This document shows, in pieces, positions 1 through 64,000 of a DNA stretch of 64,000 bases (within the stretch, counting starts at the first letter, position 1; the number at the start of each line of letters is the position of its first letter). The notes below the pieces were generated by a model, which saw only the letters and a program-made list of their open reading frames with translations, made no database searches and was not told where the DNA came from. The stretch is taken from assembly GCF_016862915.1 (NCBI RefSeq), contig NZ_BONW01000046.1, forward strand, positions 1 to 64,000, written 5' to 3'. The position numbers and the translations under genes are program-made. Source of the stretch: Plantactinospora endophytica (GTDB lineage Bacteria; Actinomycetota; Actinomycetes; Mycobacteriales; Micromonosporaceae).

Positions 1-1
1 G

Positions 2-532
2 CCCCCCGCGAACGAGCCGGGCAACGAGCAGCCGGCAGGTGGCAACCCGGGTGGCGGCCAACCGCCGGCCGGCAACCCCGGCAACGAACAGCCGCCCGCC
101 AACCAGCCCGGTAACGAACAGCCGCCGGCCAACCAGCCCGGCAACGAACAGCCGCCGGCCAACCAGCCCGGCAACGAGCAGCCGCCCGCCAACCAGCCTG
201 GCAACGAGTCCCCCGACCAGGAGCAGCCGGGTGGCGGCCAGGGGCCGGCCGGGCAGAAGCCAGAGCCGGAGAAGACGGGCAACGGCTCGAACCGTCCGAC
301 GGCGGCACCCACCGAGCCGGCGACGGAGGAGCAGCCGAAGACGGACGACAAGAACGTCGCCCAGGGCCCGCCGGTCACTCCTGCCGCCCAGGCGGAGACG
401 TCCGGTGGCGGTGGCGGGTTGGCCCTGACCGGTGCCAACACGATCGCCTTCCTCGGCGTCGGCCTGGCACTGCTCGTCGCCGGTGCGGCCTTCCTCTTCC
501 TCAGCCGTCGGCGCCGGACGGTACGACGCTGA
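2..532 (+). CDS. C-terminal part of LALTG-anchored cell-wall protein (5' partial)
   Basis: The frame beginning at base 2 reads into a Pro/Asn/Gly/Gln-rich stalk with ten-residue repeats of the type [11 protein letters not shown] charged Glu/Lys/Thr-rich linker and a Gly run follow. The end has sortase-substrate layout: LALTG at about bases 419-433, a hydrophobic segment of about 20 residues, then the basic tail SRRRRTVRR and TGA at 530-532. LAXTG-type motifs are recognised by class E sortases in high-GC actinobacteria, so the mature protein is probably covalently attached to peptidoglycan, with the repeats acting as a wall-spanning stalk. The N-terminal functional domain lies outside the window, so the function is unknown. 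An overlapping frame starting at base 39 is also open, but it is a shadow made of Arg/Pro/Ser. Confidence 0.8.
83..202 (+). repeat. Four tandem 30-bp units coding the wall-protein stalk
   Basis: Units start at 83, 113, 143 and 173. Each encodes [10 protein letters not shown] with a few silent or near-silent changes. The second and third units are identical, which suggests recent expansion by slippage or unequal crossing-over. Confidence 0.85.
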
Positions 533-1004
533 TGCGGAGCCGGATGCGGCACCGACGCGGATCGGCGCCGACCACGGTACGGAGGCGGACCCCGGTCGGC
601 AGGTAGCAGGTAGCACGACAGGTGCGGCCCCTGGCAGGGGTTACGGAGACCCAAGTCTTCGTGGCTCCCGGTCAGGGGCCGCACCTTTGCGTCCGCCACC
701 AGCCACTTTGGTCGGTCGCCGGGCATTCCTCCGATGTATCGCCGTTCCAATCTTGCGGCCACCCTCGACGGGATACATCTTTGTCTCTACCCTGACATGT
801 GCCATTAACCTTCGACGGCGCCATCCCGACCGGCGTACTCGAAGGCCAGCAGCCGGCGACCCCACCACCGTGCCACCGAGGTCGCTCGTGACCCACCATC
901 CCGTCCGGCCGCAGCCCACAGGGGGACAACCTCGTGACAGGCTTCCTCTATCCCACAGTCATCCGATCTATCCGTCCACTTGCGTCGACGAGCGGAGGTG
1001 CCCG
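533..1004. other. Intergenic region upstream of the GH95 gene
   Basis: I see no convincing gene in these 472 bases, although the GH95 frame stays open through them from base 432. Composition is less GC-biased at codon position three than in the flanking genes. The stretch holds a long perfect inverted repeat (620-686) and a purine-rich ribosome binding site (GGAGGTG) just before 1005. A promoter for the fucosidase must lie here, but no -35/-10 pair stands out. Confidence 0.5.
620..686. repeat. 14-bp perfect inverted repeat with 39-nt spacer
   Basis: AGGTGCGGCCCCTG at 620-633 is exactly complementary to CAGGGGCCGCACCT at 673-686. It lies 90 bases after the stop of the wall-protein gene. It could be a long-loop terminator for that gene or part of the leader of the fucosidase transcript. 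The 39-nt loop is unusual for a simple terminator, so its role is open. Confidence 0.5.
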
Positions 1005-4000
1005 ATGAGACGTACCGTCGCCGTCCTGCTCGCCCCGGTGCTGGCTGCCGGGGTCGTCGCCGTCGTCAGCGCGGCCGGCCCGGCCAGTCCGGCGTTCGCC
1101 GCCTCCGATCCCGCCCTCGCGCTCTGGTACGACGAACCGGCCACCGACTGGGAGACCCAGTCCCTGCCGATCGGCAACGGCGCGATGGGCGCCAGCGTCT
1201 TCGGCGGCATCCAGTCCGAGCGCCTGCAATACAACGAGAAGACGCTCTGGACCGGCGGTCCGGGGGACGGCAACTACAACAACGGCAACTGGACCTCCCC
1301 CCGCCCGACGGCGATCGACGACGTGCAGGCGATGATCGACAGCCAGCAGCGGGTCGCGCCGGCAACGGTGGCGAGCCGACTGGGCCAACCCAAGGTCGGC
1401 TTCGGCGCGTACCAGAACTTCGGCGACGTCTACCTCGACATGACCGGTACGCCCGCCTCGGTCGCCAACTACCGCCGGGAGCTGGACATCGCCGAGGCGA
1501 CCGCCCGGGTCAGCTACGACACCGGCGGCGTCACCTACCGCCGGGAGTTCATCGCCAGCCATCCCCGCAATGTGATCGTCACCCGGTTGACCGCGAGCCA
1601 GGCCGGCCGGGTCTCGTTCGTGCTGCGGCACGTCGCGCCCCGGTCCGGCGCCACCACGACGGTCAGCGGCGACCGGATCACCATCCGGGGCGCTCTCTCC
1701 AACGGCCTGCGCTACGAGTCGCAGCTCCGGGTGATCCTGGAGGGCGGCACCCGCACCAACGGCACGGACCGGATGACGGTCAGCGGGGCCACCAGCGCGA
1801 CGATCGTGCTCGCGGCGGGCACCAACTACGCGCCGACGTACCCGAGTTATCGCGGCGCGGACCCGGCCCAGAAGGTGACCGCGGCGGTCGACGGCGCGGC
1901 CGGCCAGGCGTGGGGCACGCTGTGGAGCCAGCACGTGGCCGACTACAAGGCGCTGTTCGACCGGGTGAAGCTCGCCATCGGCGGGCAGATGCCGAACATC
2001 CCGACCGACAACCTCCGGTCGGCCTACACCGGCGGGTCCAGCGCCGCCGACCGCGCGCTGGAGATGCTCTTCTTCCAGTACGGCCGCTACCTGCTGATCG
2101 CCTCGTCCCGGGCCGGCTCGCTGCCGGCGAACCTCCAGGGCGTCTGGAACAACTCCAACAGTCCGCCCTGGTCCGCCGACTACCACGTGAACATCAACCT
2201 CCAGATGAACTACTGGCCGGCGGAGATCACCAACCTGGCCGAGACCACGGGACCGCTGTTCGACTACATCGACTCGATGCGCGCCCCGGGCCGAACCACG
2301 GCGCAGAACATCTACAACAACTCGCCCGGCTGGGTGGTACACAACGAGACGAACCCGTACGGCTTCACCGGCGTACACGACTGGGCGAGTTCGTTCTGGT
2401 TCCCCGAGGCGGGCGCGTGGCTGGCCCAGCACCTCTACGACCACTACCTGTTCACCCGGGACACCGCCTTCCTGCGCGACCGGGCGTACCCGGTGCTGAA
2501 GGAGCTGACCCAGTTCTGGGTGGCGAACCTGCACACCGACCCGCGCGACAACCGGCTGGTCGTCTCGCCCAGCTACTCGCCGGAGAACGGCGACTTCACC
2601 GCCGGTGCGTCGATGTCGCAGCAGATCGTCTGGGAGCTGTTCAGCAACACCATCGCGGCCAGCAGCACGCTCGGGCTGGACGCCGACAGCCGTACGCAGT
2701 GGCAGTCGACGCTGAACCGGCTCGACCCGGGGCTGCGGATCGGCTCGTGGGGGCAGCTCCAGGAGTGGAAGGGCGACTGGGACAGCCAGTCCGACACGCA
2801 CCGGCACGTCTCGCACCTGTTCGGCCTGCATCCGGGCCGGCAGATCTCCGCGCTGACCAACACCGACTACGCCAACGCCGCCCGGGTCTCGCTGAACGCC
2901 CGGGGTGACGGCGGCACCGGCTGGAGCAAGGCGTGGAAGATCAACTTCTGGGCCCGCCTGCGGGACGGCGACCGCGCACACAAGCTGCTCCGCGAGCAAC
3001 TCACCGGGAGCACCCTGGCCAACCTCTGGGACACCCACCCGCCGTTCCAGATCGACGGCAACTTCGGCGCCACCTCCGGGGTCACCGAGATGCTGTTGCA
3101 GAGCCAGGTCGGCGTCGTCGACGTGCTGCCGGCGCTGCCGTCGGCGTGGTCGACCGGCTCGGTCACCGGGCTGCGCGCCCGGGGCAACGTCACCGTCGAC
3201 GTCGAGTGGGCCAACCGGAGCGCGACCCGGATCACCATGGCGGCCGGCAGCAGCGGAAACCTGACCGTCCGCAACCCGATCCTGGCCACCGCCGACGTGG
3301 TCGACCTGAGCACCGGGCAGGTCGTACCGGTCACCCGCAACGGCCAGCAGGTCACCTTCGCCGCCGTGGCGGGGCGCAGCTACCGGGCCACTGCCGGCTC
3401 GCAGCCGCCGCCTACCGGGCGGATCCAGGCCGAGGCGTACTCGGCGCAGTCCGGCACCCAGAACGTCTCGGACGCGGGCGCCCGGGGCGGCGTCAAGGTC
3501 GGGCACATCGAGAGCGGCGACTGGCTCGGGTACGCCTCGACCAACGCGTCGGGCCGGACCGGGATCACCGCCCGGGTCGCCTCCGGTGGCCCCGGCGGGC
3601 AGATCCAGGTCCGCACCGGATCGGCGACCGGTCCGGTACTCGGCACGCTGACCGTCCCGAACACCGGCGGGTACGGCACCTTCACCGAGGTCTCGACCTC
3701 GTTGACCAGCGGGTCGGGTCCGGTGTTCCTGGTCTTCACCGGCACCGGCGGCGGGCTGTTCGACGTGGACGAGTTCGAGCTGACCGGCACCGGCAACCCA
3801 CCGCCGGGGACGAACCTGGCGCTGAACAAGCCGGCGACCGCCGACAGTTCGTGCGCGACGACCGAGGGACCGGAGAAGGCGGTGAACGGCAGCGTCTCGG
3901 GCGGCTGGAGCGACAAGTGGTGCTCGAACGGGTCGTCGAAGTGGTGGCGGGTCGACCTCGGCACGGCGAGCACCGTCGGCCGGTTCGTCGTACGGCACGC

Positions 4001-4232
4001 GGGGGCGGGCGGGGAGAACACCGCGTACAACACCCGCGACTTCGACATCCAGGTCTCCACCAACGGCAGCACCTGGACGACGGTGTCGTCGCCGCGCGGC
4101 AACACCGCCAACGTCAGTACCCACACCATCACGCCGGTGAGCGCCCGCTACGTACGCGTCAACGTGCTGGCTCCGGGCACCAACGGCGACAACACCGCCC
4201 GGCTGTACGAGTTCGAGGCGTACCCGAGCTGA
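1005..4232 (+). CDS. Secreted GH95 alpha-L-fucosidase with CBM6 and F5/8C domains
   Basis: 1075 residues. The ATG at 1005 is preferred because GGAGGTG sits 5 bases upstream and it opens a typical signal peptide (MRRTVAVLL to about residue 34, cleavage after AFA). Residues about 35-790 match GH95, an inverting family acting on alpha-L-fucosides and alpha-L-galactosides. Visible family landmarks are [10 protein letters not shown] near the mature N terminus, [11 protein letters not shown] at about 394-404, which carries the two active-site Asn residues known in the family, and QIDGNFG at about 681 with the partner Asp. A CBM6-type module starts near 806 (RIQAEAY) and an F5/8C (CBM32-like) module near 937 (NLALNKPAT) runs to the end. 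The protein is probably an extracellular enzyme trimming fucosylated plant or host glycans. It stands alone, followed by two strong hairpins. Confidence 0.9.
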
Positions 4233-4251
4233 CCCACCCGGGACGACGGAC

Positions 4252-4311
4252 GGCCCGGCTCGATCGGATCGAGCCGGGCCGTTCCGGGCCGGCCCTCGCG
4301 GGCCGGCCCGG
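4252..4311. terminator. Two tandem hairpins between GH95 and katG
   Basis: Stem 1: 13 bp, 4252-4264 with 4268-4280, 3-nt loop. Stem 2: 12 bp, 4284-4295 with 4300-4311, loop TCGC. Both stems are perfect and sit between two convergent genes, so they probably terminate both. Neither has a U-run, as is usual in actinomycetes. Confidence 0.75.
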
Positions 4312-4379
4312 CTGCCGTGACCAGGGCGACGTTGCCGTGATCGGGCGCTACTGCGGTGTCCGGGTGGCGCTGTCGGAGA

Positions 4380-6765
<2,386 letters not shown>

Positions 6766-6772
6766 GCACCGA

Positions 6773-6801
6773 AGTCTGGCCACTGATCTGGAATCAGTCA
6801 A
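6773..6801 (-). promoter_or_regulatory. furA-katG promoter and FurA-type operator
   Basis: Reading the minus strand, TTGACT (6801-6796) is a good -35. After 17 bases comes CAGACT (6778-6773) as a -10, which would start RNA at about the GTG at 6765, giving a leaderless message as known for mycobacterial furA. The perfect inverted repeat ACTGAT-CTGGA-ATCAGT (6782-6798) overlaps the -35 and closely resembles the mycobacterial FurA operator (TTGACTNATTCCAGA). The operator has outlived its own repressor gene. Confidence 0.7.
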
Positions 6802-6863
6802 GAATATGGGCGCGATGTCACCCCGGGATCTCACCCCGCCGACGTCGCCCCGCACGAACCACG

Positions 6864-6894
6864 CCGGCCCGGAACCCTATCGGTTCCGGGCCGG
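6864..6894 (-). terminator. 13-bp hairpin downstream of the metallophosphoesterase gene
   Basis: CCGGCCCGGAACC (6864-6876) pairs perfectly with 6882-6894 across a 5-nt loop. It lies 48 bases past the stop of the large metallophosphoesterase gene and just upstream of the katG promoter, so it probably insulates katG. Confidence 0.7.
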
Positions 6895-6906
6895 TCGTGT
6901 GGCACC

Positions 6907-6955
6907 GCTACCTGATCAACTGGCAGGGGTACGGCGTCCGGCTACCTGATCAACT
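6907..6955. repeat. 15-bp direct repeat: duplicated 3' end of the CBM5/12 gene
   Basis: GCTACCTGATCAACT occurs at 6907-6921 and 6941-6955, 34 bases apart. The inner copy contains the codons for the terminal LIR-stop. The outer copy lies beyond the stop and on the minus strand again reads QLIR-stop. It looks like a scar of a lost or partly duplicated CBM5/12 repeat end. Confidence 0.6.
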
Positions 6956-9900
6956 TCCAGGGGCCGTTCGGGTCACCGGGTGCCTGGTTCCGGGTGTACC
7001 ACTTGGCCTCGTACACGTGGCTCCGGTACGTCACCCGGTCGCCGGCCTGGTAGACCGTGGTCGGCGTCCAGGCCGCCGGGCTGCCGTCCGGCGGCGGCGG
7101 GGCGATCTCCTCCCAGGCACCGTTCGGGTTCCCCGGCGCCTGGTTCCGGGTGTACCAGCGGGCTCGGAAGATCTTCCCGTCGTGCGTCACGGTGTCACCG
7201 GCGTCGAAGATCCGGGACGCCGTCCAGACGGTCACCCCCGCCTCGGTCATGGCCAGTTCCTGCCACGGGCCGTTCGGGTCGCCCGGCTTCTGGTTCTTCG
7301 CGTACCAGGAGGCCAGGTAGACCCGGCCCTGGTGGCTGACCCGGTCACCGCTGTCGTAGACCTTCGACGCGCTCCAGGCCGGCGGCAGCTTCACCGTCAC
7401 GGTGCCGCTGCCCTGCGCCGCGTCCAGCAACTCGCTGCCGGAGTACGACGCGGTCAGCCGGTGCTCGCCGCCCACGAGGCCGACCGGCAGGGTGAAGGTC
7501 GCGGCGCCGTTCGCCAGGGTGGCCGAGCCGCGCATCGTGCTCCCCTCGCGCAACTCCACGGTGCCGGTGACCGGAGCGGTGCCGGCGGCGACCCTGACCG
7601 TCACCGTCGCCGCCGTACCCCAGTCCACTGTCGCCGGGCTGACGGTCACCGTCGGCGCACCCTTGGCGGTACGGAACACCGCCGGCTGGGCCACCGCCGT
7701 ACCGTCGTCGGCACTGCGGGCCGAGACGATCCAGGCGTACGAGGTGCCCGGCAGCAGCCCGCCCCAGTTCACCGTGGCGGTGCCGTTCGCGGGTACCTCG
7801 TCGGTGCCGATCACCCCGGACGGCACGTACGCGGCCAGCGAGTCGGTGTTGAACGAGGTCTTCCGGCTGGTGATGTCGACCGGCAGCGTCAGGTTGTCCT
7901 CCGCACCGTTGTAGCGCGGCGTGGTCTGGCTGCCGTCGGCCCGGATGTCGTACTCGGTCGCGCCGAAGTTCTCCAGCAGCGGCGAGTACGTGTCGATGGA
8001 CATCTCGGCCCGGTCCACGTCGAACTGCATCAGGCGCAGGAAGCTCGCCCCGAACTGCAACCGGTCGGTGGCTTTGTGGTCCACCTTCCCGTCCCGGTTC
8101 AGGTCGATGTTGCCGGCGGCGTCGACCAGGTCGGGCCAGAGTTCGCCGGCCGACACCGTGTAGAACTGGTAGTCCGCCAGCAGCTCGACCACGTCGTGCG
8201 TCACGGTGACGCCGACCTTCGTCTTCAGGTTGGTGCCGACGCCGTGCTCGTGCCCGGCGAGTACCAGGAAGACGTTGGGGTTGTTCTCGACGACCAGCTT
8301 GTAGAGCGGCGAGCCGTCCGGGGCGGAGAAGGCCGCGCCCCGGCCGTCGGGGTTCGTCGACGGCTTCAGGTAGTCGTGCGAGAGCAGGATGCCGTTGCGG
8401 TCCTTGTAGCGCTTGAAGACCGAGTCGGCCCAGCGGGCCTCCTCCGGCGTCACCCCGTAGGACAGCCCGACGGCGACGAAGTCCAGGCCACCGGCGGTGA
8501 AGAGGACGTAGTTGTTCTGGTTGTCCCGGCCCGGCGTGACGCTGCCGTCGGGGTTCGTCACCTCGTCCCAGGCGTGGTACTCGGCGCCCGCCGGCCAGCC
8601 CCGTGCGACCTGGTAGTACCGGTCGGCGCCGAAGGTCCGGCTGAACCGGGAGTCCGGGCCGGTCTCGGCACCGAGCTGGTTGTCGTGGTTACCGGCGATG
8701 ACCTGGTTGACCACGCCCTTGTCGTCGAGCACCCGCTGGTATTCGGAGGCACGCGAGAACTCCCGGTCGACCTGCTCGTTCAGGCCGGGCCGCTGCAACG
8801 AGCCGTCCGCGTTCTTGGCCAGCGGGTCGTAGTAGTCGTTCTCGATGATGTCGCCGGTGTGCGCCGTGTACGCGATCTTGCGCCCCGCCGCGTTGTCCGC
8901 GATCCACTGCGTCTGGCTCCGGTACGCGGCGGCGAAGATCGCCTGCTCCTCGGCGGTCTGGATGTCGGACGGCTCGGCCCGACCGTCGAAGTCGTCGTAC
9001 GTGCCGCCGGCCGCGCCCTCGGCCAGGTACTGGGTGTCGGTGAAGTGCGCGAGCGCGAAGTCGTACGTCGCCGGGTCCTCGAACCGGTCCTTGTCGTTCT
9101 GTGCCGACGAGTCACGCGGGGAGAGGTCGTCGGCGAACGGGTCCTCGCCGGTGACCAGCACGTGCACGGTACCGCCGGTCCGGTGCCCCGGCTCCAGCGG
9201 TGCGGTGAGCACGGTGCTCTGCCCGGCCTGTCCCCGGGAACTGGTCAGCACCACCCACTTCCTGGCGGCCGGGTCCCAGACCCGCAGCGCCACCACCCGC
9301 TTCGGGTCGGCCGTACCCTCCCAGCGCAGGATCGGGGTCGCGGAGGTGGCGCCGAGCGGCACGTCGTACCGCTGGAACACCACGTCGCGGCTGGACGGGG
9401 TGTCGATGGTCCGGCCGTCGAGCGGGCGCAGCGAGGCGACGTCGACGGTCCGGTCGTGCGCCACGTCCAGCGTGGTCGGCACGGCGGACGCCTCGCCCTG
9501 GTAGCCCGCCGTCGGCAGCACCAGGTCCGCCCTGGTGAAGGTGGCGGTCAGCGGTACCCCGTCCTCGCCGGGAATCTTCGCGGAGAGGGTGGCCGACGGC
9601 GCGTTCCCACCCGCGACGGCCGCGCCCAGTTCGGTCGGTACGTCCGGGATGCTCGCGCTGGTGAACCGCACCTCCCGGGTTGCGGTGTTGCCGAGCGTGT
9701 CGGTGGCGGTCACCGCGATGGTGTGGTCGCCGGCCGGCAGGCCGTGGCCGATCTGGTCGCCCTGGGCGACCGGCCTGCCGTCCAGGGTGATGGTCGGGGT
9801 GCCGGCCACCCCGGTGGCGTCGGCGATCTCGACGTCCAGTGCGACGGTCGCGGTCAGCCGCTGGCCCTGCGCCGGCACGCTGCTCTCCACCACCGGCGCG

Positions 9901-11930
9901 GTGTTGTCGACGGTGAACTGCCGGGTCGAGGTCTTGTCGCCGACGACGGCCCGGATGGTGTGCGCGCCGTCCGCGAGCGCGGTCGTGTCGACGTCCGCCC
10001 GCTTGCCCAGCGCCGGCAGCGCGGAGCCGTCCTCGGCGGTGACGGCGAACAGCACCGTCTTGGTCAGGGCGGCGTTGTGGCTGCTGCCGCAGGTGCCGTC
10101 GCCGATGTGCACGGTCACCGGCGAGCCGACCGGGTAGCTGGTCGAGCCGATGGTGACGGTGGTCCCGGCGATCATCCGGGTCAACTGGGTCGCCTTGCCG
10201 GCGACCGGGGCGAGCGCGAAGTCCCGCAGGGTGAAGTCGTCGTAGTTGTCGCAGCCGCCCGGCCTGGCGCTGCCGTGGTCGCTGCCGGCGACGAACTCCA
10301 GCACGTTGACGCCGGGGACCAGCCACTCGTTCGGGAACGCGAGGTCGGCGACCTCCTTCTCCCAGACGCCGAGGTCCAGCGGGATGCCGTTGATTAGCAC
10401 CTTGTTGTCGAAGCCGTTGTCGGCACCGTTGCCGCCGACGAAGACCTTCAGGTGCGCGTCGCCGCCGCTGCCCAGGGTGTCGATGGTCCGGGTGGTCGGG
10501 GCACCGTCGACGGTGAAGTGGAACTCGGCCTCCTTGTTGGGGCCGCAGGTGCCGTCGCCGAGCGCGAGCGAGGCGTCGGTGGTCGCCGTCTTCGTCACCG
10601 TCGACCCGGTGGTGGTGACCAGGTACGTCGTGCCGGCCGTCACCGTGCCCGGCGTGCTCAACGCCAGGCTGACCGAGCTGCGGGTCACCCGGAAGTCGTC
10701 GTGGTTCGGGCAGGTCGCGCCGTTGGCGGTGCCGTTGTAGTCACCGGTCTTCAGCTCGACGACGTTGTCCCCAGGCCTCAGGAACCGGGTCGGGAAGTCG
10801 AGGCTGACGTACGCGGCGCCGCTGACGGCGTAGTCGCCGCCCAGCTCGACCCGGTTCCCGTTCACCAGTACGTAGTTGTGGTACTTCGCCTCCATCGAGT
10901 TGCCGGCCTCGACCGTGAGGCCGAGCGTCGCCGTACCGGCGGCGAGCGTCTCGGCGTTCTCCGCCGGCCGACCGTCGATGGCCAGCGACTCGACGCTGTC
11001 GGTGCTGCCGTTCGGCAGCGCCGCGATCACCGGCCGGGTACCCCGGACCAACGCGCCGTCGGCCGGGGTCAGCTTTGCCGAGCCGGGAGCGGCGTTGTTC
11101 ACCTCGACGGTGACGCTCCGCTTCGCACCCGACCGGCTGGTCGCGACGACGGTGTGCCGGCCGTTGTCCAGCTTGGTGGTGTCGAGGTCGGCGGTCAGCC
11201 CGGCCGTGCTGCCCGGCTCGCCGGAGACGACGAAGGTGAGATCCTGGCGCAGCAGGTTCCGGCCGCTGCCACAGGTACCGTCGCCGAAGTTGTAGCTGAA
11301 CAGGTTCTGCTCGCCGTCGGCGACCACCCCGAGCAGACTGAGGTTGATGCTGCTCAGCGGGAAGTCGTCGTAGTTCGGGCAGCGCCCGCCCTCGCCGTAC
11401 GGGAGCTGCTCGTAGCCGGTCGCGCTGGTGTTGGTGGTGTCGACCCAGGCCCAACCGGCGTTCACGGTGACGGTGTTGGTGCCGGAGCGCAGCCAGTCGC
11501 CGGGGAAGGCGAGGCTGCCGCTGTTCCCGCCGGGGATGGTCGGGAAGTAGATCCGGTCCGCCTCGGCGGTGCGGCCGTTGACGGTGAGGTAGTTGCGGTA
11601 ACGCGCCTCGGTGCCGTTGCCGCCCATGTCAAAGCCGAAGTGGGCGGTGCCGGCGGTCCGGTCGGCGTCGATCGTCTCGCCGTCGACCGCGATGCCGACC
11701 ACCGAGTCGTCCTCGCTGGTGGGCTCGGCGGTGACGGTCACCGTACCGTCCAGGGTCTGCCCGTCGGTCAGGTTGAGGCTCGGCGTTCCGGCGACGGCCG
11801 GCGGCGGCGGTTCCTCCGCCACCGCCGCCGGCGGAACCAGTGCCGGCCCGGTCGCGGCGACCAGCGCGACGACGAGTACGGGCCAGAGCGCGCGCAGGCG
11901 TCTGACGCCCACCCGCGATTGGGATGTCAT
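6942..11930 (-). CDS. Giant secreted metallophosphoesterase with three C-terminal CBM5/12 modules
   Basis: 1662 residues. ATG at 11930 has AGGAG upstream (AAGGAGAAACCCGTC) and opens a signal peptide (ALWPVLVVALVAATGPALV). Residues about 45-680 contain three divergent copies of a domain marked by C-P/D-N-Y/H-DDF (about 182, 406, 558) and GDGTCG (about 216, 460, 612). Ig-like segments follow. The calcineurin-like phosphoesterase domain lies at about 985-1260, with HFTDTQ, HTGDIIEN, GNHDNQ, SHDY and AGHEHG supplying the two-metal site. Further Ig-like domains precede three CBM5/12 repeats (about 1517-1662), each of the form W-YxxGDxVxxxGxxYxAxWYxxNQxPGDPNGPW, typical of chitinases. The protein is probably an extracellular phosphatase, phosphodiesterase or nuclease tethered to chitin-like polymers. 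It follows the NicO gene with a 13-base gap. The substrate is unknown. Confidence 0.85.
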   Translation of the reverse strand: MTSQSRVGVRRLRALWPVLVVALVAATGPALVPPAAVAEEPPPPAVAGTPSLNLTDGQTLDGTVTVTAEPTSEDDSVVGIAVDGETIDADRTAGTAHFGFDMGGNGTEARYRNYLTVNGRTAEADRIYFPTIPGGNSGSLAFPGDWLRSGTNTVTVNAGWAWVDTTNTSATGYEQLPYGEGGRCPNYDDFPLSSINLSLLGVVADGEQNLFSYNFGDGTCGSGRNLLRQDLTFVVSGEPGSTAGLTADLDTTKLDNGRHTVVATSRSGAKRSVTVEVNNAAPGSAKLTPADGALVRGTRPVIAALPNGSTDSVESLAIDGRPAENAETLAAGTATLGLTVEAGNSMEAKYHNYVLVNGNRVELGGDYAVSGAAYVSLDFPTRFLRPGDNVVELKTGDYNGTANGATCPNHDDFRVTRSSVSLALSTPGTVTAGTTYLVTTTGSTVTKTATTDASLALGDGTCGPNKEAEFHFTVDGAPTTRTIDTLGSGGDAHLKVFVGGNGADNGFDNKVLINGIPLDLGVWEKEVADLAFPNEWLVPGVNVLEFVAGSDHGSARPGGCDNYDDFTLRDFALAPVAGKATQLTRMIAGTTVTIGSTSYPVGSPVTVHIGDGTCGSSHNAALTKTVLFAVTAEDGSALPALGKRADVDTTALADGAHTIRAVVGDKTSTRQFTVDNTAPVVESSVPAQGQRLTATVALDVEIADATGVAGTPTITLDGRPVAQGDQIGHGLPAGDHTIAVTATDTLGNTATREVRFTSASIPDVPTELGAAVAGGNAPSATLSAKIPGEDGVPLTATFTRADLVLPTAGYQGEASAVPTTLDVAHDRTVDVASLRPLDGRTIDTPSSRDVVFQRYDVPLGATSATPILRWEGTADPKRVVALRVWDPAARKWVVLTSSRGQAGQSTVLTAPLEPGHRTGGTVHVLVTGEDPFADDLSPRDSSAQNDKDRFEDPATYDFALAHFTDTQYLAEGAAGGTYDDFDGRAEPSDIQTAEEQAIFAAAYRSQTQWIADNAAGRKIAYTAHTGDIIENDYYDPLAKNADGSLQRPGLNEQVDREFSRASEYQRVLDDKGVVNQVIAGNHDNQLGAETGPDSRFSRTFGADRYYQVARGWPAGAEYHAWDEVTNPDGSVTPGRDNQNNYVLFTAGGLDFVAVGLSYGVTPEEARWADSVFKRYKDRNGILLSHDYLKPSTNPDGRGAAFSAPDGSPLYKLVVENNPNVFLVLAGHEHGVGTNLKTKVGVTVTHDVVELLADYQFYTVSAGELWPDLVDAAGNIDLNRDGKVDHKATDRLQFGASFLRLMQFDVDRAEMSIDTYSPLLENFGATEYDIRADGSQTTPRYNGAEDNLTLPVDITSRKTSFNTDSLAAYVPSGVIGTDEVPANGTATVNWGGLLPGTSYAWIVSARSADDGTAVAQPAVFRTAKGAPTVTVSPATVDWGTAATVTVRVAAGTAPVTGTVELREGSTMRGSATLANGAATFTLPVGLVGGEHRLTASYSGSELLDAAQGSGTVTVKLPPAWSASKVYDSGDRVSHQGRVYLASWYAKNQKPGDPNGPWQELAMTEAGVTVWTASRIFDAGDTVTHDGKIFRARWYTRNQAPGNPNGAWEEIAPPPPDGSPAAWTPTTVYQAGDRVTYRSHVYEAKWYTRNQAPGDPNGPWKLIR

Positions 11931-11943
11931 GACGGGTTTCTCC

Positions 11944-12861
11944 TTATGTGACAGCGGTGAGGTGGATCGCCGCGACTGTGGTGAGGCCGACGCCGAAGAC
12001 GGTGATGCCGACGGCGGCGAGTACCGGGGCCAGCCGGGAGGCGTGGCGCAGCAGGGAGTGCGAACGCGCACCCCGGAGGACGAGCGAGTTGCCGGCCAGG
12101 GCGAGCAGGCCGACGCCGAACAGCACCACGGCCATCCCGACGCCGAAGGTCAGCACCAGCAGCAGGGCGAAACCGGCCCGCCCGAGGAACAGCCCGGTGA
12201 CCAGGACGAGGAACGCGGCCGGGGACGGCGTGAGCCCGCCGGACATGCCGAGCAGGACGAGCCCGGGGCGTTTGCCGTGCTCGTGGCTGTGCTGGTCCCC
12301 GGGTGGATGGTGGTCGTCGCGGAGACTGTCGAGCTGCCCCGCCCGTGCGCCCACGGGGTGGCCGGGCTGCTGTCCGTGCGAGTGGGAGTGGTGGTGGTGC
12401 GGGTGGGTGTGGTGGTGGTGCGGGTGGCCGGCGTTGTGCAGGTGGCGGCGTACCAGCCAGAGGCCGGTGGCGACGACCAGCAGGCCGGCGACCAGTTCCA
12501 GCCAGGTGGTCAGCTCCGGCATCCGGATCACGTCGGAGAGGGACAGGAACGTCCAGGCCAGCGCGATCACCAGTACCGAGATGGTGTGCATGGCCGCCAC
12601 CGAGCCGCCCAGCCAGGCGGCGTCCCGGACCCTGCCCCGCGATCCGACGAGGTAGGCGGCGGCCAGGCTCTTGCCGTGCCCCGGCGTCACCGCGTGACCG
12701 GCTCCGGCGAGGAAGGCGAGCGCGAACGCCACCGGCGGCACGCCCGGCCCGGAGACCAGACCCTGTAGCCGGTCGGAGAGGTCGGCGGCTTGGACGACGG
12801 TGGTCTGGATGACGGTGGTGGCCTGGTTGGCGGCGGCCTGGATGGTGAGGCTCGTGCTCAT
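11944..12861 (-). CDS. NicO-family nickel/cobalt transporter
   Basis: 305 residues. Integral membrane protein with the family signature HAVTPGHGKSL at about residue 56 and a second conserved block GMSGGLTPSPAA. A cytoplasmic loop is very rich in His (HPHHHHTHPHHHHSHSH and more His after it), a common metal-binding feature of RcnA/UreH-like proteins. Six or more hydrophobic segments are visible. ATG at 12861 overlaps the stop of the upstream secreted protein by 4 bases, so translation is coupled. Import and export members share this fold, so the direction of transport cannot be decided. The pairing with a periplasm-facing partner resembles the DUF1007-NicO pairing of proteobacteria. Confidence 0.85.
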   Translation of the reverse strand: MSTSLTIQAAANQATTVIQTTVVQAADLSDRLQGLVSGPGVPPVAFALAFLAGAGHAVTPGHGKSLAAAYLVGSRGRVRDAAWLGGSVAAMHTISVLVIALAWTFLSLSDVIRMPELTTWLELVAGLLVVATGLWLVRRHLHNAGHPHHHHTHPHHHHSHSHGQQPGHPVGARAGQLDSLRDDHHPPGDQHSHEHGKRPGLVLLGMSGGLTPSPAAFLVLVTGLFLGRAGFALLLVLTFGVGMAVVLFGVGLLALAGNSLVLRGARSHSLLRHASRLAPVLAAVGITVFGVGLTTVAAIHLTAVT

Positions 12862-13667
12862 GCGGGCTGTCCGGAACGCCCGCTCGGCAGCGCCTCGGCG
12901 GCGGCCCGACGTCGGCGGGTCGACCGGCGGAACAGCAGCAGCCCGCCGACCGCGACCAGCACCACCCCGCCGAACACGGCGCCGAGCTGGACGGCAGCGC
13001 TGCGTCCGAGCTGCTGTTCCGGACCGCCGGCAGCCGGCGGGCCTTCGGGTACGCCGGCCGGCGCCGCCGCCTCGCCGAGCACCCAGTCGTGCGACTCCCT
13101 GCCCGACTCGTACACCGCTCGGGCGCCGTTGGGGCCGCTGGCCAGCGTCCGGTACGCCGGATGGAGGTCGGTCAACGTCCGGACCGTGACGGCAACCCTG
13201 CCGGCCGGGCCGGAGCAGGTGTAGTCGAGGGTGACGCCACTCCTGGCCAGGTCAGCCGGCGGCTGGACGGAGCCGGTGCACGGCTGCCCGGCGCTGGTGA
13301 CCGTGATCTGCCTGAGCAGGTACTCGGTGAACCGGCCGGAGGCGGTGAGTGCGGCCGAGTCCGAGTCCTGGTAGAAGACGGCGCCGTCGAGCATCACCCG
13401 GTCCTGCGGCAGCAGGCCGAGCGAGACCGCGAGCAGGGTCAGGTCGTCGAGCCCGCCGACCTTCCAGCGGACGTGTACGACCTCGGGGCGCTGCTGGTCG
13501 GCGGCGATGGCGACGGTCTGTGGATCGCCGAACGGGTGCGCCTGCGCCGGGACGGGCGCGCTGAACAGGGCTGCCGCGAGAGCCGACAACGCGAGCGTGG
13601 ACGCCGACAGCATGCGGGCGCCGACTCGGTTACGGCGCGGCCGACGTCCGCGTGGGGGCAAGGACAA
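12858..13667 (-). CDS. Secreted, C-terminally membrane-anchored protein paired with NicO transporter
   Basis: About 269 residues. The start is uncertain: TTG at 13667 has GGAG only a few bases upstream, and an ATG at 13613 opens the same signal peptide (LALSALAAALFSAPVPAQA). The mature protein begins HPFGDPQ. A mostly beta-predicted ectodomain follows, with two Cys (in QPCTGS and DYTCSG) likely forming a disulphide. One C-terminal transmembrane segment (about residues 222-242) ends in an Arg-rich tail. I recognise no named family. The 4-base overlap with the NicO gene and the early His suggest a metal-delivery or sensing partner for the transporter. That is inference from context. Confidence 0.7.
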   Translation of the reverse strand: MSLPPRGRRPRRNRVGARMLSASTLALSALAAALFSAPVPAQAHPFGDPQTVAIAADQQRPEVVHVRWKVGGLDDLTLLAVSLGLLPQDRVMLDGAVFYQDSDSAALTASGRFTEYLLRQITVTSAGQPCTGSVQPPADLARSGVTLDYTCSGPAGRVAVTVRTLTDLHPAYRTLASGPNGARAVYESGRESHDWVLGEAAAPAGVPEGPPAAGGPEQQLGRSAAVQLGAVFGGVVLVAVGGLLLFRRSTRRRRAAAEALPSGRSGQPA

Positions 13668-13787
13668 CGCTCCGGGGTGTACGGTCTGCGGCGCGCTGAA
13701 GGCGCGATCGGACAGCCACTCTGCCGGGCTTCCGCGAACCCGCCGGCCTGGTCCAGTGACCGGCAGGCGAGGTCGACGTGAACAGTT

Positions 13788-13799
13788 AGTTGATCAACT
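13788..13799. promoter_or_regulatory. 12-bp palindrome upstream of the NicO operon
   Basis: AGTTGATCAACT is a perfect palindrome about 120 bases upstream of the operon's first start codon. It could be the operator of a metal-responsive repressor, but it matches no Zur, Nur or RcnR consensus I know. Confidence 0.3.
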
Positions 13800-13920
13800 C
13801 CCTACCCACCTCGGACGGGTACCCCGAGATGACCCGGCCCTACAGGCCAGGCTCTTCGATATCTTCCGGGCTGCCGGATGCCGCCGGGCTTGCCGGATGC
13901 CAGGCGTCCTGAGGGTCCGG

Positions 13921-15090
13921 CTATCGGATGTTGGCGGTGTGCCCGAGGGAATAGCGGCCGGGCTGCGGCCAGATCGTCAGACCGTGCGGGCCACGGCCGA
14001 CCCGTATCCGGGCCAACAGCTTCCCGTCCTTGGTGCTGATGGCGTACACCTCGTCGTGGTAGCGGCCGGAGAGCCAGAGGGTCTCGCCGTCTGCGGAGAG
14101 GCCGCCCATGTCCGGGCTGCCGCCCGGGATCCGCCAGGTGGTCGTCGGCTTCAGGGTGGCCATGTCGAGTACGGTGACGCTGCCCTCGTCGCGGTTGGTC
14201 ACGTAGCCGAGTTTGCCGTCCCGGCTGAAGTAGATGCCGTGCGCGCCCCTGCCGGTGGGGACGAAGCCGGTCTGCCGGGTGGCCTGGGCGTCGAAGACGT
14301 ACACGCCGTGCGCGTGCATGTCGGCGACCAGGAAGTTCTGCCCGTCGGGGGTGAGCCGGGTGTCCTGCGGCATCCCGTCCGTCGTCTCGGTCAGGGTGAA
14401 CTCCCGCAGCTTGTCCAGGCTCACCGTGTCCAGCACCAGCATCCGGTTGGCGAACTCGCAGCTGAACAGCATGATCTTGCCGTCGGCCGAGTAGTCCATG
14501 TGGTTGATGCCCTCGCACTCGGGGAACCGCACCGACCGCACCCGCTGCCAACTGGCCATGTCGTAGAAGTCCAGCCGCTGGTACGCCTCGGCGACCACGA
14601 TGGCCTGCTTGCCGTCCGGGGTGAAGTAGAGGTTGTAGACGTCCTCCAGCATCCGGAACGCGCCGGGTTTGCCGGTGCGCGGGTCGATCGGTACGAGGCC
14701 GCCCTCCGGAATCTTGCTGGACGCCACGTAGAGCGTCGTCAGGTCGTACGAGGGCACGACGTGCTGCGGTTCGGGGCCGCCCGGGAAGGTGTCGATCACC
14801 CGATGGGTGCTCGGGTCGATCACCGAGACGTCGTTGCTCCTGGTGTTCGGCACGTAGACGAGGGTCCGGTGGCCCTGGAGCTGTTCGCCGAGCATCTCCG
14901 GGCCGGCCGCCGCGTACACGTTTCCCGTCGCCCCGTACGGCGGCATCCCGGCGACCAGCGTCCCGAACGGCAACGCGCCCGACGAGCCGCCCCGAGGCGT
15001 CGATCGCCGCCGCTCCTCGTCTCCGCCCCGGCAACCGGCCGCGACGAGGAGCAGTACGGCAGGAAGGACGGCGAGATGCAGCCTCATCAT
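13921..15090 (-). CDS. YVTN-type beta-propeller lipoprotein
   Basis: 389 residues. The N terminus MMRLHLAVLPAVLLLVAAGC ends in a lipobox (VAAGC), so the protein is probably a surface lipoprotein. The rest is a seven-bladed-type propeller with repeated blades such as NDVSVIDPSTHRVIDTFP, PDGKQAIVV, SADGKIMLFS and RDGKLGYVTNRDEGSVTVLD, as in the YVTN and cytochrome D1-like families. No catalytic residues are evident. A binding or scaffold role is likely. It is divergent from the small gene at 15224, and a -10 box sits at leaderless distance from the first ATG. No operon partners. Confidence 0.8.
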   Translation of the reverse strand: MMRLHLAVLPAVLLLVAAGCRGGDEERRRSTPRGGSSGALPFGTLVAGMPPYGATGNVYAAAGPEMLGEQLQGHRTLVYVPNTRSNDVSVIDPSTHRVIDTFPGGPEPQHVVPSYDLTTLYVASSKIPEGGLVPIDPRTGKPGAFRMLEDVYNLYFTPDGKQAIVVAEAYQRLDFYDMASWQRVRSVRFPECEGINHMDYSADGKIMLFSCEFANRMLVLDTVSLDKLREFTLTETTDGMPQDTRLTPDGQNFLVADMHAHGVYVFDAQATRQTGFVPTGRGAHGIYFSRDGKLGYVTNRDEGSVTVLDMATLKPTTTWRIPGGSPDMGGLSADGETLWLSGRYHDEVYAISTKDGKLLARIRVGRGPHGLTIWPQPGRYSLGHTANIR

Positions 15091-15096
15091 TCGGAC

Positions 15097-15102
15097 ATTC
15101 TA
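15097..15102 (-). promoter_or_regulatory. Leaderless -10 element of the propeller lipoprotein gene
   Basis: TAGAAT on the minus strand lies 6 bases before the ATG at 15090, so transcription would start at the A of the start codon. No Shine-Dalgarno sequence is present, which agrees with a leaderless message. The -35 is weak. Confidence 0.5.
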
Positions 15103-15223
15103 GACATTTATCGTGGCCCTGTGCGCCACATTGAGGGACGCCCCGGCGTGGGTGAACCGGGGCGCAGGCTACGCTTCCGAGGGCGTCGTCCACGCCGCTC
15201 CACCGACCATCCCGGAGGCATCG

Positions 15224-15484
15224 ATGCCCGAGACCGCGACGCCGCCGAACGGCGAGCCCGAGGAGGTTTCGGACGGACCCGAGGAGGTTTCGGACGAGCA
15301 GTCCGCGTCCGCAGACGATGCCACCCCGGACGCCCCCGTCTTCGCCAACCGGGCCGAACGACGCGCGAAGGGCCGGGGCAGGTCGTCGGCACAGCCGCAG
15401 TCGCCGGGCAAGGGCGGCCCGTACCCGGGCGCTCGTGGCTCGGTCCAGGCCCAGCGCCAATGGGGCAACCGCCGCACCGGCTGA
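15224..15484 (+). CDS. Small conserved acidic/basic protein (86 aa)
   Basis: ATG at 15224 is chosen over the longer open frame because GGAGG lies 7 bases upstream. The first half is acidic, with a doubled EEVSD motif. The second half is basic (FANRAERRAKGRGR) and ends in a Gly/Pro/Gln/Arg-rich tail (PGARGSVQAQRQWGNRRTG). The NRAERRAKGRG segment recurs in short actinobacterial proteins of unknown role. No membrane segment or signal peptide; probably disordered and possibly nucleic-acid binding. Function unknown. Confidence 0.65.
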   Translation: MPETATPPNGEPEEVSDGPEEVSDEQSASADDATPDAPVFANRAERRAKGRGRSSAQPQSPGKGGPYPGARGSVQAQRQWGNRRTG

Positions 15485-15683
15485 CGCCGCATCCACCATT
15501 ACGCCGCCCGGCCCATGACGCCGGTCCGGGCGTCCGGGCGCTCGCCGTTGATCGACCAGCTTCCGCTACCGCTCGGGCAAGTGGCGGAGGCGCTCGCCGG
15601 GCTCAGAGTCGGCGGATGACCAGCCCTGGATATGGCGACCTGGGATGCGGTCTGACGGCGAGCGAGTGAACGGCTGAACGCCT

Positions 15684-15739
15684 GAGCGACCGAGCGACCG
15701 AGCGACCGAGCGACCGAGCGACCGAGCGACCGAGCGACG
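15684..15739. repeat. 8-bp tandem repeat (GAGCGACC, seven copies)
   Basis: Six perfect copies and a seventh with one change run from 15684 to 15739 and abut the cyclophilin stop codon (15740-15742) exactly. An 8-bp unit shifts frame at each gain or loss. Here it lies just outside the gene, in the 3' untranslated part. Confidence 0.9.
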
Positions 15740-16450
15740 CTAGATCGCCAGGCAGATCTCCGTGCGTAGGGCCGGAGCGCCGTCGACCGGGGCCGGGTCC
15801 TCGGCCGTCGGCGCCACGCCGCCCGCCGCGACCCGGTCGAGGGTACGCAGGCCGAGTGGCCGCACGCTGCCGAAGATCGAGTAGTTCGGTCGCAGCGCCG
15901 AGTCGGCGAAGACCAGGAAGAACTGGCTGCCGTTGGTGTCCGGCCCGGCGTTGGCCATCGCCAGCACCCCACGGGCGTAGACCTTCCGCTCGCCGGTCGG
16001 GTCGGTCGGCGCGGGCGGCAGGTCCGTCGGCAGTTCGTCCTTGTACCGGTAGCCGGGGCCGCCCGAACCCGTACCCGACGGGTCGCCGCACTGCAGCACC
16101 TTCAGCGTCGGGTAGGTGGTGAGCCGGTGGCAGATGGTCCGGTTGTAGAACCGGTGCCGCACCAGGTGCAGGAAGCTCTGTACGGTGCACGGCGCCTGCG
16201 CACGGTCGAGGGTCAGCGGGACGAGGCCGAGGTTGGTGACCAGAGTGGTCGTCACCGTGCCCCGGTCAGGCGTGTGCCGGGGATCGCGCGGCAACGGGAC
16301 CGGTCGGGCCGCCGGCTCGTCCGGCGTCTCGGTGTACTGGCAGGGCCCCTTCGTCACCTCCGGCGACGCGGCGGCATGTGCCGGAGCGGCGCCAGCGCCG
16401 AGCAGCAGGCCGGCGGTGAGCACCGTGACAGCGATGCGGTGTGGCGCCAC
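15740..16450 (-). CDS. Secreted cyclophilin-type peptidyl-prolyl isomerase
   Basis: 236 residues from GTG at 16450, which has GGAGG 5 bases upstream. An ATG 12 bases earlier lacks any ribosome binding site. A signal peptide (IAVTVLTAGLLLGAGAAPAHA) is followed by a low-complexity linker and a cyclophilin domain from about residue 65. Conserved blocks are FLHLVRHRFYNRTICHRL, which holds the catalytic-type Arg of FHR, then GDPSGTGSGGPGY, GVLAMANAGPDTNGSQFFLVF and YSIFGSV. Three Cys are present in the exported domain. It probably assists folding of secreted proteins at Pro bonds. It is monocistronic, and the upstream spacer to the ABC operon is divergent. Confidence 0.88.
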   Translation of the reverse strand: MAPHRIAVTVLTAGLLLGAGAAPAHAAASPEVTKGPCQYTETPDEPAARPVPLPRDPRHTPDRGTVTTTLVTNLGLVPLTLDRAQAPCTVQSFLHLVRHRFYNRTICHRLTTYPTLKVLQCGDPSGTGSGGPGYRYKDELPTDLPPAPTDPTGERKVYARGVLAMANAGPDTNGSQFFLVFADSALRPNYSIFGSVRPLGLRTLDRVAAGGVAPTAEDPAPVDGAPALRTEICLAI

Positions 16451-16660
16451 GTCATCCTCCATTGACCGGTACGAGTATTCCCACCCGGTTTAACGGACAT
16501 CGGCGTACTCGTCAAGCAAGGGTGTCGATCGGCGGCGGACCGGCCGACGACGCTCGTCGCGGCACCGGCACGGACCGTCGGCTCTCAGACCAGGGTGGGA
16601 GACGAAGTGTGGTCCGCGGTTTGATGACCAGGACCGCCCTTGAGCGGGACCGTGGAGGGC

Positions 16661-17578
16661 ATGACAAGACCACCTCAACTCCCCACGCCCGCCGCGGTGC
16701 TCACCGTGGAGCGGCTCACCAAGCGGTACGGCCGGCTGACCGCGGTCGACGACGTCTCCTTCGCCGTCCGGCCTGGCGTCGTCACCGGCTTCCTCGGGCC
16801 CAACGGTGCCGGTAAGACCACCATGCTGGCGATGTTGGCCGGCCTGGTGCGCCCGACGTCGGGCCGCGTGCTGCTCGGCGGTACGCCACTGCGGGAACGC
16901 TCGCCCGAGGCGCGCACGATCGGCGTGGCGATCGACTCGTGTGGCGCTCACCCGGGCCGCTCGGCCCGCCAACACCTGCGGATCCTGGCGGGGTTCGCCC
17001 GGTTGCCCCGGACCCGGGTCGAGGAGGTACTGGCGCTGTCGGGGCTGACCGAGGTGGCCGCTCGACGGGTCGGCACCTTCTCGCTCGGCATGCGCCAGCG
17101 GCTGGGGCTCGCCGCTGCCCTGCTGGGAGACCCCGAGGTACTGCTGCTGGACGAACCGGCCAACGGACTCGACCCCGAAGGGATCCGCTGGCTTCGTACG
17201 CTGCTGCGGGAGCGGGCCGAGCAAGGCCGGGCGGTGCTCGTCTCCAGCCATCTGCTCAGCGAGGCGGCGCACACCGTCGACGACATCGTCGTGGTACGGC
17301 AGGGTCGGGTGGTCCATGCCGGCGCGATCGCCGACCTGACTCCGGCGAGTGGTGTGTGGGTACGCACCGACGAGCCCGGACGGCTCGCGGAGGCAGTCGT
17401 CCGGGCAGGTGGCCGGGTGACGCCGGACGTGACCGGTGGGCGGTACCTGATCGACGGCCTGGACGCGCCCACCGTCGCCGAGGCGACCCGCCGGGCGCAG
17501 GTGGATCTGCACGAGCTGACGCCGCGGTCCACCTCGCTGGAGGACGTGTTCCTCGAACTGACGGGAGCGCGGTCATGA
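16661..17578 (+). CDS. ABC transporter ATP-binding protein
   Basis: 305 residues, ATG at 16661 with GGAGGG just upstream. A single nucleotide-binding domain with Walker A GPNGAGKTT (about 46-54), signature FSLGMRQRLGLA, Walker B LLLDEPANGLDP (about 161) and the switch His in SSHLLSE. A C-terminal extension of about 80 residues ends in SLEDVFLELTG, the usual tail of the DrrA/CcmA/NatA-like subfamily that drives ABC-2 exporters. First gene of a four-gene operon in which every junction overlaps by 4 bases (ATGA/GTGA), ending with a two-component system. The arrangement is typical of antibiotic or peptide-sensing exporter modules. Confidence 0.93.
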   Translation: MTRPPQLPTPAAVLTVERLTKRYGRLTAVDDVSFAVRPGVVTGFLGPNGAGKTTMLAMLAGLVRPTSGRVLLGGTPLRERSPEARTIGVAIDSCGAHPGRSARQHLRILAGFARLPRTRVEEVLALSGLTEVAARRVGTFSLGMRQRLGLAAALLGDPEVLLLDEPANGLDPEGIRWLRTLLRERAEQGRAVLVSSHLLSEAAHTVDDIVVVRQGRVVHAGAIADLTPASGVWVRTDEPGRLAEAVVRAGGRVTPDVTGGRYLIDGLDAPTVAEATRRAQVDLHELTPRSTSLEDVFLELTGARS

Positions 17579-18294
17579 CCTTGATCATCGGTGAGCTGCG
17601 CAAACTCCTCACGATCCGGACCGCGCTGTGGTTCGCCCTCGCCTCGGTCGTTCTCGCGGTCCTCAACGTCGTCATCGTCTCGCTCGCCTCCGGCACGCTG
17701 GACGAGATCAACGAGAAGCAGGAAGCGCTCGGCGGGATGCCACTGCTCCTGTTGTTCTTCGGCGTGGTGGCCGTCACGGCCGAGTACCGGCACCGCACCG
17801 CAGCGCCGGCGGTCCTCGTGTCCGGCCGCGACCCGGGCGCCGTGGTCGCCGCCCGGCTGGGCGCGACCGTGGTCGTCGGACTGGGCCTGGCCGTACTCAC
17901 GACGGGAGCGTCGTTCGCCCTCGGGGTGCCGATCCTCGCCGCGCACCATCCGGGCCCCGACCTCACGGCGGCACAGTTGATCTCGATGGCAGGCGGCTGC
18001 GTCCTCGCCGGCACGCTCTCGGTACTGGTGGGCGCCGCCCTCGGTGGGCTGCTCCGCAACCAGATCGCCGCCGTGGTGGCCGGCATCGTCGTCTATTTCG
18101 TCGCACCGTCACTGATCGGGATGATCAGCACCTCGGCGGTCGACTACACCCCCTTCGGCAGCCTCCAGGTGCTCACCCGGGGCGTGCACGGCTCGACACA
18201 CTCCCTGTCGGCCTCCGCCCTGGCGCTCGCCGCCTGGGCCGTCGGGCTGGCGGTGTTCGCCGTGGTCGCCGAACGGCGCCGGGATCTAGGATGA
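17575..18294 (+). CDS. ABC-2-type membrane permease
   Basis: 239 residues. About six hydrophobic segments, with an N-terminal cytoplasmic helix (MTLIIGELRKLLTIRTALW), the motif AEYRHRTAAPAVLVSGRDP following TM2 as in NatB/ABC-2 permeases, and an Arg-rich C terminus. It overlaps the ATPase gene by ATGA and the kinase gene by 4 bases, so the subunits are co-translated. Export substrate unknown. Confidence 0.88.
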   Translation: MTLIIGELRKLLTIRTALWFALASVVLAVLNVVIVSLASGTLDEINEKQEALGGMPLLLLFFGVVAVTAEYRHRTAAPAVLVSGRDPGAVVAARLGATVVVGLGLAVLTTGASFALGVPILAAHHPGPDLTAAQLISMAGGCVLAGTLSVLVGAALGGLLRNQIAAVVAGIVVYFVAPSLIGMISTSAVDYTPFGSLQVLTRGVHGSTHSLSASALALAAWAVGLAVFAVVAERRRDLG

Positions 18295-19460
18295 CGCTCA
18301 TGAGCTGGTACAACGCCCTCCGGTTGCGCGGCCGGCCGGGGGGCGGGCGGTGGCTCGCTCCGAGCGCCGAGCGGGTGCTGGTCGACGTACTCGCCGTCCT
18401 GATGGGCGTCGCGGGCGAATTGACCCTTCTCTACGACGACGAGTCCCCGATCCGCCCGGGGACGGTGCTCCTCACCGTGATCGCCGGTACGGCACTGTTC
18501 GGTCGGCGTCGGTACCCGGCCGCGTTGCTGGCCGCCATGGTCGCGGTGACCGGTCTGCTCTTCGCCCTCGGTGAGTCTCCCGGCGGCGTGTTGGTCTGTG
18601 TCGCACTGTTCACCGTCGCCGAACGCTGTCGGGCCAGAGTGTCGGTGCTGGCACTGATCGGCGCCACGGTCGTGCTCGTGGCGCTCTCGGTGACCTCGGT
18701 GCCTCCGCCGGTGGCGGTGTGGGCGGTCGGTGCCGCCCTACGCGGTCGCCGCCGGCACCACGACGACCTGCGGGCCCGCGCCACGGCCGCGCGAGCCGAA
18801 CGTGAACAGCAGGCAGCGATCGCCGCGCACGAGGAGCGGGCGGCGATCGCGCGTGAACTCCACGACATCGTCGCGCACTCGGTCACGGTGATGCTGGTCG
18901 GCGCACGCGGCGCGCGGGACGTCCTGCCGACCGCACCCGACGTCGCCGCCGACGTGCTGCGCCGGGTGGAGTCCAGCGGTGAGCAGAGCATCGCCGAACT
19001 GCGCCGGCTGCTGGCCCTGCTCCGCTCCGGAGTGCCCGCCGCGACATCCTCCGCAGCACCGCACCGGCCCCTGCCGGGCCTGGCCGAACTGGCGGAACTG
19101 GCGGCCACCTTCCGGGCGGTCGGCCTCTCGGTCAGCCTTGAGATCGACGGCGAACCGCCCGTCGTCGACGAAGGGGTCGGCGTGTCGGTCTACCGAATCG
19201 TCGAGGAAGCCCTCACCAACGTCCTGCGGCACGCCGGGACCGACCACGCGCTCGTCCGACTCAGGGCGAGGCAGGGCCACCTCGATCTCGAGGTGTCCGA
19301 CCGCGGAGTGGGTCCATCGGGACAGCATCCGCCCGCCGGGCACGGGCTCGTCGGCATGCGCGAACGCGTCCGACTGCTCGGCGGGACGTTCGCGGCAGGA
19401 CCCGGCCCCGACGGCGGCTTCCGGGTCGCCGCGCGGGTGCCGATCTCGGTGTACCCGTGA
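18291..19460 (+). CDS. NarL-type sensor histidine kinase
   Basis: 389 residues. Four to five transmembrane helices occupy about residues 25-160 with almost no extracytoplasmic loop, an intramembrane-sensing layout. An Arg/Ala-rich coiled segment (LRARATAARAEREQQAAIAAHEERA) leads to the HisKA_3 dimerisation helix with phospho-acceptor His191 in ARELHDIVAHSV. The HATPase domain shows YRIVEEALTNVLRHAG (N box) and GHGLVGMRERVRLLGG (G box). The kinase probably monitors the state or substrate of the overlapping ABC transporter and phosphorylates the regulator encoded next, with which it overlaps by GTGA. Confidence 0.92.
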   Translation: MTLMSWYNALRLRGRPGGGRWLAPSAERVLVDVLAVLMGVAGELTLLYDDESPIRPGTVLLTVIAGTALFGRRRYPAALLAAMVAVTGLLFALGESPGGVLVCVALFTVAERCRARVSVLALIGATVVLVALSVTSVPPPVAVWAVGAALRGRRRHHDDLRARATAARAEREQQAAIAAHEERAAIARELHDIVAHSVTVMLVGARGARDVLPTAPDVAADVLRRVESSGEQSIAELRRLLALLRSGVPAATSSAAPHRPLPGLAELAELAATFRAVGLSVSLEIDGEPPVVDEGVGVSVYRIVEEALTNVLRHAGTDHALVRLRARQGHLDLEVSDRGVGPSGQHPPAGHGLVGMRERVRLLGGTFAAGPGPDGGFRVAARVPISVYP

Positions 19461-20131
19461 GCATCCGGGTCCTGCTCGCCGACGACCAGGAACTGATCCG
19501 CCTCGGTCTCCGGCTCTTTCTCGACACCCAGAACGGGATCGACGTCGTCGGCGAGGCACAGGACGGCGCCGAGGCGGTGGCGCGGGCCGCCGAACTACGA
19601 CCGGATGTGGTGATCATGGACATCCGGATGCCGGTCCTGGACGGCGTAGCGGCGACCACGCGCCTGACCGCGCCCGGCCTCGACCACACCCCACGGGTAC
19701 TGATCCTCACCACGTTCGATCTCGACGAATACGTGTACGGAGCACTGCGCGCGGGCGCGGCCGGATTCCTCCTCAAGGACGCGCCACGCGAACGCCTGCT
19801 GGAGGCGATCCGGGTGGTCGACGCGGGCGACGCGTTGCTCTCGCCCACCGTCACCCGCCGACTGATCCAGGAGTTCGCCGCTCGCCCGCCCGTCGTCGTA
19901 CGCCCTTCGCCACTGCTCGACTCGCTGACCCCACGCGAACACGAGGTACTCGTCCTGGTGGCCCGTGGCCTGACCAACGGAGAGATCGCCGAGAGGCTGG
20001 TGGTGACCGAGGCGACCGTGAAGAGCCACCTCGGCCGCGTACTGGCCAAGGTCGGCGCCCGCGACCGGGTACAACTGGTGATCTTCGCCTACGCGAACGG
20101 ACTCGCTAGCACCGACCGGAACGGCCTCTGA
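19457..20131 (+). CDS. NarL/FixJ-family response regulator
   Basis: 224 residues from GTG at 19457. The receiver domain has acidic pair Asp9-Asp10, phospho-acceptor Asp55 in VVIMDIRMP, Thr in LILTTFD and Lys in FLLKDAP. The C-terminal LuxR-type helix-turn-helix (about 155-215) reads LTPREHEVLVLVARGLTNGEIAERLVV then TVKSHLGRVLAKVGARDR. Last gene of the ABC-two-component operon; it probably autoregulates the exporter. A short palindrome (CGGTTC-AC-GAACCG, 20161-20174) 30 bases downstream may help end the transcript. Confidence 0.95.
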   Translation: MSIRVLLADDQELIRLGLRLFLDTQNGIDVVGEAQDGAEAVARAAELRPDVVIMDIRMPVLDGVAATTRLTAPGLDHTPRVLILTTFDLDEYVYGALRAGAAGFLLKDAPRERLLEAIRVVDAGDALLSPTVTRRLIQEFAARPPVVVRPSPLLDSLTPREHEVLVLVARGLTNGEIAERLVVTEATVKSHLGRVLAKVGARDRVQLVIFAYANGLASTDRNGL

Positions 20132-20418
20132 CAGCCCGACGGTCACCCTGAACGATTGCCCGGTTCACGAACCGTTGGTGGGGCGGGCGCGTCACCGCGC
20201 GAACCCCAGATCCAGGTCCCCGGCGACCCGCTACCGGTACCCGATGCCGCGATGCCCGGCCTGGCGTCGAGGCGACCGGCCACGCGCCCCCTCTGGGCGT
20301 AGGTGTGCTCGCTTTCGGGCAGGGCAATCGCCCGGACCGGGTTAGCTTGTAGGCGGCGCCGGTCGTACCGTGATGCGGGGCGGTCAGGCCTTGAGCAGCG
20401 CATCGAGGCGGCTAGTCA

Positions 20419-21480
20419 ATGGCAGACACGGACGAGGCTCGGTTGCTCCACGGCCGCGACGCGCCGAAGCGCGCGACCATGCTGGAATTGGTCTTCGACG
20501 TGGTCTACGTCGCCGCCTTCGCACTGGTGTCGATGCGGCTCGCCGCCAACCTCACCTGGTCGGGAGCGGGCGAGATCCTCGTGCTGTTGATGGCACTCTG
20601 GTGGACGTGGACGACCACCGCGCTGCTCACGGACTTCTACGACCCGGAACAGAGCGGGATCCAGATCATCGTCGCGTTGACGATGCTCGGTGTCGCGCTG
20701 ATGGTGGTCGCGATTCCATTCGCGTTCTCCACGCACCCGATCGTCTTCGCGGGCGCCTACGTCGGCATCCACCTCGTCCGGGAGGTCCTGCTGGCGACCC
20801 TGTTGCGCGGAAACTATCACGAGCAGAAACGGCCGATACGATTCCTGTTCTGGTTTTCGATATCCGGAATCGCGTGGATCGCGGGCGCGATCCTCGACAC
20901 TCCGCTGCGCGCCGTACTGTGGACTGTCGCGGTCGTGATCGACTACCTTGCCGGCGCGCTCCGGTATCCCACGCCCAGACGTGACCGGATCCCGATCGAG
21001 CAGTACGAGCAGGCCAGCCCGCACATCGCCGAGCGGTACCAGCAGGTGATCGTCCTGACGCTCGGCGATCTCATCCTGGTACCCGCGCTGCGATTCGCCA
21101 GCCACGACTTCACCCTCGCCCGGACCGCCGCGTTCCTGATGGCGTTCGGCGCGACGTTGCTGTTCTGGCAGATCTTCGTCTTCGCGACCGCGCCACTCGC
21201 GGCGACCACGACGCAACCCGGGAGGATCGGAGCCCGGGCAACTCGGCTGGCACCATTCACCCATCTCGTTACGATCGCCGGCGTGGTGGCCGTGTCCGCC
21301 GGTGCCGAACTCGCCGTCGTCCGGCCCACCGGCCCCACGCCGACCAGCTGGGCGTATGTGATTCTCGGCGGTGCCGCGCTGTTCGTGCTGAGCCGGACGA
21401 TCTTCGAGTACGCGATCCTCGGCCCGGCGGGAGTAGCCGACGCTCGGCCCGGCAGTGGGCCGGACGCGTCGCGGCGCTAA
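20419..21480 (+). CDS. LtrA-family membrane protein (low temperature requirement protein A)
   Basis: 353 residues with about nine hydrophobic helices. LtrA landmarks include ATMLELVFDVVYVAAFA near the N terminus (usual form ELFFDLVFVFAI), WWTWTTTALLTDFYDPE, the SPHIAERYQQVIVLTLGDLILV block matching the family HxxERyglfvIi-LGE region, and paired late helices. The name comes from a Listeria mutant; the biochemical function is not known. ATG at 20419 has a modest GAGGCGG site 8 bases upstream. Stands alone, convergent with the toxin-antitoxin genes. Confidence 0.88.
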   Translation: MADTDEARLLHGRDAPKRATMLELVFDVVYVAAFALVSMRLAANLTWSGAGEILVLLMALWWTWTTTALLTDFYDPEQSGIQIIVALTMLGVALMVVAIPFAFSTHPIVFAGAYVGIHLVREVLLATLLRGNYHEQKRPIRFLFWFSISGIAWIAGAILDTPLRAVLWTVAVVIDYLAGALRYPTPRRDRIPIEQYEQASPHIAERYQQVIVLTLGDLILVPALRFASHDFTLARTAAFLMAFGATLLFWQIFVFATAPLAATTTQPGRIGARATRLAPFTHLVTIAGVVAVSAGAELAVVRPTGPTPTSWAYVILGGAALFVLSRTIFEYAILGPAGVADARPGSGPDASRR

Positions 21481-21590
21481 CCACACATCATCGTCACCGG
21501 CGACCCGCTCCTGGCACGTCTGACCAGATCACGGACGCGGGGTGGTGCCCGATGAGAGTCACCAGCGCCGCGTCTGCGATCGCTGGCGAG

Positions 21591-21890
21591 TCAAGCTGCC
21601 GCGTCCCGTGGCACAAAACTCACGCTGAGACTCACATTCAGGGCCGCCGCCAGCCGCTCCAGCACCGGCAGGGTCGGAACGGTGCCGCCTGCCTCGAACC
21701 GCGCGACCGCCGACTGCGTCATCCCCGATTCCTTAGCAAGTTGCGCCTGGCTCCAACCCCGGCGTTCACGAAGATCACGCACCGCACGACCGAGCTCGAA
21801 CGCCAACCGCGCCGCGTCGTACGCGTCTGCGGCTCCATGCTCGGCCATGCGCCGCTCCCGCATCGCGGCCCAATCGCTACGCTCGCCCAT
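21591..21890 (-). CDS. HigA-like antitoxin (XRE-family HTH)
   Basis: 99 residues. A Cro/C1-type helix-turn-helix spans about residues 33-90 (LRERRGWSQAQLAKESGMTQSAVARFEAG). It is preceded by an N-terminal helix that in this family contacts the toxin. The start at 21890 has GAGGAGGG inside the end of the toxin gene, and the two genes are 3 bases apart. Expected to neutralise the upstream toxin and repress the shared promoter. The toxin-first gene order is the hallmark of higBA systems. Confidence 0.88.
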   Translation of the reverse strand: MGERSDWAAMRERRMAEHGAADAYDAARLAFELGRAVRDLRERRGWSQAQLAKESGMTQSAVARFEAGGTVPTLPVLERLAAALNVSLSVSFVPRDAAA

Positions 21891-21893
21891 GAC

Positions 21894-22244
21894 CTAACCC
21901 TCCTCTTCCGCGACGCGGTGCGTCTCATCAATGCACCTGGCCAACGCCCGGCGCGCCCGGTCGACCTCCCGCTCGTCGCGCACGCGCGTCTTGTAGAACA
22001 CTGTCAGCAGGATGATCCGCCTGTCCGGCGCAATCCAATAGGTGACCCGGACCGCCTGCCGCTCCAGGTAGAACCGCAACTCGCGCAGCTTTCCATCCAG
22101 CTGCTTCGTGTACGGCTCCCCCAGCAACGGCCCGTGTTCAGCCAGCAGGTCGATGTAGAACGCCGCTCGGGCGAACAGTGCCGTCGGCAGGCTCTCCAGC
22201 CACTTCTCGACCTCCGGCTCCAGCTCGACCGCACCCCAGGACAT
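21894..22244 (-). CDS. HigB/RelE-superfamily mRNA interferase toxin
   Basis: 116 residues from ATG at 22244 (MSWGAVELEPEVEKWL). The RelE/ParE-like fold is suggested by the N-terminal helical pair EPEVEKWLESLP and the beta-strand block KLRELRFYLERQAVRVTYWIA followed by RRIILLTVFYKTRVRDEREVDRARR. The basic C-terminal helix and Tyr/Arg/Lys residues fit the family ribonuclease surface. It probably cleaves mRNA on the ribosome when the antitoxin is lost. The longer frame upstream to 22334 is rejected because promoter and operator lie in it. Confidence 0.85.
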   Translation of the reverse strand: MSWGAVELEPEVEKWLESLPTALFARAAFYIDLLAEHGPLLGEPYTKQLDGKLRELRFYLERQAVRVTYWIAPDRRIILLTVFYKTRVRDEREVDRARRALARCIDETHRVAEEEG

Positions 22245-22259
22245 AGCAACGATGCTATA
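22243..22259 (-). promoter_or_regulatory. higBA promoter and operator overlapping the start codon
   Basis: TATAGC (22259-22254, minus strand) serves as -10 nine bases before the ATG, so the message is nearly leaderless. ATAGCA-ACGA-TGCTAT (22243-22258) is a perfect inverted repeat that covers the -10 and the start codon, a position well suited to autorepression by the antitoxin. Confidence 0.6.
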
Positions 22260-22339
22260 CCAACCCCTCAGGCCGGCGCAGGCAAGGAGCGGGGTTCGCA
22301 CTGTTCGATTCATGTCGACATAAGGGCAGGTCAAAGCCC

Positions 22340-22416
22340 TGGTGGGGCGGGCGGGACTCGAACCCGCGACCGAGGGATTATGAGTCCCCTGCTCTAACCT
22401 GCTGAGCTACCGCCCC
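22340..22416 (-). tRNA. tRNA-Met (anticodon CAT)
   Basis: Cloverleaf on the minus strand: 7-bp acceptor GGGGCGG/CCGCCCC, D-arm GCTCAGCAGGTTAGAGC, anticodon stem-loop with CTCATAA loop, T-arm GCGGGTTCGAGTCCCGC, discriminator A and an encoded CCA (22340-22342). The anticodon CAT with this body looks like elongator Met. An isoleucine tRNA with modified CAU is less likely but not excluded. A 5-bp hairpin just beyond may act as terminator. Confidence 0.93.
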
Positions 22417-22634
22417 CGCAACGGGCGCCGGGATGGTAACCCGGCACGACGTCGGCCGGCCACCGAGATCCGGCACCCACCAGTGAAGATCGAGTTGGCC
22501 GTACCCGGCCCACCGGATCGCTCGCCGGTTCGGTACCGCCCTGGCGATTCCGGCACGGCGAGGATACCAACCGGCATCGACATCGAGGGGACGCCGAGCG
22601 GGCGGCCGGGCTCGGCACCCGGCGCGGGCGACGG

Positions 22635-23927
22635 TCAGCCCTGGAGGTACCCGACGACCGCGCCGGCCGCCCGCCACCCGCTGGCCAGCGCACCCTGCAC
22701 GGACGGGCTCCCCCGGTGGTCCCCGGCCACGAAGATCCCCTCCCCCGTCGCCACCGGCTTGCGCAGCCGCCCCTGCGGCGCCGGTGCCGCCGGCAGCGCC
22801 TCCGGCACCGGCACGGTCGTCAGGTGCTCCCAGTCGTCCACCGCGCGCCCGTAGAGCCGGGCCAGCTCGGCCCGGACCACCGACTCCGGCGGTACCACCG
22901 GACCGGCCACCGAGGTCGCCACCAGGTGCCGCCCCGCCGGGGCGTACGTCGGCGCGGCGCGGCTGACCACCACCGTGTTCGCCACCAACTCGCGCCGGTC
23001 CCCGTCGAGCAGCAGGATCGGCTCGCCCAGCGGCGGTTCGGCCGTCGAGTGGTAGTAGGTGGTCAGGGAATGCATCCGCACCCGGCCGAGGGCCGGCAGC
23101 AGAGCGGTCGCGGTGGCCGGGTCGGTGGCGACCAGTACGGCCCGGCACCGCACCGCCCCGGCCGACGTGCGGACCAGTCCCGGCCGTACTGACGCGGCCG
23201 AGACCCCGAGCGCGATCAGCGACTCCGGCAGCGGGGTGGCGACCGCCTCCGGCAGGGCTCCGATTCCGGCCGCCGGCAGCCCGATCCGCCCGCGGGCGAA
23301 CGACCGGACGATCATCGCGAAGACGTGGCTGGAGGTGCTCAGTTCCCGCTCGCCGAAGACGCCGGAGAGGAAGGGCCGGAGCAGTTCCTCGACGATCCGG
23401 TCGGAGAGCCCGGCCCGGCGCAGCGCCGCTTCGGTGCTGGTCTCCGGGGCCGTCAACAGCCGGTCCACCGGCAGGCTGGCGCACCGGGCCGCCAACGCGG
23501 CCAGCCGGAGCCGGTCACCGGCCCGCCCCACACTGCTGATCCGGCGCGACTCCACTCCGGCCGCGTCGGCCAGGCCGGTCAGCACGGTCCGGGCCGCGCC
23601 GAACGGGTCGCGCAGCGGATGGACCATCCGGTGCAGCATCTCGCCCCGGCGTACGAGTACGCCCTGAGTGAAGTAGCCGAGCCCGAGCGAGGTCAGGTCC
23701 ACCAGCGCCGACAGCCGGGGATAGGCGGTGTTCACCACCTGGAATCCGCGATCGATCAGGTACCCGTCCACCGCGTCGGTACGGACCCGGCCGCCCAGCC
23801 GCTCGGCGGCCTCGACCAGCAGCCACGGCGTACCCGCGCGGTGCAGTCGGCGGGCGGCGGCCAACCCGGCCAACCCGCCGCCGACGATCACCACGTCGGT
23901 CTGCGCCGGCAACTCGGCAACCGTCAT
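22635..23927 (-). CDS. FAD-dependent amine-oxidase/phytoene-desaturase-like oxidoreductase
   Basis: 430 residues. The N terminus has the dinucleotide-binding motif DVVIVGGGLAGLAAARRL and, after the second strand, EAAERLGGRVRT, as in flavin amine oxidases and carotenoid desaturase-like proteins. The C terminus carries the second FAD contact GIFVAGDHRGSPSVQGALASGWRAA. No transmembrane segment is obvious. ATG at 23927 overlaps the MMPL stop by 4 bases, so the oxidoreductase and the lipid-type transporter are translationally coupled, hinting that it oxidises or desaturates the exported molecule. The substrate is unknown; protoporphyrinogen, polyamine or carotenoid-like roles are all possible. Confidence 0.85.
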   Translation of the reverse strand: MTVAELPAQTDVVIVGGGLAGLAAARRLHRAGTPWLLVEAAERLGGRVRTDAVDGYLIDRGFQVVNTAYPRLSALVDLTSLGLGYFTQGVLVRRGEMLHRMVHPLRDPFGAARTVLTGLADAAGVESRRISSVGRAGDRLRLAALAARCASLPVDRLLTAPETSTEAALRRAGLSDRIVEELLRPFLSGVFGERELSTSSHVFAMIVRSFARGRIGLPAAGIGALPEAVATPLPESLIALGVSAASVRPGLVRTSAGAVRCRAVLVATDPATATALLPALGRVRMHSLTTYYHSTAEPPLGEPILLLDGDRRELVANTVVVSRAAPTYAPAGRHLVATSVAGPVVPPESVVRAELARLYGRAVDDWEHLTTVPVPEALPAAPAPQGRLRKPVATGEGIFVAGDHRGSPSVQGALASGWRAAGAVVGYLQG

Positions 23928-26050
23928 CGTTCCCCGCCGGGATGGTTGGGAACCCTGGACAGCCGGGACGGCCACCAGACCGCCGGTCCGATGTCGTACG
24001 TCAACGCCGGCACCAGCAGCGAGCGTACGACGATGGTGTCCAGCAGTACGCCGAGCGCCACCGCCAGCCCCAGCTCGATCAGGATCACCAGTGGCAGTAC
24101 GGCCAGCGCCGAGAAGGTCGCCGCCAGCACGAACCCGGCCGAGGTGATCACTCCACCGGTGACCACCAGCCCGCGCAGCACCCCGGAGCGGGTGCCCTTG
24201 CGCACCGACTCCTCCCGGACCCGGCTCATCAGGAAGATGTTGTAGTCGATGCCGAGCGCCACCAGGAAGACGAACGCGAAGAGCGGGAACGACGCGTCGA
24301 CACCGGGGAAGCCGAAGGCGTACCGGAAGAGGAACGCGCAGAGCCCGAGGGTGGCCAGGAAGGACAGCACCACGGTGAGGATCAGCAGGATCGGCGCGAG
24401 CAGGGCCCGGAGCAGCAGGGCCAGGATCACCGCGATCACGCCGAGCACCACCGGGATGATCACGTTCCGGTCCCGGTTGGAGGCATCGGTGGTGTCCACG
24501 TTGATCGCGGTGGAGCCGCCGACCACCGCGTCCGCGTCCGGCACCCGGTGCACGGCGACGCGCAGCTCGCGTACCGTCTGCTCCGCCTCGGCGCTGTCGG
24601 CCGGCGCCCGGAGCGTGGCCTGGAGCTGGACGCGGCCGTCCACCACCTTCGGCGGACCGCCGGACGACCCCGGGCCGGCGTCCGGACCCGTCGCGTTGGG
24701 ATCGCCGGCCTGGACCGTCCGCACCGAGACCACTCCGGGTACGCCCCGAGCCGCCGCCACCACCGAATCGGCCGCGCCGGCCAGCGGGAAGATGGTGACC
24801 GGACTGCCCAGCCCACCGGGATAGTGCCGGTCGATCACCTCCTGGGCGACGACCGAGTCGGTCCGGTTGGTGAACAGCTCGGACTGGCTGAGTCGGGTGT
24901 CGCCGAGCTGGGTCAGGCCGAACCCGAGCGCGATCAGTACGAGCGTGGTCAGCGCCCAGACCAGCCGGGCGCGGCGGGCGATGAAGTGCGCCACCGGTTT
25001 CCACAGCCGGCCGACCGTGGCGGCGTGCTCGACGTACGGCGACCGGGGCCAGAACGCCCACCGGCCGCCCAGCAACAGCAGCGCGGGCAGGAAGGTCAGC
25101 ATCACCACCAGGGTGGCGCCGATGCCGACCGCGGCGACCGGCCCGAGCGCCTGGTTGGAGGCGAGGCTGGAGAGCAGCAGGCAGAGCAGCCCGGCGATGA
25201 CCGTGCCGCCGGAGGCGAAGATGGCCGGGGCGGCGCCCCGCCAGGCGGCGAGCATCGCGTGGGTGATGTCGTGGTGCCGGCACAGTTCCTCGCGGTAGCG
25301 GGCGATCAGCAGCAGGGCGTAGTCGGTACCGGCACCGAAGACCAGCACGGTGAGGATGCCCTGGGCCTGCCCGTTCAGCGTGATCACGTCGGCCTTGGCC
25401 AGGAAATAGACGCAGAGGGCGGCGAGCGCGTACGACAGGCCCGCCGCGAGCAGCGGGATGATCCAGAGCACCGGGCTGCGGTAGACGATCAGCAGGATGA
25501 CGAGTACCACCCCGAGGGTGACCAGCAGCAGCGGGCCGTCGATCGACGAGAAGACGTCGATCAGGTCGCCGAGCATCCCGGCCGGCCCGCCGACCACCAC
25601 CACCTGGCCGGCGTCGCCGTGCCCGGCGATCTGGCGCAGGTCGCGGATCACGTCGCGGGTGCGGTCCCCCTCCGCGTTGTCCACCGGCACGACGACCTGG
25701 AGGGCCTTGCCGTCCGCGCTCGGTATCGGCGGCGGCAGCGGAGCGACCACGCCCGGCACGGTGGCGAACCGGGTTGCGTCGGCGGCTGCCCGCTGCCGGT
25801 CGGCGTCGGTGACCCCGCTCTCCCTGGCGTAGACGACCAGCGCCGGCAGGGTCGCCCGGTCGACGAAACCGGCGGCGAGCCGTTCGCCCCGGGTGGCCTC
25901 GGCGTCCGACGGCAGGAAGGCGGCGTTGTCGTTGGTGGCGACCGTGCCGAGCTTTCCCGGGTACGGCATCGCGAGCGCGCCCACCGCGAGCCAGCCGACG
26001 ACGAGCAGGGCGGCGAGCAGCACGACGACCCGACGCCGTGATCCTGCCAT
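23924..26050 (-). CDS. MMPL-family RND transporter
   Basis: 708 residues from ATG at 26050; a GTG at 26089 would add 13 residues, and neither has a perfect ribosome binding site. Two MMPL repeats, each with a large extracytoplasmic loop and a bundle of helices, about twelve in total. First helix VVVLLAALLVVGWLAVGALA. Conserved GTDYALLLIARYREEL and LGIDYNIFLMSRVREE lie in the paired TM4/TM10 regions, which contain the proton-relay Asp-Tyr pairs of MmpL proteins. Family members export lipids, siderophores or pigments using the proton gradient. First gene of a two-gene operon with the FAD oxidoreductase. Confidence 0.92.
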   Translation of the reverse strand: MAGSRRRVVVLLAALLVVGWLAVGALAMPYPGKLGTVATNDNAAFLPSDAEATRGERLAAGFVDRATLPALVVYARESGVTDADRQRAAADATRFATVPGVVAPLPPPIPSADGKALQVVVPVDNAEGDRTRDVIRDLRQIAGHGDAGQVVVVGGPAGMLGDLIDVFSSIDGPLLLVTLGVVLVILLIVYRSPVLWIIPLLAAGLSYALAALCVYFLAKADVITLNGQAQGILTVLVFGAGTDYALLLIARYREELCRHHDITHAMLAAWRGAAPAIFASGGTVIAGLLCLLLSSLASNQALGPVAAVGIGATLVVMLTFLPALLLLGGRWAFWPRSPYVEHAATVGRLWKPVAHFIARRARLVWALTTLVLIALGFGLTQLGDTRLSQSELFTNRTDSVVAQEVIDRHYPGGLGSPVTIFPLAGAADSVVAAARGVPGVVSVRTVQAGDPNATGPDAGPGSSGGPPKVVDGRVQLQATLRAPADSAEAEQTVRELRVAVHRVPDADAVVGGSTAINVDTTDASNRDRNVIIPVVLGVIAVILALLLRALLAPILLILTVVLSFLATLGLCAFLFRYAFGFPGVDASFPLFAFVFLVALGIDYNIFLMSRVREESVRKGTRSGVLRGLVVTGGVITSAGFVLAATFSALAVLPLVILIELGLAVALGVLLDTIVVRSLLVPALTYDIGPAVWWPSRLSRVPNHPGGER

Positions 26051-26136
26051 CTCCCACCCATCCCGTTCCGAGCCACCTCGGCGTGCCACTGGACGCGCCG
26101 CCGGGCGTCCTGCCGGACGGGCCCAGATATGACGAT

Positions 26137-26159
26137 GCCCGCCGACGGGGCCGGCGGGC
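26137..26159 (-). terminator. Hairpin downstream of tRNA-Asn
   Basis: GCCCGCCG (26137-26144) pairs with 26152-26159 across 7 nt, 16 bases past the tRNA 3' end. Likely the transcription stop for the tRNA. Confidence 0.5.
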
Positions 26160-26174
26160 GGAATGTTGGGAAAG

Positions 26175-26247
26175 CTCCCCCGTTTGGACTCGAACCAAAA
26201 ACCTGCCGGTTAACAGCCGGCTGCTCTGCCAATTGAGCTACGGGGGA
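26175..26247 (-). tRNA. tRNA-Asn (anticodon GTT)
   Basis: 73-nt cloverleaf on the minus strand: acceptor TCCCCCG/CGGGGGA, D-arm GCTCAATTGGCAGAGC, anticodon stem GCCGG/CCGGC with loop CTGTTAA, T-arm with GGTTCGAGTCC, discriminator G. CCA is not encoded. Confidence 0.95.
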
Positions 26248-26349
26248 TCGCGTTGGCCGGCACTGGATCTCTCCGGCGCCGTGCGACGGCACAAGAGTAC
26301 AGGACGGGTGGGGGTGGTGGGCTACCGGGTTATCGCGCGGCGGTCGGCG

Positions 26350-26378
26350 TTGTCGCGGGTGGAAGCCACACAAGATAT
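26350..26378 (+). promoter_or_regulatory. Candidate promoter for the YtxH-like gene
   Basis: TTGTCG (26350-26355), 17-bp spacer, AGATAT (26373-26378), within a locally AT-richer patch 150 bases upstream of the gene at 26526. Spacing is ideal; the -10 is imperfect. Confidence 0.35.
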
Positions 26379-26525
26379 TTGGACAAAACGGCATGGGGGC
26401 CACAACCAGGCATGACATCGGTGGAGGATGGGTAGGGACCTGGGGACAGACGACGCAGGCGCGACACGGTCGCCCACCGGGAAGCCGGGGGCGCTGACCG
26501 CGTCAGTACACGGAAGGGAGCCGTC

Positions 26526-26885
26526 ATGCGCGGAAAGCTGTGGTTCGTCGGCGGGCTGGCTGTGGGCTTCGTCCTGGGCGCCCGCGCGGGCCGGGAGAGG
26601 TACGAGGAACTGGTGCTCAAGGGTCGCAAGGTGCTTGACCACCCGACGGTGCAGGAGGCGGCCGGGGTGGCACAGGCCCAGGCTTCCCGGCTGTACTCCG
26701 AGGGCAAGGACCGGCTCAGCCACACCCGGCTGGGCGAGAAGCTCGGCACGGGCACCGGCGGAACGGCCGAGTTGGGCACCGCCGACAGCGGCAGCCGCGC
26801 GGACGCCACCGTCGGATCGGGTACGAAGTCCTCGACCGCGCCCGCCTCGCGGGCCGCGTCGGGGGCCAACGGCACCACGTTCTGA
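26526..26885 (+). CDS. Small YtxH-like membrane-associated protein
   Basis: 119 residues. It begins with one short hydrophobic glycine-rich segment (LWFVGGLAVGFVLGARAG) followed by a basic region (RERYEELVLKGRKVL). The C-terminal half is low-complexity Ser/Thr/Gly/Ala. This form is common in actinobacteria and resembles YtxH-domain proteins of unknown function. The start has GGAAGGGAG upstream. Monocistronic, with a strong bidirectional terminator after it. Confidence 0.75.
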   Translation: MRGKLWFVGGLAVGFVLGARAGRERYEELVLKGRKVLDHPTVQEAAGVAQAQASRLYSEGKDRLSHTRLGEKLGTGTGGTAELGTADSGSRADATVGSGTKSSTAPASRAASGANGTTF

Positions 26886-26908
26886 GGCACCGCACCACAC
26901 CGCGGAAC

Positions 26909-26952
26909 ACGGCGCGGGGCCGACCCGGGATCGGGCCGGCCCCGCGCCGTGA
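26909..26952. terminator. Bidirectional 15-bp stem terminator
   Basis: CACGGCGCGGGGCCG (26909-26923) is perfectly complementary to 26938-26952, with a 14-nt loop, placed between two convergent genes. Confidence 0.8.
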
Positions 26953-26962
26953 GGCTGGCCGA

Positions 26963-27970
26963 TCAGTCCTTGCTGCTGAACGCGGCGTCGAAGGCCGCGC
27001 TCGGGGCGTCGAAAGCGAGCCGGCGGACGAACTGGAGCGCCTCGGGGGCACCGACCAGCCGGTCCATCCCGGCGTCCTCCCACTCGATCGAGATCGGGCC
27101 GTCGTAGCCGATCGCGTTCAGCGCCCGGAACGAGTCCTCCCACGGCACGTCGCCGTGCCCGGTCGAGACGAAGTCCCAGCCCCGGCGCAGGTCCGCCCAG
27201 GGCAGGTGGGACGCGAGCCGGCCCCGCCGCCCGTCCCCGGTACGCACCTTCGCGTCCTTGCAGTCGACGTGGTAGATCCGGTCGGCGAAGTCGAAGATGA
27301 AGTTCACCGGGTCGAGTTCCTGCCACACGAAGTGCGACGGGTCCCAGTTCAGCCCGAACGCCGGCCGGTGCCCGATCGCCTCCAGGGTGCGCCGGGTGGT
27401 CCAGTAGTCGTACGCGATCTCGCTCGGGTGCACCTCGTGGGCGAACCGCACCCCCACCTCGTCGAAGACGTCGAGGATCGGGTTCCACCGGTCGGCGAAG
27501 TCCTGGTAACCGCGCTCGATCATCGCCGGCGGTACCGGCGGGAACATCGCCAGGGTGTGCCAGATCGACGAGCCGGTGAAGCCGACGACGGTCTTCACGC
27601 CGAGCTTCGCCGCCGCCCGGGCGGTGTCCTTGATCTCCTCGGCGGCCCGCTGCCGAACCCCCTCCGGCTCCCCGTCGCCCCAGATCCGGGCCGGCAGGAT
27701 GTCCTGGTGCCGCTCGTCGATCGGGTGGTCGCAGACCGCCTGCCCGACCAGGTGGTTGGAGATGGTCCAGACCTTGAGGTTGTACTTGGCCAGCGTCTCC
27801 CGCTTCCGGTCGACGTACGAGTCGTCGGCGAGCGCCTTGTCGACCTCGAAGTGGTCACCCCAACAGGCGATCTCCAGCCCGTCGTAGCCCCACTCCGAGG
27901 CGAGCCGGCACACCTCCTCGAACGGTAGGTCGGCCCACTGGCCGGTGAAGAGCGTGATGGGTCGCGCCAT
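26963..27970 (-). CDS. Sugar phosphate isomerase/epimerase-like TIM barrel
   Basis: 335 residues, AP-endonuclease-2-type (xylose-isomerase-like) barrel. Metal-ligand candidates typical of the family are visible: Glu in [13 protein letters not shown], His/Glu in FAHEVHPSE, Asp/His in [11 protein letters not shown] and HVDCKDAKV, and Glu in [12 protein letters not shown]. Family members isomerise, epimerise or lyse keto-sugars with a divalent metal. ATG at 27970 has AGGGAGAAAG upstream. It sits just downstream of the secreted sugar dehydrogenase and ThuA-DUF1080 genes but beyond their terminator, so it probably has its own promoter. I infer a cytoplasmic role in the same keto-sugar pathway. Confidence 0.85.
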
Positions 27971-28348
27971 GGTCTTTCTCCCTGTTGATCACGCGGGATT
28001 CACGACTGCGCCGGGCACGGTGCCGGTGGACCGGGGCGAGGGTGACCGTCCGGGACGGTGGCGGGAACTCCTCGGCCGCGTGGTCGGCACGTGCGAGAAC
28101 GCACCCGAGCCGGACGGGTTGCGCCTCCCGCCTGGTTGCCGGCCACCACCGAGGATCGCCACGACCACTCTAGGCCGTCCCGCCCGGAGCAAGGAAGCCC
28201 CGCCTCCCGGATCCGAGGAACCGGGAGGCGGGGCGGAGACGGCCCGACCCTGTGCACTGTTCGCGGCCGACCCGTCTCCCTTGAGGGCGGGCGGCGGGGT
28301 CGCGCTGGGCGGGTGGTGGGGATGCGCGCCGCCCGCTACCCGCTCAAC
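27971..28348. other. Intergenic region with terminator and unmapped promoter
   Basis: No gene is supported here. A strong hairpin at 28197-28234 ends the ThuA-DUF1080 transcript. The stretch 27971-28196 should hold the promoter of the TIM-barrel gene. A CCTAGAGT element near 28170 (minus strand) is a weak -10 candidate. Confidence 0.4.
28197..28234 (-). terminator. 14-bp hairpin after the ThuA-DUF1080 gene
   Basis: GCCCCGCCTCCCGG (28197-28210) pairs perfectly with 28221-28234, with a 10-nt loop. Confidence 0.75.
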
Positions 28349-30493
28349 TCAGGGCAAGGTCCACTTCTGGTTGGCGGCACCGGCGATGCAGTCCCACAGG
28401 TGTACGTCCTGGCCGTCCGCCGAGCTGCCGTTCGACACGTCCAGGCACTTGCCGTTGCCCGGGTTGCGCAGGGTGCCGTCGGACTGGGGAGCCCAGTTCT
28501 GTGCCCCGCTGGAGTTGCAGGTCCAGAGCTGGATCTTGGTGCCGTTGGCGGTACCCGAGCCGGAGATGTCGAGGCACTTGCCCAGCGCCCGCAGGGTCTG
28601 GCCGCTGCGGGTCCAGGTCTGCCGGGCCGAGTTGGCGACGCAGGTGTTGATCTGTGCCTGGGTACCGTCGGCGGTGCCGCCACCGTCGATCTCCAGGCAC
28701 TTGCCGGCCAGCCCGACCACCGGCCCGGTCCCGGTCCCGCCGGTGCCACCCGAGCGCACCAGGGTGAACTCGTCGACGTCGTACAGTCCGGTGCCGGAAC
28801 CGGCGACGGTGAGGAAGAGGTTCGCGGTGCCGGACGGCAGCCCGGACAGCGCGGTGCTCACCTCGGCGTAGCTCTCCCAACCGCCGGTGTTCGAGATCGT
28901 GGCGGTGCCGTGCACCGGGCCGGTCTGCGAACCGCTCCGGACCTGGAGGGTGCCGCCGGCACCGCCGGAGACCACCCGGGCGCGCAGCGAGGTGACCCCG
29001 GTCAGGTTCTGCCCGTTGTACCCGGCCCAGTCGCCCGGGTCGAGGTACCCGATCGTCGAACCGCCGTTGGCGCCGGCCTTGCCGACCACCTGGACGCCGC
29101 TCTGCGAGGTGAACGCCTCGGCCTGGACCGTGGTGTTCTGGCCCGGGTCCGGGTTGCCGCCGAGTTCCTTGATCCGGATGTTGCGGAACGAGACGTCGTC
29201 ACCGGTGCCGTGGTTCTGGATGCCGATGTGGCCGGCCAGCGAGCGCACCGGGTTGGTGTTGGTGAAGTCGTTGATCAGCACGCCGTTGAGGTAGACGCGC
29301 AGCCGCTCCCCCTCGACCAGCAGCTCGTAGTTGTTCCACTCGCCCGCCGCGTTCAGCGCGGCGTCCCGGGCCGCGATGTCGGCCGACTTGAACGAGTAGA
29401 CCGAGCCGGTGGTCCGGTCCGCCGCGTCGGTCGGGTCGATCTGGATCTCGTAGCCGTTGTTGACCGCCGAGTTGGGGTCGGACGACGGCGGGAAGCCGAT
29501 GAAGACGCCGGAGTTGTCGTCGCCGGCCATCCGCCAGTCCAGCTTCAGCGAGTACGAGCCGAACTGCTTGGCGCTGTACCAGAACAGGCCCATGCCGCCG
29601 ACCGAGGTCAGCGTGGCGTCCGAGTTGGTGAAGTTGCCCGGACCGGCCTGGGACCAGCCGGTGGTGGAGCCGTTGTAGAGGGTGGTGTAGCCGGTCTCGG
29701 GCCGGCAGTCGGCCTTGGACCGGCCGGCGGCGTACCGGATGCCGCCGAGCAGGTGCGACCGGAAGGCCGACTCGGCGTACGACGCCTGCGTGTGCCCGCC
29801 GCCGGTGTAGAAGGACCGGCCGCCCTCGTACGTCTTGCACCAGGAGTGCGGGTGGTCCGCGCCCATCCCGCCACCGGAGTACGACGACTCGTCCAGCGTC
29901 GCCAGCACCCGCGCCGTGGACCGGGCGTTGGTGCGGTAGTTGTACCACTCGTCGGTGCGGGTCCAGGTCTGCGGCAGGTGGGCCGTTGCCGCGTGCCCCC
30001 GGTGCTCCGTCTTGATGTTGGCCTGCTGGATCGCCGGGTGCGAGGCGAAGTACGCCCCGACCAGGTTGCCGTAGAACGGCCAGTCGTACTCGGTGTCGGC
30101 GGCGGCGTGCACCCCGACGTACCCCTTGCCGCTGCGGATGTACGACTCGAAGGCGGTCTGCTGGCTGGCGTTGAGGGTGTCGCCGGTGGTGTTCAGGAAG
30201 ACCACCGCCTCGTACGGGGCGAGGTTGGTGGTGGTGAACGCGGCGGCGTCCTCGGTGGCGGTCACGGTGAAGTTGTTCGCCGCGCCGAGTTCACGGATCG
30301 CCTGGGTGCCGGCCGCGATCGAGTCGTGCCGGAACCCGGCGGTCTTCGAGAAGACCAGCACGTCGTACGGGGCGTCGGCGGCGCTGGCCGGGCCGGCCGG
30401 CACGGTGGTGCAGGCCAGTACCGCGAGCGTGGTGGTGGCGATGGCCAGGCTGGGACGGATCGTCTTCCGGGTTCTGCTGCGGAACAGTCGCAT
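28349..30493 (-). CDS. Secreted ThuA - DUF1080 - CBM6 - ricin-lectin protein
   Basis: 714 residues; start at 30493 has GAAGGAGAG upstream. Signal peptide to about residue 38 (cleavage at ASA-AD). Domains in order: ThuA-like glutamine-amidotransferase-fold domain, about 42-260 (VLVFSKTAGFRHDSI, YVGVHAAADTEYDWPFY); DUF1080 or 3-keto-disaccharide-hydrolase domain, about 268-447 (TLYNGSTTGW, GDDNSGVFIGF, YEIQIDPTD, GHIGIQNHG); CBM6, about 451-578; ricin-type beta-trefoil, about 596-714, with three QxW-like repeats. DUF1080 proteins hydrolyse or hydrate 3-keto-glycosides in characterised pathways. ThuA is linked to trehalose and other disaccharide use. The sugar-dehydrogenase gene lies 68 bases upstream on the same strand, with a hairpin between. 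Confidence 0.9.
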   Translation of the reverse strand: MRLFRSRTRKTIRPSLAIATTTLAVLACTTVPAGPASAADAPYDVLVFSKTAGFRHDSIAAGTQAIRELGAANNFTVTATEDAAAFTTTNLAPYEAVVFLNTTGDTLNASQQTAFESYIRSGKGYVGVHAAADTEYDWPFYGNLVGAYFASHPAIQQANIKTEHRGHAATAHLPQTWTRTDEWYNYRTNARSTARVLATLDESSYSGGGMGADHPHSWCKTYEGGRSFYTGGGHTQASYAESAFRSHLLGGIRYAAGRSKADCRPETGYTTLYNGSTTGWSQAGPGNFTNSDATLTSVGGMGLFWYSAKQFGSYSLKLDWRMAGDDNSGVFIGFPPSSDPNSAVNNGYEIQIDPTDAADRTTGSVYSFKSADIAARDAALNAAGEWNNYELLVEGERLRVYLNGVLINDFTNTNPVRSLAGHIGIQNHGTGDDVSFRNIRIKELGGNPDPGQNTTVQAEAFTSQSGVQVVGKAGANGGSTIGYLDPGDWAGYNGQNLTGVTSLRARVVSGGAGGTLQVRSGSQTGPVHGTATISNTGGWESYAEVSTALSGLPSGTANLFLTVAGSGTGLYDVDEFTLVRSGGTGGTGTGPVVGLAGKCLEIDGGGTADGTQAQINTCVANSARQTWTRSGQTLRALGKCLDISGSGTANGTKIQLWTCNSSGAQNWAPQSDGTLRNPGNGKCLDVSNGSSADGQDVHLWDCIAGAANQKWTLP

Positions 30494-30522
30494 CGTCGCT
30501 CTCCTTCAGAGGGCGGGAGGGA

Positions 30523-30550
30523 GGGCGCCCGCCGGTCGGGGCGGGCGCCC
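30523..30550 (-). terminator. Hairpin between sugar dehydrogenase and ThuA genes
   Basis: GGGCGCCCGCC (30523-30533) pairs with 30540-30550, with a 6-nt loop. It may terminate or attenuate read-through, giving unequal amounts of the two secreted proteins. Confidence 0.65.
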
Positions 30551-30561
30551 GTCCGGCTACG

Positions 30562-33450
30562 TCAGGGCAGGGTCCACTTCTGGCTGGCGGTGCCGGCTAT
30601 GCAGTCCCAGAGGTGCACGTTCTGCCCGTCGGCGGAACTGCCGTTGAGGATGTCCAGGCACTTGTTGGAGCCCGCGTTGCGCAGCGAGCCGTCGGCCTGC
30701 GGTGCCCAGTTCTGGGCGGCGGTGGAGTTGCAGGTCCAGAGCTGGATCTTGGTGCCGTTCGCGGTGCCGGCCCCGGAGACGTCCAGACACTTGCCCAGGG
30801 TACGCAGGGTCTGGCCGTTCCGCGTCCAGCTCTGGTGGGCCGAGCCGGTGCAGGTCCAGATCTGTGCCTGGCTGCCGTCGGCGGTACCGCCGGCCTCGAT
30901 CTCCAGACACTTGCCGGCCAGCCCGACGATCGGACCGGTGCCGCCACCGCCACCGGTGCTGCCGGTGTTGACGGTGAAGGCGTCCACGTCGTAGAGCGCG
31001 CCGGTGCCGGAGCCGGCGAAGGTGAGGTAGAGCGTGGTGGTGCCGGCCGGCGGGTTGGTGATCGTGCCGGTGACGGTGGCGAAGGTGTCCCAGCCGCCGG
31101 TGACCGGCACGGTGGCGCTGCCGAGCACGGTGCCGGTGGCCGAGCCGGCCCGGAGTTGGATGGTGCCGCCGGCACCCGCCGACGAGACCCGGGCGCTGAA
31201 CGAGGTGGCGTTCGACAGCCGGTACGGCGTGAAGGCGATCCAGTCCCCGTTGTTGATGTCGCCGACGGTCTGGCCGCCCTCGGCGGTGGCCTTGGCGAAC
31301 TTGTTCACCCCGGACGAGGTCTCGTAGTGCTCGGCCTGCCGGTGCTTCGGGGTCAACTCGTGCTGGCGGTGCGTGGTCAGCCCGCCCCGGTCGGTGTACT
31401 CGGCGTCGAAGATCGGGAAGATGTTCGCCGCGTCGTCGTGCTCACCGTCGACCGGGATTGTGATGGTGCCGGTGCAGCCGGTGGCCGAGGTGATCTGGTG
31501 GCCGTGGCTGTCGTGGCCGAGTACGTAGGTCATCTTGACCCGCGAGCAGTCGATCGTGCCGTCCTCCGGGTCGGTGACGGTGATCGAGAACGGCACCGCG
31601 TCACCGAAGGCGACGAGTTGCCCGGCGGCCGGTGCGGTGATGGTCACCGTCGGGGCGGTGTTGCCGACCCCGATGGTGACGCTGGCGGTGCCGGTCGCGC
31701 CGGCCGGGTCGCGTACGGTCAGCGTCGCCGTGTAGTTGCCGTTTGCGGAGTACGTCTTCGTCGGGTTCGCCGCCGTCGACGTGGTGCCGTCGCCGAACGC
31801 CCACGAGTAGGTGAGCGCCCCGCCCTCCGGGTCGGACGAGCCGGCCGAGGAGAAGTTCACGGTCAGCGGCGCCGTCCCGGAGGTCGGGTTGGCGCTGGCC
31901 ACCGCGGTCGGGGCCCGGTTGCCGCCGCCGACGTAGTCGAAGCGGTAGAGCGCCGAGTTGGCGTCCCCGTTGAAGTAGCCGGTGCCGTAGTCGAGCACGT
32001 AGTACGAGCCGTCCGGCCCGAACGCCGAGTCCATCACCTGCTTGCCCACCCAGGGGAAGGTGTCGATGGTACCCGGCGAGCCGTCGCCGTTGACGTGGAT
32101 CGGCTTGATCCAGCCCCGGCCGAACTCGGTGGCGAAGAACTGGCCGTCGAAGGTGGCCGGGAACTTGGTGGTCGACGGGTTCGCCGCGTTGTACCGGTAG
32201 ACCGGGCCGCCCATCGGGGACTCCGAGCCGCCGCCGAACTCCGCCGGGGTGCCGGCGTCACCGGCGTACCGGATCCAGGCCGGGCGGGCCGCCGGCAGGG
32301 TGCCCTGGCCGGTGTTCCGGAACGAGTTGTTGGTCGGGCCGCCGGTGCAGTTGTACTTCGCCGCGCCCGGCCCGTCCGGGAAGGTCCACTCGTTGTACGT
32401 CTCGGTGCTGGTGTTCGTCCCGGTGCAGTACGGCCAGCCGTAGTTGCCGGGCGAGGTGATCCGGTTGAACTCGACCTGCCCGCTCGGGCCCCGGCTGGCG
32501 TTGGTGGAGCCGGCGTCCGGGCCGTAGTCGCCGACGTAGACGTGCCCGGTGGCCTTGTCCACGCTCATCCGGAACGGGTTCCGGAAGCCCATCGCGTAGA
32601 TCTCCGGCCGGGTGTTCGCGGTGCCCGGCGCGAAGAGGTTCCCGCTCGGAATCGAGTACGTCCCGTTGGCGTTCACCTTGATCCGCAGGATCTTGCCGCG
32701 CAGGTCGTTGGTGTTGCCGGAGGAGCGCTGCGCGTCGTACGCCGGGTAGCGGGTGGTCCGCTCGTCCAGCGGCGAATAGCCGGCGGACTCGAACGGGTTG
32801 GTGTCGTCCCCGGTGGAGAGGTAGAGGTTGCCGGCCGCGTCGAAGTCGATGTCCCCACCGACGTGGCAGCACATGCCCCGGTCCGCCGGTACGTCGAGCA
32901 CCGTCACCGCGCTGGCGGTGTTGAGGGTGAAGTCGGCGTTCAGGGTGAACCGGGACAGCCGGTTCACCCCGGCGAAGGGCGCGAACTGCGCCGCCGTGCC
33001 GTTGGCGGGCGCGTCGCCGGCCGGAGTGGACAGCGGCGGGGCGTAGTAGAGGTAGATCTGCCGGTTGCTGGCAAAGCCGGGATCGACGCCGACGCCCTGC
33101 AACCCCTCCTCGTCGTGGGTGTAGACCGGCACGGTGCCGAGGACGGCCGTGTTGCCGGCGGCGTCGGTGCGGCGCAGCGTGCCGTTGCGGGCGGTGTGCA
33201 GCACCGAGCGGTCCGGCAGGATCGCGATGGTCATCGGCTCGCCGACCTCGGCGACGCCCCGGGCCAGGGTCACCTGCTGGAAGTCGGAGGCGGTGATCGG
33301 GTGCGCTCCGGCGGGGGCGGCCGGGGCGAGTACCGCCGGAAGGGTGGTGGCGGCCAGCAGCAGCGCGGCGCCGCCCGCCCACCGCCGGGATCTTCTGGGA
33401 TGCGCGCGGCCGGAGCGGCCGGGCAGGGTGGGGTGGTCGGTGAAAGACAT
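30562..33450 (-). CDS. Secreted PQQ-type sugar dehydrogenase - PKD - CBM6 - ricin protein
   Basis: 962 residues. ATG at 33450 is preferred because it opens a signal peptide (WAGGAALLLAATTLPAVLAPAAPAGA) and follows GGGAG at 10 bases; the upstream open stretch is promoter. Residues about 50-505 form a soluble glucose/aldose-dehydrogenase-type six-bladed propeller (GEPMTIAILPDRSVL, DEEGLQGVGVDPGF, GNYGWPYCTG). A PKD domain (about 515-600, DPEGGALTYSWAFGDG) follows, then a linker domain, CBM6 (about 715-825) and a ricin beta-trefoil (about 838-962). It probably oxidises polymer-bound or free sugars outside the cell, with PQQ if the cofactor is available; no PQQ synthesis genes are in the window. 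Its promoter shares operators with the ROK operon. Confidence 0.9.
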   Translation of the reverse strand: MSFTDHPTLPGRSGRAHPRRSRRWAGGAALLLAATTLPAVLAPAAPAGAHPITASDFQQVTLARGVAEVGEPMTIAILPDRSVLHTARNGTLRRTDAAGNTAVLGTVPVYTHDEEGLQGVGVDPGFASNRQIYLYYAPPLSTPAGDAPANGTAAQFAPFAGVNRLSRFTLNADFTLNTASAVTVLDVPADRGMCCHVGGDIDFDAAGNLYLSTGDDTNPFESAGYSPLDERTTRYPAYDAQRSSGNTNDLRGKILRIKVNANGTYSIPSGNLFAPGTANTRPEIYAMGFRNPFRMSVDKATGHVYVGDYGPDAGSTNASRGPSGQVEFNRITSPGNYGWPYCTGTNTSTETYNEWTFPDGPGAAKYNCTGGPTNNSFRNTGQGTLPAARPAWIRYAGDAGTPAEFGGGSESPMGGPVYRYNAANPSTTKFPATFDGQFFATEFGRGWIKPIHVNGDGSPGTIDTFPWVGKQVMDSAFGPDGSYYVLDYGTGYFNGDANSALYRFDYVGGGNRAPTAVASANPTSGTAPLTVNFSSAGSSDPEGGALTYSWAFGDGTTSTAANPTKTYSANGNYTATLTVRDPAGATGTASVTIGVGNTAPTVTITAPAAGQLVAFGDAVPFSITVTDPEDGTIDCSRVKMTYVLGHDSHGHQITSATGCTGTITIPVDGEHDDAANIFPIFDAEYTDRGGLTTHRQHELTPKHRQAEHYETSSGVNKFAKATAEGGQTVGDINNGDWIAFTPYRLSNATSFSARVSSAGAGGTIQLRAGSATGTVLGSATVPVTGGWDTFATVTGTITNPPAGTTTLYLTFAGSGTGALYDVDAFTVNTGSTGGGGGTGPIVGLAGKCLEIEAGGTADGSQAQIWTCTGSAHQSWTRNGQTLRTLGKCLDVSGAGTANGTKIQLWTCNSTAAQNWAPQADGSLRNAGSNKCLDILNGSSADGQNVHLWDCIAGTASQKWTLP

Positions 33451-33650
33451 GGTCGTGCACTCCCGTCCTGACCAGGTGCGATTCAGGCAGGGCGCTCGCC
33501 GTCGCGCCAGATGCCGTCGGGGTGGATCTCCGCCCGGGGGCCGCCGTTCCCGCCAAGCCACGACCGTCGACCGGCATGGGCACACCGGTACGTCGATCGC
33601 TGTCGTGGGTCAACCGCGCCGTCGGTTACCTCGACGTAACAACTTCGAGC

Positions 33651-33737
33651 TGTGTCCGACACAGTAATTTCTATGTGTTGATGTGTCTATACCTTCTGCC
33701 GCGCATACGTGAACTTTTGTCGGCACGGCGAAAAGTT
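33651..33737 (-). promoter_or_regulatory. Two-box operator-promoter of the sugar dehydrogenase gene
   Basis: Box A, TGTGTCCGACACAGTA (33651-33666), contains a 7-bp inverted repeat around one base. Box B, AACTTTTGTC then 5 nt then GGCGAAAAGTT (33712-33737), has perfect AACTTTT/AAAAGTT ends. On the minus strand a promoter fits between them: TTCACG (33713-33708), 16-bp spacer, TATAGA (33691-33686). Box B overlaps the -35, and box A lies 19 bases past the -10. The same layout recurs at 49455-49542. The rest of the 323-base gap shows no gene. Confidence 0.75.
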
Positions 33738-33773
33738 ACGACACCTGTTACGGCACGCGCGATCGGTCGACCG

Positions 33774-34841
33774 CTAACCGTGCCGTTCCACGGTCTCGGC
33801 CGCCAGCGTGGCGAGCACCTCGGCGGCCTCGGCGGTGAGCGGTGCCTCCGCCAGCGCGGCCAGCGCGGCGTCGGCACGTACCCTGATCATCTGCTCGATC
33901 CGGTCCAGGGCACCGGTCTCGACGATGATCGCGCGCAGCTCGGCGGCACCGTCCGGATCCAGCTCCGGGTTGCCGAACAGCGCCTTCAACCGCTGCGCCT
34001 GGGCCCGGTCGGCACTCCCTCGGGCCAGCGCCATCATCACCGTCGGCTTACCCTCCCGCAGGTCGTCCAGGATGGACTTGCCGGTCAGCGCCGGATCACC
34101 GAAGACCCCGAGCACGTCGTCGCGGAGCTGGAAGGCGTCGCCGAGCGGGTCACCGAAGGCGGCCATCGCGGCGAGCAGCTCCGGCGAACCGGCGGCCAGC
34201 GCCGCACCGATCTGCAACGGCCGGGTCACCGTGTAGCGGGCCGCCTTCATCCGGACCACGGTCAACGCGCTGGCCACCGACCCGTCGCCGACCCCGGAGA
34301 CCAGGTCGAGATACTGCCCGGCGATCACCTCGGTGCGCATGGTCGCGAAGACGCCGTACCCCTGGTGCACCTCCTCCGGGGTCAGCCCGCACTCGTGGAA
34401 GAGCTGGTCGGCCCAGGCGGCGCAGAGGTCACCGCAGAGCAGCGCGGTACTGCGGCCGTACGAGGCCGGGTCGCCGCGCCAGGCCGACCGGGCGTGCAGG
34501 TCGGCGAAGAGCCGGTGCACCGAGGGCTCGCCGCGCCGCCGGTCGCTGCCGTCCATGATGTCGTCGTGGATCAGCGCGAACGCGTGGAACAGCTCCAGCG
34601 CGGCGGCGGCGGCCACGATCGGGGTACCGTCCGCGCCACCGGCACCGCGCCAGCCCCAGTAGCAGAAGAGCGGGCGCAGCCGCTTGCCGCCGGCCAGTAC
34701 GAACCGGTGCAGGGTGGTGAAGACGCCCCGGGGGGCACCGTCCGGCCAGTCCGGGTCCTGCCGGTCGAGAAAGGCGGCGAGTTGGGCGTCGAAGCGCTTC
34801 CGTAGCTCGCCCAGATCCACCTCCGGCACGGTCGCCGTCAT
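33774..34841 (-). CDS. Polyprenyl diphosphate synthase (trans-isoprenyl type)
   Basis: 355 residues. Class I isoprenyl synthase motifs: GGKRLRPLFCYWGW, first Asp-rich motif DDIMDGSDRRRG (about 93-104), GDLCAAWADQLF, and second Asp-rich motif FQLRDDVLGVFGDP. It condenses isopentenyl diphosphate onto an allylic primer; chain length cannot be predicted safely, but geranylgeranyl size is common for this subgroup. ATG overlaps the end of eboF by 4 bases. As the last gene of the ebo-type operon it probably supplies the prenyl donor for the UbiA enzyme encoded upstream. Its stop lies only 37 bases from box B of the next promoter. Confidence 0.92.
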   Translation of the reverse strand: MTATVPEVDLGELRKRFDAQLAAFLDRQDPDWPDGAPRGVFTTLHRFVLAGGKRLRPLFCYWGWRGAGGADGTPIVAAAAALELFHAFALIHDDIMDGSDRRRGEPSVHRLFADLHARSAWRGDPASYGRSTALLCGDLCAAWADQLFHECGLTPEEVHQGYGVFATMRTEVIAGQYLDLVSGVGDGSVASALTVVRMKAARYTVTRPLQIGAALAAGSPELLAAMAAFGDPLGDAFQLRDDVLGVFGDPALTGKSILDDLREGKPTVMMALARGSADRAQAQRLKALFGNPELDPDGAAELRAIIVETGALDRIEQMIRVRADAALAALAEAPLTAEAAEVLATLAAETVERHG

Positions 34842-36283
34842 CGCCGCCTCCCCACGGCCGACGCCCCGTCCTGCGCTCCGCCGCCAGCCGGCGCCGACTG
34901 GTCGGACAGGCCGGCAAGGTGCAGCAGCAAGTTCTTGACCTCGGTGGCGGCGTACGAGTCCCGGGCCGTCGAGGGGTCCGAGCAGATCAGCACCGGGCCG
35001 TCGGCCGGATCCGCAGGCAGCCGGCCGTGCGAGCCGCGTACCGCCTTCGCGCCCGCGTCCAGCCCCACCACGCTCATCAGGTAGCGCATCCCGAGCTTCT
35101 TCCGGGCCAGCGCCACCCCGGCCCGGCGCTTCGCCGCACCCGGCGCGGCCGGGTCGAAGAACAGCTCGGCCGGGTCGTACCCGGGCTTGCGGTGGATCTC
35201 CACCAGCCGGGCGAAGTCCGGTGCCCGGGCGTCGTCGAGCCAGTAGTAGTAGGTGAACCAGGCGTCCGGCTCGGCGACCAGCACCAGCTCGCCGGCCCGC
35301 TCGTGGTCCAGCCCGTGCTCCGCCTTGCCGGCGGCGTCCAACACCTGCGCCACCCCGGGCAGCCCCGCGCAGAGCTTCGCCACCGCCGGCACGTCAGCCG
35401 GGTCCTTGACGTAGACGTGCGCGACCTGGTGGTCGGCGACCGCGAACGCCCGGGACGTCCACGGGTCCAGGTATTCCATCCCGTCCTGGGTGTAGACCCG
35501 GAGCAGCCCCTCGGCCCGGAGCAGCCGGTTCACGTCCACCGGCCGGCTCGCCTCGGTGATGCCGTACTCCGACAGCACCACCACCGTCGCGTTCCGCGCG
35601 GCGGCGGCGTCCAGCAGCGGACCGAGTACCCCGTCCAGCTCGACCGCAGCCGCCACCGCCTGCTCCGACGACGGGCCGAAGCGTTGCAGGTCGTAGTCGA
35701 GGTGCGGCACGTAGACCAGGGTCAGGTCCGGGTTCTTCTCCACCATGATCTGCTCGGCGGCCCGGCAGATCCACCGCGACGACGGCAGCCCCGCCCCCGG
35801 CCCCCAGTAGGTGAACAGCGGAAAGCCGCCCAGCTTGGAGGTCAGCTCGTCGTGCAGCTCCGGCGGGTCGGTGTAGCAGTCCGGCTCCTTGCGCCCGTCG
35901 GCGTAGTAGATCGGCCGGGGCGTCACCGTCCAGTTCACGTCGGCGCCCATCGCGTACCACCAGCAGACGTTGGCCACGGTGTAGTCCGGGCGTTCCCGGC
36001 GGGCCGCCTGCCAGACCTTCTCCCCGCCCATCAGCGCGTGGTGCTGCCGCCACAGGAAGACCTCGCCCAGGTCCCGGAAGTACCAGCCGTTGCCGACGAT
36101 GCCGTGCTCGGACGGCAACGCCCCGGTGAGCAGGGTCGCCTGGGCCGAACAGGTCACCGCCGGCAGCACGGTACCGAGTTCGGCCTGCCAGCCGGCCTCG
36201 GCCAGGGCGCGCAGCCGGGGCATGTGGGCGAGCAGTCGAGGGGTCAACCCGACCACGTCGATCACGACCAGTGGACTAGTCAT
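34838..36283 (-). CDS. EboF-like alkaline-phosphatase-superfamily phosphodiesterase
   Basis: 481 residues, start at 36283 behind AGGAGGCACG. The type I phosphodiesterase / nucleotide pyrophosphatase fold is shown by VVIDVVGL (metal Asp), LPAVTCSAQATLLTG with the Thr/Ser nucleophile, YVPHLDYDLQRFGP (metal Asp/His) and VVLSEYGI in the second metal region. There is no signal peptide, so it is cytosolic. In ebo clusters this is EboF. The reaction is unproven but probably removes a nucleotide or phosphate from an intermediate. It overlaps eboE by 8 bases and the prenyl synthase by 4. Confidence 0.88.
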   Translation of the reverse strand: MTSPLVVIDVVGLTPRLLAHMPRLRALAEAGWQAELGTVLPAVTCSAQATLLTGALPSEHGIVGNGWYFRDLGEVFLWRQHHALMGGEKVWQAARRERPDYTVANVCWWYAMGADVNWTVTPRPIYYADGRKEPDCYTDPPELHDELTSKLGGFPLFTYWGPGAGLPSSRWICRAAEQIMVEKNPDLTLVYVPHLDYDLQRFGPSSEQAVAAAVELDGVLGPLLDAAAARNATVVVLSEYGITEASRPVDVNRLLRAEGLLRVYTQDGMEYLDPWTSRAFAVADHQVAHVYVKDPADVPAVAKLCAGLPGVAQVLDAAGKAEHGLDHERAGELVLVAEPDAWFTYYYWLDDARAPDFARLVEIHRKPGYDPAELFFDPAAPGAAKRRAGVALARKKLGMRYLMSVVGLDAGAKAVRGSHGRLPADPADGPVLICSDPSTARDSYAATEVKNLLLHLAGLSDQSAPAGGGAQDGASAVGRRR

Positions 36284-37487
36284 CGTGCCTCCTCGGCGCG
36301 GATGCGGGGGCGTCGGAGTCCTCGGTCAGCCCGAGCGCGACCAGTTCGTCGCGGGCGAAAGCCAACTCGGCGGCGATGCCGCCGGCCAGCTCCGCGTCCG
36401 ATCCCGGACGCTGCGCCTCCGGCAGCACCCCCCAGGTGTACGTCTCGACGTCCAGGTGGTCGCACCCGGCGACCGGCCCGGCGAACAGCTCCCGCAGCGC
36501 GTCCCGGAGCACCGGCACGGTGGACTCCAGCGGTGCGACGGGCTCGGCGTGCAGCGGTACGTGGTAGTGCACCCGCCAGGCGCCGGGCAGGTCGGCCTCC
36601 AGCGCCGCGTCCAGGTCGTCGGCGGCGTGTGCCGGGTCGGCCGGGTCGACGGCGCCCCGGCACGGTTCGGCGCGGGTCTGGTGCAGGAAGCGCGGCTCGA
36701 CGTACCCGCGCAGGTCCTCGGCGGCGGCGACCGGGTCGGCGGCGGCCAGCGCGGCCGACACCTGCACCTTCACCACCGGCAGCCCGGCGCCGCGCAGTCG
36801 GGCCAGCGCCTCGGCGGGCTCCTCCCAGGCGCAGGCGAGATGGGCCAGGTCGAGGCAGATGCCGAGCCGGTCGGTGTCCACCCGGGACAGTGCCGCCACC
36901 GCCTGACTCGTCGACTCGACCACGCAGCCCGGCTCCGGCTCGAAGCCGACCCGCACCGCCCGGCCGGTACGCCAGGCGATCTGGGTCAGCCCGTCGGCCA
37001 GCTCGTCCAGCACCCGGGCCGCCCGGTCGGCCTGGCGCTGCTCCCACGGCTCCCGCCAGGCCAGCGGCAGGGTGGAGACCGAGCCCCGGACGGCGTCGTC
37101 GGGGAGCAGGTCGACCAGTACGGTGGCCAGGTTCAGGGTGTAGACCAGCCGCTCCCGGGTGGTCCAGTCCGGGTGGTAGACGGCCTGCTTCACCACCGGG
37201 GCGTGGAAGGACTGGTAGGGGAACCCGTTCAGGGTCACCACCTCCAGCCCGCGCGCGACCAGCTCGGCGCGCAGCTTCCGCCGGGTCTGCGGGTCGGCGG
37301 CGAGCCCGGCCGCCACCGGTGCCGCCAACCACAGCCCCAACCCGAGTACGTCGGCGTCCAGCCGTTCCCGGATCCGCACCGCGTACGTGTCGAGCTGTCC
37401 CAGCACCCCGGCCAGGTCCTCGGCCGGATGCACGTTGGTGCAGTAGCTCAGGTGCACCGTCTGCCCGTCGGCGTGCCGCAGCCGCAT
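36276..37487 (-). CDS. EboE-like TIM-barrel protein
   Basis: 403 residues. It begins MRLRHADGQTVHLSYCTNVHPAEDL, a hallmark of EboE ('metabolite traffic protein EboE'), and continues as a xylose-isomerase-like barrel with GFEPEPGCVVES, ICLDLAHLACAWEEP and VETYTWGVLPE. No transmembrane segments. In cyanobacteria the ebo genes are needed for scytonemin monomer to reach the periplasm, but the chemistry of EboE is not settled. Start ATG overlaps the TatD stop by one base (TGATG). Confidence 0.88.
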   Translation of the reverse strand: MRLRHADGQTVHLSYCTNVHPAEDLAGVLGQLDTYAVRIRERLDADVLGLGLWLAAPVAAGLAADPQTRRKLRAELVARGLEVVTLNGFPYQSFHAPVVKQAVYHPDWTTRERLVYTLNLATVLVDLLPDDAVRGSVSTLPLAWREPWEQRQADRAARVLDELADGLTQIAWRTGRAVRVGFEPEPGCVVESTSQAVAALSRVDTDRLGICLDLAHLACAWEEPAEALARLRGAGLPVVKVQVSAALAAADPVAAAEDLRGYVEPRFLHQTRAEPCRGAVDPADPAHAADDLDAALEADLPGAWRVHYHVPLHAEPVAPLESTVPVLRDALRELFAGPVAGCDHLDVETYTWGVLPEAQRPGSDAELAGGIAAELAFARDELVALGLTEDSDAPASAPRRHDD

Positions 37488-38350
37488 CAGCTACCGCCCC
37501 GCAGGATCGAGTTCCCCTCGAACGTGCCGGGCCCGGTCTCCCCCGATGCCTCGTCCGCACCCAGGTCGAGCCGGCCGGACTGGCCGTAGAACTCCACCGG
37601 GTTGCGCCAGAGCACCTGGTCGACGTCGTCGTCGCCGAAGCCGGCGGCCAGCATCGCCTCGCCGGTGGCCCGGGTCAGCAGCGGATCCGAGCGCCCCCAG
37701 TCGGCCGCCGAGTTGACCAGCATCCGCTCGGTGCCGTACTTGCGGAGCAGCTCGACCATCCGTGGCGGCGACATCTTGGTCTCGGGGTAGATGGAGAAGC
37801 CGAGCCAGCAGCCGGTGTCCCGGACCAGCGGCACGGTCACCTCGTTGAGGTGGTCGATCACCACCCGGCCGGGTTCGAGACCGGACTCGGCGATCACCGC
37901 CAGGCTGCGTTCGGTGCCCCGGGCCTTGTCCCGGTGCGGGGTGTGCACCATCGCCGGCAGCTCGTGTTCGACCGCCAGGGCGAGTTGGGCGGCGAAGACC
38001 TCGTCCTCCTCCGGGGTCATCGAGTCGTAGCCGACCTCGCCGACCGCCACCACGCCGTCCTTGTCCAGATAGCGGGGCAGCAGGTCGAGCACCTCACGGC
38101 AGCGCGGGTCGTTCGCCTCCTTCGGGTTCAGCGCGATGGTGGCGTGGTGTCGGATGCCGAACTGGGCGGCCCGGAACGGCTCCCAGCCGACCAGCGAGTC
38201 GAAGTAGTCGACGAAGGAGGCGGCACTGGTCCGGGGCTGGCCGAGCCAGAACGCCGGCTCCACCAGCGCGCGTACCCCGGCGGCGGCCATCCGCTCGTAG
38301 TCGTCCGTGGTCCGGGAAGTCATGTGGATGTGCGGGTCGAAGATCCTCAT
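37487..38350 (-). CDS. EboB-like TatD-family metal hydrolase
   Basis: 287 residues. The amidohydrolase-type start MRIFDPHIHMTSR carries the HxH metal motif. Further ligands are Glu in AVGEVGYDSMTPEE, His in MVHTPHRDKARG, His in VIDHLNEVT and Asp in NSAADWGRSDPL. A GTG one codon upstream (38353) is an alternative start. TatD relatives are Mg-dependent nucleases or hydrolases; in ebo clusters the member is called EboB and its substrate is unknown. The stop-start junction with eboA is TGATG. Confidence 0.87.
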   Translation of the reverse strand: MRIFDPHIHMTSRTTDDYERMAAAGVRALVEPAFWLGQPRTSAASFVDYFDSLVGWEPFRAAQFGIRHHATIALNPKEANDPRCREVLDLLPRYLDKDGVVAVGEVGYDSMTPEEDEVFAAQLALAVEHELPAMVHTPHRDKARGTERSLAVIAESGLEPGRVVIDHLNEVTVPLVRDTGCWLGFSIYPETKMSPPRMVELLRKYGTERMLVNSAADWGRSDPLLTRATGEAMLAAGFGDDDVDQVLWRNPVEFYGQSGRLDLGADEASGETGPGTFEGNSILRGGS

Positions 38351-39018
38351 CACGCCTCCTCGGCGCCCGACCGGGCCGGGGTCCCCGACCGGTGCAGCAC
38401 GCTCAGTCGATCAAGCAACGCGGTCGCGTCCGCCGGCATGTCCCGACCGGCCGCCCGACGTTCGTCGGCGAACCCGGCCAGCATGGTGGTCAGCTCGGCG
38501 TCGGCCCGCCGGTCGAGCCCGGAGACGGCGGACAGCGGGATCCCGGTGAAGACACACTTGAGCACCGCCTGCCGCCAGGCGGCCTGGTCGAGCCGGTCCG
38601 CGTACGGGCCGAGGGCGGCGGAGACCAGCCGGGTGTCGTTGGTCCGGATCGCGTCGTGCAGCAGTGGCACCCCGGCGTCGCCGACGGCGGGCAGCAGCGG
38701 CAGCGCCCGGAGTACCGCCCGTTTCTCGGCGGCGTCGCCGTGCCGGTAGCAGGTCTCGGCCTGACCGGGCAGTTCGGTCGGGGGCAGCGCGGCCAGCAGC
38801 AGCACCCGGGCCGCGTCGTCGGCGGTCCAGTCGGGCAGGTCGGGCAGGGGTTCCCGCCCGCACCTGCGGCCGGCCGCCGCGAACAGCCGACCGAGCGCGG
38901 CCGGCTCGCTGCCGACCCGGGCCAGCGCCTCCGTCAGCCAGTCCCGGTCGGGCAGCCGCCCGTCGGGTACGGCCAGCAGCGCCGCCCGCAGTCGTTCCAG
39001 TTCCGGTTCCGGTTCCAT
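38350..39018 (-). CDS. EboA-like protein
   Basis: 222 residues from ATG at 39018 behind GGGGAGGACCGG. Largely helical, no membrane segment. The C-terminal half contains the family block NDTRLVSAALGPYADRLDQ followed by AAWRQAVLKCVFTGIPL, which resembles the EboA consensus (ND..EAAFNQMVLKALFVGVPL). EboA has no known activity; it is the marker gene of the ebo cluster. Preceded by a 65-base gap after the TIM-barrel gene, the largest inside this operon. Confidence 0.8.
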   Translation of the reverse strand: MEPEPELERLRAALLAVPDGRLPDRDWLTEALARVGSEPAALGRLFAAAGRRCGREPLPDLPDWTADDAARVLLLAALPPTELPGQAETCYRHGDAAEKRAVLRALPLLPAVGDAGVPLLHDAIRTNDTRLVSAALGPYADRLDQAAWRQAVLKCVFTGIPLSAVSGLDRRADAELTTMLAGFADERRAAGRDMPADATALLDRLSVLHRSGTPARSGAEEA

Positions 39019-39083
39019 CCGGTCCTCCCCAGGCGTGTCGTTCCGGTGTGGATGGTGGTCGCGGTCCCCCCGGTGGTGCTCGT

Positions 39084-40106
39084 TCAGACCGGCGTGCCGG
39101 CCACCGCCCCCGGACGACCCCGCCCGCCGAGCCGAGGTCGCGCGGCCGGCACGGCGCCCGCCCCGCTGTCGGGGAGCCCGGCCTCGGCGGCGGCGGTGCG
39201 GAGAAACTCGATCGAGTGTGCCGCCACCGACGGAGCCGCGTGCGAGTGCCGGGGCAGCTCGACGGCGACCAGCCCGGCGTAACCTGCCTCTGCCAGCGCC
39301 CGCAGTACGGGCGGGAATTCGATCTCGCCGGTGCCGAACTCCAGGTGCTCGTGCACATCCCGGCGCATGTCGTCGATCTGTACGTTGACCAGGTGCGGAG
39401 CCACCTGCGCCACGCACTGCGGCACCGGCAGCGGCTCCAGGCAGCGGCAGTGTCCGATGTCGAGGGTGATGCCGAAGCGTGGCGGCTCGCCGAGTGCCTT
39501 GCGCAGCCGCCACCAGTCGGCGATCTCGGCGACCAGCATGCCCGGCTCCGGCTCGAACCCGAGCACCATCCCGGCGGCGTCGGCGACGTCGACCAGTTCG
39601 GCGCAGCCGGCGACGAGCCGGTCCCAGGCGGTCGCCGGGTCGACCTCGGCCGGGCGTACCCCGGACCAGAAGGAGACCGCCTCGGCGCCCAGGTCGGCCC
39701 CGATCGCCACGGCCCGGCGGAGGAACTCGACCCGCAGCGCGTTGTCGTCGTGCAGCAGCGTCGGCGCGTGCTTGTGCCAGGGGTCGAGCAGGTAGCGGGC
39801 CCCGGTCTCGATCACCACGCCGAGGCCGTGCGCCGCGAGGCTCCGGCCGACCGCCGCCACCCGGGCCGCCAGGTGCGGCCCGAACGGGTCCAGGTGGTCG
39901 TGGTCGAGGGTCAACGCCACACCCTGGTAACCGAGGTCGGCGATCACCCGCAGCGCGTCGTCCAGCCGATGGTTGGCGAACCCGTTGGTGCCGTAGCCGA
40001 AGCGCAGCCCGGGTAGCCCGCCGGGGCCGGCGCTCGGATCGGCGAGACCGGTCGGGCCGGGCGTCGCCAGCCGGCCCGGTGCGGTGGAGTCGGCAGCGGC
40101 GGTCAT
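39084..40106 (-). CDS. Sugar phosphate isomerase/epimerase-type TIM barrel in the ebo operon
   Basis: 340 residues. A Pro/Gly-rich N-terminal extension of about 30 residues precedes the barrel, which starts LRFGYGTNGFANHRLDDALRV. Metal-site candidates: Glu in VLGFEPEPGMLVAEI, Asp/His in GITLDIGHCRCLE, His/Asp in HLVNVQIDDMRRDVHEH and Glu in LVAVELPRHSH. Related proteins act on inosose or keto-sugars, which fits the inositol-phosphate synthase two genes upstream. It overlaps the UbiA gene by 4 bases. Confidence 0.84.
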   Translation of the reverse strand: MTAAADSTAPGRLATPGPTGLADPSAGPGGLPGLRFGYGTNGFANHRLDDALRVIADLGYQGVALTLDHDHLDPFGPHLAARVAAVGRSLAAHGLGVVIETGARYLLDPWHKHAPTLLHDDNALRVEFLRRAVAIGADLGAEAVSFWSGVRPAEVDPATAWDRLVAGCAELVDVADAAGMVLGFEPEPGMLVAEIADWWRLRKALGEPPRFGITLDIGHCRCLEPLPVPQCVAQVAPHLVNVQIDDMRRDVHEHLEFGTGEIEFPPVLRALAEAGYAGLVAVELPRHSHAAPSVAAHSIEFLRTAAAEAGLPDSGAGAVPAARPRLGGRGRPGAVAGTPV

Positions 40107-40990
40107 GTCGGCGAGACCAGTCGGGCTAGGCGGCGGCCGAGCGGGGCGGCGGCGGCCACCGCGACGCCGAGCACTGCGGCACCGGCCCGGGCGACCAGGG
40201 CGCCCTGTAGGGCGGGCAGGCCGGTGATGCCGGCGCCGACCGCCGCCCGGACCTTGGACGCCTGCGGGTCGGCCGCGACCCGGGCCTGCGCGGCGCCGTA
40301 CTGGAGGCCGTACCAGCCGGCGAGCGCGGCCGGGACCAGGGTCCGCCAGTTGGGGCTGCCGGAGGCTGCGGCCGGGTCGGCGGTACGGGGCCGGGCGACC
40401 GCGGCGGCGGCCACCGCGGCGGTACCGGCCAGCGTCGCCGCCGGCAGCGCCCGGGTCGCGCCGGAGACCTCCCGCCGGGACAGTTCGGTGACCGTGTACG
40501 TGTGCGCGGCCACCGTCAACGCCGCCGGCACCGCCCGAGCCACCCGGCCACCGCTGGCGCCGAGCAGCACGTCCAGCCCTCGGCAGGCAGCCATCACCGC
40601 CGGCCCGGCCGGAGTGTTCTTGGCCCGCAGGTCGTACGCCCAGACGGCACCGGCCAGCGGCACCGCCACGGCCAGCGCCCGGCGACCACCGGCCAGCCCG
40701 GCGAGCCCGATCCCGGCGGCGGTCAGCCCGGCCGAGACGCCGAGGGCGAACCCGGGTGAGACCCGTCCACTGGGGATCGGCCGTTCGGGCCGCTCCTTCG
40801 CGTCGAGTTCGCGGTCCGCCCAGTCGTTGGCGGCCATCCCGGCCCAGTAGAGCAGCACCGACGCGCCGGCCAGCCCTGGTACCCGACGGTCCAGCGCGTC
40901 GGCGGCGGCGGCACCGGCCACCACGTCTCCGGGTACCGAGAGCGCGGCGGGCGCCCGGACCAGTTCGGCCAGGTCACGCAGCGACGGCAT
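40103..40990 (-). CDS. UbiA-family prenyltransferase (EboC-like)
   Basis: 295 residues with about eight hydrophobic helices. The first prenyl-diphosphate/Mg motif is NDWADRELDAKERPERPIPSG (N-D-x3-D), the UbiA hallmark. The second Asp-rich site, normally DxxxD, appears only as WAYDLRAKNTPAGP in this subfamily. It would transfer a prenyl chain to a polar acceptor at the membrane. The reading frame overlaps the inositol-phosphate synthase gene by 17 bases, so the two are tightly coupled. The same UbiA-plus-inositol-phosphate-synthase pair is known from Streptomyces. Confidence 0.9.
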   Translation of the reverse strand: MPSLRDLAELVRAPAALSVPGDVVAGAAAADALDRRVPGLAGASVLLYWAGMAANDWADRELDAKERPERPIPSGRVSPGFALGVSAGLTAAGIGLAGLAGGRRALAVAVPLAGAVWAYDLRAKNTPAGPAVMAACRGLDVLLGASGGRVARAVPAALTVAAHTYTVTELSRREVSGATRALPAATLAGTAAVAAAAVARPRTADPAAASGSPNWRTLVPAALAGWYGLQYGAAQARVAADPQASKVRAAVGAGITGLPALQGALVARAGAAVLGVAVAAAAPLGRRLARLVSPT

Positions 40991-42143
40991 CCGAGTCCCC
41001 CGAAGTCGGCTCGGCGTCGAGCTGCCGGACGAAGGCGCGCAGCGTGGCCCACTGTTCGGCGAGGGCGTGCGGCACCTCGCCGAGCGGATCCTTGAAGAAG
41101 AACGCCAGTTCGGGCAGGGGGCCGGTCCGGCCGGCCCGGTGCGCGGCGGCGGTCAGCCGGGCCAGGTCGAGGACCAGCGGTGCGGCCAGCGAGGAGTCGC
41201 AGCCGTGCCAGGTGAACTCCATCCGCATCGGGGTACCGAGGAAGCCGGCGAAGGTGACCAGGTCCCAGGCGGTCTTGAAGTCGCCGATGTCGTCGACGTA
41301 CTCGATCCGGGTGTTGCCCTGCGGCACGTAGCCGAGGGTCTCGCCGAGTACCCGCTGCTTGCTGGCGGACTTGGCCGCGTTCGCCGCCGGCTCGGCCAGG
41401 TTGGCGCCGTCGCCGCCGCCGAGCAGGTTGGTGCCGGACCAGCTCCGTACCCGCAGGTGGCGCATGGCGAACATCGGGGCGAGGACCGACTTGACAAGCG
41501 TCTCGCCGGTCTTGCCGTCGTGCCCGGCGTACGGGACTCCGGCCCGCTGTGCCAACTCGGCGAGCGCGGGCAGCCGGGCACCGGTCGACGGGGTGAAGTC
41601 CACGTAGGAGCAGCCGGCGGTGAAGGCGGCGTAGGCGTACGCGGCGCTGGGCGGCAGCGGGCTGCCCTCGGCCAGCGCGGCATCCAGATCGGACAGCCGC
41701 TGGTACGCCGGATGCGCGGCCGGGGCCGGCTCGGTCGAGGAGACGTTGACCACCACCACCCGGTCGAGCCGGTGGCGTTCGCGGAAGCCGGTCAGGTCGG
41801 CGACGACCGCCTCGACGACGGCGGCCTGCGGGCCACCGGTCGGTGCCGGCCGCAGCTCGGCTTCGAGGGCGCCGATCTCGCCGGCCAGCGCCGCCACCAG
41901 CCGGGCCGGCAGTACGCCCGCCTCGGCCAGCGTCTCGGCCTTCTTGACCAGCGGCGTGGTGGCCACGTCGTGCCCGCCGAAGACCAGGTCGGCCAGGGCT
42001 GGCAGGGCCGCGCTACGCAGGGCCGGCAACTCGGTCACACAGCCGGTCGGTTCGGCCAGCCCGGCCCGCAGGGCCAACGCCCCGACCATGCTGGTCACCG
42101 CGACCGAGCCACGTCCGCCAACCAGCCAGACACCCGTACGCAT
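40974..42143 (-). CDS. myo-Inositol-1(3)-phosphate synthase family protein
   Basis: 389 residues. ATG at 42143 has AGGAG upstream. The NAD-binding start VWLVGGRGSVAVTSMVGALAL and the conserved blocks VVVVNVSSTEP, GHDGKTGETLVKSVLAPMF (active-site Lys region), SWSGTNLLGGGDGANLAEP, RIEYVDDIGDFKTAWD and TWHGCDSSLAAPLVLDLARL are diagnostic for inositol-phosphate synthase. It converts glucose 6-phosphate to myo-inositol 3-phosphate by NAD-dependent cyclisation. In most ebo clusters another sugar cyclase-like enzyme (EboD, dehydroquinate-synthase fold) occupies this place, so here a different cyclitol-forming enzyme appears to substitute. First gene of the eight-gene operon. Confidence 0.92.
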   Translation of the reverse strand: MRTGVWLVGGRGSVAVTSMVGALALRAGLAEPTGCVTELPALRSAALPALADLVFGGHDVATTPLVKKAETLAEAGVLPARLVAALAGEIGALEAELRPAPTGGPQAAVVEAVVADLTGFRERHRLDRVVVVNVSSTEPAPAAHPAYQRLSDLDAALAEGSPLPPSAAYAYAAFTAGCSYVDFTPSTGARLPALAELAQRAGVPYAGHDGKTGETLVKSVLAPMFAMRHLRVRSWSGTNLLGGGDGANLAEPAANAAKSASKQRVLGETLGYVPQGNTRIEYVDDIGDFKTAWDLVTFAGFLGTPMRMEFTWHGCDSSLAAPLVLDLARLTAAAHRAGRTGPLPELAFFFKDPLGEVPHALAEQWATLRAFVRQLDAEPTSGDSDAVAA

Positions 42144-42231
42144 CAGTGCTCCTCCCTCCGGTGCCGGCACGGCCCTGGGCCGACCGGGGGTGTACGACGA
42201 CGACCGGGGTGCCATCCGCCGGATCAACTCG

Positions 42232-42248
42232 CCGATACTGCCTATCGG
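42232..42248 (-). promoter_or_regulatory. Inverted repeat upstream of the ebo-type operon
   Basis: CCGATA-CTGCC-TATCGG, perfect 6-bp arms, about 90 bases before the first start codon and in a locally AT-richer patch. Candidate operator or promoter element; no known consensus matched. Confidence 0.4.
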
Positions 42249-42630
42249 GACATCTTGCCGGGTGATCGAGAAAAGCGCCCCGCCCGCCCGACCGTCGCGG
42301 TGGAACATCCCGTGCGGCAGCGCCGGAGTCGGCGGCAACGACACTGCTCGGGTCCGTGACCGTGCGGGCGGACGGGGCTTGGTAGGCAGGGCCGGTCGGC
42401 GTCGCGGTCCTGCCTCCCCCGATCCAGGGCGACCGGCCGGCGGGGGTTGCCGGTCGGGTCGCGATATCCCTGTGGAGTTGTGCCACCGCCGCCCACTGTG
42501 GACGGTGGGGCGAAGTCGTCGGGGCGACGGGGTCGGGCGGGTCGCCGGACCCCGGTCGCGGGTTCGGGTCCGGTCCGGGACGTCGGACCGGCGGTACCAC
42601 CGGTTGGGGGTCAGCCGGTGTGGTTCCGGC

Positions 42631-42671
42631 GTCCGGTGCGGCCGGGGAATCCCGGTCCGGCCGCACCGGAC
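42631..42671 (-). terminator. 15-bp hairpin downstream of the ROK-ABC-dehydrogenase operon
   Basis: GTCCGGTGCGGCCGG (42631-42645) pairs perfectly with 42657-42671 across 11 nt. It lies 246 bases past the last stop of the sugar operon and probably separates it from the ebo-type operon. Confidence 0.6.
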
Positions 42672-42916
42672 GGCCGTGTCACCTGTCGCACGCCACGCCC
42701 GGAGCAGGGCTCCGGCGCGTACGCGCACTCCTTCCGGATCGACCTCCATCCGGTCGCGGGGCGCAACCGCGGCCGGACCCTCGCCGGTCACTCCGGAAAG
42801 TCTCGGGTCGGGGTCGCCGGCCCGAGGGCCGGGCCACCCGACGGGTGGACAACTACCTCCGGCGGTGCCGGCTTCGCGCCCGAGGACGGGAAGCCGGCGT
42901 ACGCCGGTCGAACGGG

Positions 42917-44125
42917 TTACGCGGTGACCGGGGCGGGCACCTGCTCCACCGCCGTCCAGGACGAGCCCAGCTCCGCCGACCGCGCCACCGCGTCCAGCAC
43001 GAGCTGGACCTGGAGCGCGTCGGCGAACGAGGGAGTCGGGTCCGACCCGGTGGCGATCGCCGCGAGGAAGTCCCGCAGCTCGTGCGTGAACGAGTGCTCG
43101 TACCCGATGATGTGCCCCGGCGGCCACCAGGCCGCCATGTACGGGTGGTCGCCCTCGGTCACCAGGATCCGCCGGAAGCCCTGCTCGGCGCCGGGTTCGG
43201 TGGCGTCGAAGAACTCCAGCTCGTTGAGGCGTTCGAGGTCGAACGCCACCGAGCCGAGCGAACCGTTGATCTCGACCCGCAGCGCGTTGCGCCGTCCGGC
43301 GGCGAACCGGGTCGCCTCGTAGGTGGCGAGCCCGCCACCGTCGAGCCGGGCCACGAAGACCGCCGCGTCGTCGACGGTGACCTGCCCCATCGCGGCACCG
43401 GCGCCGTCGGCCGAGGCGGCCAGGCCGCTCGACTCGGCGGGCAGCGGGCGCTCCTTGACGAAGGTCTCGGTGATCGCGCTGACCCCGCTGATCCGCTGCC
43501 CGGTGACGAACTGGGTCAGGTCGATGATGTGTGCACCGATGTCGCCGAGCGCACCGGACCCGGCCTTGTCCTTCTGGAGCCGCCAGACCAGCGGGAACTG
43601 CGGGTCGGTGATCCAGTCCTGCAGGTAGACGGCGCGGACGTGCCGGATCACGCCGAGCCGGCCGGAGGCGACCAGCTCCCGCATCAGGCTGACCGCGGGA
43701 ACCCGGCGGTAGTTGAACCCGCACATGGCCCGTACGCCCACCGTCTGGGCCTTGGCCGCCGCGGCGGCCATGGCCCGAGCCTCCTCGACCGTGTTGGCGA
43801 GCGGCTTCTCGCACAGTACGTGCTTGCCCGCCTCCAGGGCCGCGATGGTGATCTCGGCGTGGCTGTCGCCGGGGGTGCAGACGTCGACGATGTCGATGTC
43901 GTCCCGGGCGATCAGCTCACGCCAGTCGGTGGTGTGCCCGTCCCAGCCGAGCCGGCCGGCCGCGTCGGCGACCTTGGACTCGTCCCGGCCGCAGACCAGG
44001 GCCATCCGGGCCCGTACCGGCAGGTCGAAGACGCGGTTCACGGTCCGCCACGCCTGTGAGTGCGCGGCGCCCATGAACGCGTAGCCGACCATGCCGACCC
44101 GCAGTTCTTTCTCGTTCGTGGACAA
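42917..44125 (-). CDS. Gfo/Idh/MocA-family oxidoreductase
   Basis: 402 residues. N-terminal Rossmann domain with VGMVGYAFMGAAHSQAW (GxGxxG-like), the DIDIVDVCTPGDSHAEI strand and the catalytic EKP motif in HVLCEKPLANTVEEA (about 106). The C-terminal domain carries GALGDIGAHIIDLTQFVTG with the conserved Asp/His pair used for sugar oxidation. Members oxidise sugars, often at C3, with NAD(P). Last gene of the ROK operon, 21 bases after the binding-protein gene. It probably oxidises, or re-reduces, the imported sugar. Confidence 0.92.
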   Translation of the reverse strand: MSTNEKELRVGMVGYAFMGAAHSQAWRTVNRVFDLPVRARMALVCGRDESKVADAAGRLGWDGHTTDWRELIARDDIDIVDVCTPGDSHAEITIAALEAGKHVLCEKPLANTVEEARAMAAAAAKAQTVGVRAMCGFNYRRVPAVSLMRELVASGRLGVIRHVRAVYLQDWITDPQFPLVWRLQKDKAGSGALGDIGAHIIDLTQFVTGQRISGVSAITETFVKERPLPAESSGLAASADGAGAAMGQVTVDDAAVFVARLDGGGLATYEATRFAAGRRNALRVEINGSLGSVAFDLERLNELEFFDATEPGAEQGFRRILVTEGDHPYMAAWWPPGHIIGYEHSFTHELRDFLAAIATGSDPTPSFADALQVQLVLDAVARSAELGSSWTAVEQVPAPVTA

Positions 44126-44146
44126 GGTGGGTCTCCCCCCGGTGTG

Positions 44147-45229
44147 TCAGAACCCGAGCTTGGTGTACGCGCTCGCGTTCTCTTTCGTGATCGTCTCGGA
44201 GGCCAACGTGATCTCCTTGGGCACCTGCAGCTCGACCAGGTCGGACATGCCCTTCCCCTGGCCGATGAGCCGGGCCAGCGAGATCGCCGACGAGGCCATC
44301 GAGGGGCTGTAGGTGACCGTTGCCTTCAGGACGCTGTTGTCGGCCGCGATGGCCTGGATGGCCGCGAGGGAGCCGGCACCGCCGACCATGATGAACTCGG
44401 AGCGGTTGGCCTGCTTGACCGCGGCCAGTACGCCGATGCCCTGGTCGTCGTCGTGGTTCCACAGCGCGTCCATCTTGGGCAACGCCCGGAGGAGCTGCGA
44501 GGCTTCGGCCTGGCCGGTGTCGGCGGTGAACCGGGCGGCGCGCCGGTTGGCCACCTTGAAGCCGAGCACGGCCAGCTCGGCGGCGAAGCCGGCGGACCGC
44601 TCCTTGGTCAGCTCCAGCTCGTCCATGCCGGCGATCTCGCCGATGATCGGGTTGGTGATGCCCTTGGCCTTCATCTGCTCGCCGATGTAGCGGCCGGCGG
44701 CGACGCCCATGCCGTAGTTGTCGCCCTTGATCTGGAGCCGGTAGGCCAGCGCGTCCGGGAACGCCCGGTCCAGGTTGACCACCGGGATGCCGGCCTTCAT
44801 CGCCTCCAGGCCGGAGGCGTTCAGCTCCTTGCCGTCGTGCGGCAGCATCACGATCACGTTCGGCTTCTGCGAGATCAGCGTGGACAGTGCGGCCCGCTGG
44901 GCTGCCGCGTCCGCGCCGGCGGCGACCGTCTTGAACTCGACGTCCGAGAAGACCTTCGCCTGCGCCTCGGCGTTCTTGGTGATGGCGGCGAGCCAGCCGT
45001 GGTCGGCGGCCGGCGCGGAGAAGCCGATCACGACCTTCTGACCGGGGGCGCTGTTCGGGTTGGCCGAGCTGTCCGCCGCCTTGACCTGCTCGTTCCCGCC
45101 GGAACCGTCGCCGGTGTCGTTGCTGGTGCAGGCGGTGAGCAGGGCGCCGGCGCCGACCGCCGCCCCGCCGAGCAGCAGCCGGCGGCGGGACAGGTCGCGC
45201 ACCGGCCGGAGCGGATCGTGCTGGGTCAT
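44147..45229 (-). CDS. Sugar ABC transporter substrate-binding lipoprotein
   Basis: 360 residues. ATG at 45229 follows AGGAGGTCGTC. The N terminus combines a twin-arginine motif (DLSRRRLLLGG) with a lipobox (LLTAC), so it may be exported folded through Tat and then lipidated. The mature part is a periplasmic-binding-protein type I (ribose/LacI-like) fold: VVIGFSAPAADHGWLAAITKNAEAQ, NVIVMLPHDGKELNASG, IPVVNLDR and ALWNHDDDQGIGVLAAV. It captures a monosaccharide or small glycoside for the permease encoded downstream of the ATPase. Ligand unknown. Confidence 0.92.
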   Translation of the reverse strand: MTQHDPLRPVRDLSRRRLLLGGAAVGAGALLTACTSNDTGDGSGGNEQVKAADSSANPNSAPGQKVVIGFSAPAADHGWLAAITKNAEAQAKVFSDVEFKTVAAGADAAAQRAALSTLISQKPNVIVMLPHDGKELNASGLEAMKAGIPVVNLDRAFPDALAYRLQIKGDNYGMGVAAGRYIGEQMKAKGITNPIIGEIAGMDELELTKERSAGFAAELAVLGFKVANRRAARFTADTGQAEASQLLRALPKMDALWNHDDDQGIGVLAAVKQANRSEFIMVGGAGSLAAIQAIAADNSVLKATVTYSPSMASSAISLARLIGQGKGMSDLVELQVPKEITLASETITKENASAYTKLGF

Positions 45230-45343
45230 GACGACCTCCTGATATTCGACTTCGTGTGGGGTGAAGGGTGGGTGGGGTCCGCCGGCCGGTGACCGGGTAC
45301 GGCCACCGGCGGCGGGCGCCACCGGGGGATGTGCTGCGGTGCG

Positions 45344-46474
45344 TCAGTTCGTCGAGCTGAGCTTGTTGCGGGCGAGAAGCTGGGTCAGCGACTTGAACCG
45401 GAACTGCTGGACCAGCACGGCGGCGACGATGATGCCGCCCTTGACCATGTTCTGCGCCTCGGTGGAGAGGCCGTTGATGGCGAACAGGTTGGTGATGGTG
45501 GCGAAGATGATCACGCCGAGCAGGGAGCCGACGATGGTGCCCCGGCCGCCGCTGAGCAGCGTGCCACCGATGATCGCCGCGGCGATCGCGTCGAGTTCGT
45601 AGAGGTTCGCCATCGCCGCCTGCGCGGAGTTGGCCTGCGCGGTGAGCATGATCGCGGCGATACCGCAGCAGAGGCCGGAGAGCGCGTAGAGCAGCATGCT
45701 GTGCCGGCGTACGTTGATGCCGGCCAGCCGGGCCGCCTCCGGGTTGCCGCCGACCGCGACCGTACGCCGGCCGAAGGTGGTGCGGTTGAGCAGCACCCAG
45801 CCGGCCGCGACCACTCCGGCGAGGATGTAGACCAGCACCGGGATGCCGAGGATGTCGTTGCTGGCGATCCCGTTGATGGTCGCGTTGTTGGAGACCTGGG
45901 TCTGCTTGTCGGAGATCTCGGCGGCGAGACCCCGGGCGGCGACCAGCATGGCCAGGGTGGCGATGAACGGCACCAGCCGGCCGTACGAGATCAGGAAGCC
46001 GTTGACCAGGCCGACGCAGACCGCCACCACGATCGCGGTGAAGATCATCCCACCGGCGCCGTAGCTCTGGGTCGCGACCGTGGTGCTCCAGACCCCGGCC
46101 AGCGCCACGATCGCGCCGACCGAGAGGTCGATGCCGCCACCGATGATCACGAATGTCATGCCCACGGTGACCACGCCGACCACCGAGGCCAGGGTGAGGA
46201 TCGACATGATGTTGTCGCCGACCCAGTTCATGTCGCCGTAGAGGTCGGGGCGGGTGATGATGCCGATGATGATCAGCACCACCAGTACCCCGACCAGGCC
46301 CAGGTTGCGCCGGAACGACTCACCCGCGTCGCCGCTCCACCGACCGTTCCCGTTGCCGGGCGCGCCGGCACCCTTGTGCGCCGGCGCTCCGGCCGGCGCC
46401 GGCGACACCGGCGTGGGCCGGTCCGCCGGCGGCGCCGCCGCGGCCGGCGCGGCGGTCTCGGTACGTTCGGTCAC
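45344..46474 (-). CDS. Ribose-type ABC sugar permease
   Basis: 376 residues. A Pro/Ala-rich cytoplasmic N terminus of about 50 residues precedes eight to ten transmembrane helices. RbsC-family marks are MTFVIIGGGIDLSVGAIVALAG, FIATLAMLVAARGLA and AIIGGTLLSGGRGTIVGSLLGV near the ATPase-contact loop. It overlaps the ATPase gene by 4 bases. Single permease gene, so a homodimer is expected. Confidence 0.93.
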   Translation of the reverse strand: MTERTETAAPAAAAPPADRPTPVSPAPAGAPAHKGAGAPGNGNGRWSGDAGESFRRNLGLVGVLVVLIIIGIITRPDLYGDMNWVGDNIMSILTLASVVGVVTVGMTFVIIGGGIDLSVGAIVALAGVWSTTVATQSYGAGGMIFTAIVVAVCVGLVNGFLISYGRLVPFIATLAMLVAARGLAAEISDKQTQVSNNATINGIASNDILGIPVLVYILAGVVAAGWVLLNRTTFGRRTVAVGGNPEAARLAGINVRRHSMLLYALSGLCCGIAAIMLTAQANSAQAAMANLYELDAIAAAIIGGTLLSGGRGTIVGSLLGVIIFATITNLFAINGLSTEAQNMVKGGIIVAAVLVQQFRFKSLTQLLARNKLSSTN

Positions 46475-48153
46475 GCTGGCGCCCCCTCCATAAGCGACCC
46501 CGCCATGACGAGGTCGAGCACAGTGTCTTCGTCGAGTTCTCCGGCCGGCGCCTCGTGCACGACCCGGCCCTCCCGCATCACCAGTACGCGGTCGGCCAGG
46601 CCGAGCACCTCGGGCACCTCGCTGGAAACGAGCAGTACGCCCACTCCCCGGGCGGCCAGCGCCCGGATCACCTGGTAGAGCTCGGCCCGGGCGCCCACGT
46701 CCACGCCCCGGGTCGGCTCGTCGAGCAGCAGCAGTTTCGTGTCGCCGAGCAGCCAGCGGCCGACGACGACCTTCTGCTGGTTGCCGCCGGAGAGCGTCCG
46801 GACCGGTCGCCGGACGTCCCGGGGCCGCAGCTCCAGCCGGTCGGCGACCTCGTTCGCCTCGGCCCGTTCCCGGCCCGCGTCGGTGAAGCCCAGCCGGGCC
46901 CAGCGGGTGAAGGTGGCCAGCGTGACATTGCGGTAGACCGGCTCGCCGAGCAGCAGCGCCTGGCTCTTGCGCTCCTCCGGCGCCATTCCCATCCCGGCCC
47001 GGACGGCGGCGCCGACGCTGCCCGGCCGGACCTGCCGGCCGGCCATCGACACCGTGCCGGAGCTGGCCCGGCGGGCGCCGAAGATGGTCTCCAGCAGTTC
47101 GGAGCGGCCCGAGCCGACCAGGCCGGCGATGCCGACGATCTCACCGGCGTGCACGCTCAGCGAGACGTCCGCGAACTCGCCCTCCCGGGCGAGCTGGCGG
47201 ACCTGGAGCAGTTCGTCGCCGGCCGGCGCGTCGGCCGGGCGGTCCGGGAAGACGTACTCGATGGTCCGGCCGGTCATCCGGCTCACCAGGTCGCGGGTCG
47301 GGGTGGTCCGGGCCGGCAGGTTCGCCGCCGTGGTCCGGCCGTCCTTGAGGACGGTGACCCGGTCGCCGATCTCGCGGATCTCCTCCATCCGGTGCGAGAT
47401 GTAGATGACCGCGATGCCCTGGGCGGTCAGCTCCCGGATGATCCGGAACAGGTTGCCAACCTCGTCGTGGGCCAGCACGGCGCTCGGCTCGTCCATGATG
47501 ATCAGTCGCGCCTCGTGCGAGAGCGCCCGGGCCATGCTGACGATCTGCTTGCCGGCGGACGGCAGCGTGCGGACCATCCGGCGGGGCGGGATCTCCGGGT
47601 GCCCGAGCCGGGCCAGGATCTCCCGGGTACGCCGGGCCATGTAGCCGCGCCGGACGAAGCCGAACTGCTTCGGCTCGTGCCCGAGGAAGGCGTTCTCACC
47701 CACCGACAGGTCCTCGACCAGGTCGAGTTCCTGGTAGATGGTGGCGATGCCGGCCTTCATCGCGGCCTGCGGGTTGCCGAACGAGACGGCCTCGCCGAGC
47801 CACTCCACCTGCCCGGAGTCGGGCTGGTGCGCGCCGGAGAGGATCTTGATCAGTGTCGACTTGCCGGCACCGTTCTGGCCGAGCAGGCAGTGCACCTCGC
47901 CGGCCCGCACCTCCAACTGCACCCCGTCCAGGGCGCGTACCCCGGGGAAGGTCTTCACCACGTCGGTGAGCCGGAGCACGACCTCGCCGGGCACCGTGTC
48001 GGCGGGCGGGGTGACCAGTGGCGGCGGGTCGCCGGCCGGACCGGTCCCGTTCGGGCTGTCGACGCCGTCGGGGGCGTCCACCGCGTCCGGGTTGTCGACG
48101 GCGGTCGGCCCGGCGGCCTGCACCTGCTCGTCGGGGCGCTTATCGTCAGTCAT
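46471..48153 (-). CDS. Sugar ABC transporter ATPase with two nucleotide-binding domains
   Basis: 560 residues. An acidic/Pro-rich N-terminal tail of about 50 residues is followed by two ABC domains, as in RbsA/MglA. Domain 1: Walker A GQNGAGKST (about 95), Walker B IIMDEPSAVL, then YISHRMEEI. Domain 2 has the degenerate Walker A GLVGSGRSE, signature LSGGNQQKVVVGR and Walker B LLLDEPTRGVDVG. The usual asymmetry of this class, one active site and one degenerate site, is visible. Second gene of the ROK operon. Confidence 0.94.
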   Translation of the reverse strand: MTDDKRPDEQVQAAGPTAVDNPDAVDAPDGVDSPNGTGPAGDPPPLVTPPADTVPGEVVLRLTDVVKTFPGVRALDGVQLEVRAGEVHCLLGQNGAGKSTLIKILSGAHQPDSGQVEWLGEAVSFGNPQAAMKAGIATIYQELDLVEDLSVGENAFLGHEPKQFGFVRRGYMARRTREILARLGHPEIPPRRMVRTLPSAGKQIVSMARALSHEARLIIMDEPSAVLAHDEVGNLFRIIRELTAQGIAVIYISHRMEEIREIGDRVTVLKDGRTTAANLPARTTPTRDLVSRMTGRTIEYVFPDRPADAPAGDELLQVRQLAREGEFADVSLSVHAGEIVGIAGLVGSGRSELLETIFGARRASSGTVSMAGRQVRPGSVGAAVRAGMGMAPEERKSQALLLGEPVYRNVTLATFTRWARLGFTDAGRERAEANEVADRLELRPRDVRRPVRTLSGGNQQKVVVGRWLLGDTKLLLLDEPTRGVDVGARAELYQVIRALAARGVGVLLVSSEVPEVLGLADRVLVMREGRVVHEAPAGELDEDTVLDLVMAGSLMEGAPA

Positions 48154-48223
48154 GACGTCTCCTCGGCGCGCTCGTCGTCACGACCTGACCGACTGAACTG
48201 GTCGATGCTTCCACTCCGCTCGA

Positions 48224-49402
48224 TCATGACGCCTCCGCGAAGGCGACGTCGGTGGCGAGTACGGCCGCGCCGGTGACCCCGGCCCGCGGACCGAGCTCGG
48301 AGAGCACCACCGGCAGGTTGCCGGTGGCCAGCGGCAGTGAACGCCGGTAGACCACGCTGCGAATCTCCGCCAGCAGGATGTGGCCGAGCTGGGCCAACCC
48401 GCCGCCGATGACGATCATCGACGGGTTGGCGAAGCTGACCAGGCCGGCGAGTACGCCGCCGACCCGTCGCCCGCCGTCGCGGATCAGCCGGATGCAGGTC
48501 ACGTCGCCCTCGATGGCACCCTCGGCGACGTCGAGCGCGCTGACCGAGCCGGTCGCGGCGAGCCGCTCGGCCAGGGCCGGCGAGGCACCGCTGCGGGCCG
48601 CAGCCAGGGCCTCCTTGGCCAGGGCCGCGCCGCTGAACAGCGCCTCCAGGCAGCCGACGTTGCCGCACGAGCACATCGGGCCGTGCGAGTCGACCTGGAT
48701 GTGCCCGATGTCGCCGGCACAGCCGTCGGTGCCCCGGTAGACCTCGCCGGAGAGGTAGATCCCGCAGCCGATCCCGGTGCCGATCTTGACGAACAGGAAG
48801 TCGTCGACCGAGTGCGCCACCCCGCCGTGCCGCTCCCCGATGGCCATTATGTTGACGTCGTTGTCCACCACCGCCGGGCAGCCGTGCTCCCTGGTCAGCA
48901 GCTCGCGTACCGGGAAGCGGTCCCAGCCGGGCATGATCGGCGGGGAGACCGGTACGCCGTCCCGGAAGCTCACCGGCCCCGGTACGCCGATGCCGACGGC
49001 GTGCAGCCGCTCGTACGCCCCGTCGACCTTGGCCTTGTGCAGGAGTTCGTGTACCCGTTGCAGGATGACCTTGGGGCCGGAGCGGATGTCGGTCGTCTCG
49101 GCGTACGCGGCGACGGGTTCGAGCCGGCCGTTCACCACCTCGACGTCGATCGAGCTGGCGCCCAGGTCGACGGCGGCGAACCGCAGGTCGGGGCTGAGTT
49201 CGACAAGCGTGGAGCGGCGTCCGCCCCGGGAGGCGGCCAGTCCCGCCTCCGCGACGTAGCCGAGGCCGACCAACCGCTCCAGTTCGGCGAGCAGGCGTGG
49301 CCGAGGAATCTGCAAACGGTCCGCGAGCTCGGCCCGGGATACCGCGCCCTCGTCGCGCAACAGCCGCAGCAGCCGCAGATGCAGCGCTTCCGGGGTGCGC
49401 AC
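48224..49402 (-). CDS. ROK-family transcriptional repressor
   Basis: 392 residues from GTG at 49402, with GGAGGTGAC upstream. Winged helix-turn-helix at about 1-65 (RLLRDEGAVSRAELADRLQIPRPRLLAELERL). The ROK domain follows, with FAAVDLGASSIDVEVVNG (ATP-site-like), VGIGVPGPVSF and IGTGIGCGIYLSG. The zinc motif CSCGNVGCLE at about 241-250 is complete, as in sugar-responsive ROK repressors. First gene of a five-gene operon (ROK, ATPase, permease, binding protein, dehydrogenase). It probably binds the boxes in its own promoter and the matching boxes 16 kb away, released by the transported sugar. Confidence 0.93.
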   Translation of the reverse strand: MRTPEALHLRLLRLLRDEGAVSRAELADRLQIPRPRLLAELERLVGLGYVAEAGLAASRGGRRSTLVELSPDLRFAAVDLGASSIDVEVVNGRLEPVAAYAETTDIRSGPKVILQRVHELLHKAKVDGAYERLHAVGIGVPGPVSFRDGVPVSPPIMPGWDRFPVRELLTREHGCPAVVDNDVNIMAIGERHGGVAHSVDDFLFVKIGTGIGCGIYLSGEVYRGTDGCAGDIGHIQVDSHGPMCSCGNVGCLEALFSGAALAKEALAAARSGASPALAERLAATGSVSALDVAEGAIEGDVTCIRLIRDGGRRVGGVLAGLVSFANPSMIVIGGGLAQLGHILLAEIRSVVYRRSLPLATGNLPVVLSELGPRAGVTGAAVLATDVAFAEAS

Positions 49403-49454
49403 AGGGAGTCACCTCCGTCAGGCTCACGTTCACGTCGACGCAACGCCAGCGCGT

Positions 49455-49544
49455 TGTGTTCGACACAGTAGGAGCCTTCCGGAGTGGATGTCTAGAGCTT
49501 CATCCAAGATGACGCTAACTTTTGTCCTAACGGACGAAAGTTAG
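49455..49544 (-). promoter_or_regulatory. Two-box operator-promoter of the ROK operon
   Basis: Box A is TGTGTTCGACACAGTA (49455-49470). Box B is AACTTTTGTC then 5 nt then GGACGAAAGTT (49517-49542), inside a 13-bp inverted repeat (49515-49527 with 49532-49544, one G-T pair). On the minus strand TTAGCG (49518-49513), 16-bp spacer and TCTAGA (49496-49491) form a promoter. Box B overlaps its -35; box A lies 20 bases past the -10 and 53 bases before the GTG. The layout is almost identical to that at 33651-33737. Confidence 0.78.
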
Positions 49545-49623
49545 TTGTTGATCAAGGAAAGGCGTACCCGGTCCGGGGCCGCCGCCGGGCCGGCCACCGC
49601 TCGCCCGGCGTGCCCCGAAGTCC

Positions 49624-50574
49624 TCACTCGCCGTCCCGATCGCGGAGCTTCCGGTCGTCCCGGAGCGACAGGTACGGCTCCCGGTCCGGCGACCCGCCCA
49701 ACCGGATCGTGCGCTCCCGTTCCAGCTCCGCGCTCAACTCGGCACCGAGCAGGATGGCCAGGTTGGAGAGCCAGAGCCAGACCAGGAAGACGATCACCCC
49801 GGCCAGCGAGCCGTACGTCCGGTTGTACGAGGCGAAGTAGCCGAGGTAGAGCGCGAAGCCGGCGGAGACGACGGCCCAGACCAGCACCGCGAAGACACCA
49901 CCGGGACTGATCCAGCGGAACCGCTGACGCGCGTTCGGCGCCGCCCAGTAGAGCACCGCGAAGATCAGACTGACCAGCAGCACCAGTACCGGCCACTTGC
50001 CGATGTCCCACGCCGTCACCCCGGCCTCGCCGACCCCCAGTCGCCGGCCCACCTGGGCGGAGAGCCGCCCGCTGAACACCAGGAGCACCAGGCCGATCAG
50101 CACCAGCAGCCCGACCAGGGCGGTCAGGCCGACCCGGAGCAGCAGGGTACGGGTGAGCGGTCGCCCCTCCGGCACGTCGTAGATCGCGTTGGCGGCCCGG
50201 GTGAAGGCGCCGATGTAGCCGGAGGCCGTCCAGAACGCGCCGAGGATGCCGAGTACCGCGACCAGGCTGGCCGCCCCGGCACTGCCCTGCACCTGGGTGA
50301 TCCCGGTGAGCAGGATGTCCCGGGCGGACGGCGCGGGCACCACGTCCCGGACGACGTTCTGCACCCCGCGCACCGCCGCGTCGCCGAGCAGGCCCAGCAC
50401 CGCCACCAGCACCAGCAGGGCTGGGAAGAGCGAGAGCACCCCGTAGTAGGTCAGCGCCGCCGCCCAGTCCGTGACGTTGTCCGCCTGCGCCTCGCGCAGG
50501 GTCCGGCGCAGCACCCCGGCCCAGGCGCTGCGGGGCAGCCGCCCCGGCGACGTGGCCGCCCGCTTGCCAGTCAT
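49624..50574 (-). CDS. YihY/BrkB-family membrane protein
   Basis: 316 residues. About six transmembrane helices. The family start block NVTDWAAALTYYGVLSLFPALLVLVAVLGLLG is characteristic, as are GAFWTASGYIGAFTRAANAIYDVPEGRP and the late helix block SYNRTYGSLAGVIVFLVWLWLSNLAILLGAELSAELER. The C terminus is charged. The molecular function of the family is unresolved; older RNase BN labels are wrong. Its start lies 64 bases from a perfect palindrome that may regulate it. Confidence 0.92.
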   Translation of the reverse strand: MTGKRAATSPGRLPRSAWAGVLRRTLREAQADNVTDWAAALTYYGVLSLFPALLVLVAVLGLLGDAAVRGVQNVVRDVVPAPSARDILLTGITQVQGSAGAASLVAVLGILGAFWTASGYIGAFTRAANAIYDVPEGRPLTRTLLLRVGLTALVGLLVLIGLVLLVFSGRLSAQVGRRLGVGEAGVTAWDIGKWPVLVLLVSLIFAVLYWAAPNARQRFRWISPGGVFAVLVWAVVSAGFALYLGYFASYNRTYGSLAGVIVFLVWLWLSNLAILLGAELSAELERERTIRLGGSPDREPYLSLRDDRKLRDRDGE

Positions 50575-50637
50575 GCCGCCTCCTCGGACGACGCCGCCGG
50601 GCGGTGCGAACCACCGCCGTCCCGGCCCTACCGGTCA

Positions 50638-50652
50638 ACTACTTAAAGTAGT
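50638..50652 (-). promoter_or_regulatory. 15-bp palindrome upstream of the BrkB-like gene
   Basis: ACTACTTAAAGTAGT, perfect 7-bp arms around one A, and strikingly AT-rich for this genome. Probable operator or promoter of the gene starting at 50574. Confidence 0.5.
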
Positions 50653-50691
50653 CACCCGAGGCGGTCGCGTCGGCCCAACGGCGGTAGCCGC

Positions 50692-51501
50692 TCACTTGCA
50701 GAGCAGCCGGCCCATCCGGCGACCGGCGACGACGAGACCGAGCGCGGTGATCCCGAGCAGGTAGCCGACGTCCACGAGTTCGCCCCAGCCGCCGCCCTCC
50801 ACCGTGATGCCCCGGACCAGGTGCACCGCGCGGTAGAGCGGGGTCACCTCGACCACCCAGCGCAGCACCGACGGGTACGCCTCGGCAGGTACGAAGGTGC
50901 CGGAGAAGAGGAACAGGGCGAACTGGGCCGAGCCCATCAGGTCGAAGTCCTGCCAGCTCCGCATGAAGGTGGAGAGCGCCATCCCCAGCGCGCCGAACGC
51001 GAAGCCGACCAGTACGGCGGCCGGAAAGGCGACCAGCGCCCGTACCCCGCTGGTCAGGTCCAGCCCCACCATGACGGCCAGGAACGCCGCCGAGTAGAGG
51101 CTGCCCCGCAGCATCGCCCAGCCCAACTCGCCCAGCGCGATCTCGAACGGCTGCACGGGGGTGGCCAGGATCCCGTCGTACAGCTTCATGTACTTCATCT
51201 TGCCGAAGAAGTTGAATGTCGTTTCGGCCAGCGCCCCGCTCATCGCCGAGGCGGCCAGCATCGCCGGTGCCACGAACGCCGCGTACGAGACGACGGTGCC
51301 GGTCGGCAGCGTCAGGTCGCCGACCAGCGCCCCCACCCCGACGCCGATGGAGAGCAGATAGAGCAGCGGCTCGAAGAAGCCCGAGATCAGCACCACCCAG
51401 TACGCGGACTTCAGCGCCGCGACGTTGCGCTCGGCCACCGAGACCGAGCGGCGGGGTGCGCCCTCGAAACTGATCAGCCGGGGCAGGACGATGCTGACCA
51501 C
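50692..51501 (-). CDS. ABC-2-type permease, second subunit
   Basis: 269 residues, six predicted helices. ABC-2 exporter features: SVAERNVAALKSAYWVVLISGFFEPLLYLLSIG as first segment, the conserved MKLYDGILATPVQPFEIALGE coupling region, and the late LFLFSGTFVPAEAYPSVLRWV block before the last helix. The third gene of an exporter operon, 70 bases after the first permease. The two permeases resemble each other in these blocks and probably form a heterodimer. A NodJ/DrrB-like role (drug or polyketide export) is plausible. Confidence 0.9.
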   Translation of the reverse strand: MVSIVLPRLISFEGAPRRSVSVAERNVAALKSAYWVVLISGFFEPLLYLLSIGVGVGALVGDLTLPTGTVVSYAAFVAPAMLAASAMSGALAETTFNFFGKMKYMKLYDGILATPVQPFEIALGELGWAMLRGSLYSAAFLAVMVGLDLTSGVRALVAFPAAVLVGFAFGALGMALSTFMRSWQDFDLMGSAQFALFLFSGTFVPAEAYPSVLRWVVEVTPLYRAVHLVRGITVEGGGWGELVDVGYLLGITALGLVVAGRRMGRLLCK

Positions 51502-51571
51502 GGAAGCCTCTCTCTGCTGGTCGGAACGGTCGAAGTCGACAGGGATGTGGGTGGGCCGGCCCGGCGCCGGT

Positions 51572-52384
51572 TCAGATCACCAGGCGGCGGCGGAACGCCG
51601 AGTGCGCCAGCCACCAGCCGACGGCGACCCAGCCGGCGAGGTAGAGCAGGTGACCGGGAACCGACCAGGCCGGTGCCACCCCGAGGGTCGCGGCCCGGCA
51701 CAGGTCGACGCCGTGCCAGAGCGGCGACGCGTACGCCAGCCAGCGCAGCGCCACCGGCAGCGACTCGACCGGGAAGAAGACCCCGGCGAAGAGCGTCATC
51801 GGGATCACCGCGAACCGGAACAGCAGCGCCAGATAGCTGTCGCTGCGGACCGACGAACTGTAGGCGAAGACCGGCACCGCCAGCGCGGCCCCGATCAGCA
51901 GCACCAGCGGCAGGGTGGCCAGCGCCCAGAGCGAGTGCAACGTGCCGAAGAGCGCCGCGACCAGCAGGAAGGACAGGCTGCTGGTCAGCACCCGGAACAG
52001 CACGAAGCCGAGGTGCCCGGCGAGGATGTCGCCGACCCGCAACGGCGTCGCCGCCTGCGCGAAGTAGAGCTTGATCCACTCGAAGTTGCCCAGCACCGGC
52101 CAGGTCGACTCGCCGACCGCCACCTGGAGCGCGGTCGAGGCGATCAGCCCCGGCACGATGAAGTCGAGATAGGGCACGCCGCCCACCCCGGAGTCGACGT
52201 ACGCCCCGACGCCCACCCCGAAGCCGATCATCGTGAGCAGCGGCAGCAGGAACGACGAGAAGACGCCGGCCCGCCAGGTGCGGCGGTAGGCGACGAGATG
52301 GTATTCGAGCACGGCGAGGGCCGGGAACCGGCCGACCGCTCCGGCCCGCTGACGGCTCGCCGGCACGGTCTCCAGGAGCGCCAT
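51572..52384 (-). CDS. ABC-2-type permease, first subunit
   Basis: 270 residues; ATG at 52384 follows the ATPase stop by one base. Six helices; LEYHLVAYRRTWRAGVFSSFLLPLLTMIGFGVGVG, FEWIKLYFAQAATPLRVGDILAGH and PMTLFAGVFFPVESLPVALRWLAYASPLWH match the partner permease block by block. The frame is open further upstream inside the ATPase gene, but the stop-start junction fixes the start. Confidence 0.9.
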   Translation of the reverse strand: MALLETVPASRQRAGAVGRFPALAVLEYHLVAYRRTWRAGVFSSFLLPLLTMIGFGVGVGAYVDSGVGGVPYLDFIVPGLIASTALQVAVGESTWPVLGNFEWIKLYFAQAATPLRVGDILAGHLGFVLFRVLTSSLSFLLVAALFGTLHSLWALATLPLVLLIGAALAVPVFAYSSSVRSDSYLALLFRFAVIPMTLFAGVFFPVESLPVALRWLAYASPLWHGVDLCRAATLGVAPAWSVPGHLLYLAGWVAVGWWLAHSAFRRRLVI

Positions 52385-52385
52385 C

Positions 52386-53318
52386 TCAGTCCACCAACGT
52401 CCGGCCGGTGAGGTGCAGGAAGACATCCTCCAGGCTGCTGCGCCGGACCAGCACGCTGGCCGGGGTGAGCGCCCGGGCGTGCACCTCGGCCACCGCGGCG
52501 TCGCCGTCGGCGACGTAGAGCAGGATCCGGTCCGGCAGCACCTCGACCCGTTCGGCGAGGCCGGCCAGCTTGCCCGCGAATGCCTCCTGGCTCTCGCCCG
52601 CGAACCGCAGCTCGACCACCTCACGGGTCGAGTACCGGTCGATCAGCGCGCGCGGCGAACCCTCCGCGACGATCTTGCCGCCGTCCATCACCACCAGCCG
52701 GTCGCAGAGCTGCTCGGCCTCGTCCATGTAGTGGGTGGTCAGGACCAGCGTGACTCCCTGCTGCTTGAGCCGGAACAGCCGCTCCCAGACCAGGTGCCGG
52801 GCCTGCGGGTCCAGCCCGGTCGTCGGCTCGTCGAGCAGCACGATCTCGGGCTCGTTGACCAGCGCGCGGGCGATGGTCAGCCGACGCTTCATGCCGCCGG
52901 AGAGCGGCTCCACCTTGCTGTTGGCCCGCTCGGCGAGCTGCACGAAGTCGAGCAGCTCGGCGGCGCGCTCCCGGGCCACCCGGCGCGGGATGCCGAAGTA
53001 GCGCGCGTAGGTGGTCAGGTTCTCCCGGACGGTCAGCTCCGGATCGAGGTTGTCCAACTGCGGGCAGACCCCGAGCCGGGCCCGGATCGCCGGACCGTCC
53101 CGCCGGGGATCCATCCCCATGATTTTCAACTCACCCGCCGTGGGCGGCGAGACGCAGCCGACCATCCGCATGGTCGAACTCTTGCCCGCGCCGTTCGGCC
53201 CGAGGAAACCGAACGCCTCCCCGGCCCGCACGTCGACGTCGATCCCATCGACAGCGGTGAAGTCGGCGAACCGTTTGACCAGCCCTCGGGCCTGGATGAG
53301 AACCCCGTCCTTAGCCAC
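52386..53318 (-). CDS. ABC-2 exporter ATPase (DrrA/NodI-like)
   Basis: 310 residues from GTG at 53318, which has TAGGG upstream; an earlier GTG at 53348 is possible. Walker A FLGPNGAGKSSTMRM, Q-loop VCPQLDNLDPELTVREN, signature LSGGMKRRLTIARALVNEP, Walker B VLLDEPTTGLDPQ, switch TTHYMDEAE. The C-terminal tail ends RSSLEDVFLHLTGRTLVD, typical of daunorubicin-resistance-type ATPases. Powers the two permeases encoded directly downstream. Substrate unknown; no biosynthetic genes are adjacent. Confidence 0.93.
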   Translation of the reverse strand: MAKDGVLIQARGLVKRFADFTAVDGIDVDVRAGEAFGFLGPNGAGKSSTMRMVGCVSPPTAGELKIMGMDPRRDGPAIRARLGVCPQLDNLDPELTVRENLTTYARYFGIPRRVARERAAELLDFVQLAERANSKVEPLSGGMKRRLTIARALVNEPEIVLLDEPTTGLDPQARHLVWERLFRLKQQGVTLVLTTHYMDEAEQLCDRLVVMDGGKIVAEGSPRALIDRYSTREVVELRFAGESQEAFAGKLAGLAERVEVLPDRILLYVADGDAAVAEVHARALTPASVLVRRSSLEDVFLHLTGRTLVD

Positions 53319-53475
53319 GGGACCGACCCTAACCGCCGGGTCCGACACGTCCCACCGAGTTTCCGGGCCGCACCGGCCCAGCTCAGTCGCCGACCAGGCA
53401 CCCGGGCGCCCGGGTCGGATCACGGACGGCGGCCGGCACCACCCGCCACGACCGGTTCGCGCCGGCCCGGCCGAG

Positions 53476-54012
53476 TCAGAGATCCGGATCGGTACCGGAC
53501 TGGGCGGCCACCACCAGGTCGTTGGTCTCGGTCACCACCACGGGATCGTCGGCCGAGGTGCCGGGGTCGTACCGGACCGTCCAGGTCAGGCCGTCGACGC
53601 CGCGTACCCGCCGGGCCGCGATCCGCAGACCGCCGCCGGGCACCTGCTGGTGTGCCGTGTACGCCACCGACCGGGTCACCCGGGCCCGCACCTGGTTCGG
53701 CACGTCACCCGGATCGACCAGCAGGTACGTCCGCACCGTCCCGTCCGCCACCACCCGGTAGCCGGGCCGCTCCTCGACCAGCTCCGCCGGGGTGACCGCC
53801 AGGTCCCGCCCCGACCAGACCGCCTTGTGGATGTCGTGCCAGCCGAGCCGCGCGGTGTCCCCCGGCAGCCACAGCCCCCGGTCGGTGACCACCACGAGCT
53901 GCTCGCCGTCGGCGACCCGGGCCCAGCCGAGCACCCGCTCGCCGGACTCCAGCGGCGGACGCTGGTCGGCCGGCAGCTTCCGGCCACGCCGGAACAGGTT
54001 GAATCCCTCCAC
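53476..54012 (-). CDS. Conserved actinobacterial protein downstream of dnaG
   Basis: 178 residues from GTG at 54012, 2 bases after the dnaG stop. It starts MEGFNLFRRGRKLPADQRPP, then shows a PH-like, mostly beta pattern (GERVLGWARVADGEQLVVVTDRGLWL, TARLGWHDIHKAVWSGRDLAVTP), followed by a basic second half. No signal peptide or membrane segment. Proteins like this often follow dnaG in actinomycetes, but I know of no function. Co-transcribed with dnaG. Confidence 0.75.
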   Translation of the reverse strand: MEGFNLFRRGRKLPADQRPPLESGERVLGWARVADGEQLVVVTDRGLWLPGDTARLGWHDIHKAVWSGRDLAVTPAELVEERPGYRVVADGTVRTYLLVDPGDVPNQVRARVTRSVAYTAHQQVPGGGLRIAARRVRGVDGLTWTVRYDPGTSADDPVVVTETNDLVVAAQSGTDPDL

Positions 54013-54014
54013 GG

Positions 54015-55901
54015 CTACAGACCCCCCATCGCCTGCTCACGCAGGGCTCGCGCGTGCTGCTCCAGCGAGAGCAGTTCACCGAAGAGCGCGAAGTACTCGT
54101 CCTTGTTGGCGGTCGGGTTGACCCGCTGCACCTTCGACTTCAGGTCCCGGATCCGGCTGGTCACCGCGCCCCACTCCAGCCGGGCCAGGGTGATCGAGAC
54201 GTACCGGGGATCGGGGTCGCCGTCGAGCCGCAGCGGCTCCACGGCCAACTCGCCGACGAGCGCCACCGCGGCCAGGTCGCCGCAGGCGTCCCGGACCCGC
54301 TCGATCCAGACCGCGCCGGTGGTCCCCGCCGCCGCGCCGCCGGCCGCGTCGATCGCCGCCCGCACCACCTTGTGCACCGGATGCAAATACGCCTCCGGCG
54401 TCAGCGCGTCGAACATCGGGCCGGCCAGCACCGGTACCTGGAGAGCGAGCTTCAGCGCCTCCCGCTCCACCAGCGCCTGCGGGCTGTCCACCACCGGCTC
54501 GACCGGGGTCGGCCGCTGCGGCGGGGTAGAGCCGCCGTCACCGCCCCGGCGCGGCGCCCCGGTCCCCTGCTGGGCGGCGGCGTTCAGCACCGCCCGCTGC
54601 ACCGGCTCGATCTCCATGCCGAGGTCACCGGCGAGCTTGCGGACGTACTCCGGACGCTTCTCCCGGTCCTTGAGCTTGGCCACCAGCGGCGCGGCCCGGC
54701 GCATCGCCTCCACCCGGCCGTCGACGGTGTCCAGGTCGTAGCGGTTGAGCACCTGGCGCAGCGCGAAGTCGACGAGCGGCTCGCGGCGGGCGACCAGGTC
54801 CCGCACGGCCAGGTCGCCCTTTGCCAGCCGCAGCTCGCACGGGTCCATGTTGTCCGGGCTGATCGCGATGAAGGTACGCCCGACGAACCGCTGGTCGTCC
54901 TCGAAGGCCCGCAGCGCCGCCTTCTGCCCGGCGGCGTCGCCGTCGAAGGTGAAGATGATCTCACCGGCCACCGCGTCGGTGTCCATCAGCAGCCGGCGCA
55001 GCACCGAGATGTGGTCCGCCCCGAACGCGGTGCCGCAGGTGGCCACCGCCGTCGGCACCCCGGCCAGATGGCAGGCCATCACGTCGGTGTACCCCTCGAC
55101 GATCACCGCCCGCCCCTGCCGGGCGATCTCCCGTTTCGCCTGGGAGATGCCGTAGAGCACGTGCGACTTCTTGTAGAGCGGCGTCTCGGGGGTGTTCAGG
55201 TATTTCGGCCCGTCGTCGTCCTCGAAGAGCTTGCGCGCGCCGAAGCCGATCACGTCGCCGGTCAGGTCCTTGATCGGCCAGAGCAGCCGACGCCGGAACC
55301 GGTCGATCAGCGAGCCGGAACGCGCCTCCCGGGCCAGCCCGGCGGTGACCAACTCCTGACCGGTGAAGCCCTTCTGCCGCAGGTGCTTGGTGAGCAGGTC
55401 CCAGGCGTCCGGGGCGAAACCACAGCCGTACGTCTGCGCGGCCGTACGGTCGAAGCCGCGCTGGGCCAGGAACTCCCGGGCCGGTCGGGCTCCGGCGGTA
55501 CCGAGCTGGCCGGCGTAGAACTCGGCGGCGGCGGCGTGCGCCGCGACCAGCCGCTGCTTCTGGCCCTGCTGCGGCCGGACCGGCGCGGGACCGGCCTCCA
55601 GGTAACGCAGTTGGATGTTGGCCCGGTCGGCGAGCCGTTCGACCGACTCGACGAAGCTCAGGTGCTCGGCGTCCATCAGGAACTTGATGGCGTCACCGCC
55701 GGCCCCACACCCGTGGCAAAAATAGACATTTCGGGCAGGGGCGACGGTGAACGACGGGGTCTTCTCGTCGTGGAACGGGCAGAGGCCCTTGAGGTTGCCG
55801 CCGCCGGCCGACCGGAGGGTGACGGTCTCGGAGATGATGTCGGCGATCGAGGTGCGCTCGCGTACCAGCGTGATGTCCTCGTCGCGGATCCGCCCGGCCA
55901 C
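54015..55901 (-). CDS. dnaG: DNA primase DnaG
   Basis: 628 residues from GTG at 55901 behind GGAGGGGGTGAG. The CHC2 zinc-binding domain has LCPFHDEKTPSF and VYFCHGCGAGGDAIKF (Cys-His...Cys-Cys, about 41-66). The catalytic core shows YAGQLG, the LLWPIKDLTGDVIGFGAR block and the TOPRIM motifs AVIVEGYTDVMA and FTFDGDAAGQKAA. The C-terminal helicase-binding domain follows a Pro/Gly linker at about 450-470. It synthesises RNA primers at the replication fork. Essential housekeeping gene; length normal. Confidence 0.97.
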   Translation of the reverse strand: MAGRIRDEDITLVRERTSIADIISETVTLRSAGGGNLKGLCPFHDEKTPSFTVAPARNVYFCHGCGAGGDAIKFLMDAEHLSFVESVERLADRANIQLRYLEAGPAPVRPQQGQKQRLVAAHAAAAEFYAGQLGTAGARPAREFLAQRGFDRTAAQTYGCGFAPDAWDLLTKHLRQKGFTGQELVTAGLAREARSGSLIDRFRRRLLWPIKDLTGDVIGFGARKLFEDDDGPKYLNTPETPLYKKSHVLYGISQAKREIARQGRAVIVEGYTDVMACHLAGVPTAVATCGTAFGADHISVLRRLLMDTDAVAGEIIFTFDGDAAGQKAALRAFEDDQRFVGRTFIAISPDNMDPCELRLAKGDLAVRDLVARREPLVDFALRQVLNRYDLDTVDGRVEAMRRAAPLVAKLKDREKRPEYVRKLAGDLGMEIEPVQRAVLNAAAQQGTGAPRRGGDGGSTPPQRPTPVEPVVDSPQALVEREALKLALQVPVLAGPMFDALTPEAYLHPVHKVVRAAIDAAGGAAAGTTGAVWIERVRDACGDLAAVALVGELAVEPLRLDGDPDPRYVSITLARLEWGAVTSRIRDLKSKVQRVNPTANKDEYFALFGELLSLEQHARALREQAMGGL

Positions 55902-55981
55902 CGCCTCACCCCCTCCGGGCTACATCCTGCCCTGCCGGACTGACCTTCCCGGCGAAGGGGGTACGACCCGGGGCGCCCGGT

Positions 55982-56821
55982 TCAGCCGATCGTGGCCGAC
56001 TCCTCGGCCTCGACCTGCCGGTTCCACTCCGGCTTGGCCGAACGCCAGCTCTCGTCGTCGTCGCCGCACCGCCAGTAGCCGGAGATGGAGAGCCGTTCCT
56101 TCGGCACCCGGAGTTCCCCACGGAGCATCCGGCGCAGCTCCCGGACGAAGTACGCCTCGCCGTGTACGAAGGCGTGCACGTCACCGTCCGGGAAGGTGGC
56201 CGCGCGTACCGCCTCGACCAGGGCGGCGCCGAACGGCCGATCCGCGCGGTGCAGCCAGACCATCTCGGCGGACGCCTTGGTGGGCAGGTGCTGTTCCTCG
56301 TCCGCGTCGGCGACCTCGACGAAGACCCGGGCGGGGACGCCGTGCGGCAGCCGCTCCAGCGCGGCGCCGATCGCCGGCAGGGCGCTCTCGTCGCCGACCA
56401 GCAGGTGCCAGTCGGCCAGCGGGTCCGGGGCGTACCCGCCGCCGGGGCCCCGGAACATCACCCGGTCCCCCGGCCTCGCGGCGGCGGCCCACGGGCCGGC
56501 CAGCCCCTCGTCGCCGTGGTAGACGAAGTCCAGGGTCAGCTCGCCGAGGGTCGCGTCCCAGGCCCGGACGGTGTACGTCCGCAGCCGGGGCCACTGGTCG
56601 CGGGCCAGTTCGCGTTTGATCGAGTCGAGGTCGACCGGTTCCGGATAGTCGACGCCGGCCGGCGGGAAGATCAACTTTACGTAGTGGTCGGTGTAGGTGT
56701 CGGCGACGAAGCCCGTCAACCCGTCCCCGCCGAGCACCACACGGATCATGTGCGGCGTCAGCCACGCCGTCCGCAGTACGGTGGCAGATCTGACCCCGGT
56801 TCGATTCGAACTCTCCGGCAT
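55982..56821 (-). CDS. Siderophore-interacting protein (FAD-type ferric reductase)
   Basis: 279 residues. The FAD-binding barrel has HYVKLIFPPAG, RLRTYTVRAWD (RxYTxR, flavin contact) and LDFVYHGDEGLAGPWAAAARPGD. The SIP domain has LVGDESALPAIGAALERLP, VFVEVADADEEQ, HAFVHGEAYFVRELRRML and SISGYWRCGDDDESWR near the C terminus, close to the SxxGYWRxG signature of the family. It releases iron from imported ferric siderophores by reduction. ATG at 56821 lies within an IdeR-type iron box, and no ribosome binding site is visible, so the mRNA is probably leaderless and iron-repressed. Confidence 0.94.
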   Translation of the reverse strand: MPESSNRTGVRSATVLRTAWLTPHMIRVVLGGDGLTGFVADTYTDHYVKLIFPPAGVDYPEPVDLDSIKRELARDQWPRLRTYTVRAWDATLGELTLDFVYHGDEGLAGPWAAAARPGDRVMFRGPGGGYAPDPLADWHLLVGDESALPAIGAALERLPHGVPARVFVEVADADEEQHLPTKASAEMVWLHRADRPFGAALVEAVRAATFPDGDVHAFVHGEAYFVRELRRMLRGELRVPKERLSISGYWRCGDDDESWRSAKPEWNRQVEAEESATIG

Positions 56822-56839
56822 TAGTTTAGGCTACCCTAA
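56821..56839 (-). promoter_or_regulatory. IdeR/DmdR-type iron box
   Basis: TTAGTTTAGGCTACCCTAA matches the 19-bp actinobacterial iron-box consensus TTAGGTTAGGCTAACCTAA at 17 of 19 positions. Its first base pair is the A of the start codon. Iron-loaded IdeR bound here would cover the -10 region. Confidence 0.85.
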
Positions 56840-56975
56840 CCTGCTGGAGCCCGGGTGCCCGGGTGCAGCAGATCACCCGTCCGGGGACGTAGGCTGGCTC
56901 GCACGGGCCACCCCGCACCCGCCGGTCGTCGACCATCGGCCCGTCCGCAGGGCGCGGCATTCGTTGGGAGAGGTC

Positions 56976-57200
56976 ATGGGCCAGGGCGTACACGTGCAGG
57001 AGCTGCCGGGCATCGGCAAGCGGTACGACATCGATCTCGGGCACGGCGGCACCCGCGTCTCGATCGTGGTACGCCGCGACGGCACCCGCGACCTCTACGT
57101 CTTCACCTCCCGCTCCGACGAGCCGACCGCGGTCGTCGAACTCAGCGAGGAGCACTCCCGCAAGGTCGGGGCCGTGCTCGCCGGCACCTTCTTCGCCTGA
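56976..57200 (+). CDS. KhtT-like antiporter regulatory subunit, N-terminal domain only
   Basis: 74 residues from ATG at 56976 behind GGGAGAGG. The sequence (VQELPGIGKRYDIDLGHGGTRVSIVVRR then AVVELSEEHSRKVGAVLAG) matches the N-terminal domain of actinobacterial cation:proton antiporter regulatory subunits. These usually have about 160 residues and a C-terminal RCK_C (TrkA-C) nucleotide-binding domain. That domain is missing here: TGA follows FFA. The neighbouring CPA2 antiporter begins 185 bases downstream. It is either a natural short form or a truncated gene. Confidence 0.8.
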   Translation: MGQGVHVQELPGIGKRYDIDLGHGGTRVSIVVRRDGTRDLYVFTSRSDEPTAVVELSEEHSRKVGAVLAGTFFA

Positions 57201-57385
57201 CGTACCCGCCTCCCGCACGCTCCCCACCTCACGTACCCACTGACGCCGCCGTCCGGACGCTCCCCCGTCCGACGCCGCCCACCGATGTCCTCCGTCTGAC
57301 GCTGATGTCATCCGCCCGACGTCTGTGCTCCGCCTGACGTCACCGGGTTTCCCGCCCGGCGCGACGCCACCCGATTGGAGACTCC

Positions 57386-58873
57386 ATGCACGCCGATCTG
57401 ATCGGGTTCGGCGCGATCGTGCTGGTCGCCGGCCTGCTGGCCCGAGCCGGCCGCCGGGTCGGCCTGCCCAGCGTGCCGTTCTTCATGCTGACCGGGATCG
57501 TGCTCGGGCCGGCCACCCCCGGCCCGGTGCTGATCGAGCATCCCGAGGACCTGGCCCTGCTCGCCTCCATCGGGCTGATACTGCTGCTGTTCAACCTCGG
57601 TGTCGAGTTCCCGGTACGGCAGGTGTTCGGCAGCGGCAAGCGGCTCTTCATCGCCGCCGCCGCCTCGATCGGGCTGAACGTCGGAGCCGGGCTGGGGCTC
57701 GGCTTCACGCTGGGCTGGGGCACCCCGGAAGCCTTCGTCATCGCCGGTGCGCTCGGCATCTCGTCCTCGGCGATCGCCACCAAGCTGCTCATCGAGCTGC
57801 GCCGGCTGGCCAACGCCGAGACGCCGATCATCCTCGGCATCATCGTCATCGAGGACCTGTTCCTCGCCTTCTACCTGGCCCTGCTCTCGCCGATCCTGGC
57901 CGGCGCCACCTCGCCGGCCGACATCGCCATGCACATCGGGATGAGCTTCGGCTACCTGCTGCTGCTGGTCGCGGTGGCCAGGTGGGGCGCCCGGGCGATC
58001 GGCTGGCTGATCGGCAGCCACGAGGACGAACTGCTGGCCATCGGCATGGTCGGGCTGGTGGTGCTGGTCGCCGGGCTGTCGGCCGAGGTCGGCGTCTCCG
58101 ACGCGATCGGCGCGCTCATGATCGGCCTCGTCGTCGCCCGGACCGCCCTGCGCGAACGGGTGGAACGGCTGGTCCTGCCGCTGCGGGACGTCTTCGCCGC
58201 CGTGTTCTTCGTCGGCTTCGGGTTGAGCATCGACGTCGGCGCGCTCGGCTCGGTCGCCGTACCGGTGGCGATCGCCGTCGCGGTCACCATCCTGGTGAAC
58301 ATCTGCTCCGGGCTGATCACCGGCTCGCTCTTCGGGTTCAACCAGCGCGGTGCGGCCAACGTCGGGTTGACCGTGCTGGGCCGGGGCGAGTTCTCGCTGA
58401 TCCTGGCCACCCTGGCGCTGGGTGCCGGACTGGACGGCCGGATCGGGCCGTTCGTCGCGCTGTACGTGCTGATCCTCGCCGTACTCAGCCCGATGTTCGC
58501 GGCCCAGTCCCGCTACCTGGCCCGGATCATCCCGGACCAGCTCCTCCGGTCCCGCTGGCGGTACGTCCGCGAGGAGACGATGAGCACCGCCTGCACCCAC
58601 CTGGACCGGATCCAGATCACCGAGACCGACGGGGACGGCTGTCGGGAGTGCCTGGAAGCCGGCGAGGGCTGGGTGCACCTGCGGATGTGCCTGACCTGCG
58701 GACTGGTGGGCTGCTGCGACGACTCGCCGGGCCGGCACGCGACCGCGCACTTCTCCGAGACCGGGCACCCGCTGATCCGCTCGATCGAGCCGCGCGAGGA
58801 CTGGCGCTACTGCTACGTCGACGGCGCGCTGGTCCGGGAGCCGATCGGCCCCCGGGAGCCGGTCGAGTCCTGA
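57386..58873 (+). CDS. CPA2 cation:proton antiporter fused to a UBP-type zinc finger
   Basis: 495 residues; ATG at 57386 follows TTGGAGACTCC. Residues 1-about 390 are a KefB/NhaS-type exchanger with about twelve helices: GLPSVPFFMLTGIVLGP, ALGISSSAIATKLLIEL, ILGIIVIEDLFLAFYLALL (paired acidic residues of the ion site) and FAAVFFVGFGLSIDVGAL. No TrkA-N or RCK domain follows. Instead residues about 399-480 form a ZnF-UBP domain: CTHLD, CRECLEAGEGWVHLRMCLTCGLVGCCD, and the His-rich RHATAHFSETGHPLIRSIEP. The finger is normally a separate small protein in actinobacteria. It may replace the lost RCK domain as regulator. Confidence 0.92.
   Translation: MHADLIGFGAIVLVAGLLARAGRRVGLPSVPFFMLTGIVLGPATPGPVLIEHPEDLALLASIGLILLLFNLGVEFPVRQVFGSGKRLFIAAAASIGLNVGAGLGLGFTLGWGTPEAFVIAGALGISSSAIATKLLIELRRLANAETPIILGIIVIEDLFLAFYLALLSPILAGATSPADIAMHIGMSFGYLLLLVAVARWGARAIGWLIGSHEDELLAIGMVGLVVLVAGLSAEVGVSDAIGALMIGLVVARTALRERVERLVLPLRDVFAAVFFVGFGLSIDVGALGSVAVPVAIAVAVTILVNICSGLITGSLFGFNQRGAANVGLTVLGRGEFSLILATLALGAGLDGRIGPFVALYVLILAVLSPMFAAQSRYLARIIPDQLLRSRWRYVREETMSTACTHLDRIQITETDGDGCRECLEAGEGWVHLRMCLTCGLVGCCDDSPGRHATAHFSETGHPLIRSIEPREDWRYCYVDGALVREPIGPREPVES
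58571..58582 (+). promoter_or_regulatory. Possible internal translation start for the zinc-finger domain
   Basis: GAGGAG (58571-58576) lies 3 bases before an in-frame ATG (58580, Met399), which is exactly the first residue of stand-alone UBP-type zinc-finger proteins (MSTACTHLD). The spacing is somewhat short. A 96-residue free zinc finger could be made in addition to the fusion. Confidence 0.4.
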
Positions 58874-58878
58874 CCCGT

Positions 58879-58892
58879 CCGGCCGAGGCCGG
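58879..58892. terminator. Short hairpin between convergent genes
   Basis: CCGGC, loop CGAG, GCCGG, flanked by one more C-G-type pair. It lies directly after the antiporter stop and before the MFS gene end. Confidence 0.4.
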
Positions 58893-58915
58893 TCCCCGGA
58901 ACGTGGGGCGACGCC

Positions 58916-60526
58916 TCAGGGGTTCGCCTCGGCCGGCAACAGGTGGCTCACCTGCGGTACCCCGTCGGCGTGCTGCAACGCCCGCAGCTCGGCGGCCTGG
59001 TCCGCCTTGGTGAGCCGGCCGCCGTGCTGGCGCAGGTGCTCGTCCCAGGAGGGCAGTTCGTAGATCTCCACGAAGAGGTCCGTCGACTCGCCCTCCCGGA
59101 ACAGCCCCCAGCGGTACGCGCCGGTGCGCTGCCGGGCCGCCCGGACCTCCTCCATGGCGGCGACGAACCGCTCCCGCCGCTCCTCCCGGACGGTGTACGT
59201 CAGCACCACCATCACCGGCCCGACGCTCGGGTCCGGCTCGTGCTTCAGGTCGAGGTCGGGCCAGTGGGTCGCCGGGTCCCGCTCGACGGCGCGCAGGTCC
59301 GGCAGCGGCCACATCTTCACCGTCAGGGCGCCGAGGATCATCAGCAGCGCGGCGGCGACGTGCGCGAGGACCAGGCTCGTCGCGTCGGCGACGATGCCCC
59401 AGACGAGCGCGCCGATCGCCTGCCCGCCCGCGAACACGACCTGGTAGACGGCGAGGCCGCGGGCGCGTACCCAGCCGGGGAGGAAGAGCTGGATCTCGGC
59501 GTTGACGTTGGACAGCACCGTCACCCAGGCCAGGCCGGCCGGTACCAGTGCGACCAGCACCACCGCCTCGACCGGTACCAGCGCCACCACCAGCATCGCC
59601 GCCCCGAAGATCAGCCCGGCGGAGAGCAGGAACAGGTTCGGTGAGAACTTCGTCCGGACCCAGGGCAGCACCAGGCCGCCGGCCACCGCGCCGGCACCGA
59701 GCGCGGCGAGCAGGACGCCGTACCCGCCGGCGCCGAGGCCGAGCCGCTGGTTGGCGATCAGTGGCAGCAGCGCCCAGAGCGCACTACCGGGTACCAGGAA
59801 GAGCAGTGCCCGGAGCAGCAGCCGCTGCACGATCGGCGAGTGCCGGACGTACCGGCCGCCGGCCCGGAGCGCCGCGGTGAACCGTTCCGGCACCTCGACC
59901 GAGCGCGCGTTGTCGGCCCGCCAGCGGATCAGCGTGACCGCGAAGAACAGGAACGCCAGGGTGTTCAGGGCGAAGACCAGCGGTACGCCGGTCCAGGCGA
60001 TCAGCAGGCCGGCCACCGCCGGGCCGACCGAGCGGGCCACGTTCACGCTGATCGAGCCGAGCCCGGAGGCGGACTGCAACAGGTTCCGGGGCACCAGGTC
60101 GGGGATGACGGCGGCCCAGGCCGGCAGGGTGAGCGCCTGCCCGACGCCGAAGGCGAAGGTGAGGGTGAGCAGCAGTGCCGGCGGCATGTGGCCGGTCGCG
60201 GTGAGCAGGGTCAGCGCCACCCCGACGGAGACGATGAAGAACTGCACCGCGATCAGCAGCCGCCGCCGGTCCAGGGTGTCGGCCAGCGCGCCGGCCGGCA
60301 GCGCGAGCAGCAGGATCGGCAGGGTACTGGCGGTCTGCACCAGGGAGACCAGGGTCGAGGCGTTCCGTTCGTTGATCAACAGCCACTGGGCGCCGACGGT
60401 CTGCATCCAGGTACCGATGTTGGCGACCAGCATCGCCACCCACAGGTTGCGGTAGATCGCCACCCGCAGCGGCGCCCACGCCGACGGGGGTGGTGGCTCG
60501 GCGGAAGCCGGCCCGGCACTGACCAT
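58916..60526 (-). CDS. MFS_3-type transporter with C-terminal soluble domain
   Basis: 536 residues. Twelve-helix major facilitator of the EntS/transmembrane-secretion-effector type: FRVAIYRNLW-like start (LRVAIYRNLWVAMLVANIGTWMQ), LADTLDRRRLLIAVQF after TM2, and two six-helix halves. After the last helix (about residue 410) comes a soluble segment of about 120 residues with MVVLTYTVREERRERFVAAMEEVRAARQRTGAYRW, which looks like the ferredoxin-like antibiotic-monooxygenase fold known in this family. Exports small hydrophobic compounds or siderophores. The SDR gene lies 9 bases upstream, so the two form an operon. Confidence 0.88.
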   Translation of the reverse strand: MVSAGPASAEPPPPSAWAPLRVAIYRNLWVAMLVANIGTWMQTVGAQWLLINERNASTLVSLVQTASTLPILLLALPAGALADTLDRRRLLIAVQFFIVSVGVALTLLTATGHMPPALLLTLTFAFGVGQALTLPAWAAVIPDLVPRNLLQSASGLGSISVNVARSVGPAVAGLLIAWTGVPLVFALNTLAFLFFAVTLIRWRADNARSVEVPERFTAALRAGGRYVRHSPIVQRLLLRALLFLVPGSALWALLPLIANQRLGLGAGGYGVLLAALGAGAVAGGLVLPWVRTKFSPNLFLLSAGLIFGAAMLVVALVPVEAVVLVALVPAGLAWVTVLSNVNAEIQLFLPGWVRARGLAVYQVVFAGGQAIGALVWGIVADATSLVLAHVAAALLMILGALTVKMWPLPDLRAVERDPATHWPDLDLKHEPDPSVGPVMVVLTYTVREERRERFVAAMEEVRAARQRTGAYRWGLFREGESTDLFVEIYELPSWDEHLRQHGGRLTKADQAAELRALQHADGVPQVSHLLPAEANP

Positions 60527-60535
60527 CGGTCCGGG

Positions 60536-61237
60536 TTACCAACGTCCGTCGGCGCGGAGCACCCTCTGCCCCGAGACGTACAGGTCGTCGCTGCGCAGCA
60601 GGAGCAGCCGGACGACCTCGGTCGCCACCTGCTCGGGCAGGGCGAAGACCGTGTCGAGGAAGTCGGCGCCGACCCGCTCCTGGAGCCTGGTGTGCATCGG
60701 GCCCGGGTGGATCTCCATCACCTTGATGCTGTTCGTCCCCTGCGCCTCGGCCAGCGACTCGACCAGGCTGGTGCCGAAGCTCTTCGTCGCCCGGTAGAGC
60801 GGGATGCCCGGCCGGGGTACGTCGGTGGCGAGCGCGCTGACGTAGACGATGTTGCCGTACCCCTGCTCGCGCATCCGCAGCAGCGCCTCGTGCAGCAGGT
60901 AGGCGGTGCCGAGCACGTTCACCTCGATCGCCCGGCGGATCGCCTCCGGGGAGAGGTCCTCCAGCTTTCCGCCGGCCCACATCGCCGCGCAGTGGGCGAG
61001 CCCGTCGATCGGGCCGTACCGGTTGGTGGTCTCGGCCAGTGCGTCCCGGACCTGCTCGCTGCGGGACATGTCGCAGACGAGGCCGTCGCAGCCCAACTCG
61101 TCCCGGGCCCGGGAGACCTCCTCGGCCACGTTGCCGAGGATCACGACCCGGTGGTCGGCGGCGAGGATCCGGGCGACCTCCATGCCGAGCCCGCTGGTGC
61201 CGCCGTCCACCACGAATGTCCGCGAATCCATGGCCAC
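60536..61237 (-). CDS. Short-chain dehydrogenase/reductase
   Basis: 233 residues. GTG at 61237 is chosen because AGGAGG lies 8 bases upstream; the ATG two codons later is too far. Rossmann motif FVVDGGTSGLGMEVA (TGxxxGxG variant with Asp for Thr), CDMSRSEQV (binding of adenine), LAHCAAMW (NNAG variant), catalytic Ser in NIVYVSALATD and YRATK as YxxxK. Two of the usual signatures are altered, so cofactor and substrate are uncertain, but the catalytic triad is present. Co-transcribed with the MFS transporter. Confidence 0.87.
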   Translation of the reverse strand: MAMDSRTFVVDGGTSGLGMEVARILAADHRVVILGNVAEEVSRARDELGCDGLVCDMSRSEQVRDALAETTNRYGPIDGLAHCAAMWAGGKLEDLSPEAIRRAIEVNVLGTAYLLHEALLRMREQGYGNIVYVSALATDVPRPGIPLYRATKSFGTSLVESLAEAQGTNSIKVMEIHPGPMHTRLQERVGADFLDTVFALPEQVATEVVRLLLLRSDDLYVSGQRVLRADGRW

Positions 61238-61359
61238 TCCAGTTCCTCCTCGACGACGCCGTCCTTGCAAAGAGGGTTTCACCTGCGAGGCAGGCGTGCG
61301 GGCATAAGCGGGCAATCGGGGTACGGGACAGGCGTGATCGGGCAGCCGGGTCGGCTGGT

Positions 61360-61641
61360 TCAGCGGAGCGGCAGGTCCGCCCCGATGCGGTCGAGCGTGT
61401 CCGGCTGCGCGTACAGGGCCGCCCGGACGGCGGCCCAGGAGACGGTGGGGGCGCGGCGGCAGCGGGCGTCGTCCCGGGCGATCTTCGAGATCAACGCCAG
61501 CCGGTGCCGCGCGTCGGCCAGTCGCCCCTGGATGTCGCAAAGGGCCTGCTGGCAGGCCGCGAGTTCCGCCGCGAGCCGCTGGTGCTGCGGTGCCGGGGTC
61601 GTGGGTGGCCGCTCGGGCTGGTCGAACGATCGGTGGATCAC
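61360..61641 (-). CDS. Small hypothetical protein with coiled-coil-like helix
   Basis: 93 residues from GTG at 61641, which has an excellent AGGAGG 4 bases upstream. After a Pro-rich N terminus, residues about 22-55 form one amphipathic helix (QRLAAELAACQQALCDIQGRLADARHRL), followed by a basic C-terminal part. Three Cys. No signal peptide. Family not recognised. The longer frame upstream to 61728 is less likely. Confidence 0.6.
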   Translation of the reverse strand: MIHRSFDQPERPPTTPAPQHQRLAAELAACQQALCDIQGRLADARHRLALISKIARDDARCRRAPTVSWAAVRAALYAQPDTLDRIGADLPLR

Positions 61642-61784
61642 CGGTCCTCCTGGCTGGTCGGGGGCGAGGGCTGCCACCGGACGCCGGAGGCACGGGTGAC
61701 CGCCGGTGGCAGCCCTCGGGTACGGCACCCTCGCCCGGCGCCGACATGTGCCACCAGGCGAGCGGCCTGCCCGAATCGTGCCCT

Positions 61785-61798
61785 ACCCCCTAGGGGAT
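61785..61798. promoter_or_regulatory. CsoR-like GC-tract palindrome
   Basis: TACCCCCTAGGGGAT contains the perfect palindrome CCCCTAGGGG (61787-61796) flanked by TAC and AT, as in G-tract operators of CsoR/RcnR-type metal repressors. It lies between two divergent small genes; no copper or nickel gene is adjacent. Confidence 0.3.
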
Positions 61799-61866
61799 GG
61801 TCAAGGAGTCAGCCCGCATAGGCCAGCCCGGAGGGGGTAGGCCGGAGGGTGGATACCTTGCCGGGC

Positions 61867-62097
61867 ATGGCCAAGCTGCCACCACCCGACGAGTTGGTCG
61901 GCACCCAGGAGATCGGCACCCTCCTCGGGACCTCGAAGAGCCGGACCAAACAGCTCGTCGCGGCACGCTCGTTCCCCGAGCCCTACGTGCGGCTGGCCGC
62001 TGGCGGAATCTGGTTGAAGTCCGAGGTCCTGGCCTGGGCCAAGCAGCACCGTCGGGCACGGCCGGTGGCGGGCCGGGACGAGGACGAGCCCGGCTGA
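61867..62097 (+). CDS. Small DNA-binding protein (AlpA/excisionase-like HTH)
   Basis: 76 residues from ATG at 61867; a GTG at 61849 with GGAGG close by would add six residues. The sequence (DELVGTQEIGTLLGTSKSRTKQLVAARSFPEPYVRLAAGGIWLKSEVLAWAKQHRRAR) is a MerR-like winged helix as in AlpA/Xis-type proteins: a helix-turn-helix, then a wing ending in IWLKSEVLAWA. Such free-standing proteins are common in actinomycetes outside phages. No integrase or att site is nearby. Confidence 0.75.
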   Translation: MAKLPPPDELVGTQEIGTLLGTSKSRTKQLVAARSFPEPYVRLAAGGIWLKSEVLAWAKQHRRARPVAGRDEDEPG

Positions 62098-62233
62098 CGA
62101 CGCGGGCCTGACGACCTCCGTCGATCGTCGAACGCGCCACAGCATCCGTCCGCCTCGATGCGACAGCCCGGTGTCACCTGGGGTTTCGCGGCGGTGCTTG
62201 CCCTGTTAACGCGAGCACTCCAAGGTACCCGCC

Positions 62234-63760
62234 ATGCGGAAGATCAATCGCCGAATCTTCGTCCTAGGTGGACTCGGTGCCGTCGGTACGGCGGCGCTGC
62301 CACTCCAGAACGCCCTCGCCGCCACCCCCTACCCGTTCCGGCTGGGCGTCGCCTCCGGTGAACCAGCACCGGACAGCGTCGTACTGTGGACCCGACTCGC
62401 CCCGTCGCCGTTGAACGCGGACGGTCAGGGCGGAATGGCCAACGCGGACGTCACCGTCGAGTGGCAGGTCTCGACGAACGAGCGGTTCAGCTCGCTGGTC
62501 GCCTCCGGCTCGGTCGCCGCCCGCTACGCCGACGCGCACTCGGTGCACGTGGTCGCCGGTGGGCTCGCTCCGGACGCCGACTACTTCTACCGGTTCCGGG
62601 CCCAGGGGCACATCTCACCGGTCGGGCGTACCCGGACCGCACCGGCGGCCGGCAGCTTCGGCCGGGACCTGGTGATGACCTTCGCCTCCTGCGCGCACTA
62701 CGAGTCCGGCTACTACACGGCGTACCGGCGGATGGCCGAGGACAACCCGGGCCTCGTCCTGCACCTCGGCGACTACCTCTACGAGGACGCCACCAGCACC
62801 GGCTCGGTACGCGAGCACGCCGGCGCCGAGATCGTCTCGCTGGCCGACTACCGCCGCCGGTACGCCCAGTACAAGTCCGACCCGGACCTCCAGGCGGCGC
62901 ACGCGGCGGCGCCGTGGCTGCTGGTACCGGACGACCACGAGGTGGAGAACAACTACGCCGGTACGGTGCGGGAGAACAACACCCCGGCGCTGACCGCCGC
63001 ACAGTGGACGGCCCGGCGTACCGCCGCCTACCGCGCCTACTACGAGAACCTGCCGCTGCGGCCCAGCTCGGCGCCGTCCGGCAACAGCATCGGGCTGTAC
63101 CGGCGGATCCGCTGGGGCCAGCTCGCCACCTTCCACATGCTCGACACCCGGCAGTACCGCGACGACCAGGCGTGCGGGGACGGCCGCAAGGTCTGCGCCG
63201 ACGCCGACCTGGCCAGCCGTACGTTGACCGGCGCCGCCCAGGAAGCCTGGCTGCTCGACGGTCTCGGCCAGCAGCTCGGCACCTGGGACATCATGGGTCA
63301 GCAGGTCTTCTTCGCCCGGCAGCTCGACGCGGCCGGGGCGGCCAACATGGACTCCTGGGACGGCTACCGGGCCTCCCGGTCCCGCATCCAGCAGGGCTGG
63401 ACCCAGCGCGGCGTACGCAACCCGGTGGTGCTGACCGGCGACGTGCACCAGGCGTGGGCGAACGACCTCAAGGCCGACTACGCCAACCCGGGTTCGGCAA
63501 CGATCGGCACCGAACTGGTCTGCACCTCGATCTCGTCCGGCGGCAACGGCTCCGCCGACACGGCGATCCCGAACGGGAGCATCAACCCGCACATCAGGTT
63601 CTTCTCCAACCGGCGCGGCTACGTGCGTACCACCATCGGCCGTACCCAGCTCCGGGCCGACTTCCGGGCGGTGGCCAGCGTCACCGAGCACGGTGCCCCG
63701 GTCTCCACCGTCGGTTCGTTCGTCATCGCCGATGGCCGTCCCGGCCTGCAGACCGCCTGA
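62234..63760 (+). CDS. Tat-exported PhoD-family alkaline phosphatase
   Basis: 508 residues. Twin-arginine signal KINRRIFVLGGLGAVGTAAL, cleaved near ALAA. The N-terminal PhoD_N fold (FRLGVASGEPAPDSVVLWTRL) is followed by the metallophosphatase core with SCAHYESGYYTAYRRMAEDNPGLVLHLGDYLYED, VPDDHEVENNY, GQLATFHMLDTRQYRDDQ, MGQQVFFARQ and VLTGDVHQAWANDL. These supply the Ca/Fe ligands of PhoD enzymes. It releases phosphate from phosphomono- and diesters outside the cell. The 136-base upstream gap should hold its promoter; I could not find a clear PHO box. Confidence 0.94.
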   Translation: MRKINRRIFVLGGLGAVGTAALPLQNALAATPYPFRLGVASGEPAPDSVVLWTRLAPSPLNADGQGGMANADVTVEWQVSTNERFSSLVASGSVAARYADAHSVHVVAGGLAPDADYFYRFRAQGHISPVGRTRTAPAAGSFGRDLVMTFASCAHYESGYYTAYRRMAEDNPGLVLHLGDYLYEDATSTGSVREHAGAEIVSLADYRRRYAQYKSDPDLQAAHAAAPWLLVPDDHEVENNYAGTVRENNTPALTAAQWTARRTAAYRAYYENLPLRPSSAPSGNSIGLYRRIRWGQLATFHMLDTRQYRDDQACGDGRKVCADADLASRTLTGAAQEAWLLDGLGQQLGTWDIMGQQVFFARQLDAAGAANMDSWDGYRASRSRIQQGWTQRGVRNPVVLTGDVHQAWANDLKADYANPGSATIGTELVCTSISSGGNGSADTAIPNGSINPHIRFFSNRRGYVRTTIGRTQLRADFRAVASVTEHGAPVSTVGSFVIADGRPGLQTA

Positions 63761-63774
63761 CAAGGAGCGCCCGG

Positions 63775-64000
63775 ATGATCCCCGTCACCTCACTGCTGGT
63801 CAGCTCCCTGCTGGCAGTACCCGTACCGGCCGCGCCGACCCCCGCCGTCGGCCCGGCCACCCCGCCGCCGCCCGCCAGTACCGCGACCCCGGCCCCCACC
63901 ACCACCCCGGCCGTCCCGACGACGCCGACCCCGACCCGGGGCGGCACCGCGACGCCGACCGCACCGGCGACGCCGACCCGTACCCCGACCCCGGCCCGCA
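63775..64000 (+). CDS. Secreted Pro/Thr-rich protein (3' partial)
   Basis: ATG at 63775 has AAGGAG at the right distance, 14 bases after the phoD stop. The start MIPVTSLLVSSLLAVPVPAAP resembles a short signal sequence. The remaining visible residues are Pro/Thr/Ala-rich repeats of the TPTPT type, a linker or wall-spanning stalk. The frame is open to the window end. It is probably co-transcribed with phoD; the functional domain lies outside the window. Confidence 0.6.
   Translation, partial: MIPVTSLLVSSLLAVPVPAAPTPAVGPATPPPPASTATPAPTTTPAVPTTPTPTRGGTATPTAPATPTRTPTPAR

Follow-up and report, generated by a model that had tools for sequence, protein, structure and literature searches.

Most characterised ROK regulators are repressors, NagC and Mlc of Escherichia coli among them, and ROK transcription factors carry a cysteine-rich zinc motif, CxCGxxGCxE. 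CysR and SsuR, which act in the sulphur metabolism of Corynebacterium glutamicum, are ROK-type activators, and the available text on CysR describes four activated promoters with two 10-bp inverted motifs, 6-8 bp apart, on the upstream side of the -35 (PMC2580772). The accessible portions of two reports describe ROK operators with T-rich then A-rich arms (PMC4856308, PMC2580772). In the window, by which we mean the whole stretch of 64,000 nucleotides that was analysed, a sequence-only reading had proposed a split ROK regulon in which two promoters share two boxes, A and B, in fixed geometry. The genes it named at both promoters are correct. The regulon was supported for box B, whose layout is conserved, precedes genes of one function class and was found only in genomes with a ROK match (61 sampled), whereas the two-box geometry was not supported. 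That the two promoters share one predicted operator, box B, of a split ROK regulon is well supported.

Table 1. Features of the ROK locus and its two promoters in the window.
Feature	Position	Strand	Remark
ROK-family transcription factor, 392 aa, GTG start	48224..49402	-	Pfam PF00480, 3.8e-53; proposed box B binder
ABC transporter ATPase, two ABC_tran stretches	46471..48153	-	
ABC permease, BPD_transp_2	45344..46474	-	
Sugar-binding protein, Peripla_BP_4	44147..45322	-	
Gfo/Idh/MocA dehydrogenase	42917..44125	-	Best NCBIfam model levoglucosan dehydrogenase, below cut-off
Ebo-type cluster	33774..42140	-	Inositol-phosphate-synthase-like, SCO3242-type prenyltransferase, TIM barrel, EboA-domain protein, TatD-like, EboE, phosphodiesterase, polyprenyl synthase
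GSDH: glucose/sorbosone dehydrogenase-PKD-CBM6-ricin B protein	30562..33450	-	Signal-peptide-like start judged by eye
ThuA-3-keto-disaccharide hydrolase-CBM6-ricin B protein	28349..30493	-	Next gene after GSDH
TIM3: AP_endonuc_2 TIM-barrel protein	26963..27970	-	Conserved neighbour
Box B, ROK promoter: AACTTTCGTC-N6-GACAAAAGTT	49517..49542	-	Predicted ROK-type operator; conserved upstream of ROK orthologs
-35 TAGACA, ROK promoter	49489..49494	-	22 bp from box B; region earlier called -10
-10 TACTGT, ROK promoter	49465..49470	-	Spacer 18
Box A, ROK promoter: TACTGTGTCGAACACA	49455..49470	-	-10 and start region; conserved at ROK promoters
Box C, ROK leader: TTGCGTCGACGTGAAC	49428..49443	-	27 bases from first base of -10
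Box B, GSDH promoter: AACTTTTCGC-N6-GACAAAAGTT	33712..33737	-	Read from sequence and genome dyad search
-35 TAGACA, GSDH promoter	33684..33689	-	22 bp from box B
-10 TACTGT, GSDH promoter	33661..33666	-	Spacer 17
Box A, GSDH promoter: TACTGTGTCGGACACA	33651..33666	-	Perfect palindrome
Box C, GSDH leader: TTACGTCGAGGTAACC	33624..33639	-	

The ROK protein is the only match at E<=1e-60 in the genome of the window (G000; 31 of 53 first-look candidates scored). It has both a ROK domain and an N-terminal DNA-binding region, PF00480 covering residues 76-385 and the NagC model residues 12-381, and the ROK regulators 1z05 and Lmo0178 of the PDB match it from residues 13 and 10, respectively; a separate Pfam model for the DNA-binding region gave no match at 1e-5. 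Its translation contains CSCGNVGCLE, in accordance with the zinc motif. About 0.76 kb separate the dehydrogenase from the ebo-type cluster. Of 80 named loci, which are of limited length, 37 also contain an Ino1-like gene of that cluster.

Box B is a 10-N6-10 inverted repeat at both window promoters, and its arms (AACTTT...AAAGTT), T-rich on the 5' side and then A-rich on the 3' side, follow the ROK operator style. Both copies were verified in the sequence, in the same orientation. With 0 mismatches, the dyad AACTTTNNNCNNNNNNGNNNAAAGTT matches only at these two promoters in the whole genome (9,684,624 bases), and one mismatch adds one third place, the control giving 1 match per strand at <=1 mismatch. 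Boxes common at unrelated promoters, which would have spoken against the regulon, were ruled out by the genome scans, where the searched forms lie at only two places in 9.68 Mb, and by the pattern counts within and outside the family given below. Four weak box-B-like sites were also seen in this genome (C13:710069, C28:41288, C28:125275 and C45:7184). Other box-B-like sites of this genome (C13:683853) have a different promoter spacing, which counts against the regulon. Box B is also degraded at the GSDH promoters of genus g4 (12-14 of 19 positions), and in a congener (G092) the ROK site is present while a search for the GSDH site found none; both observations count against the regulon.

The promoter elements had been assigned differently before. 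Among 85 parsed ROK promoters (of 87 upstream regions), a -35 recurs as TGGAC or TAGAC (80), TTTAC (4) or TGGAG (1), followed after 17-18 bp by TANNNT; the -35 and -10 of the window are therefore TAGACA and TACTGT, and the earlier "-10", which is in fact this -35, was rejected. Nor does box B lie over the -35, as had been thought: it ends 22 bp upstream of it at both promoters. This gap is 22 bp in 75 of the ROK promoters, 23 in 8 and 21 in 2, with 8-40 bp allowed by the parser. As a -35 this parser took T-N-GAC, TTTAC or TGGAG and nothing else, TTTAC and TGGAG having been added after they were noticed at a few loci, which counts against the evidence. The -35 is uniformly off consensus: TTGAC was found in 0 of the 85, although the parser allowed it. 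At GSDH promoters (18 parsed of 20 upstream regions, 18-26 bp allowed), the gap is 22 bp in 16 and 23 in 2, and it is 22 in 11 promoters of a third target described below and in 3 other listed promoters. Two ROK (L108, L121) and two GSDH (L108, L113) upstream regions were left unparsed. The constant distance is thus the one between box B and the -35, while that between boxes B and A varies with the promoter spacer, the difference between the A-to-B offsets (61 and 62) being equal to that between the spacers (17 and 18 bp). Since most of these promoter counts span orthologs, their entries are not independent of one another; only a handful of promoter families are independent units.

A pattern search that was not anchored on genes gave 84 matches in 63 of 150 genomes of the bacterial family, versus 5 for the reversed control. 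Outside the family (243 genomes), the pattern (5) was not above its control (16). The downstream gene was assigned for 30 returned loci of the 84 matches and encodes a ROK protein at 20, recognised by its N-terminal reading frame rather than by a family search, a PA14/3-keto protein at 5, GSDH at 1 and a FIMAH protein at 1; one locus has ThuA downstream on the same strand and 2 are without the left half-site. These two (L195, L196) were counted as misses, but their gap is also 22, which counts against the model; the downstream protein of L195 has a lamin-tail domain and that of L196 begins alike. The PA14/3-keto protein is the third target, a predicted secreted protein with a 3-keto-disaccharide-hydrolase domain whose gene is preceded by the layout. 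In 61 sampled family genomes, the pattern was found in 24 of 49 with a ROK match versus 0 of 12 without (Fisher p=0.0019), although the strict pattern misses 25 of the 49, which counts against it. The layout is conserved at both ROK and GSDH promoters in several genera, and within the family many genera have it in front of related genes for sugar handling. Some relatives have paralogous ROK proteins with similar sites, so that another ROK protein could bind some of them.

Taken together, these results suggest that box B is probably the operator of the ROK protein of the cluster, acting as an activator. The ROK protein would bind box B, centred near -70 from the predicted start (all transcription starts here are predicted positions), and from there would contact RNA polymerase, box B ending 22 bp upstream of the weak -35 (TAGACA/TGGACA). 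Depending on an imported sugar or 3-keto-sugar as the signal for its switching, it would turn on the ABC-import/dehydrogenase operon to which it belongs, the GSDH-ThuA genes and one or more other genes for predicted secreted proteins with the 3-keto-disaccharide-hydrolase domain. The computation shows the layout, how far it is conserved, that it accompanies the ROK gene in the sampled genomes and what class of function the examined targets have; the ROK protein as binder, activation over repression and the ligand are the parts of this model that we infer.

The two promoters have a further leader element in common, box C, which was missed by the sequence-only reading. At the ROK promoter it lies on one side of a dyad that recurs in the leaders of many ROK orthologs. 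Of 70 ROK leaders, 41 have box C with a score of at least 12 of 14 at offset 27; among 18 GSDH leaders, 15 reach this score at offsets 24-27. It scores 13 at a further promoter (L197), the chance of a random stretch reaching 12 being 0.00055. The number of ROK promoters behind the figures for boxes A and C is 70 because a stricter parser missed 17 upstream regions. The ROK leader dyad has 73.7% paired cells in an ungapped count versus 22-40% in slid versions, although the leaders compared share ancestry and a palindrome in the DNA would produce an equal signal. These data would fit a second control layer alongside box B, made of box C and the right half of box A and working as a DNA site or as an RNA element just after the start, but we consider it rather unlikely. 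Box C is lacking in the third-target leaders (10 of 11 score 5-7, and L177 scores 10) and reaches just 9 at L198 and L202. GSDH leaders do not form the hairpin of the ROK leaders, RNAalifold found no structure on a MAFFT gapped alignment of 55 leaders, and neither promoter had an Rfam match at E<=1. All 7 genomes of the genus also carry copies of box C with one mismatch at other places.

With the same operator and regulon, the ROK protein could instead be a repressor freed by sugar, as Mlc and NagC, its upstream binding hindering polymerase recruitment or seeding a complex that reaches the promoter. Repression is the commonest ROK behaviour, and the regulator-transporter-enzyme gene order is typical of induced catabolic operons; we nevertheless hold this to be unlikely. 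Box B is clear of the -35, the -10 and the start, and both its narrow 21-23 bp range from the -35 (85 parsed ROK promoters) and the off-consensus -35 argue against repression. In the available text on CysR, moreover, it is at a repressed gene that candidate sites overlap the promoter, the sites of the activated promoters lying upstream of the -35 (PMC2580772).

It is quite improbable that the two promoters are old duplicates whose likeness beyond box B was inherited without function: GSDH and ROK leader profiles are indeed most alike at near-equal register (shift 2), but most of the likeness in the spacers and the 22-bp gaps has been lost, and box B, the -35, the -10 and box C have been kept.

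The two copies of box A, identical at 15 of 16 bases and in the same orientation, were verified in the sequence, as were the offsets to box B. TGTGTNNGACACA was found only at the two window places in the 9,684,624 bases (reversed-pattern control 0). Box A had been placed about 20 bp past the -10, but it overlaps the -10 and the predicted start. Of the 70 parsed ROK promoters, 47 have its core with at least 11 of 13 matches, but only 6 of 18 GSDH promoters reach at least 10 of 13, the other 12 scoring 4-7, and the window GSDH promoter alone among the 18 has the perfect palindrome. Box A was not seen at the 11 third-target promoters listed, where start regions are unrelated, and it is unlike box B in sequence and unlike the published ROK sites examined. 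Because box A is weak at most GSDH promoters and missing from the third target, there is no support for a bridging two-box operator, and box A was rejected as a second ROK site; a like second site conserved at the regulated promoters, as bridging or looping between two operators would involve, was not found. A model in which a bridging ROK protein or two regulators use both boxes as operators is thus very unlikely, even though the ordered pair occurs at only two places in this genome (control 0) and box A is frequent at ROK promoters, since the mismatches of box A, its overlap with the -10 and start, and an A-B distance that shifts with the spacer speak against it. Box A is best read as a putative -10 and start region, conserved mainly at the ROK promoter, rather than as a second operator.

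We tentatively raise the possibility of a promoter class of this actinomycete family, in which a ROK protein may activate from a fixed place near -70, nearly two helical turns beyond CysR, together with a conserved element at the transcript start. Such a class would place the import of sugar, the secreted enzymes for 3-keto-glycosides and perhaps the ebo-type cluster under a common sugar signal. The ROK regulator has matches in 34 of 44 genera sampled, and the present data provide it with a concrete predicted operator, a spacing rule and a target list, and allow a direct test of whether it activates or represses. They also link the transporter operon with proteins that are predicted to be secreted (GSDH, ThuA and 3-keto-hydrolase), and the Ino1-like gene in the ROK locus is a lead on the sugar or cyclitol used by the ebo-type cluster.

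In a literature search with thin coverage of subscription papers, no description of the box B operator or regulon was found among the matches listed. Compared with ebo clusters (PMC5133447, PMC6282210, available portions), the ebo-type run in the window scores above cut-off for EboE (412.6/250), the SCO3242 prenyltransferase (381.9/260) and the EboA domain (164.6/50), with EboC (120.2/250) and the EboA family (76.1/320) below; it differs by its inositol-phosphate-synthase-like and polyprenyl-synthase genes and by its place behind a ROK-ABC operon. The accessible text on lgdA-lgdB1-lgdC levoglucosan clusters describes comparable Gfo/Idh dehydrogenases, PF01261 proteins, an ABC importer and neighbouring ROK regulators (PMC10066097), but the window dehydrogenase reaches 363.9 of the 650 bits of NF052479 (levoglucosan dehydrogenase LgdA), and the window has GSDH/ThuA proteins and an ebo-type cluster. 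Nearly the full length of the ROK protein is covered by its matches to the NagC and Mlc models, yet with 156.2 of 650 and 127.1 of 530 bits it falls far below both equivalog cut-offs. RokB of Streptomyces coelicolor is also an actinobacterial ROK protein, and the arms of its novH site (...AAGTTTGTTC...GAACAAAGCTT...) are built in the style of box B; that site overlaps a start codon, however, the regulon is proposed to be amino-acid related, and fixed promoter geometry is absent from the available part of the description (PMC4856308). Box B resembles the CysR sites, sharing with them a ROK regulator, a 10-(6 to 8)-10 repeat upstream of the -35 and T-rich/A-rich arms, but the available CysR text places the site 3 bp from the -35, whereas box B lies 21-23 bp from it, mostly 22, nearly two helical turns further upstream.

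The sequence-only reading had proposed two elements, boxes A and B, as an operator shared by the promoters of the regulator gene ROK and of GSDH, a glucose/sorbosone dehydrogenase protein. Both boxes are present where it had placed them, and neither the box A core nor the full box B dyad occurs anywhere but at these two promoters in the whole genome containing the window (G000, 90 contigs totalling 9,684,624 bases). The ROK promoter lies upstream of genes for the ROK regulator, an ABC ATPase, a permease, a sugar-binding protein and a Gfo/Idh dehydrogenase, the last separated by a gap of ~0.76 kb from an ebo-type run. The GSDH promoter sits where that run ends, ahead of a GSDH-PKD-CBM6-ricin B gene, after which come genes for a ThuA-3-keto-hydrolase-CBM6-ricin B protein and another TIM barrel. 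From this gene order, the promoters 16 kb apart are parts of one conserved neighbourhood. Within the genus (7 genomes), four congeners repeat the two sites at a separation of 15.8 to 16.4 kb; in a fifth (G104) a candidate site lies at the beginning of contig C314, its boxes B and C offset as in the window, and no GSDH site was found in G092. Among 80 named loci, 36 have an Ino1-like gene of the ebo type on the downstream side of the ROK gene and 1 has it on the upstream side.

Promoters, leader elements and associated genes (G, genome; C, contig; L, locus)
Feature	Location	Description
ROK promoter	box B 49517-49542, minus strand	box B AACTTTCGTC-CGTTAG-GACAAAAGTT, 22 bp, TAGACA, 18 bp, TACTGT
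Box A, ROK promoter		TACTGTGTCGAACACA; starts at the -10
GSDH promoter	box B 33712-33737, minus strand	box B AACTTTTCGC-CGTGCC-GACAAAAGTT, 22 bp, TAGACA, 17 bp, TACTGT
Box A, GSDH promoter		TACTGTGTCGGACACA
Box C	window 49428-49443 and 33624-33639	core TTNCGTCGANGTGAAC, near-fixed distance from -10; ROK and GSDH leaders
Short inverted repeats	window 33590-33640	GTTAC..GTAAC and AACCG..CGGTT, GSDH leaders of several genomes, by eye
Ebo-type run, first half	window 33774-42140	inositol-phosphate-synthase-like, SCO3242-type prenyltransferase, TIM barrel, EboA-domain protein
Ebo-type run, remainder	window 33774-42140	TatD-like protein, EboE, phosphodiesterase, polyprenyl synthase
Third box-B promoter	G000 C28:60238-60314; L171 8239-8320	before predicted secreted PA14, F5/8, 3-keto-disaccharide hydrolase protein
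Box-B-like site, other promoter spacing	G000 C13:683853	before TIM barrel and ThuA-GSDH protein
Box-B-like site, other promoter spacing	G000 C16:472911	near TIM barrel
Box-B-like site, other promoter spacing	G000 C13:83240	beside ABC ATPase and ThuA-GSDH-like genes
ROK-like genes near cluster	L122 5026-6253; L228 11639-12799; L229 1447-2607	52-58% identity to window ROK; weak box-B-like site upstream in L122
Single ORF	L171 12242-13903	joins sigma-70 region 2 and alpha-L-arabinofuranosidase B (AbfB) domain

The upstream regions of 87 ROK orthologs (80 named loci, 6 congener loci and the window) were parsed, -35-like sites being accepted 8-40 bp from box B. Among the 85 parsed, box B stands 22 bp from the -35 in 75, 23 in 8 and 21 in 2; the spacer is 18 bp in 65 and 17 in 20, and the -10 is always TANNNT. 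The -35 is TGGAC or TAGAC in 80, TTTAC in 4 and TGGAG in 1, the last two forms having entered the parser only after such loci had been observed, and TTGAC in none. This recurring -35/-10 pair overturns the -10 originally assigned. At GSDH promoters (18 of 20 parsed, 18-26 bp allowed) the distance from box B is 22 bp in 16 and 23 in 2. In one Streptomyces locus (L094, S. brasiliensis), where the ROK ortholog is 83% identical and the promoter layout is kept, we read a site resembling box B, followed after 22 bp by TGGAGC and further on by TATCGT; this may reflect transfer between families.

A gene-independent pattern (half-site CAAAAGTT, gap of 14-30, TRGAC, gap, TANNNT) gave, by our count, 84 matches in 63 of 150 Micromonosporaceae genomes versus 5 for the reversed control. 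The gap was 22 in 29 of the 30 loci returned and 21 in one. These loci drive ROK (20), a PA14-domain protein (5; 69-73% identity to the protein encoded on C28) and GSDH (1); one has ThuA downstream on the same strand, and in L197 the driven gene encodes a FIMAH protein, ThuA lying on the opposite side. Two lack the left arm with the gap still 22, before a lamin-tail-domain protein or its look-alike. The third promoter, also found in five congeners, has its own conserved start region, CCAGGCA. Outside the family (243 of 246 class genomes) the pattern gave 5 matches versus 16 for the reversed control, by our count, and none of the 5, as we read them, had a gap of 22. Across 61 genomes, 24 of the 49 with a ROK match (E<=1e-60) had the promoter pattern, as did none of the 12 that lacked such a match (Fisher p=0.0019). 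The strict pattern misses ROK-bearing genomes, some of which have box B by eye. G000 has 1 ROK match at this threshold among the 31 of 53 candidates scored, and carries four weaker box-B-like sites besides those tabulated. The proposed split regulon appears, from sequence, to hold and to extend to more promoters.

The two-box operator is not supported. Box A, scored as a 13-base core, reaches at least 11 in 47 of 70 ROK promoters (stricter parse) and is conserved there beyond what the -10 requires, a point in its favour. However, among 18 GSDH promoters that of the window reaches 13; three congeners reach 11 and two genomes from genus g19 reach 10, and the other 12, one congener included, stay at 4-7. 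At the third target the start regions of 11 promoters are unrelated. The A-B distance shifts with the spacer, whereas that from B to the -35 does not. Given the low GSDH scores and unrelated third-target starts, the near-identity of box A in the window is partly the common -10 and partly lineage-specific.

ROK and GSDH leaders are alike beyond box A, in an element missed earlier, box C. After removal of near-duplicates, profiles of 46 ROK and 13 GSDH leaders agreed best when shifted by 2, followed by the unshifted register, and at that optimum were more similar than in all 2000 column shuffles. In 41 of 70 ROK leaders box C matches at least 12 of 14 positions at offset 27; 15 of 18 GSDH leaders do so at offsets 24-27 (chance for a random window, 0.00055). 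In 55 related ROK leaders it makes up one arm of a dyad, with 73.7% paired cells versus 22-40% when slid and 65.5% (SD 1.2) when shuffled, and 44 double-changed cells versus 21.8 (SD 4.1). Counting against the element, one RNAalifold run found no structure, GSDH leaders do not fold as ROK leaders do, and box C is absent from third-target leaders; all 7 genomes of the genus also contain copies with at most one mismatch at other positions.

The likeliest candidate for a binder of box B is the ROK protein, because its gene is a neighbour with a site at its own promoter, the arms are ROK-type and the distributions match. It would activate from about -70 relative to the predicted start, which fits the near-constant distance to an off-consensus -35 and a site clear of the core promoter. 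In C. glutamicum, the four promoters activated by the ROK regulator CysR carry a repeat of the same format as box B upstream of the -35, and at a repressed gene the candidate sites lie over the promoter (PMC2580772). Repression by ROK is a less likely but possible alternative. Taken together, these results describe a new regulon; its proposed regulator belongs to a known family, and its promoter geometry is kept widely and with unusual strictness.
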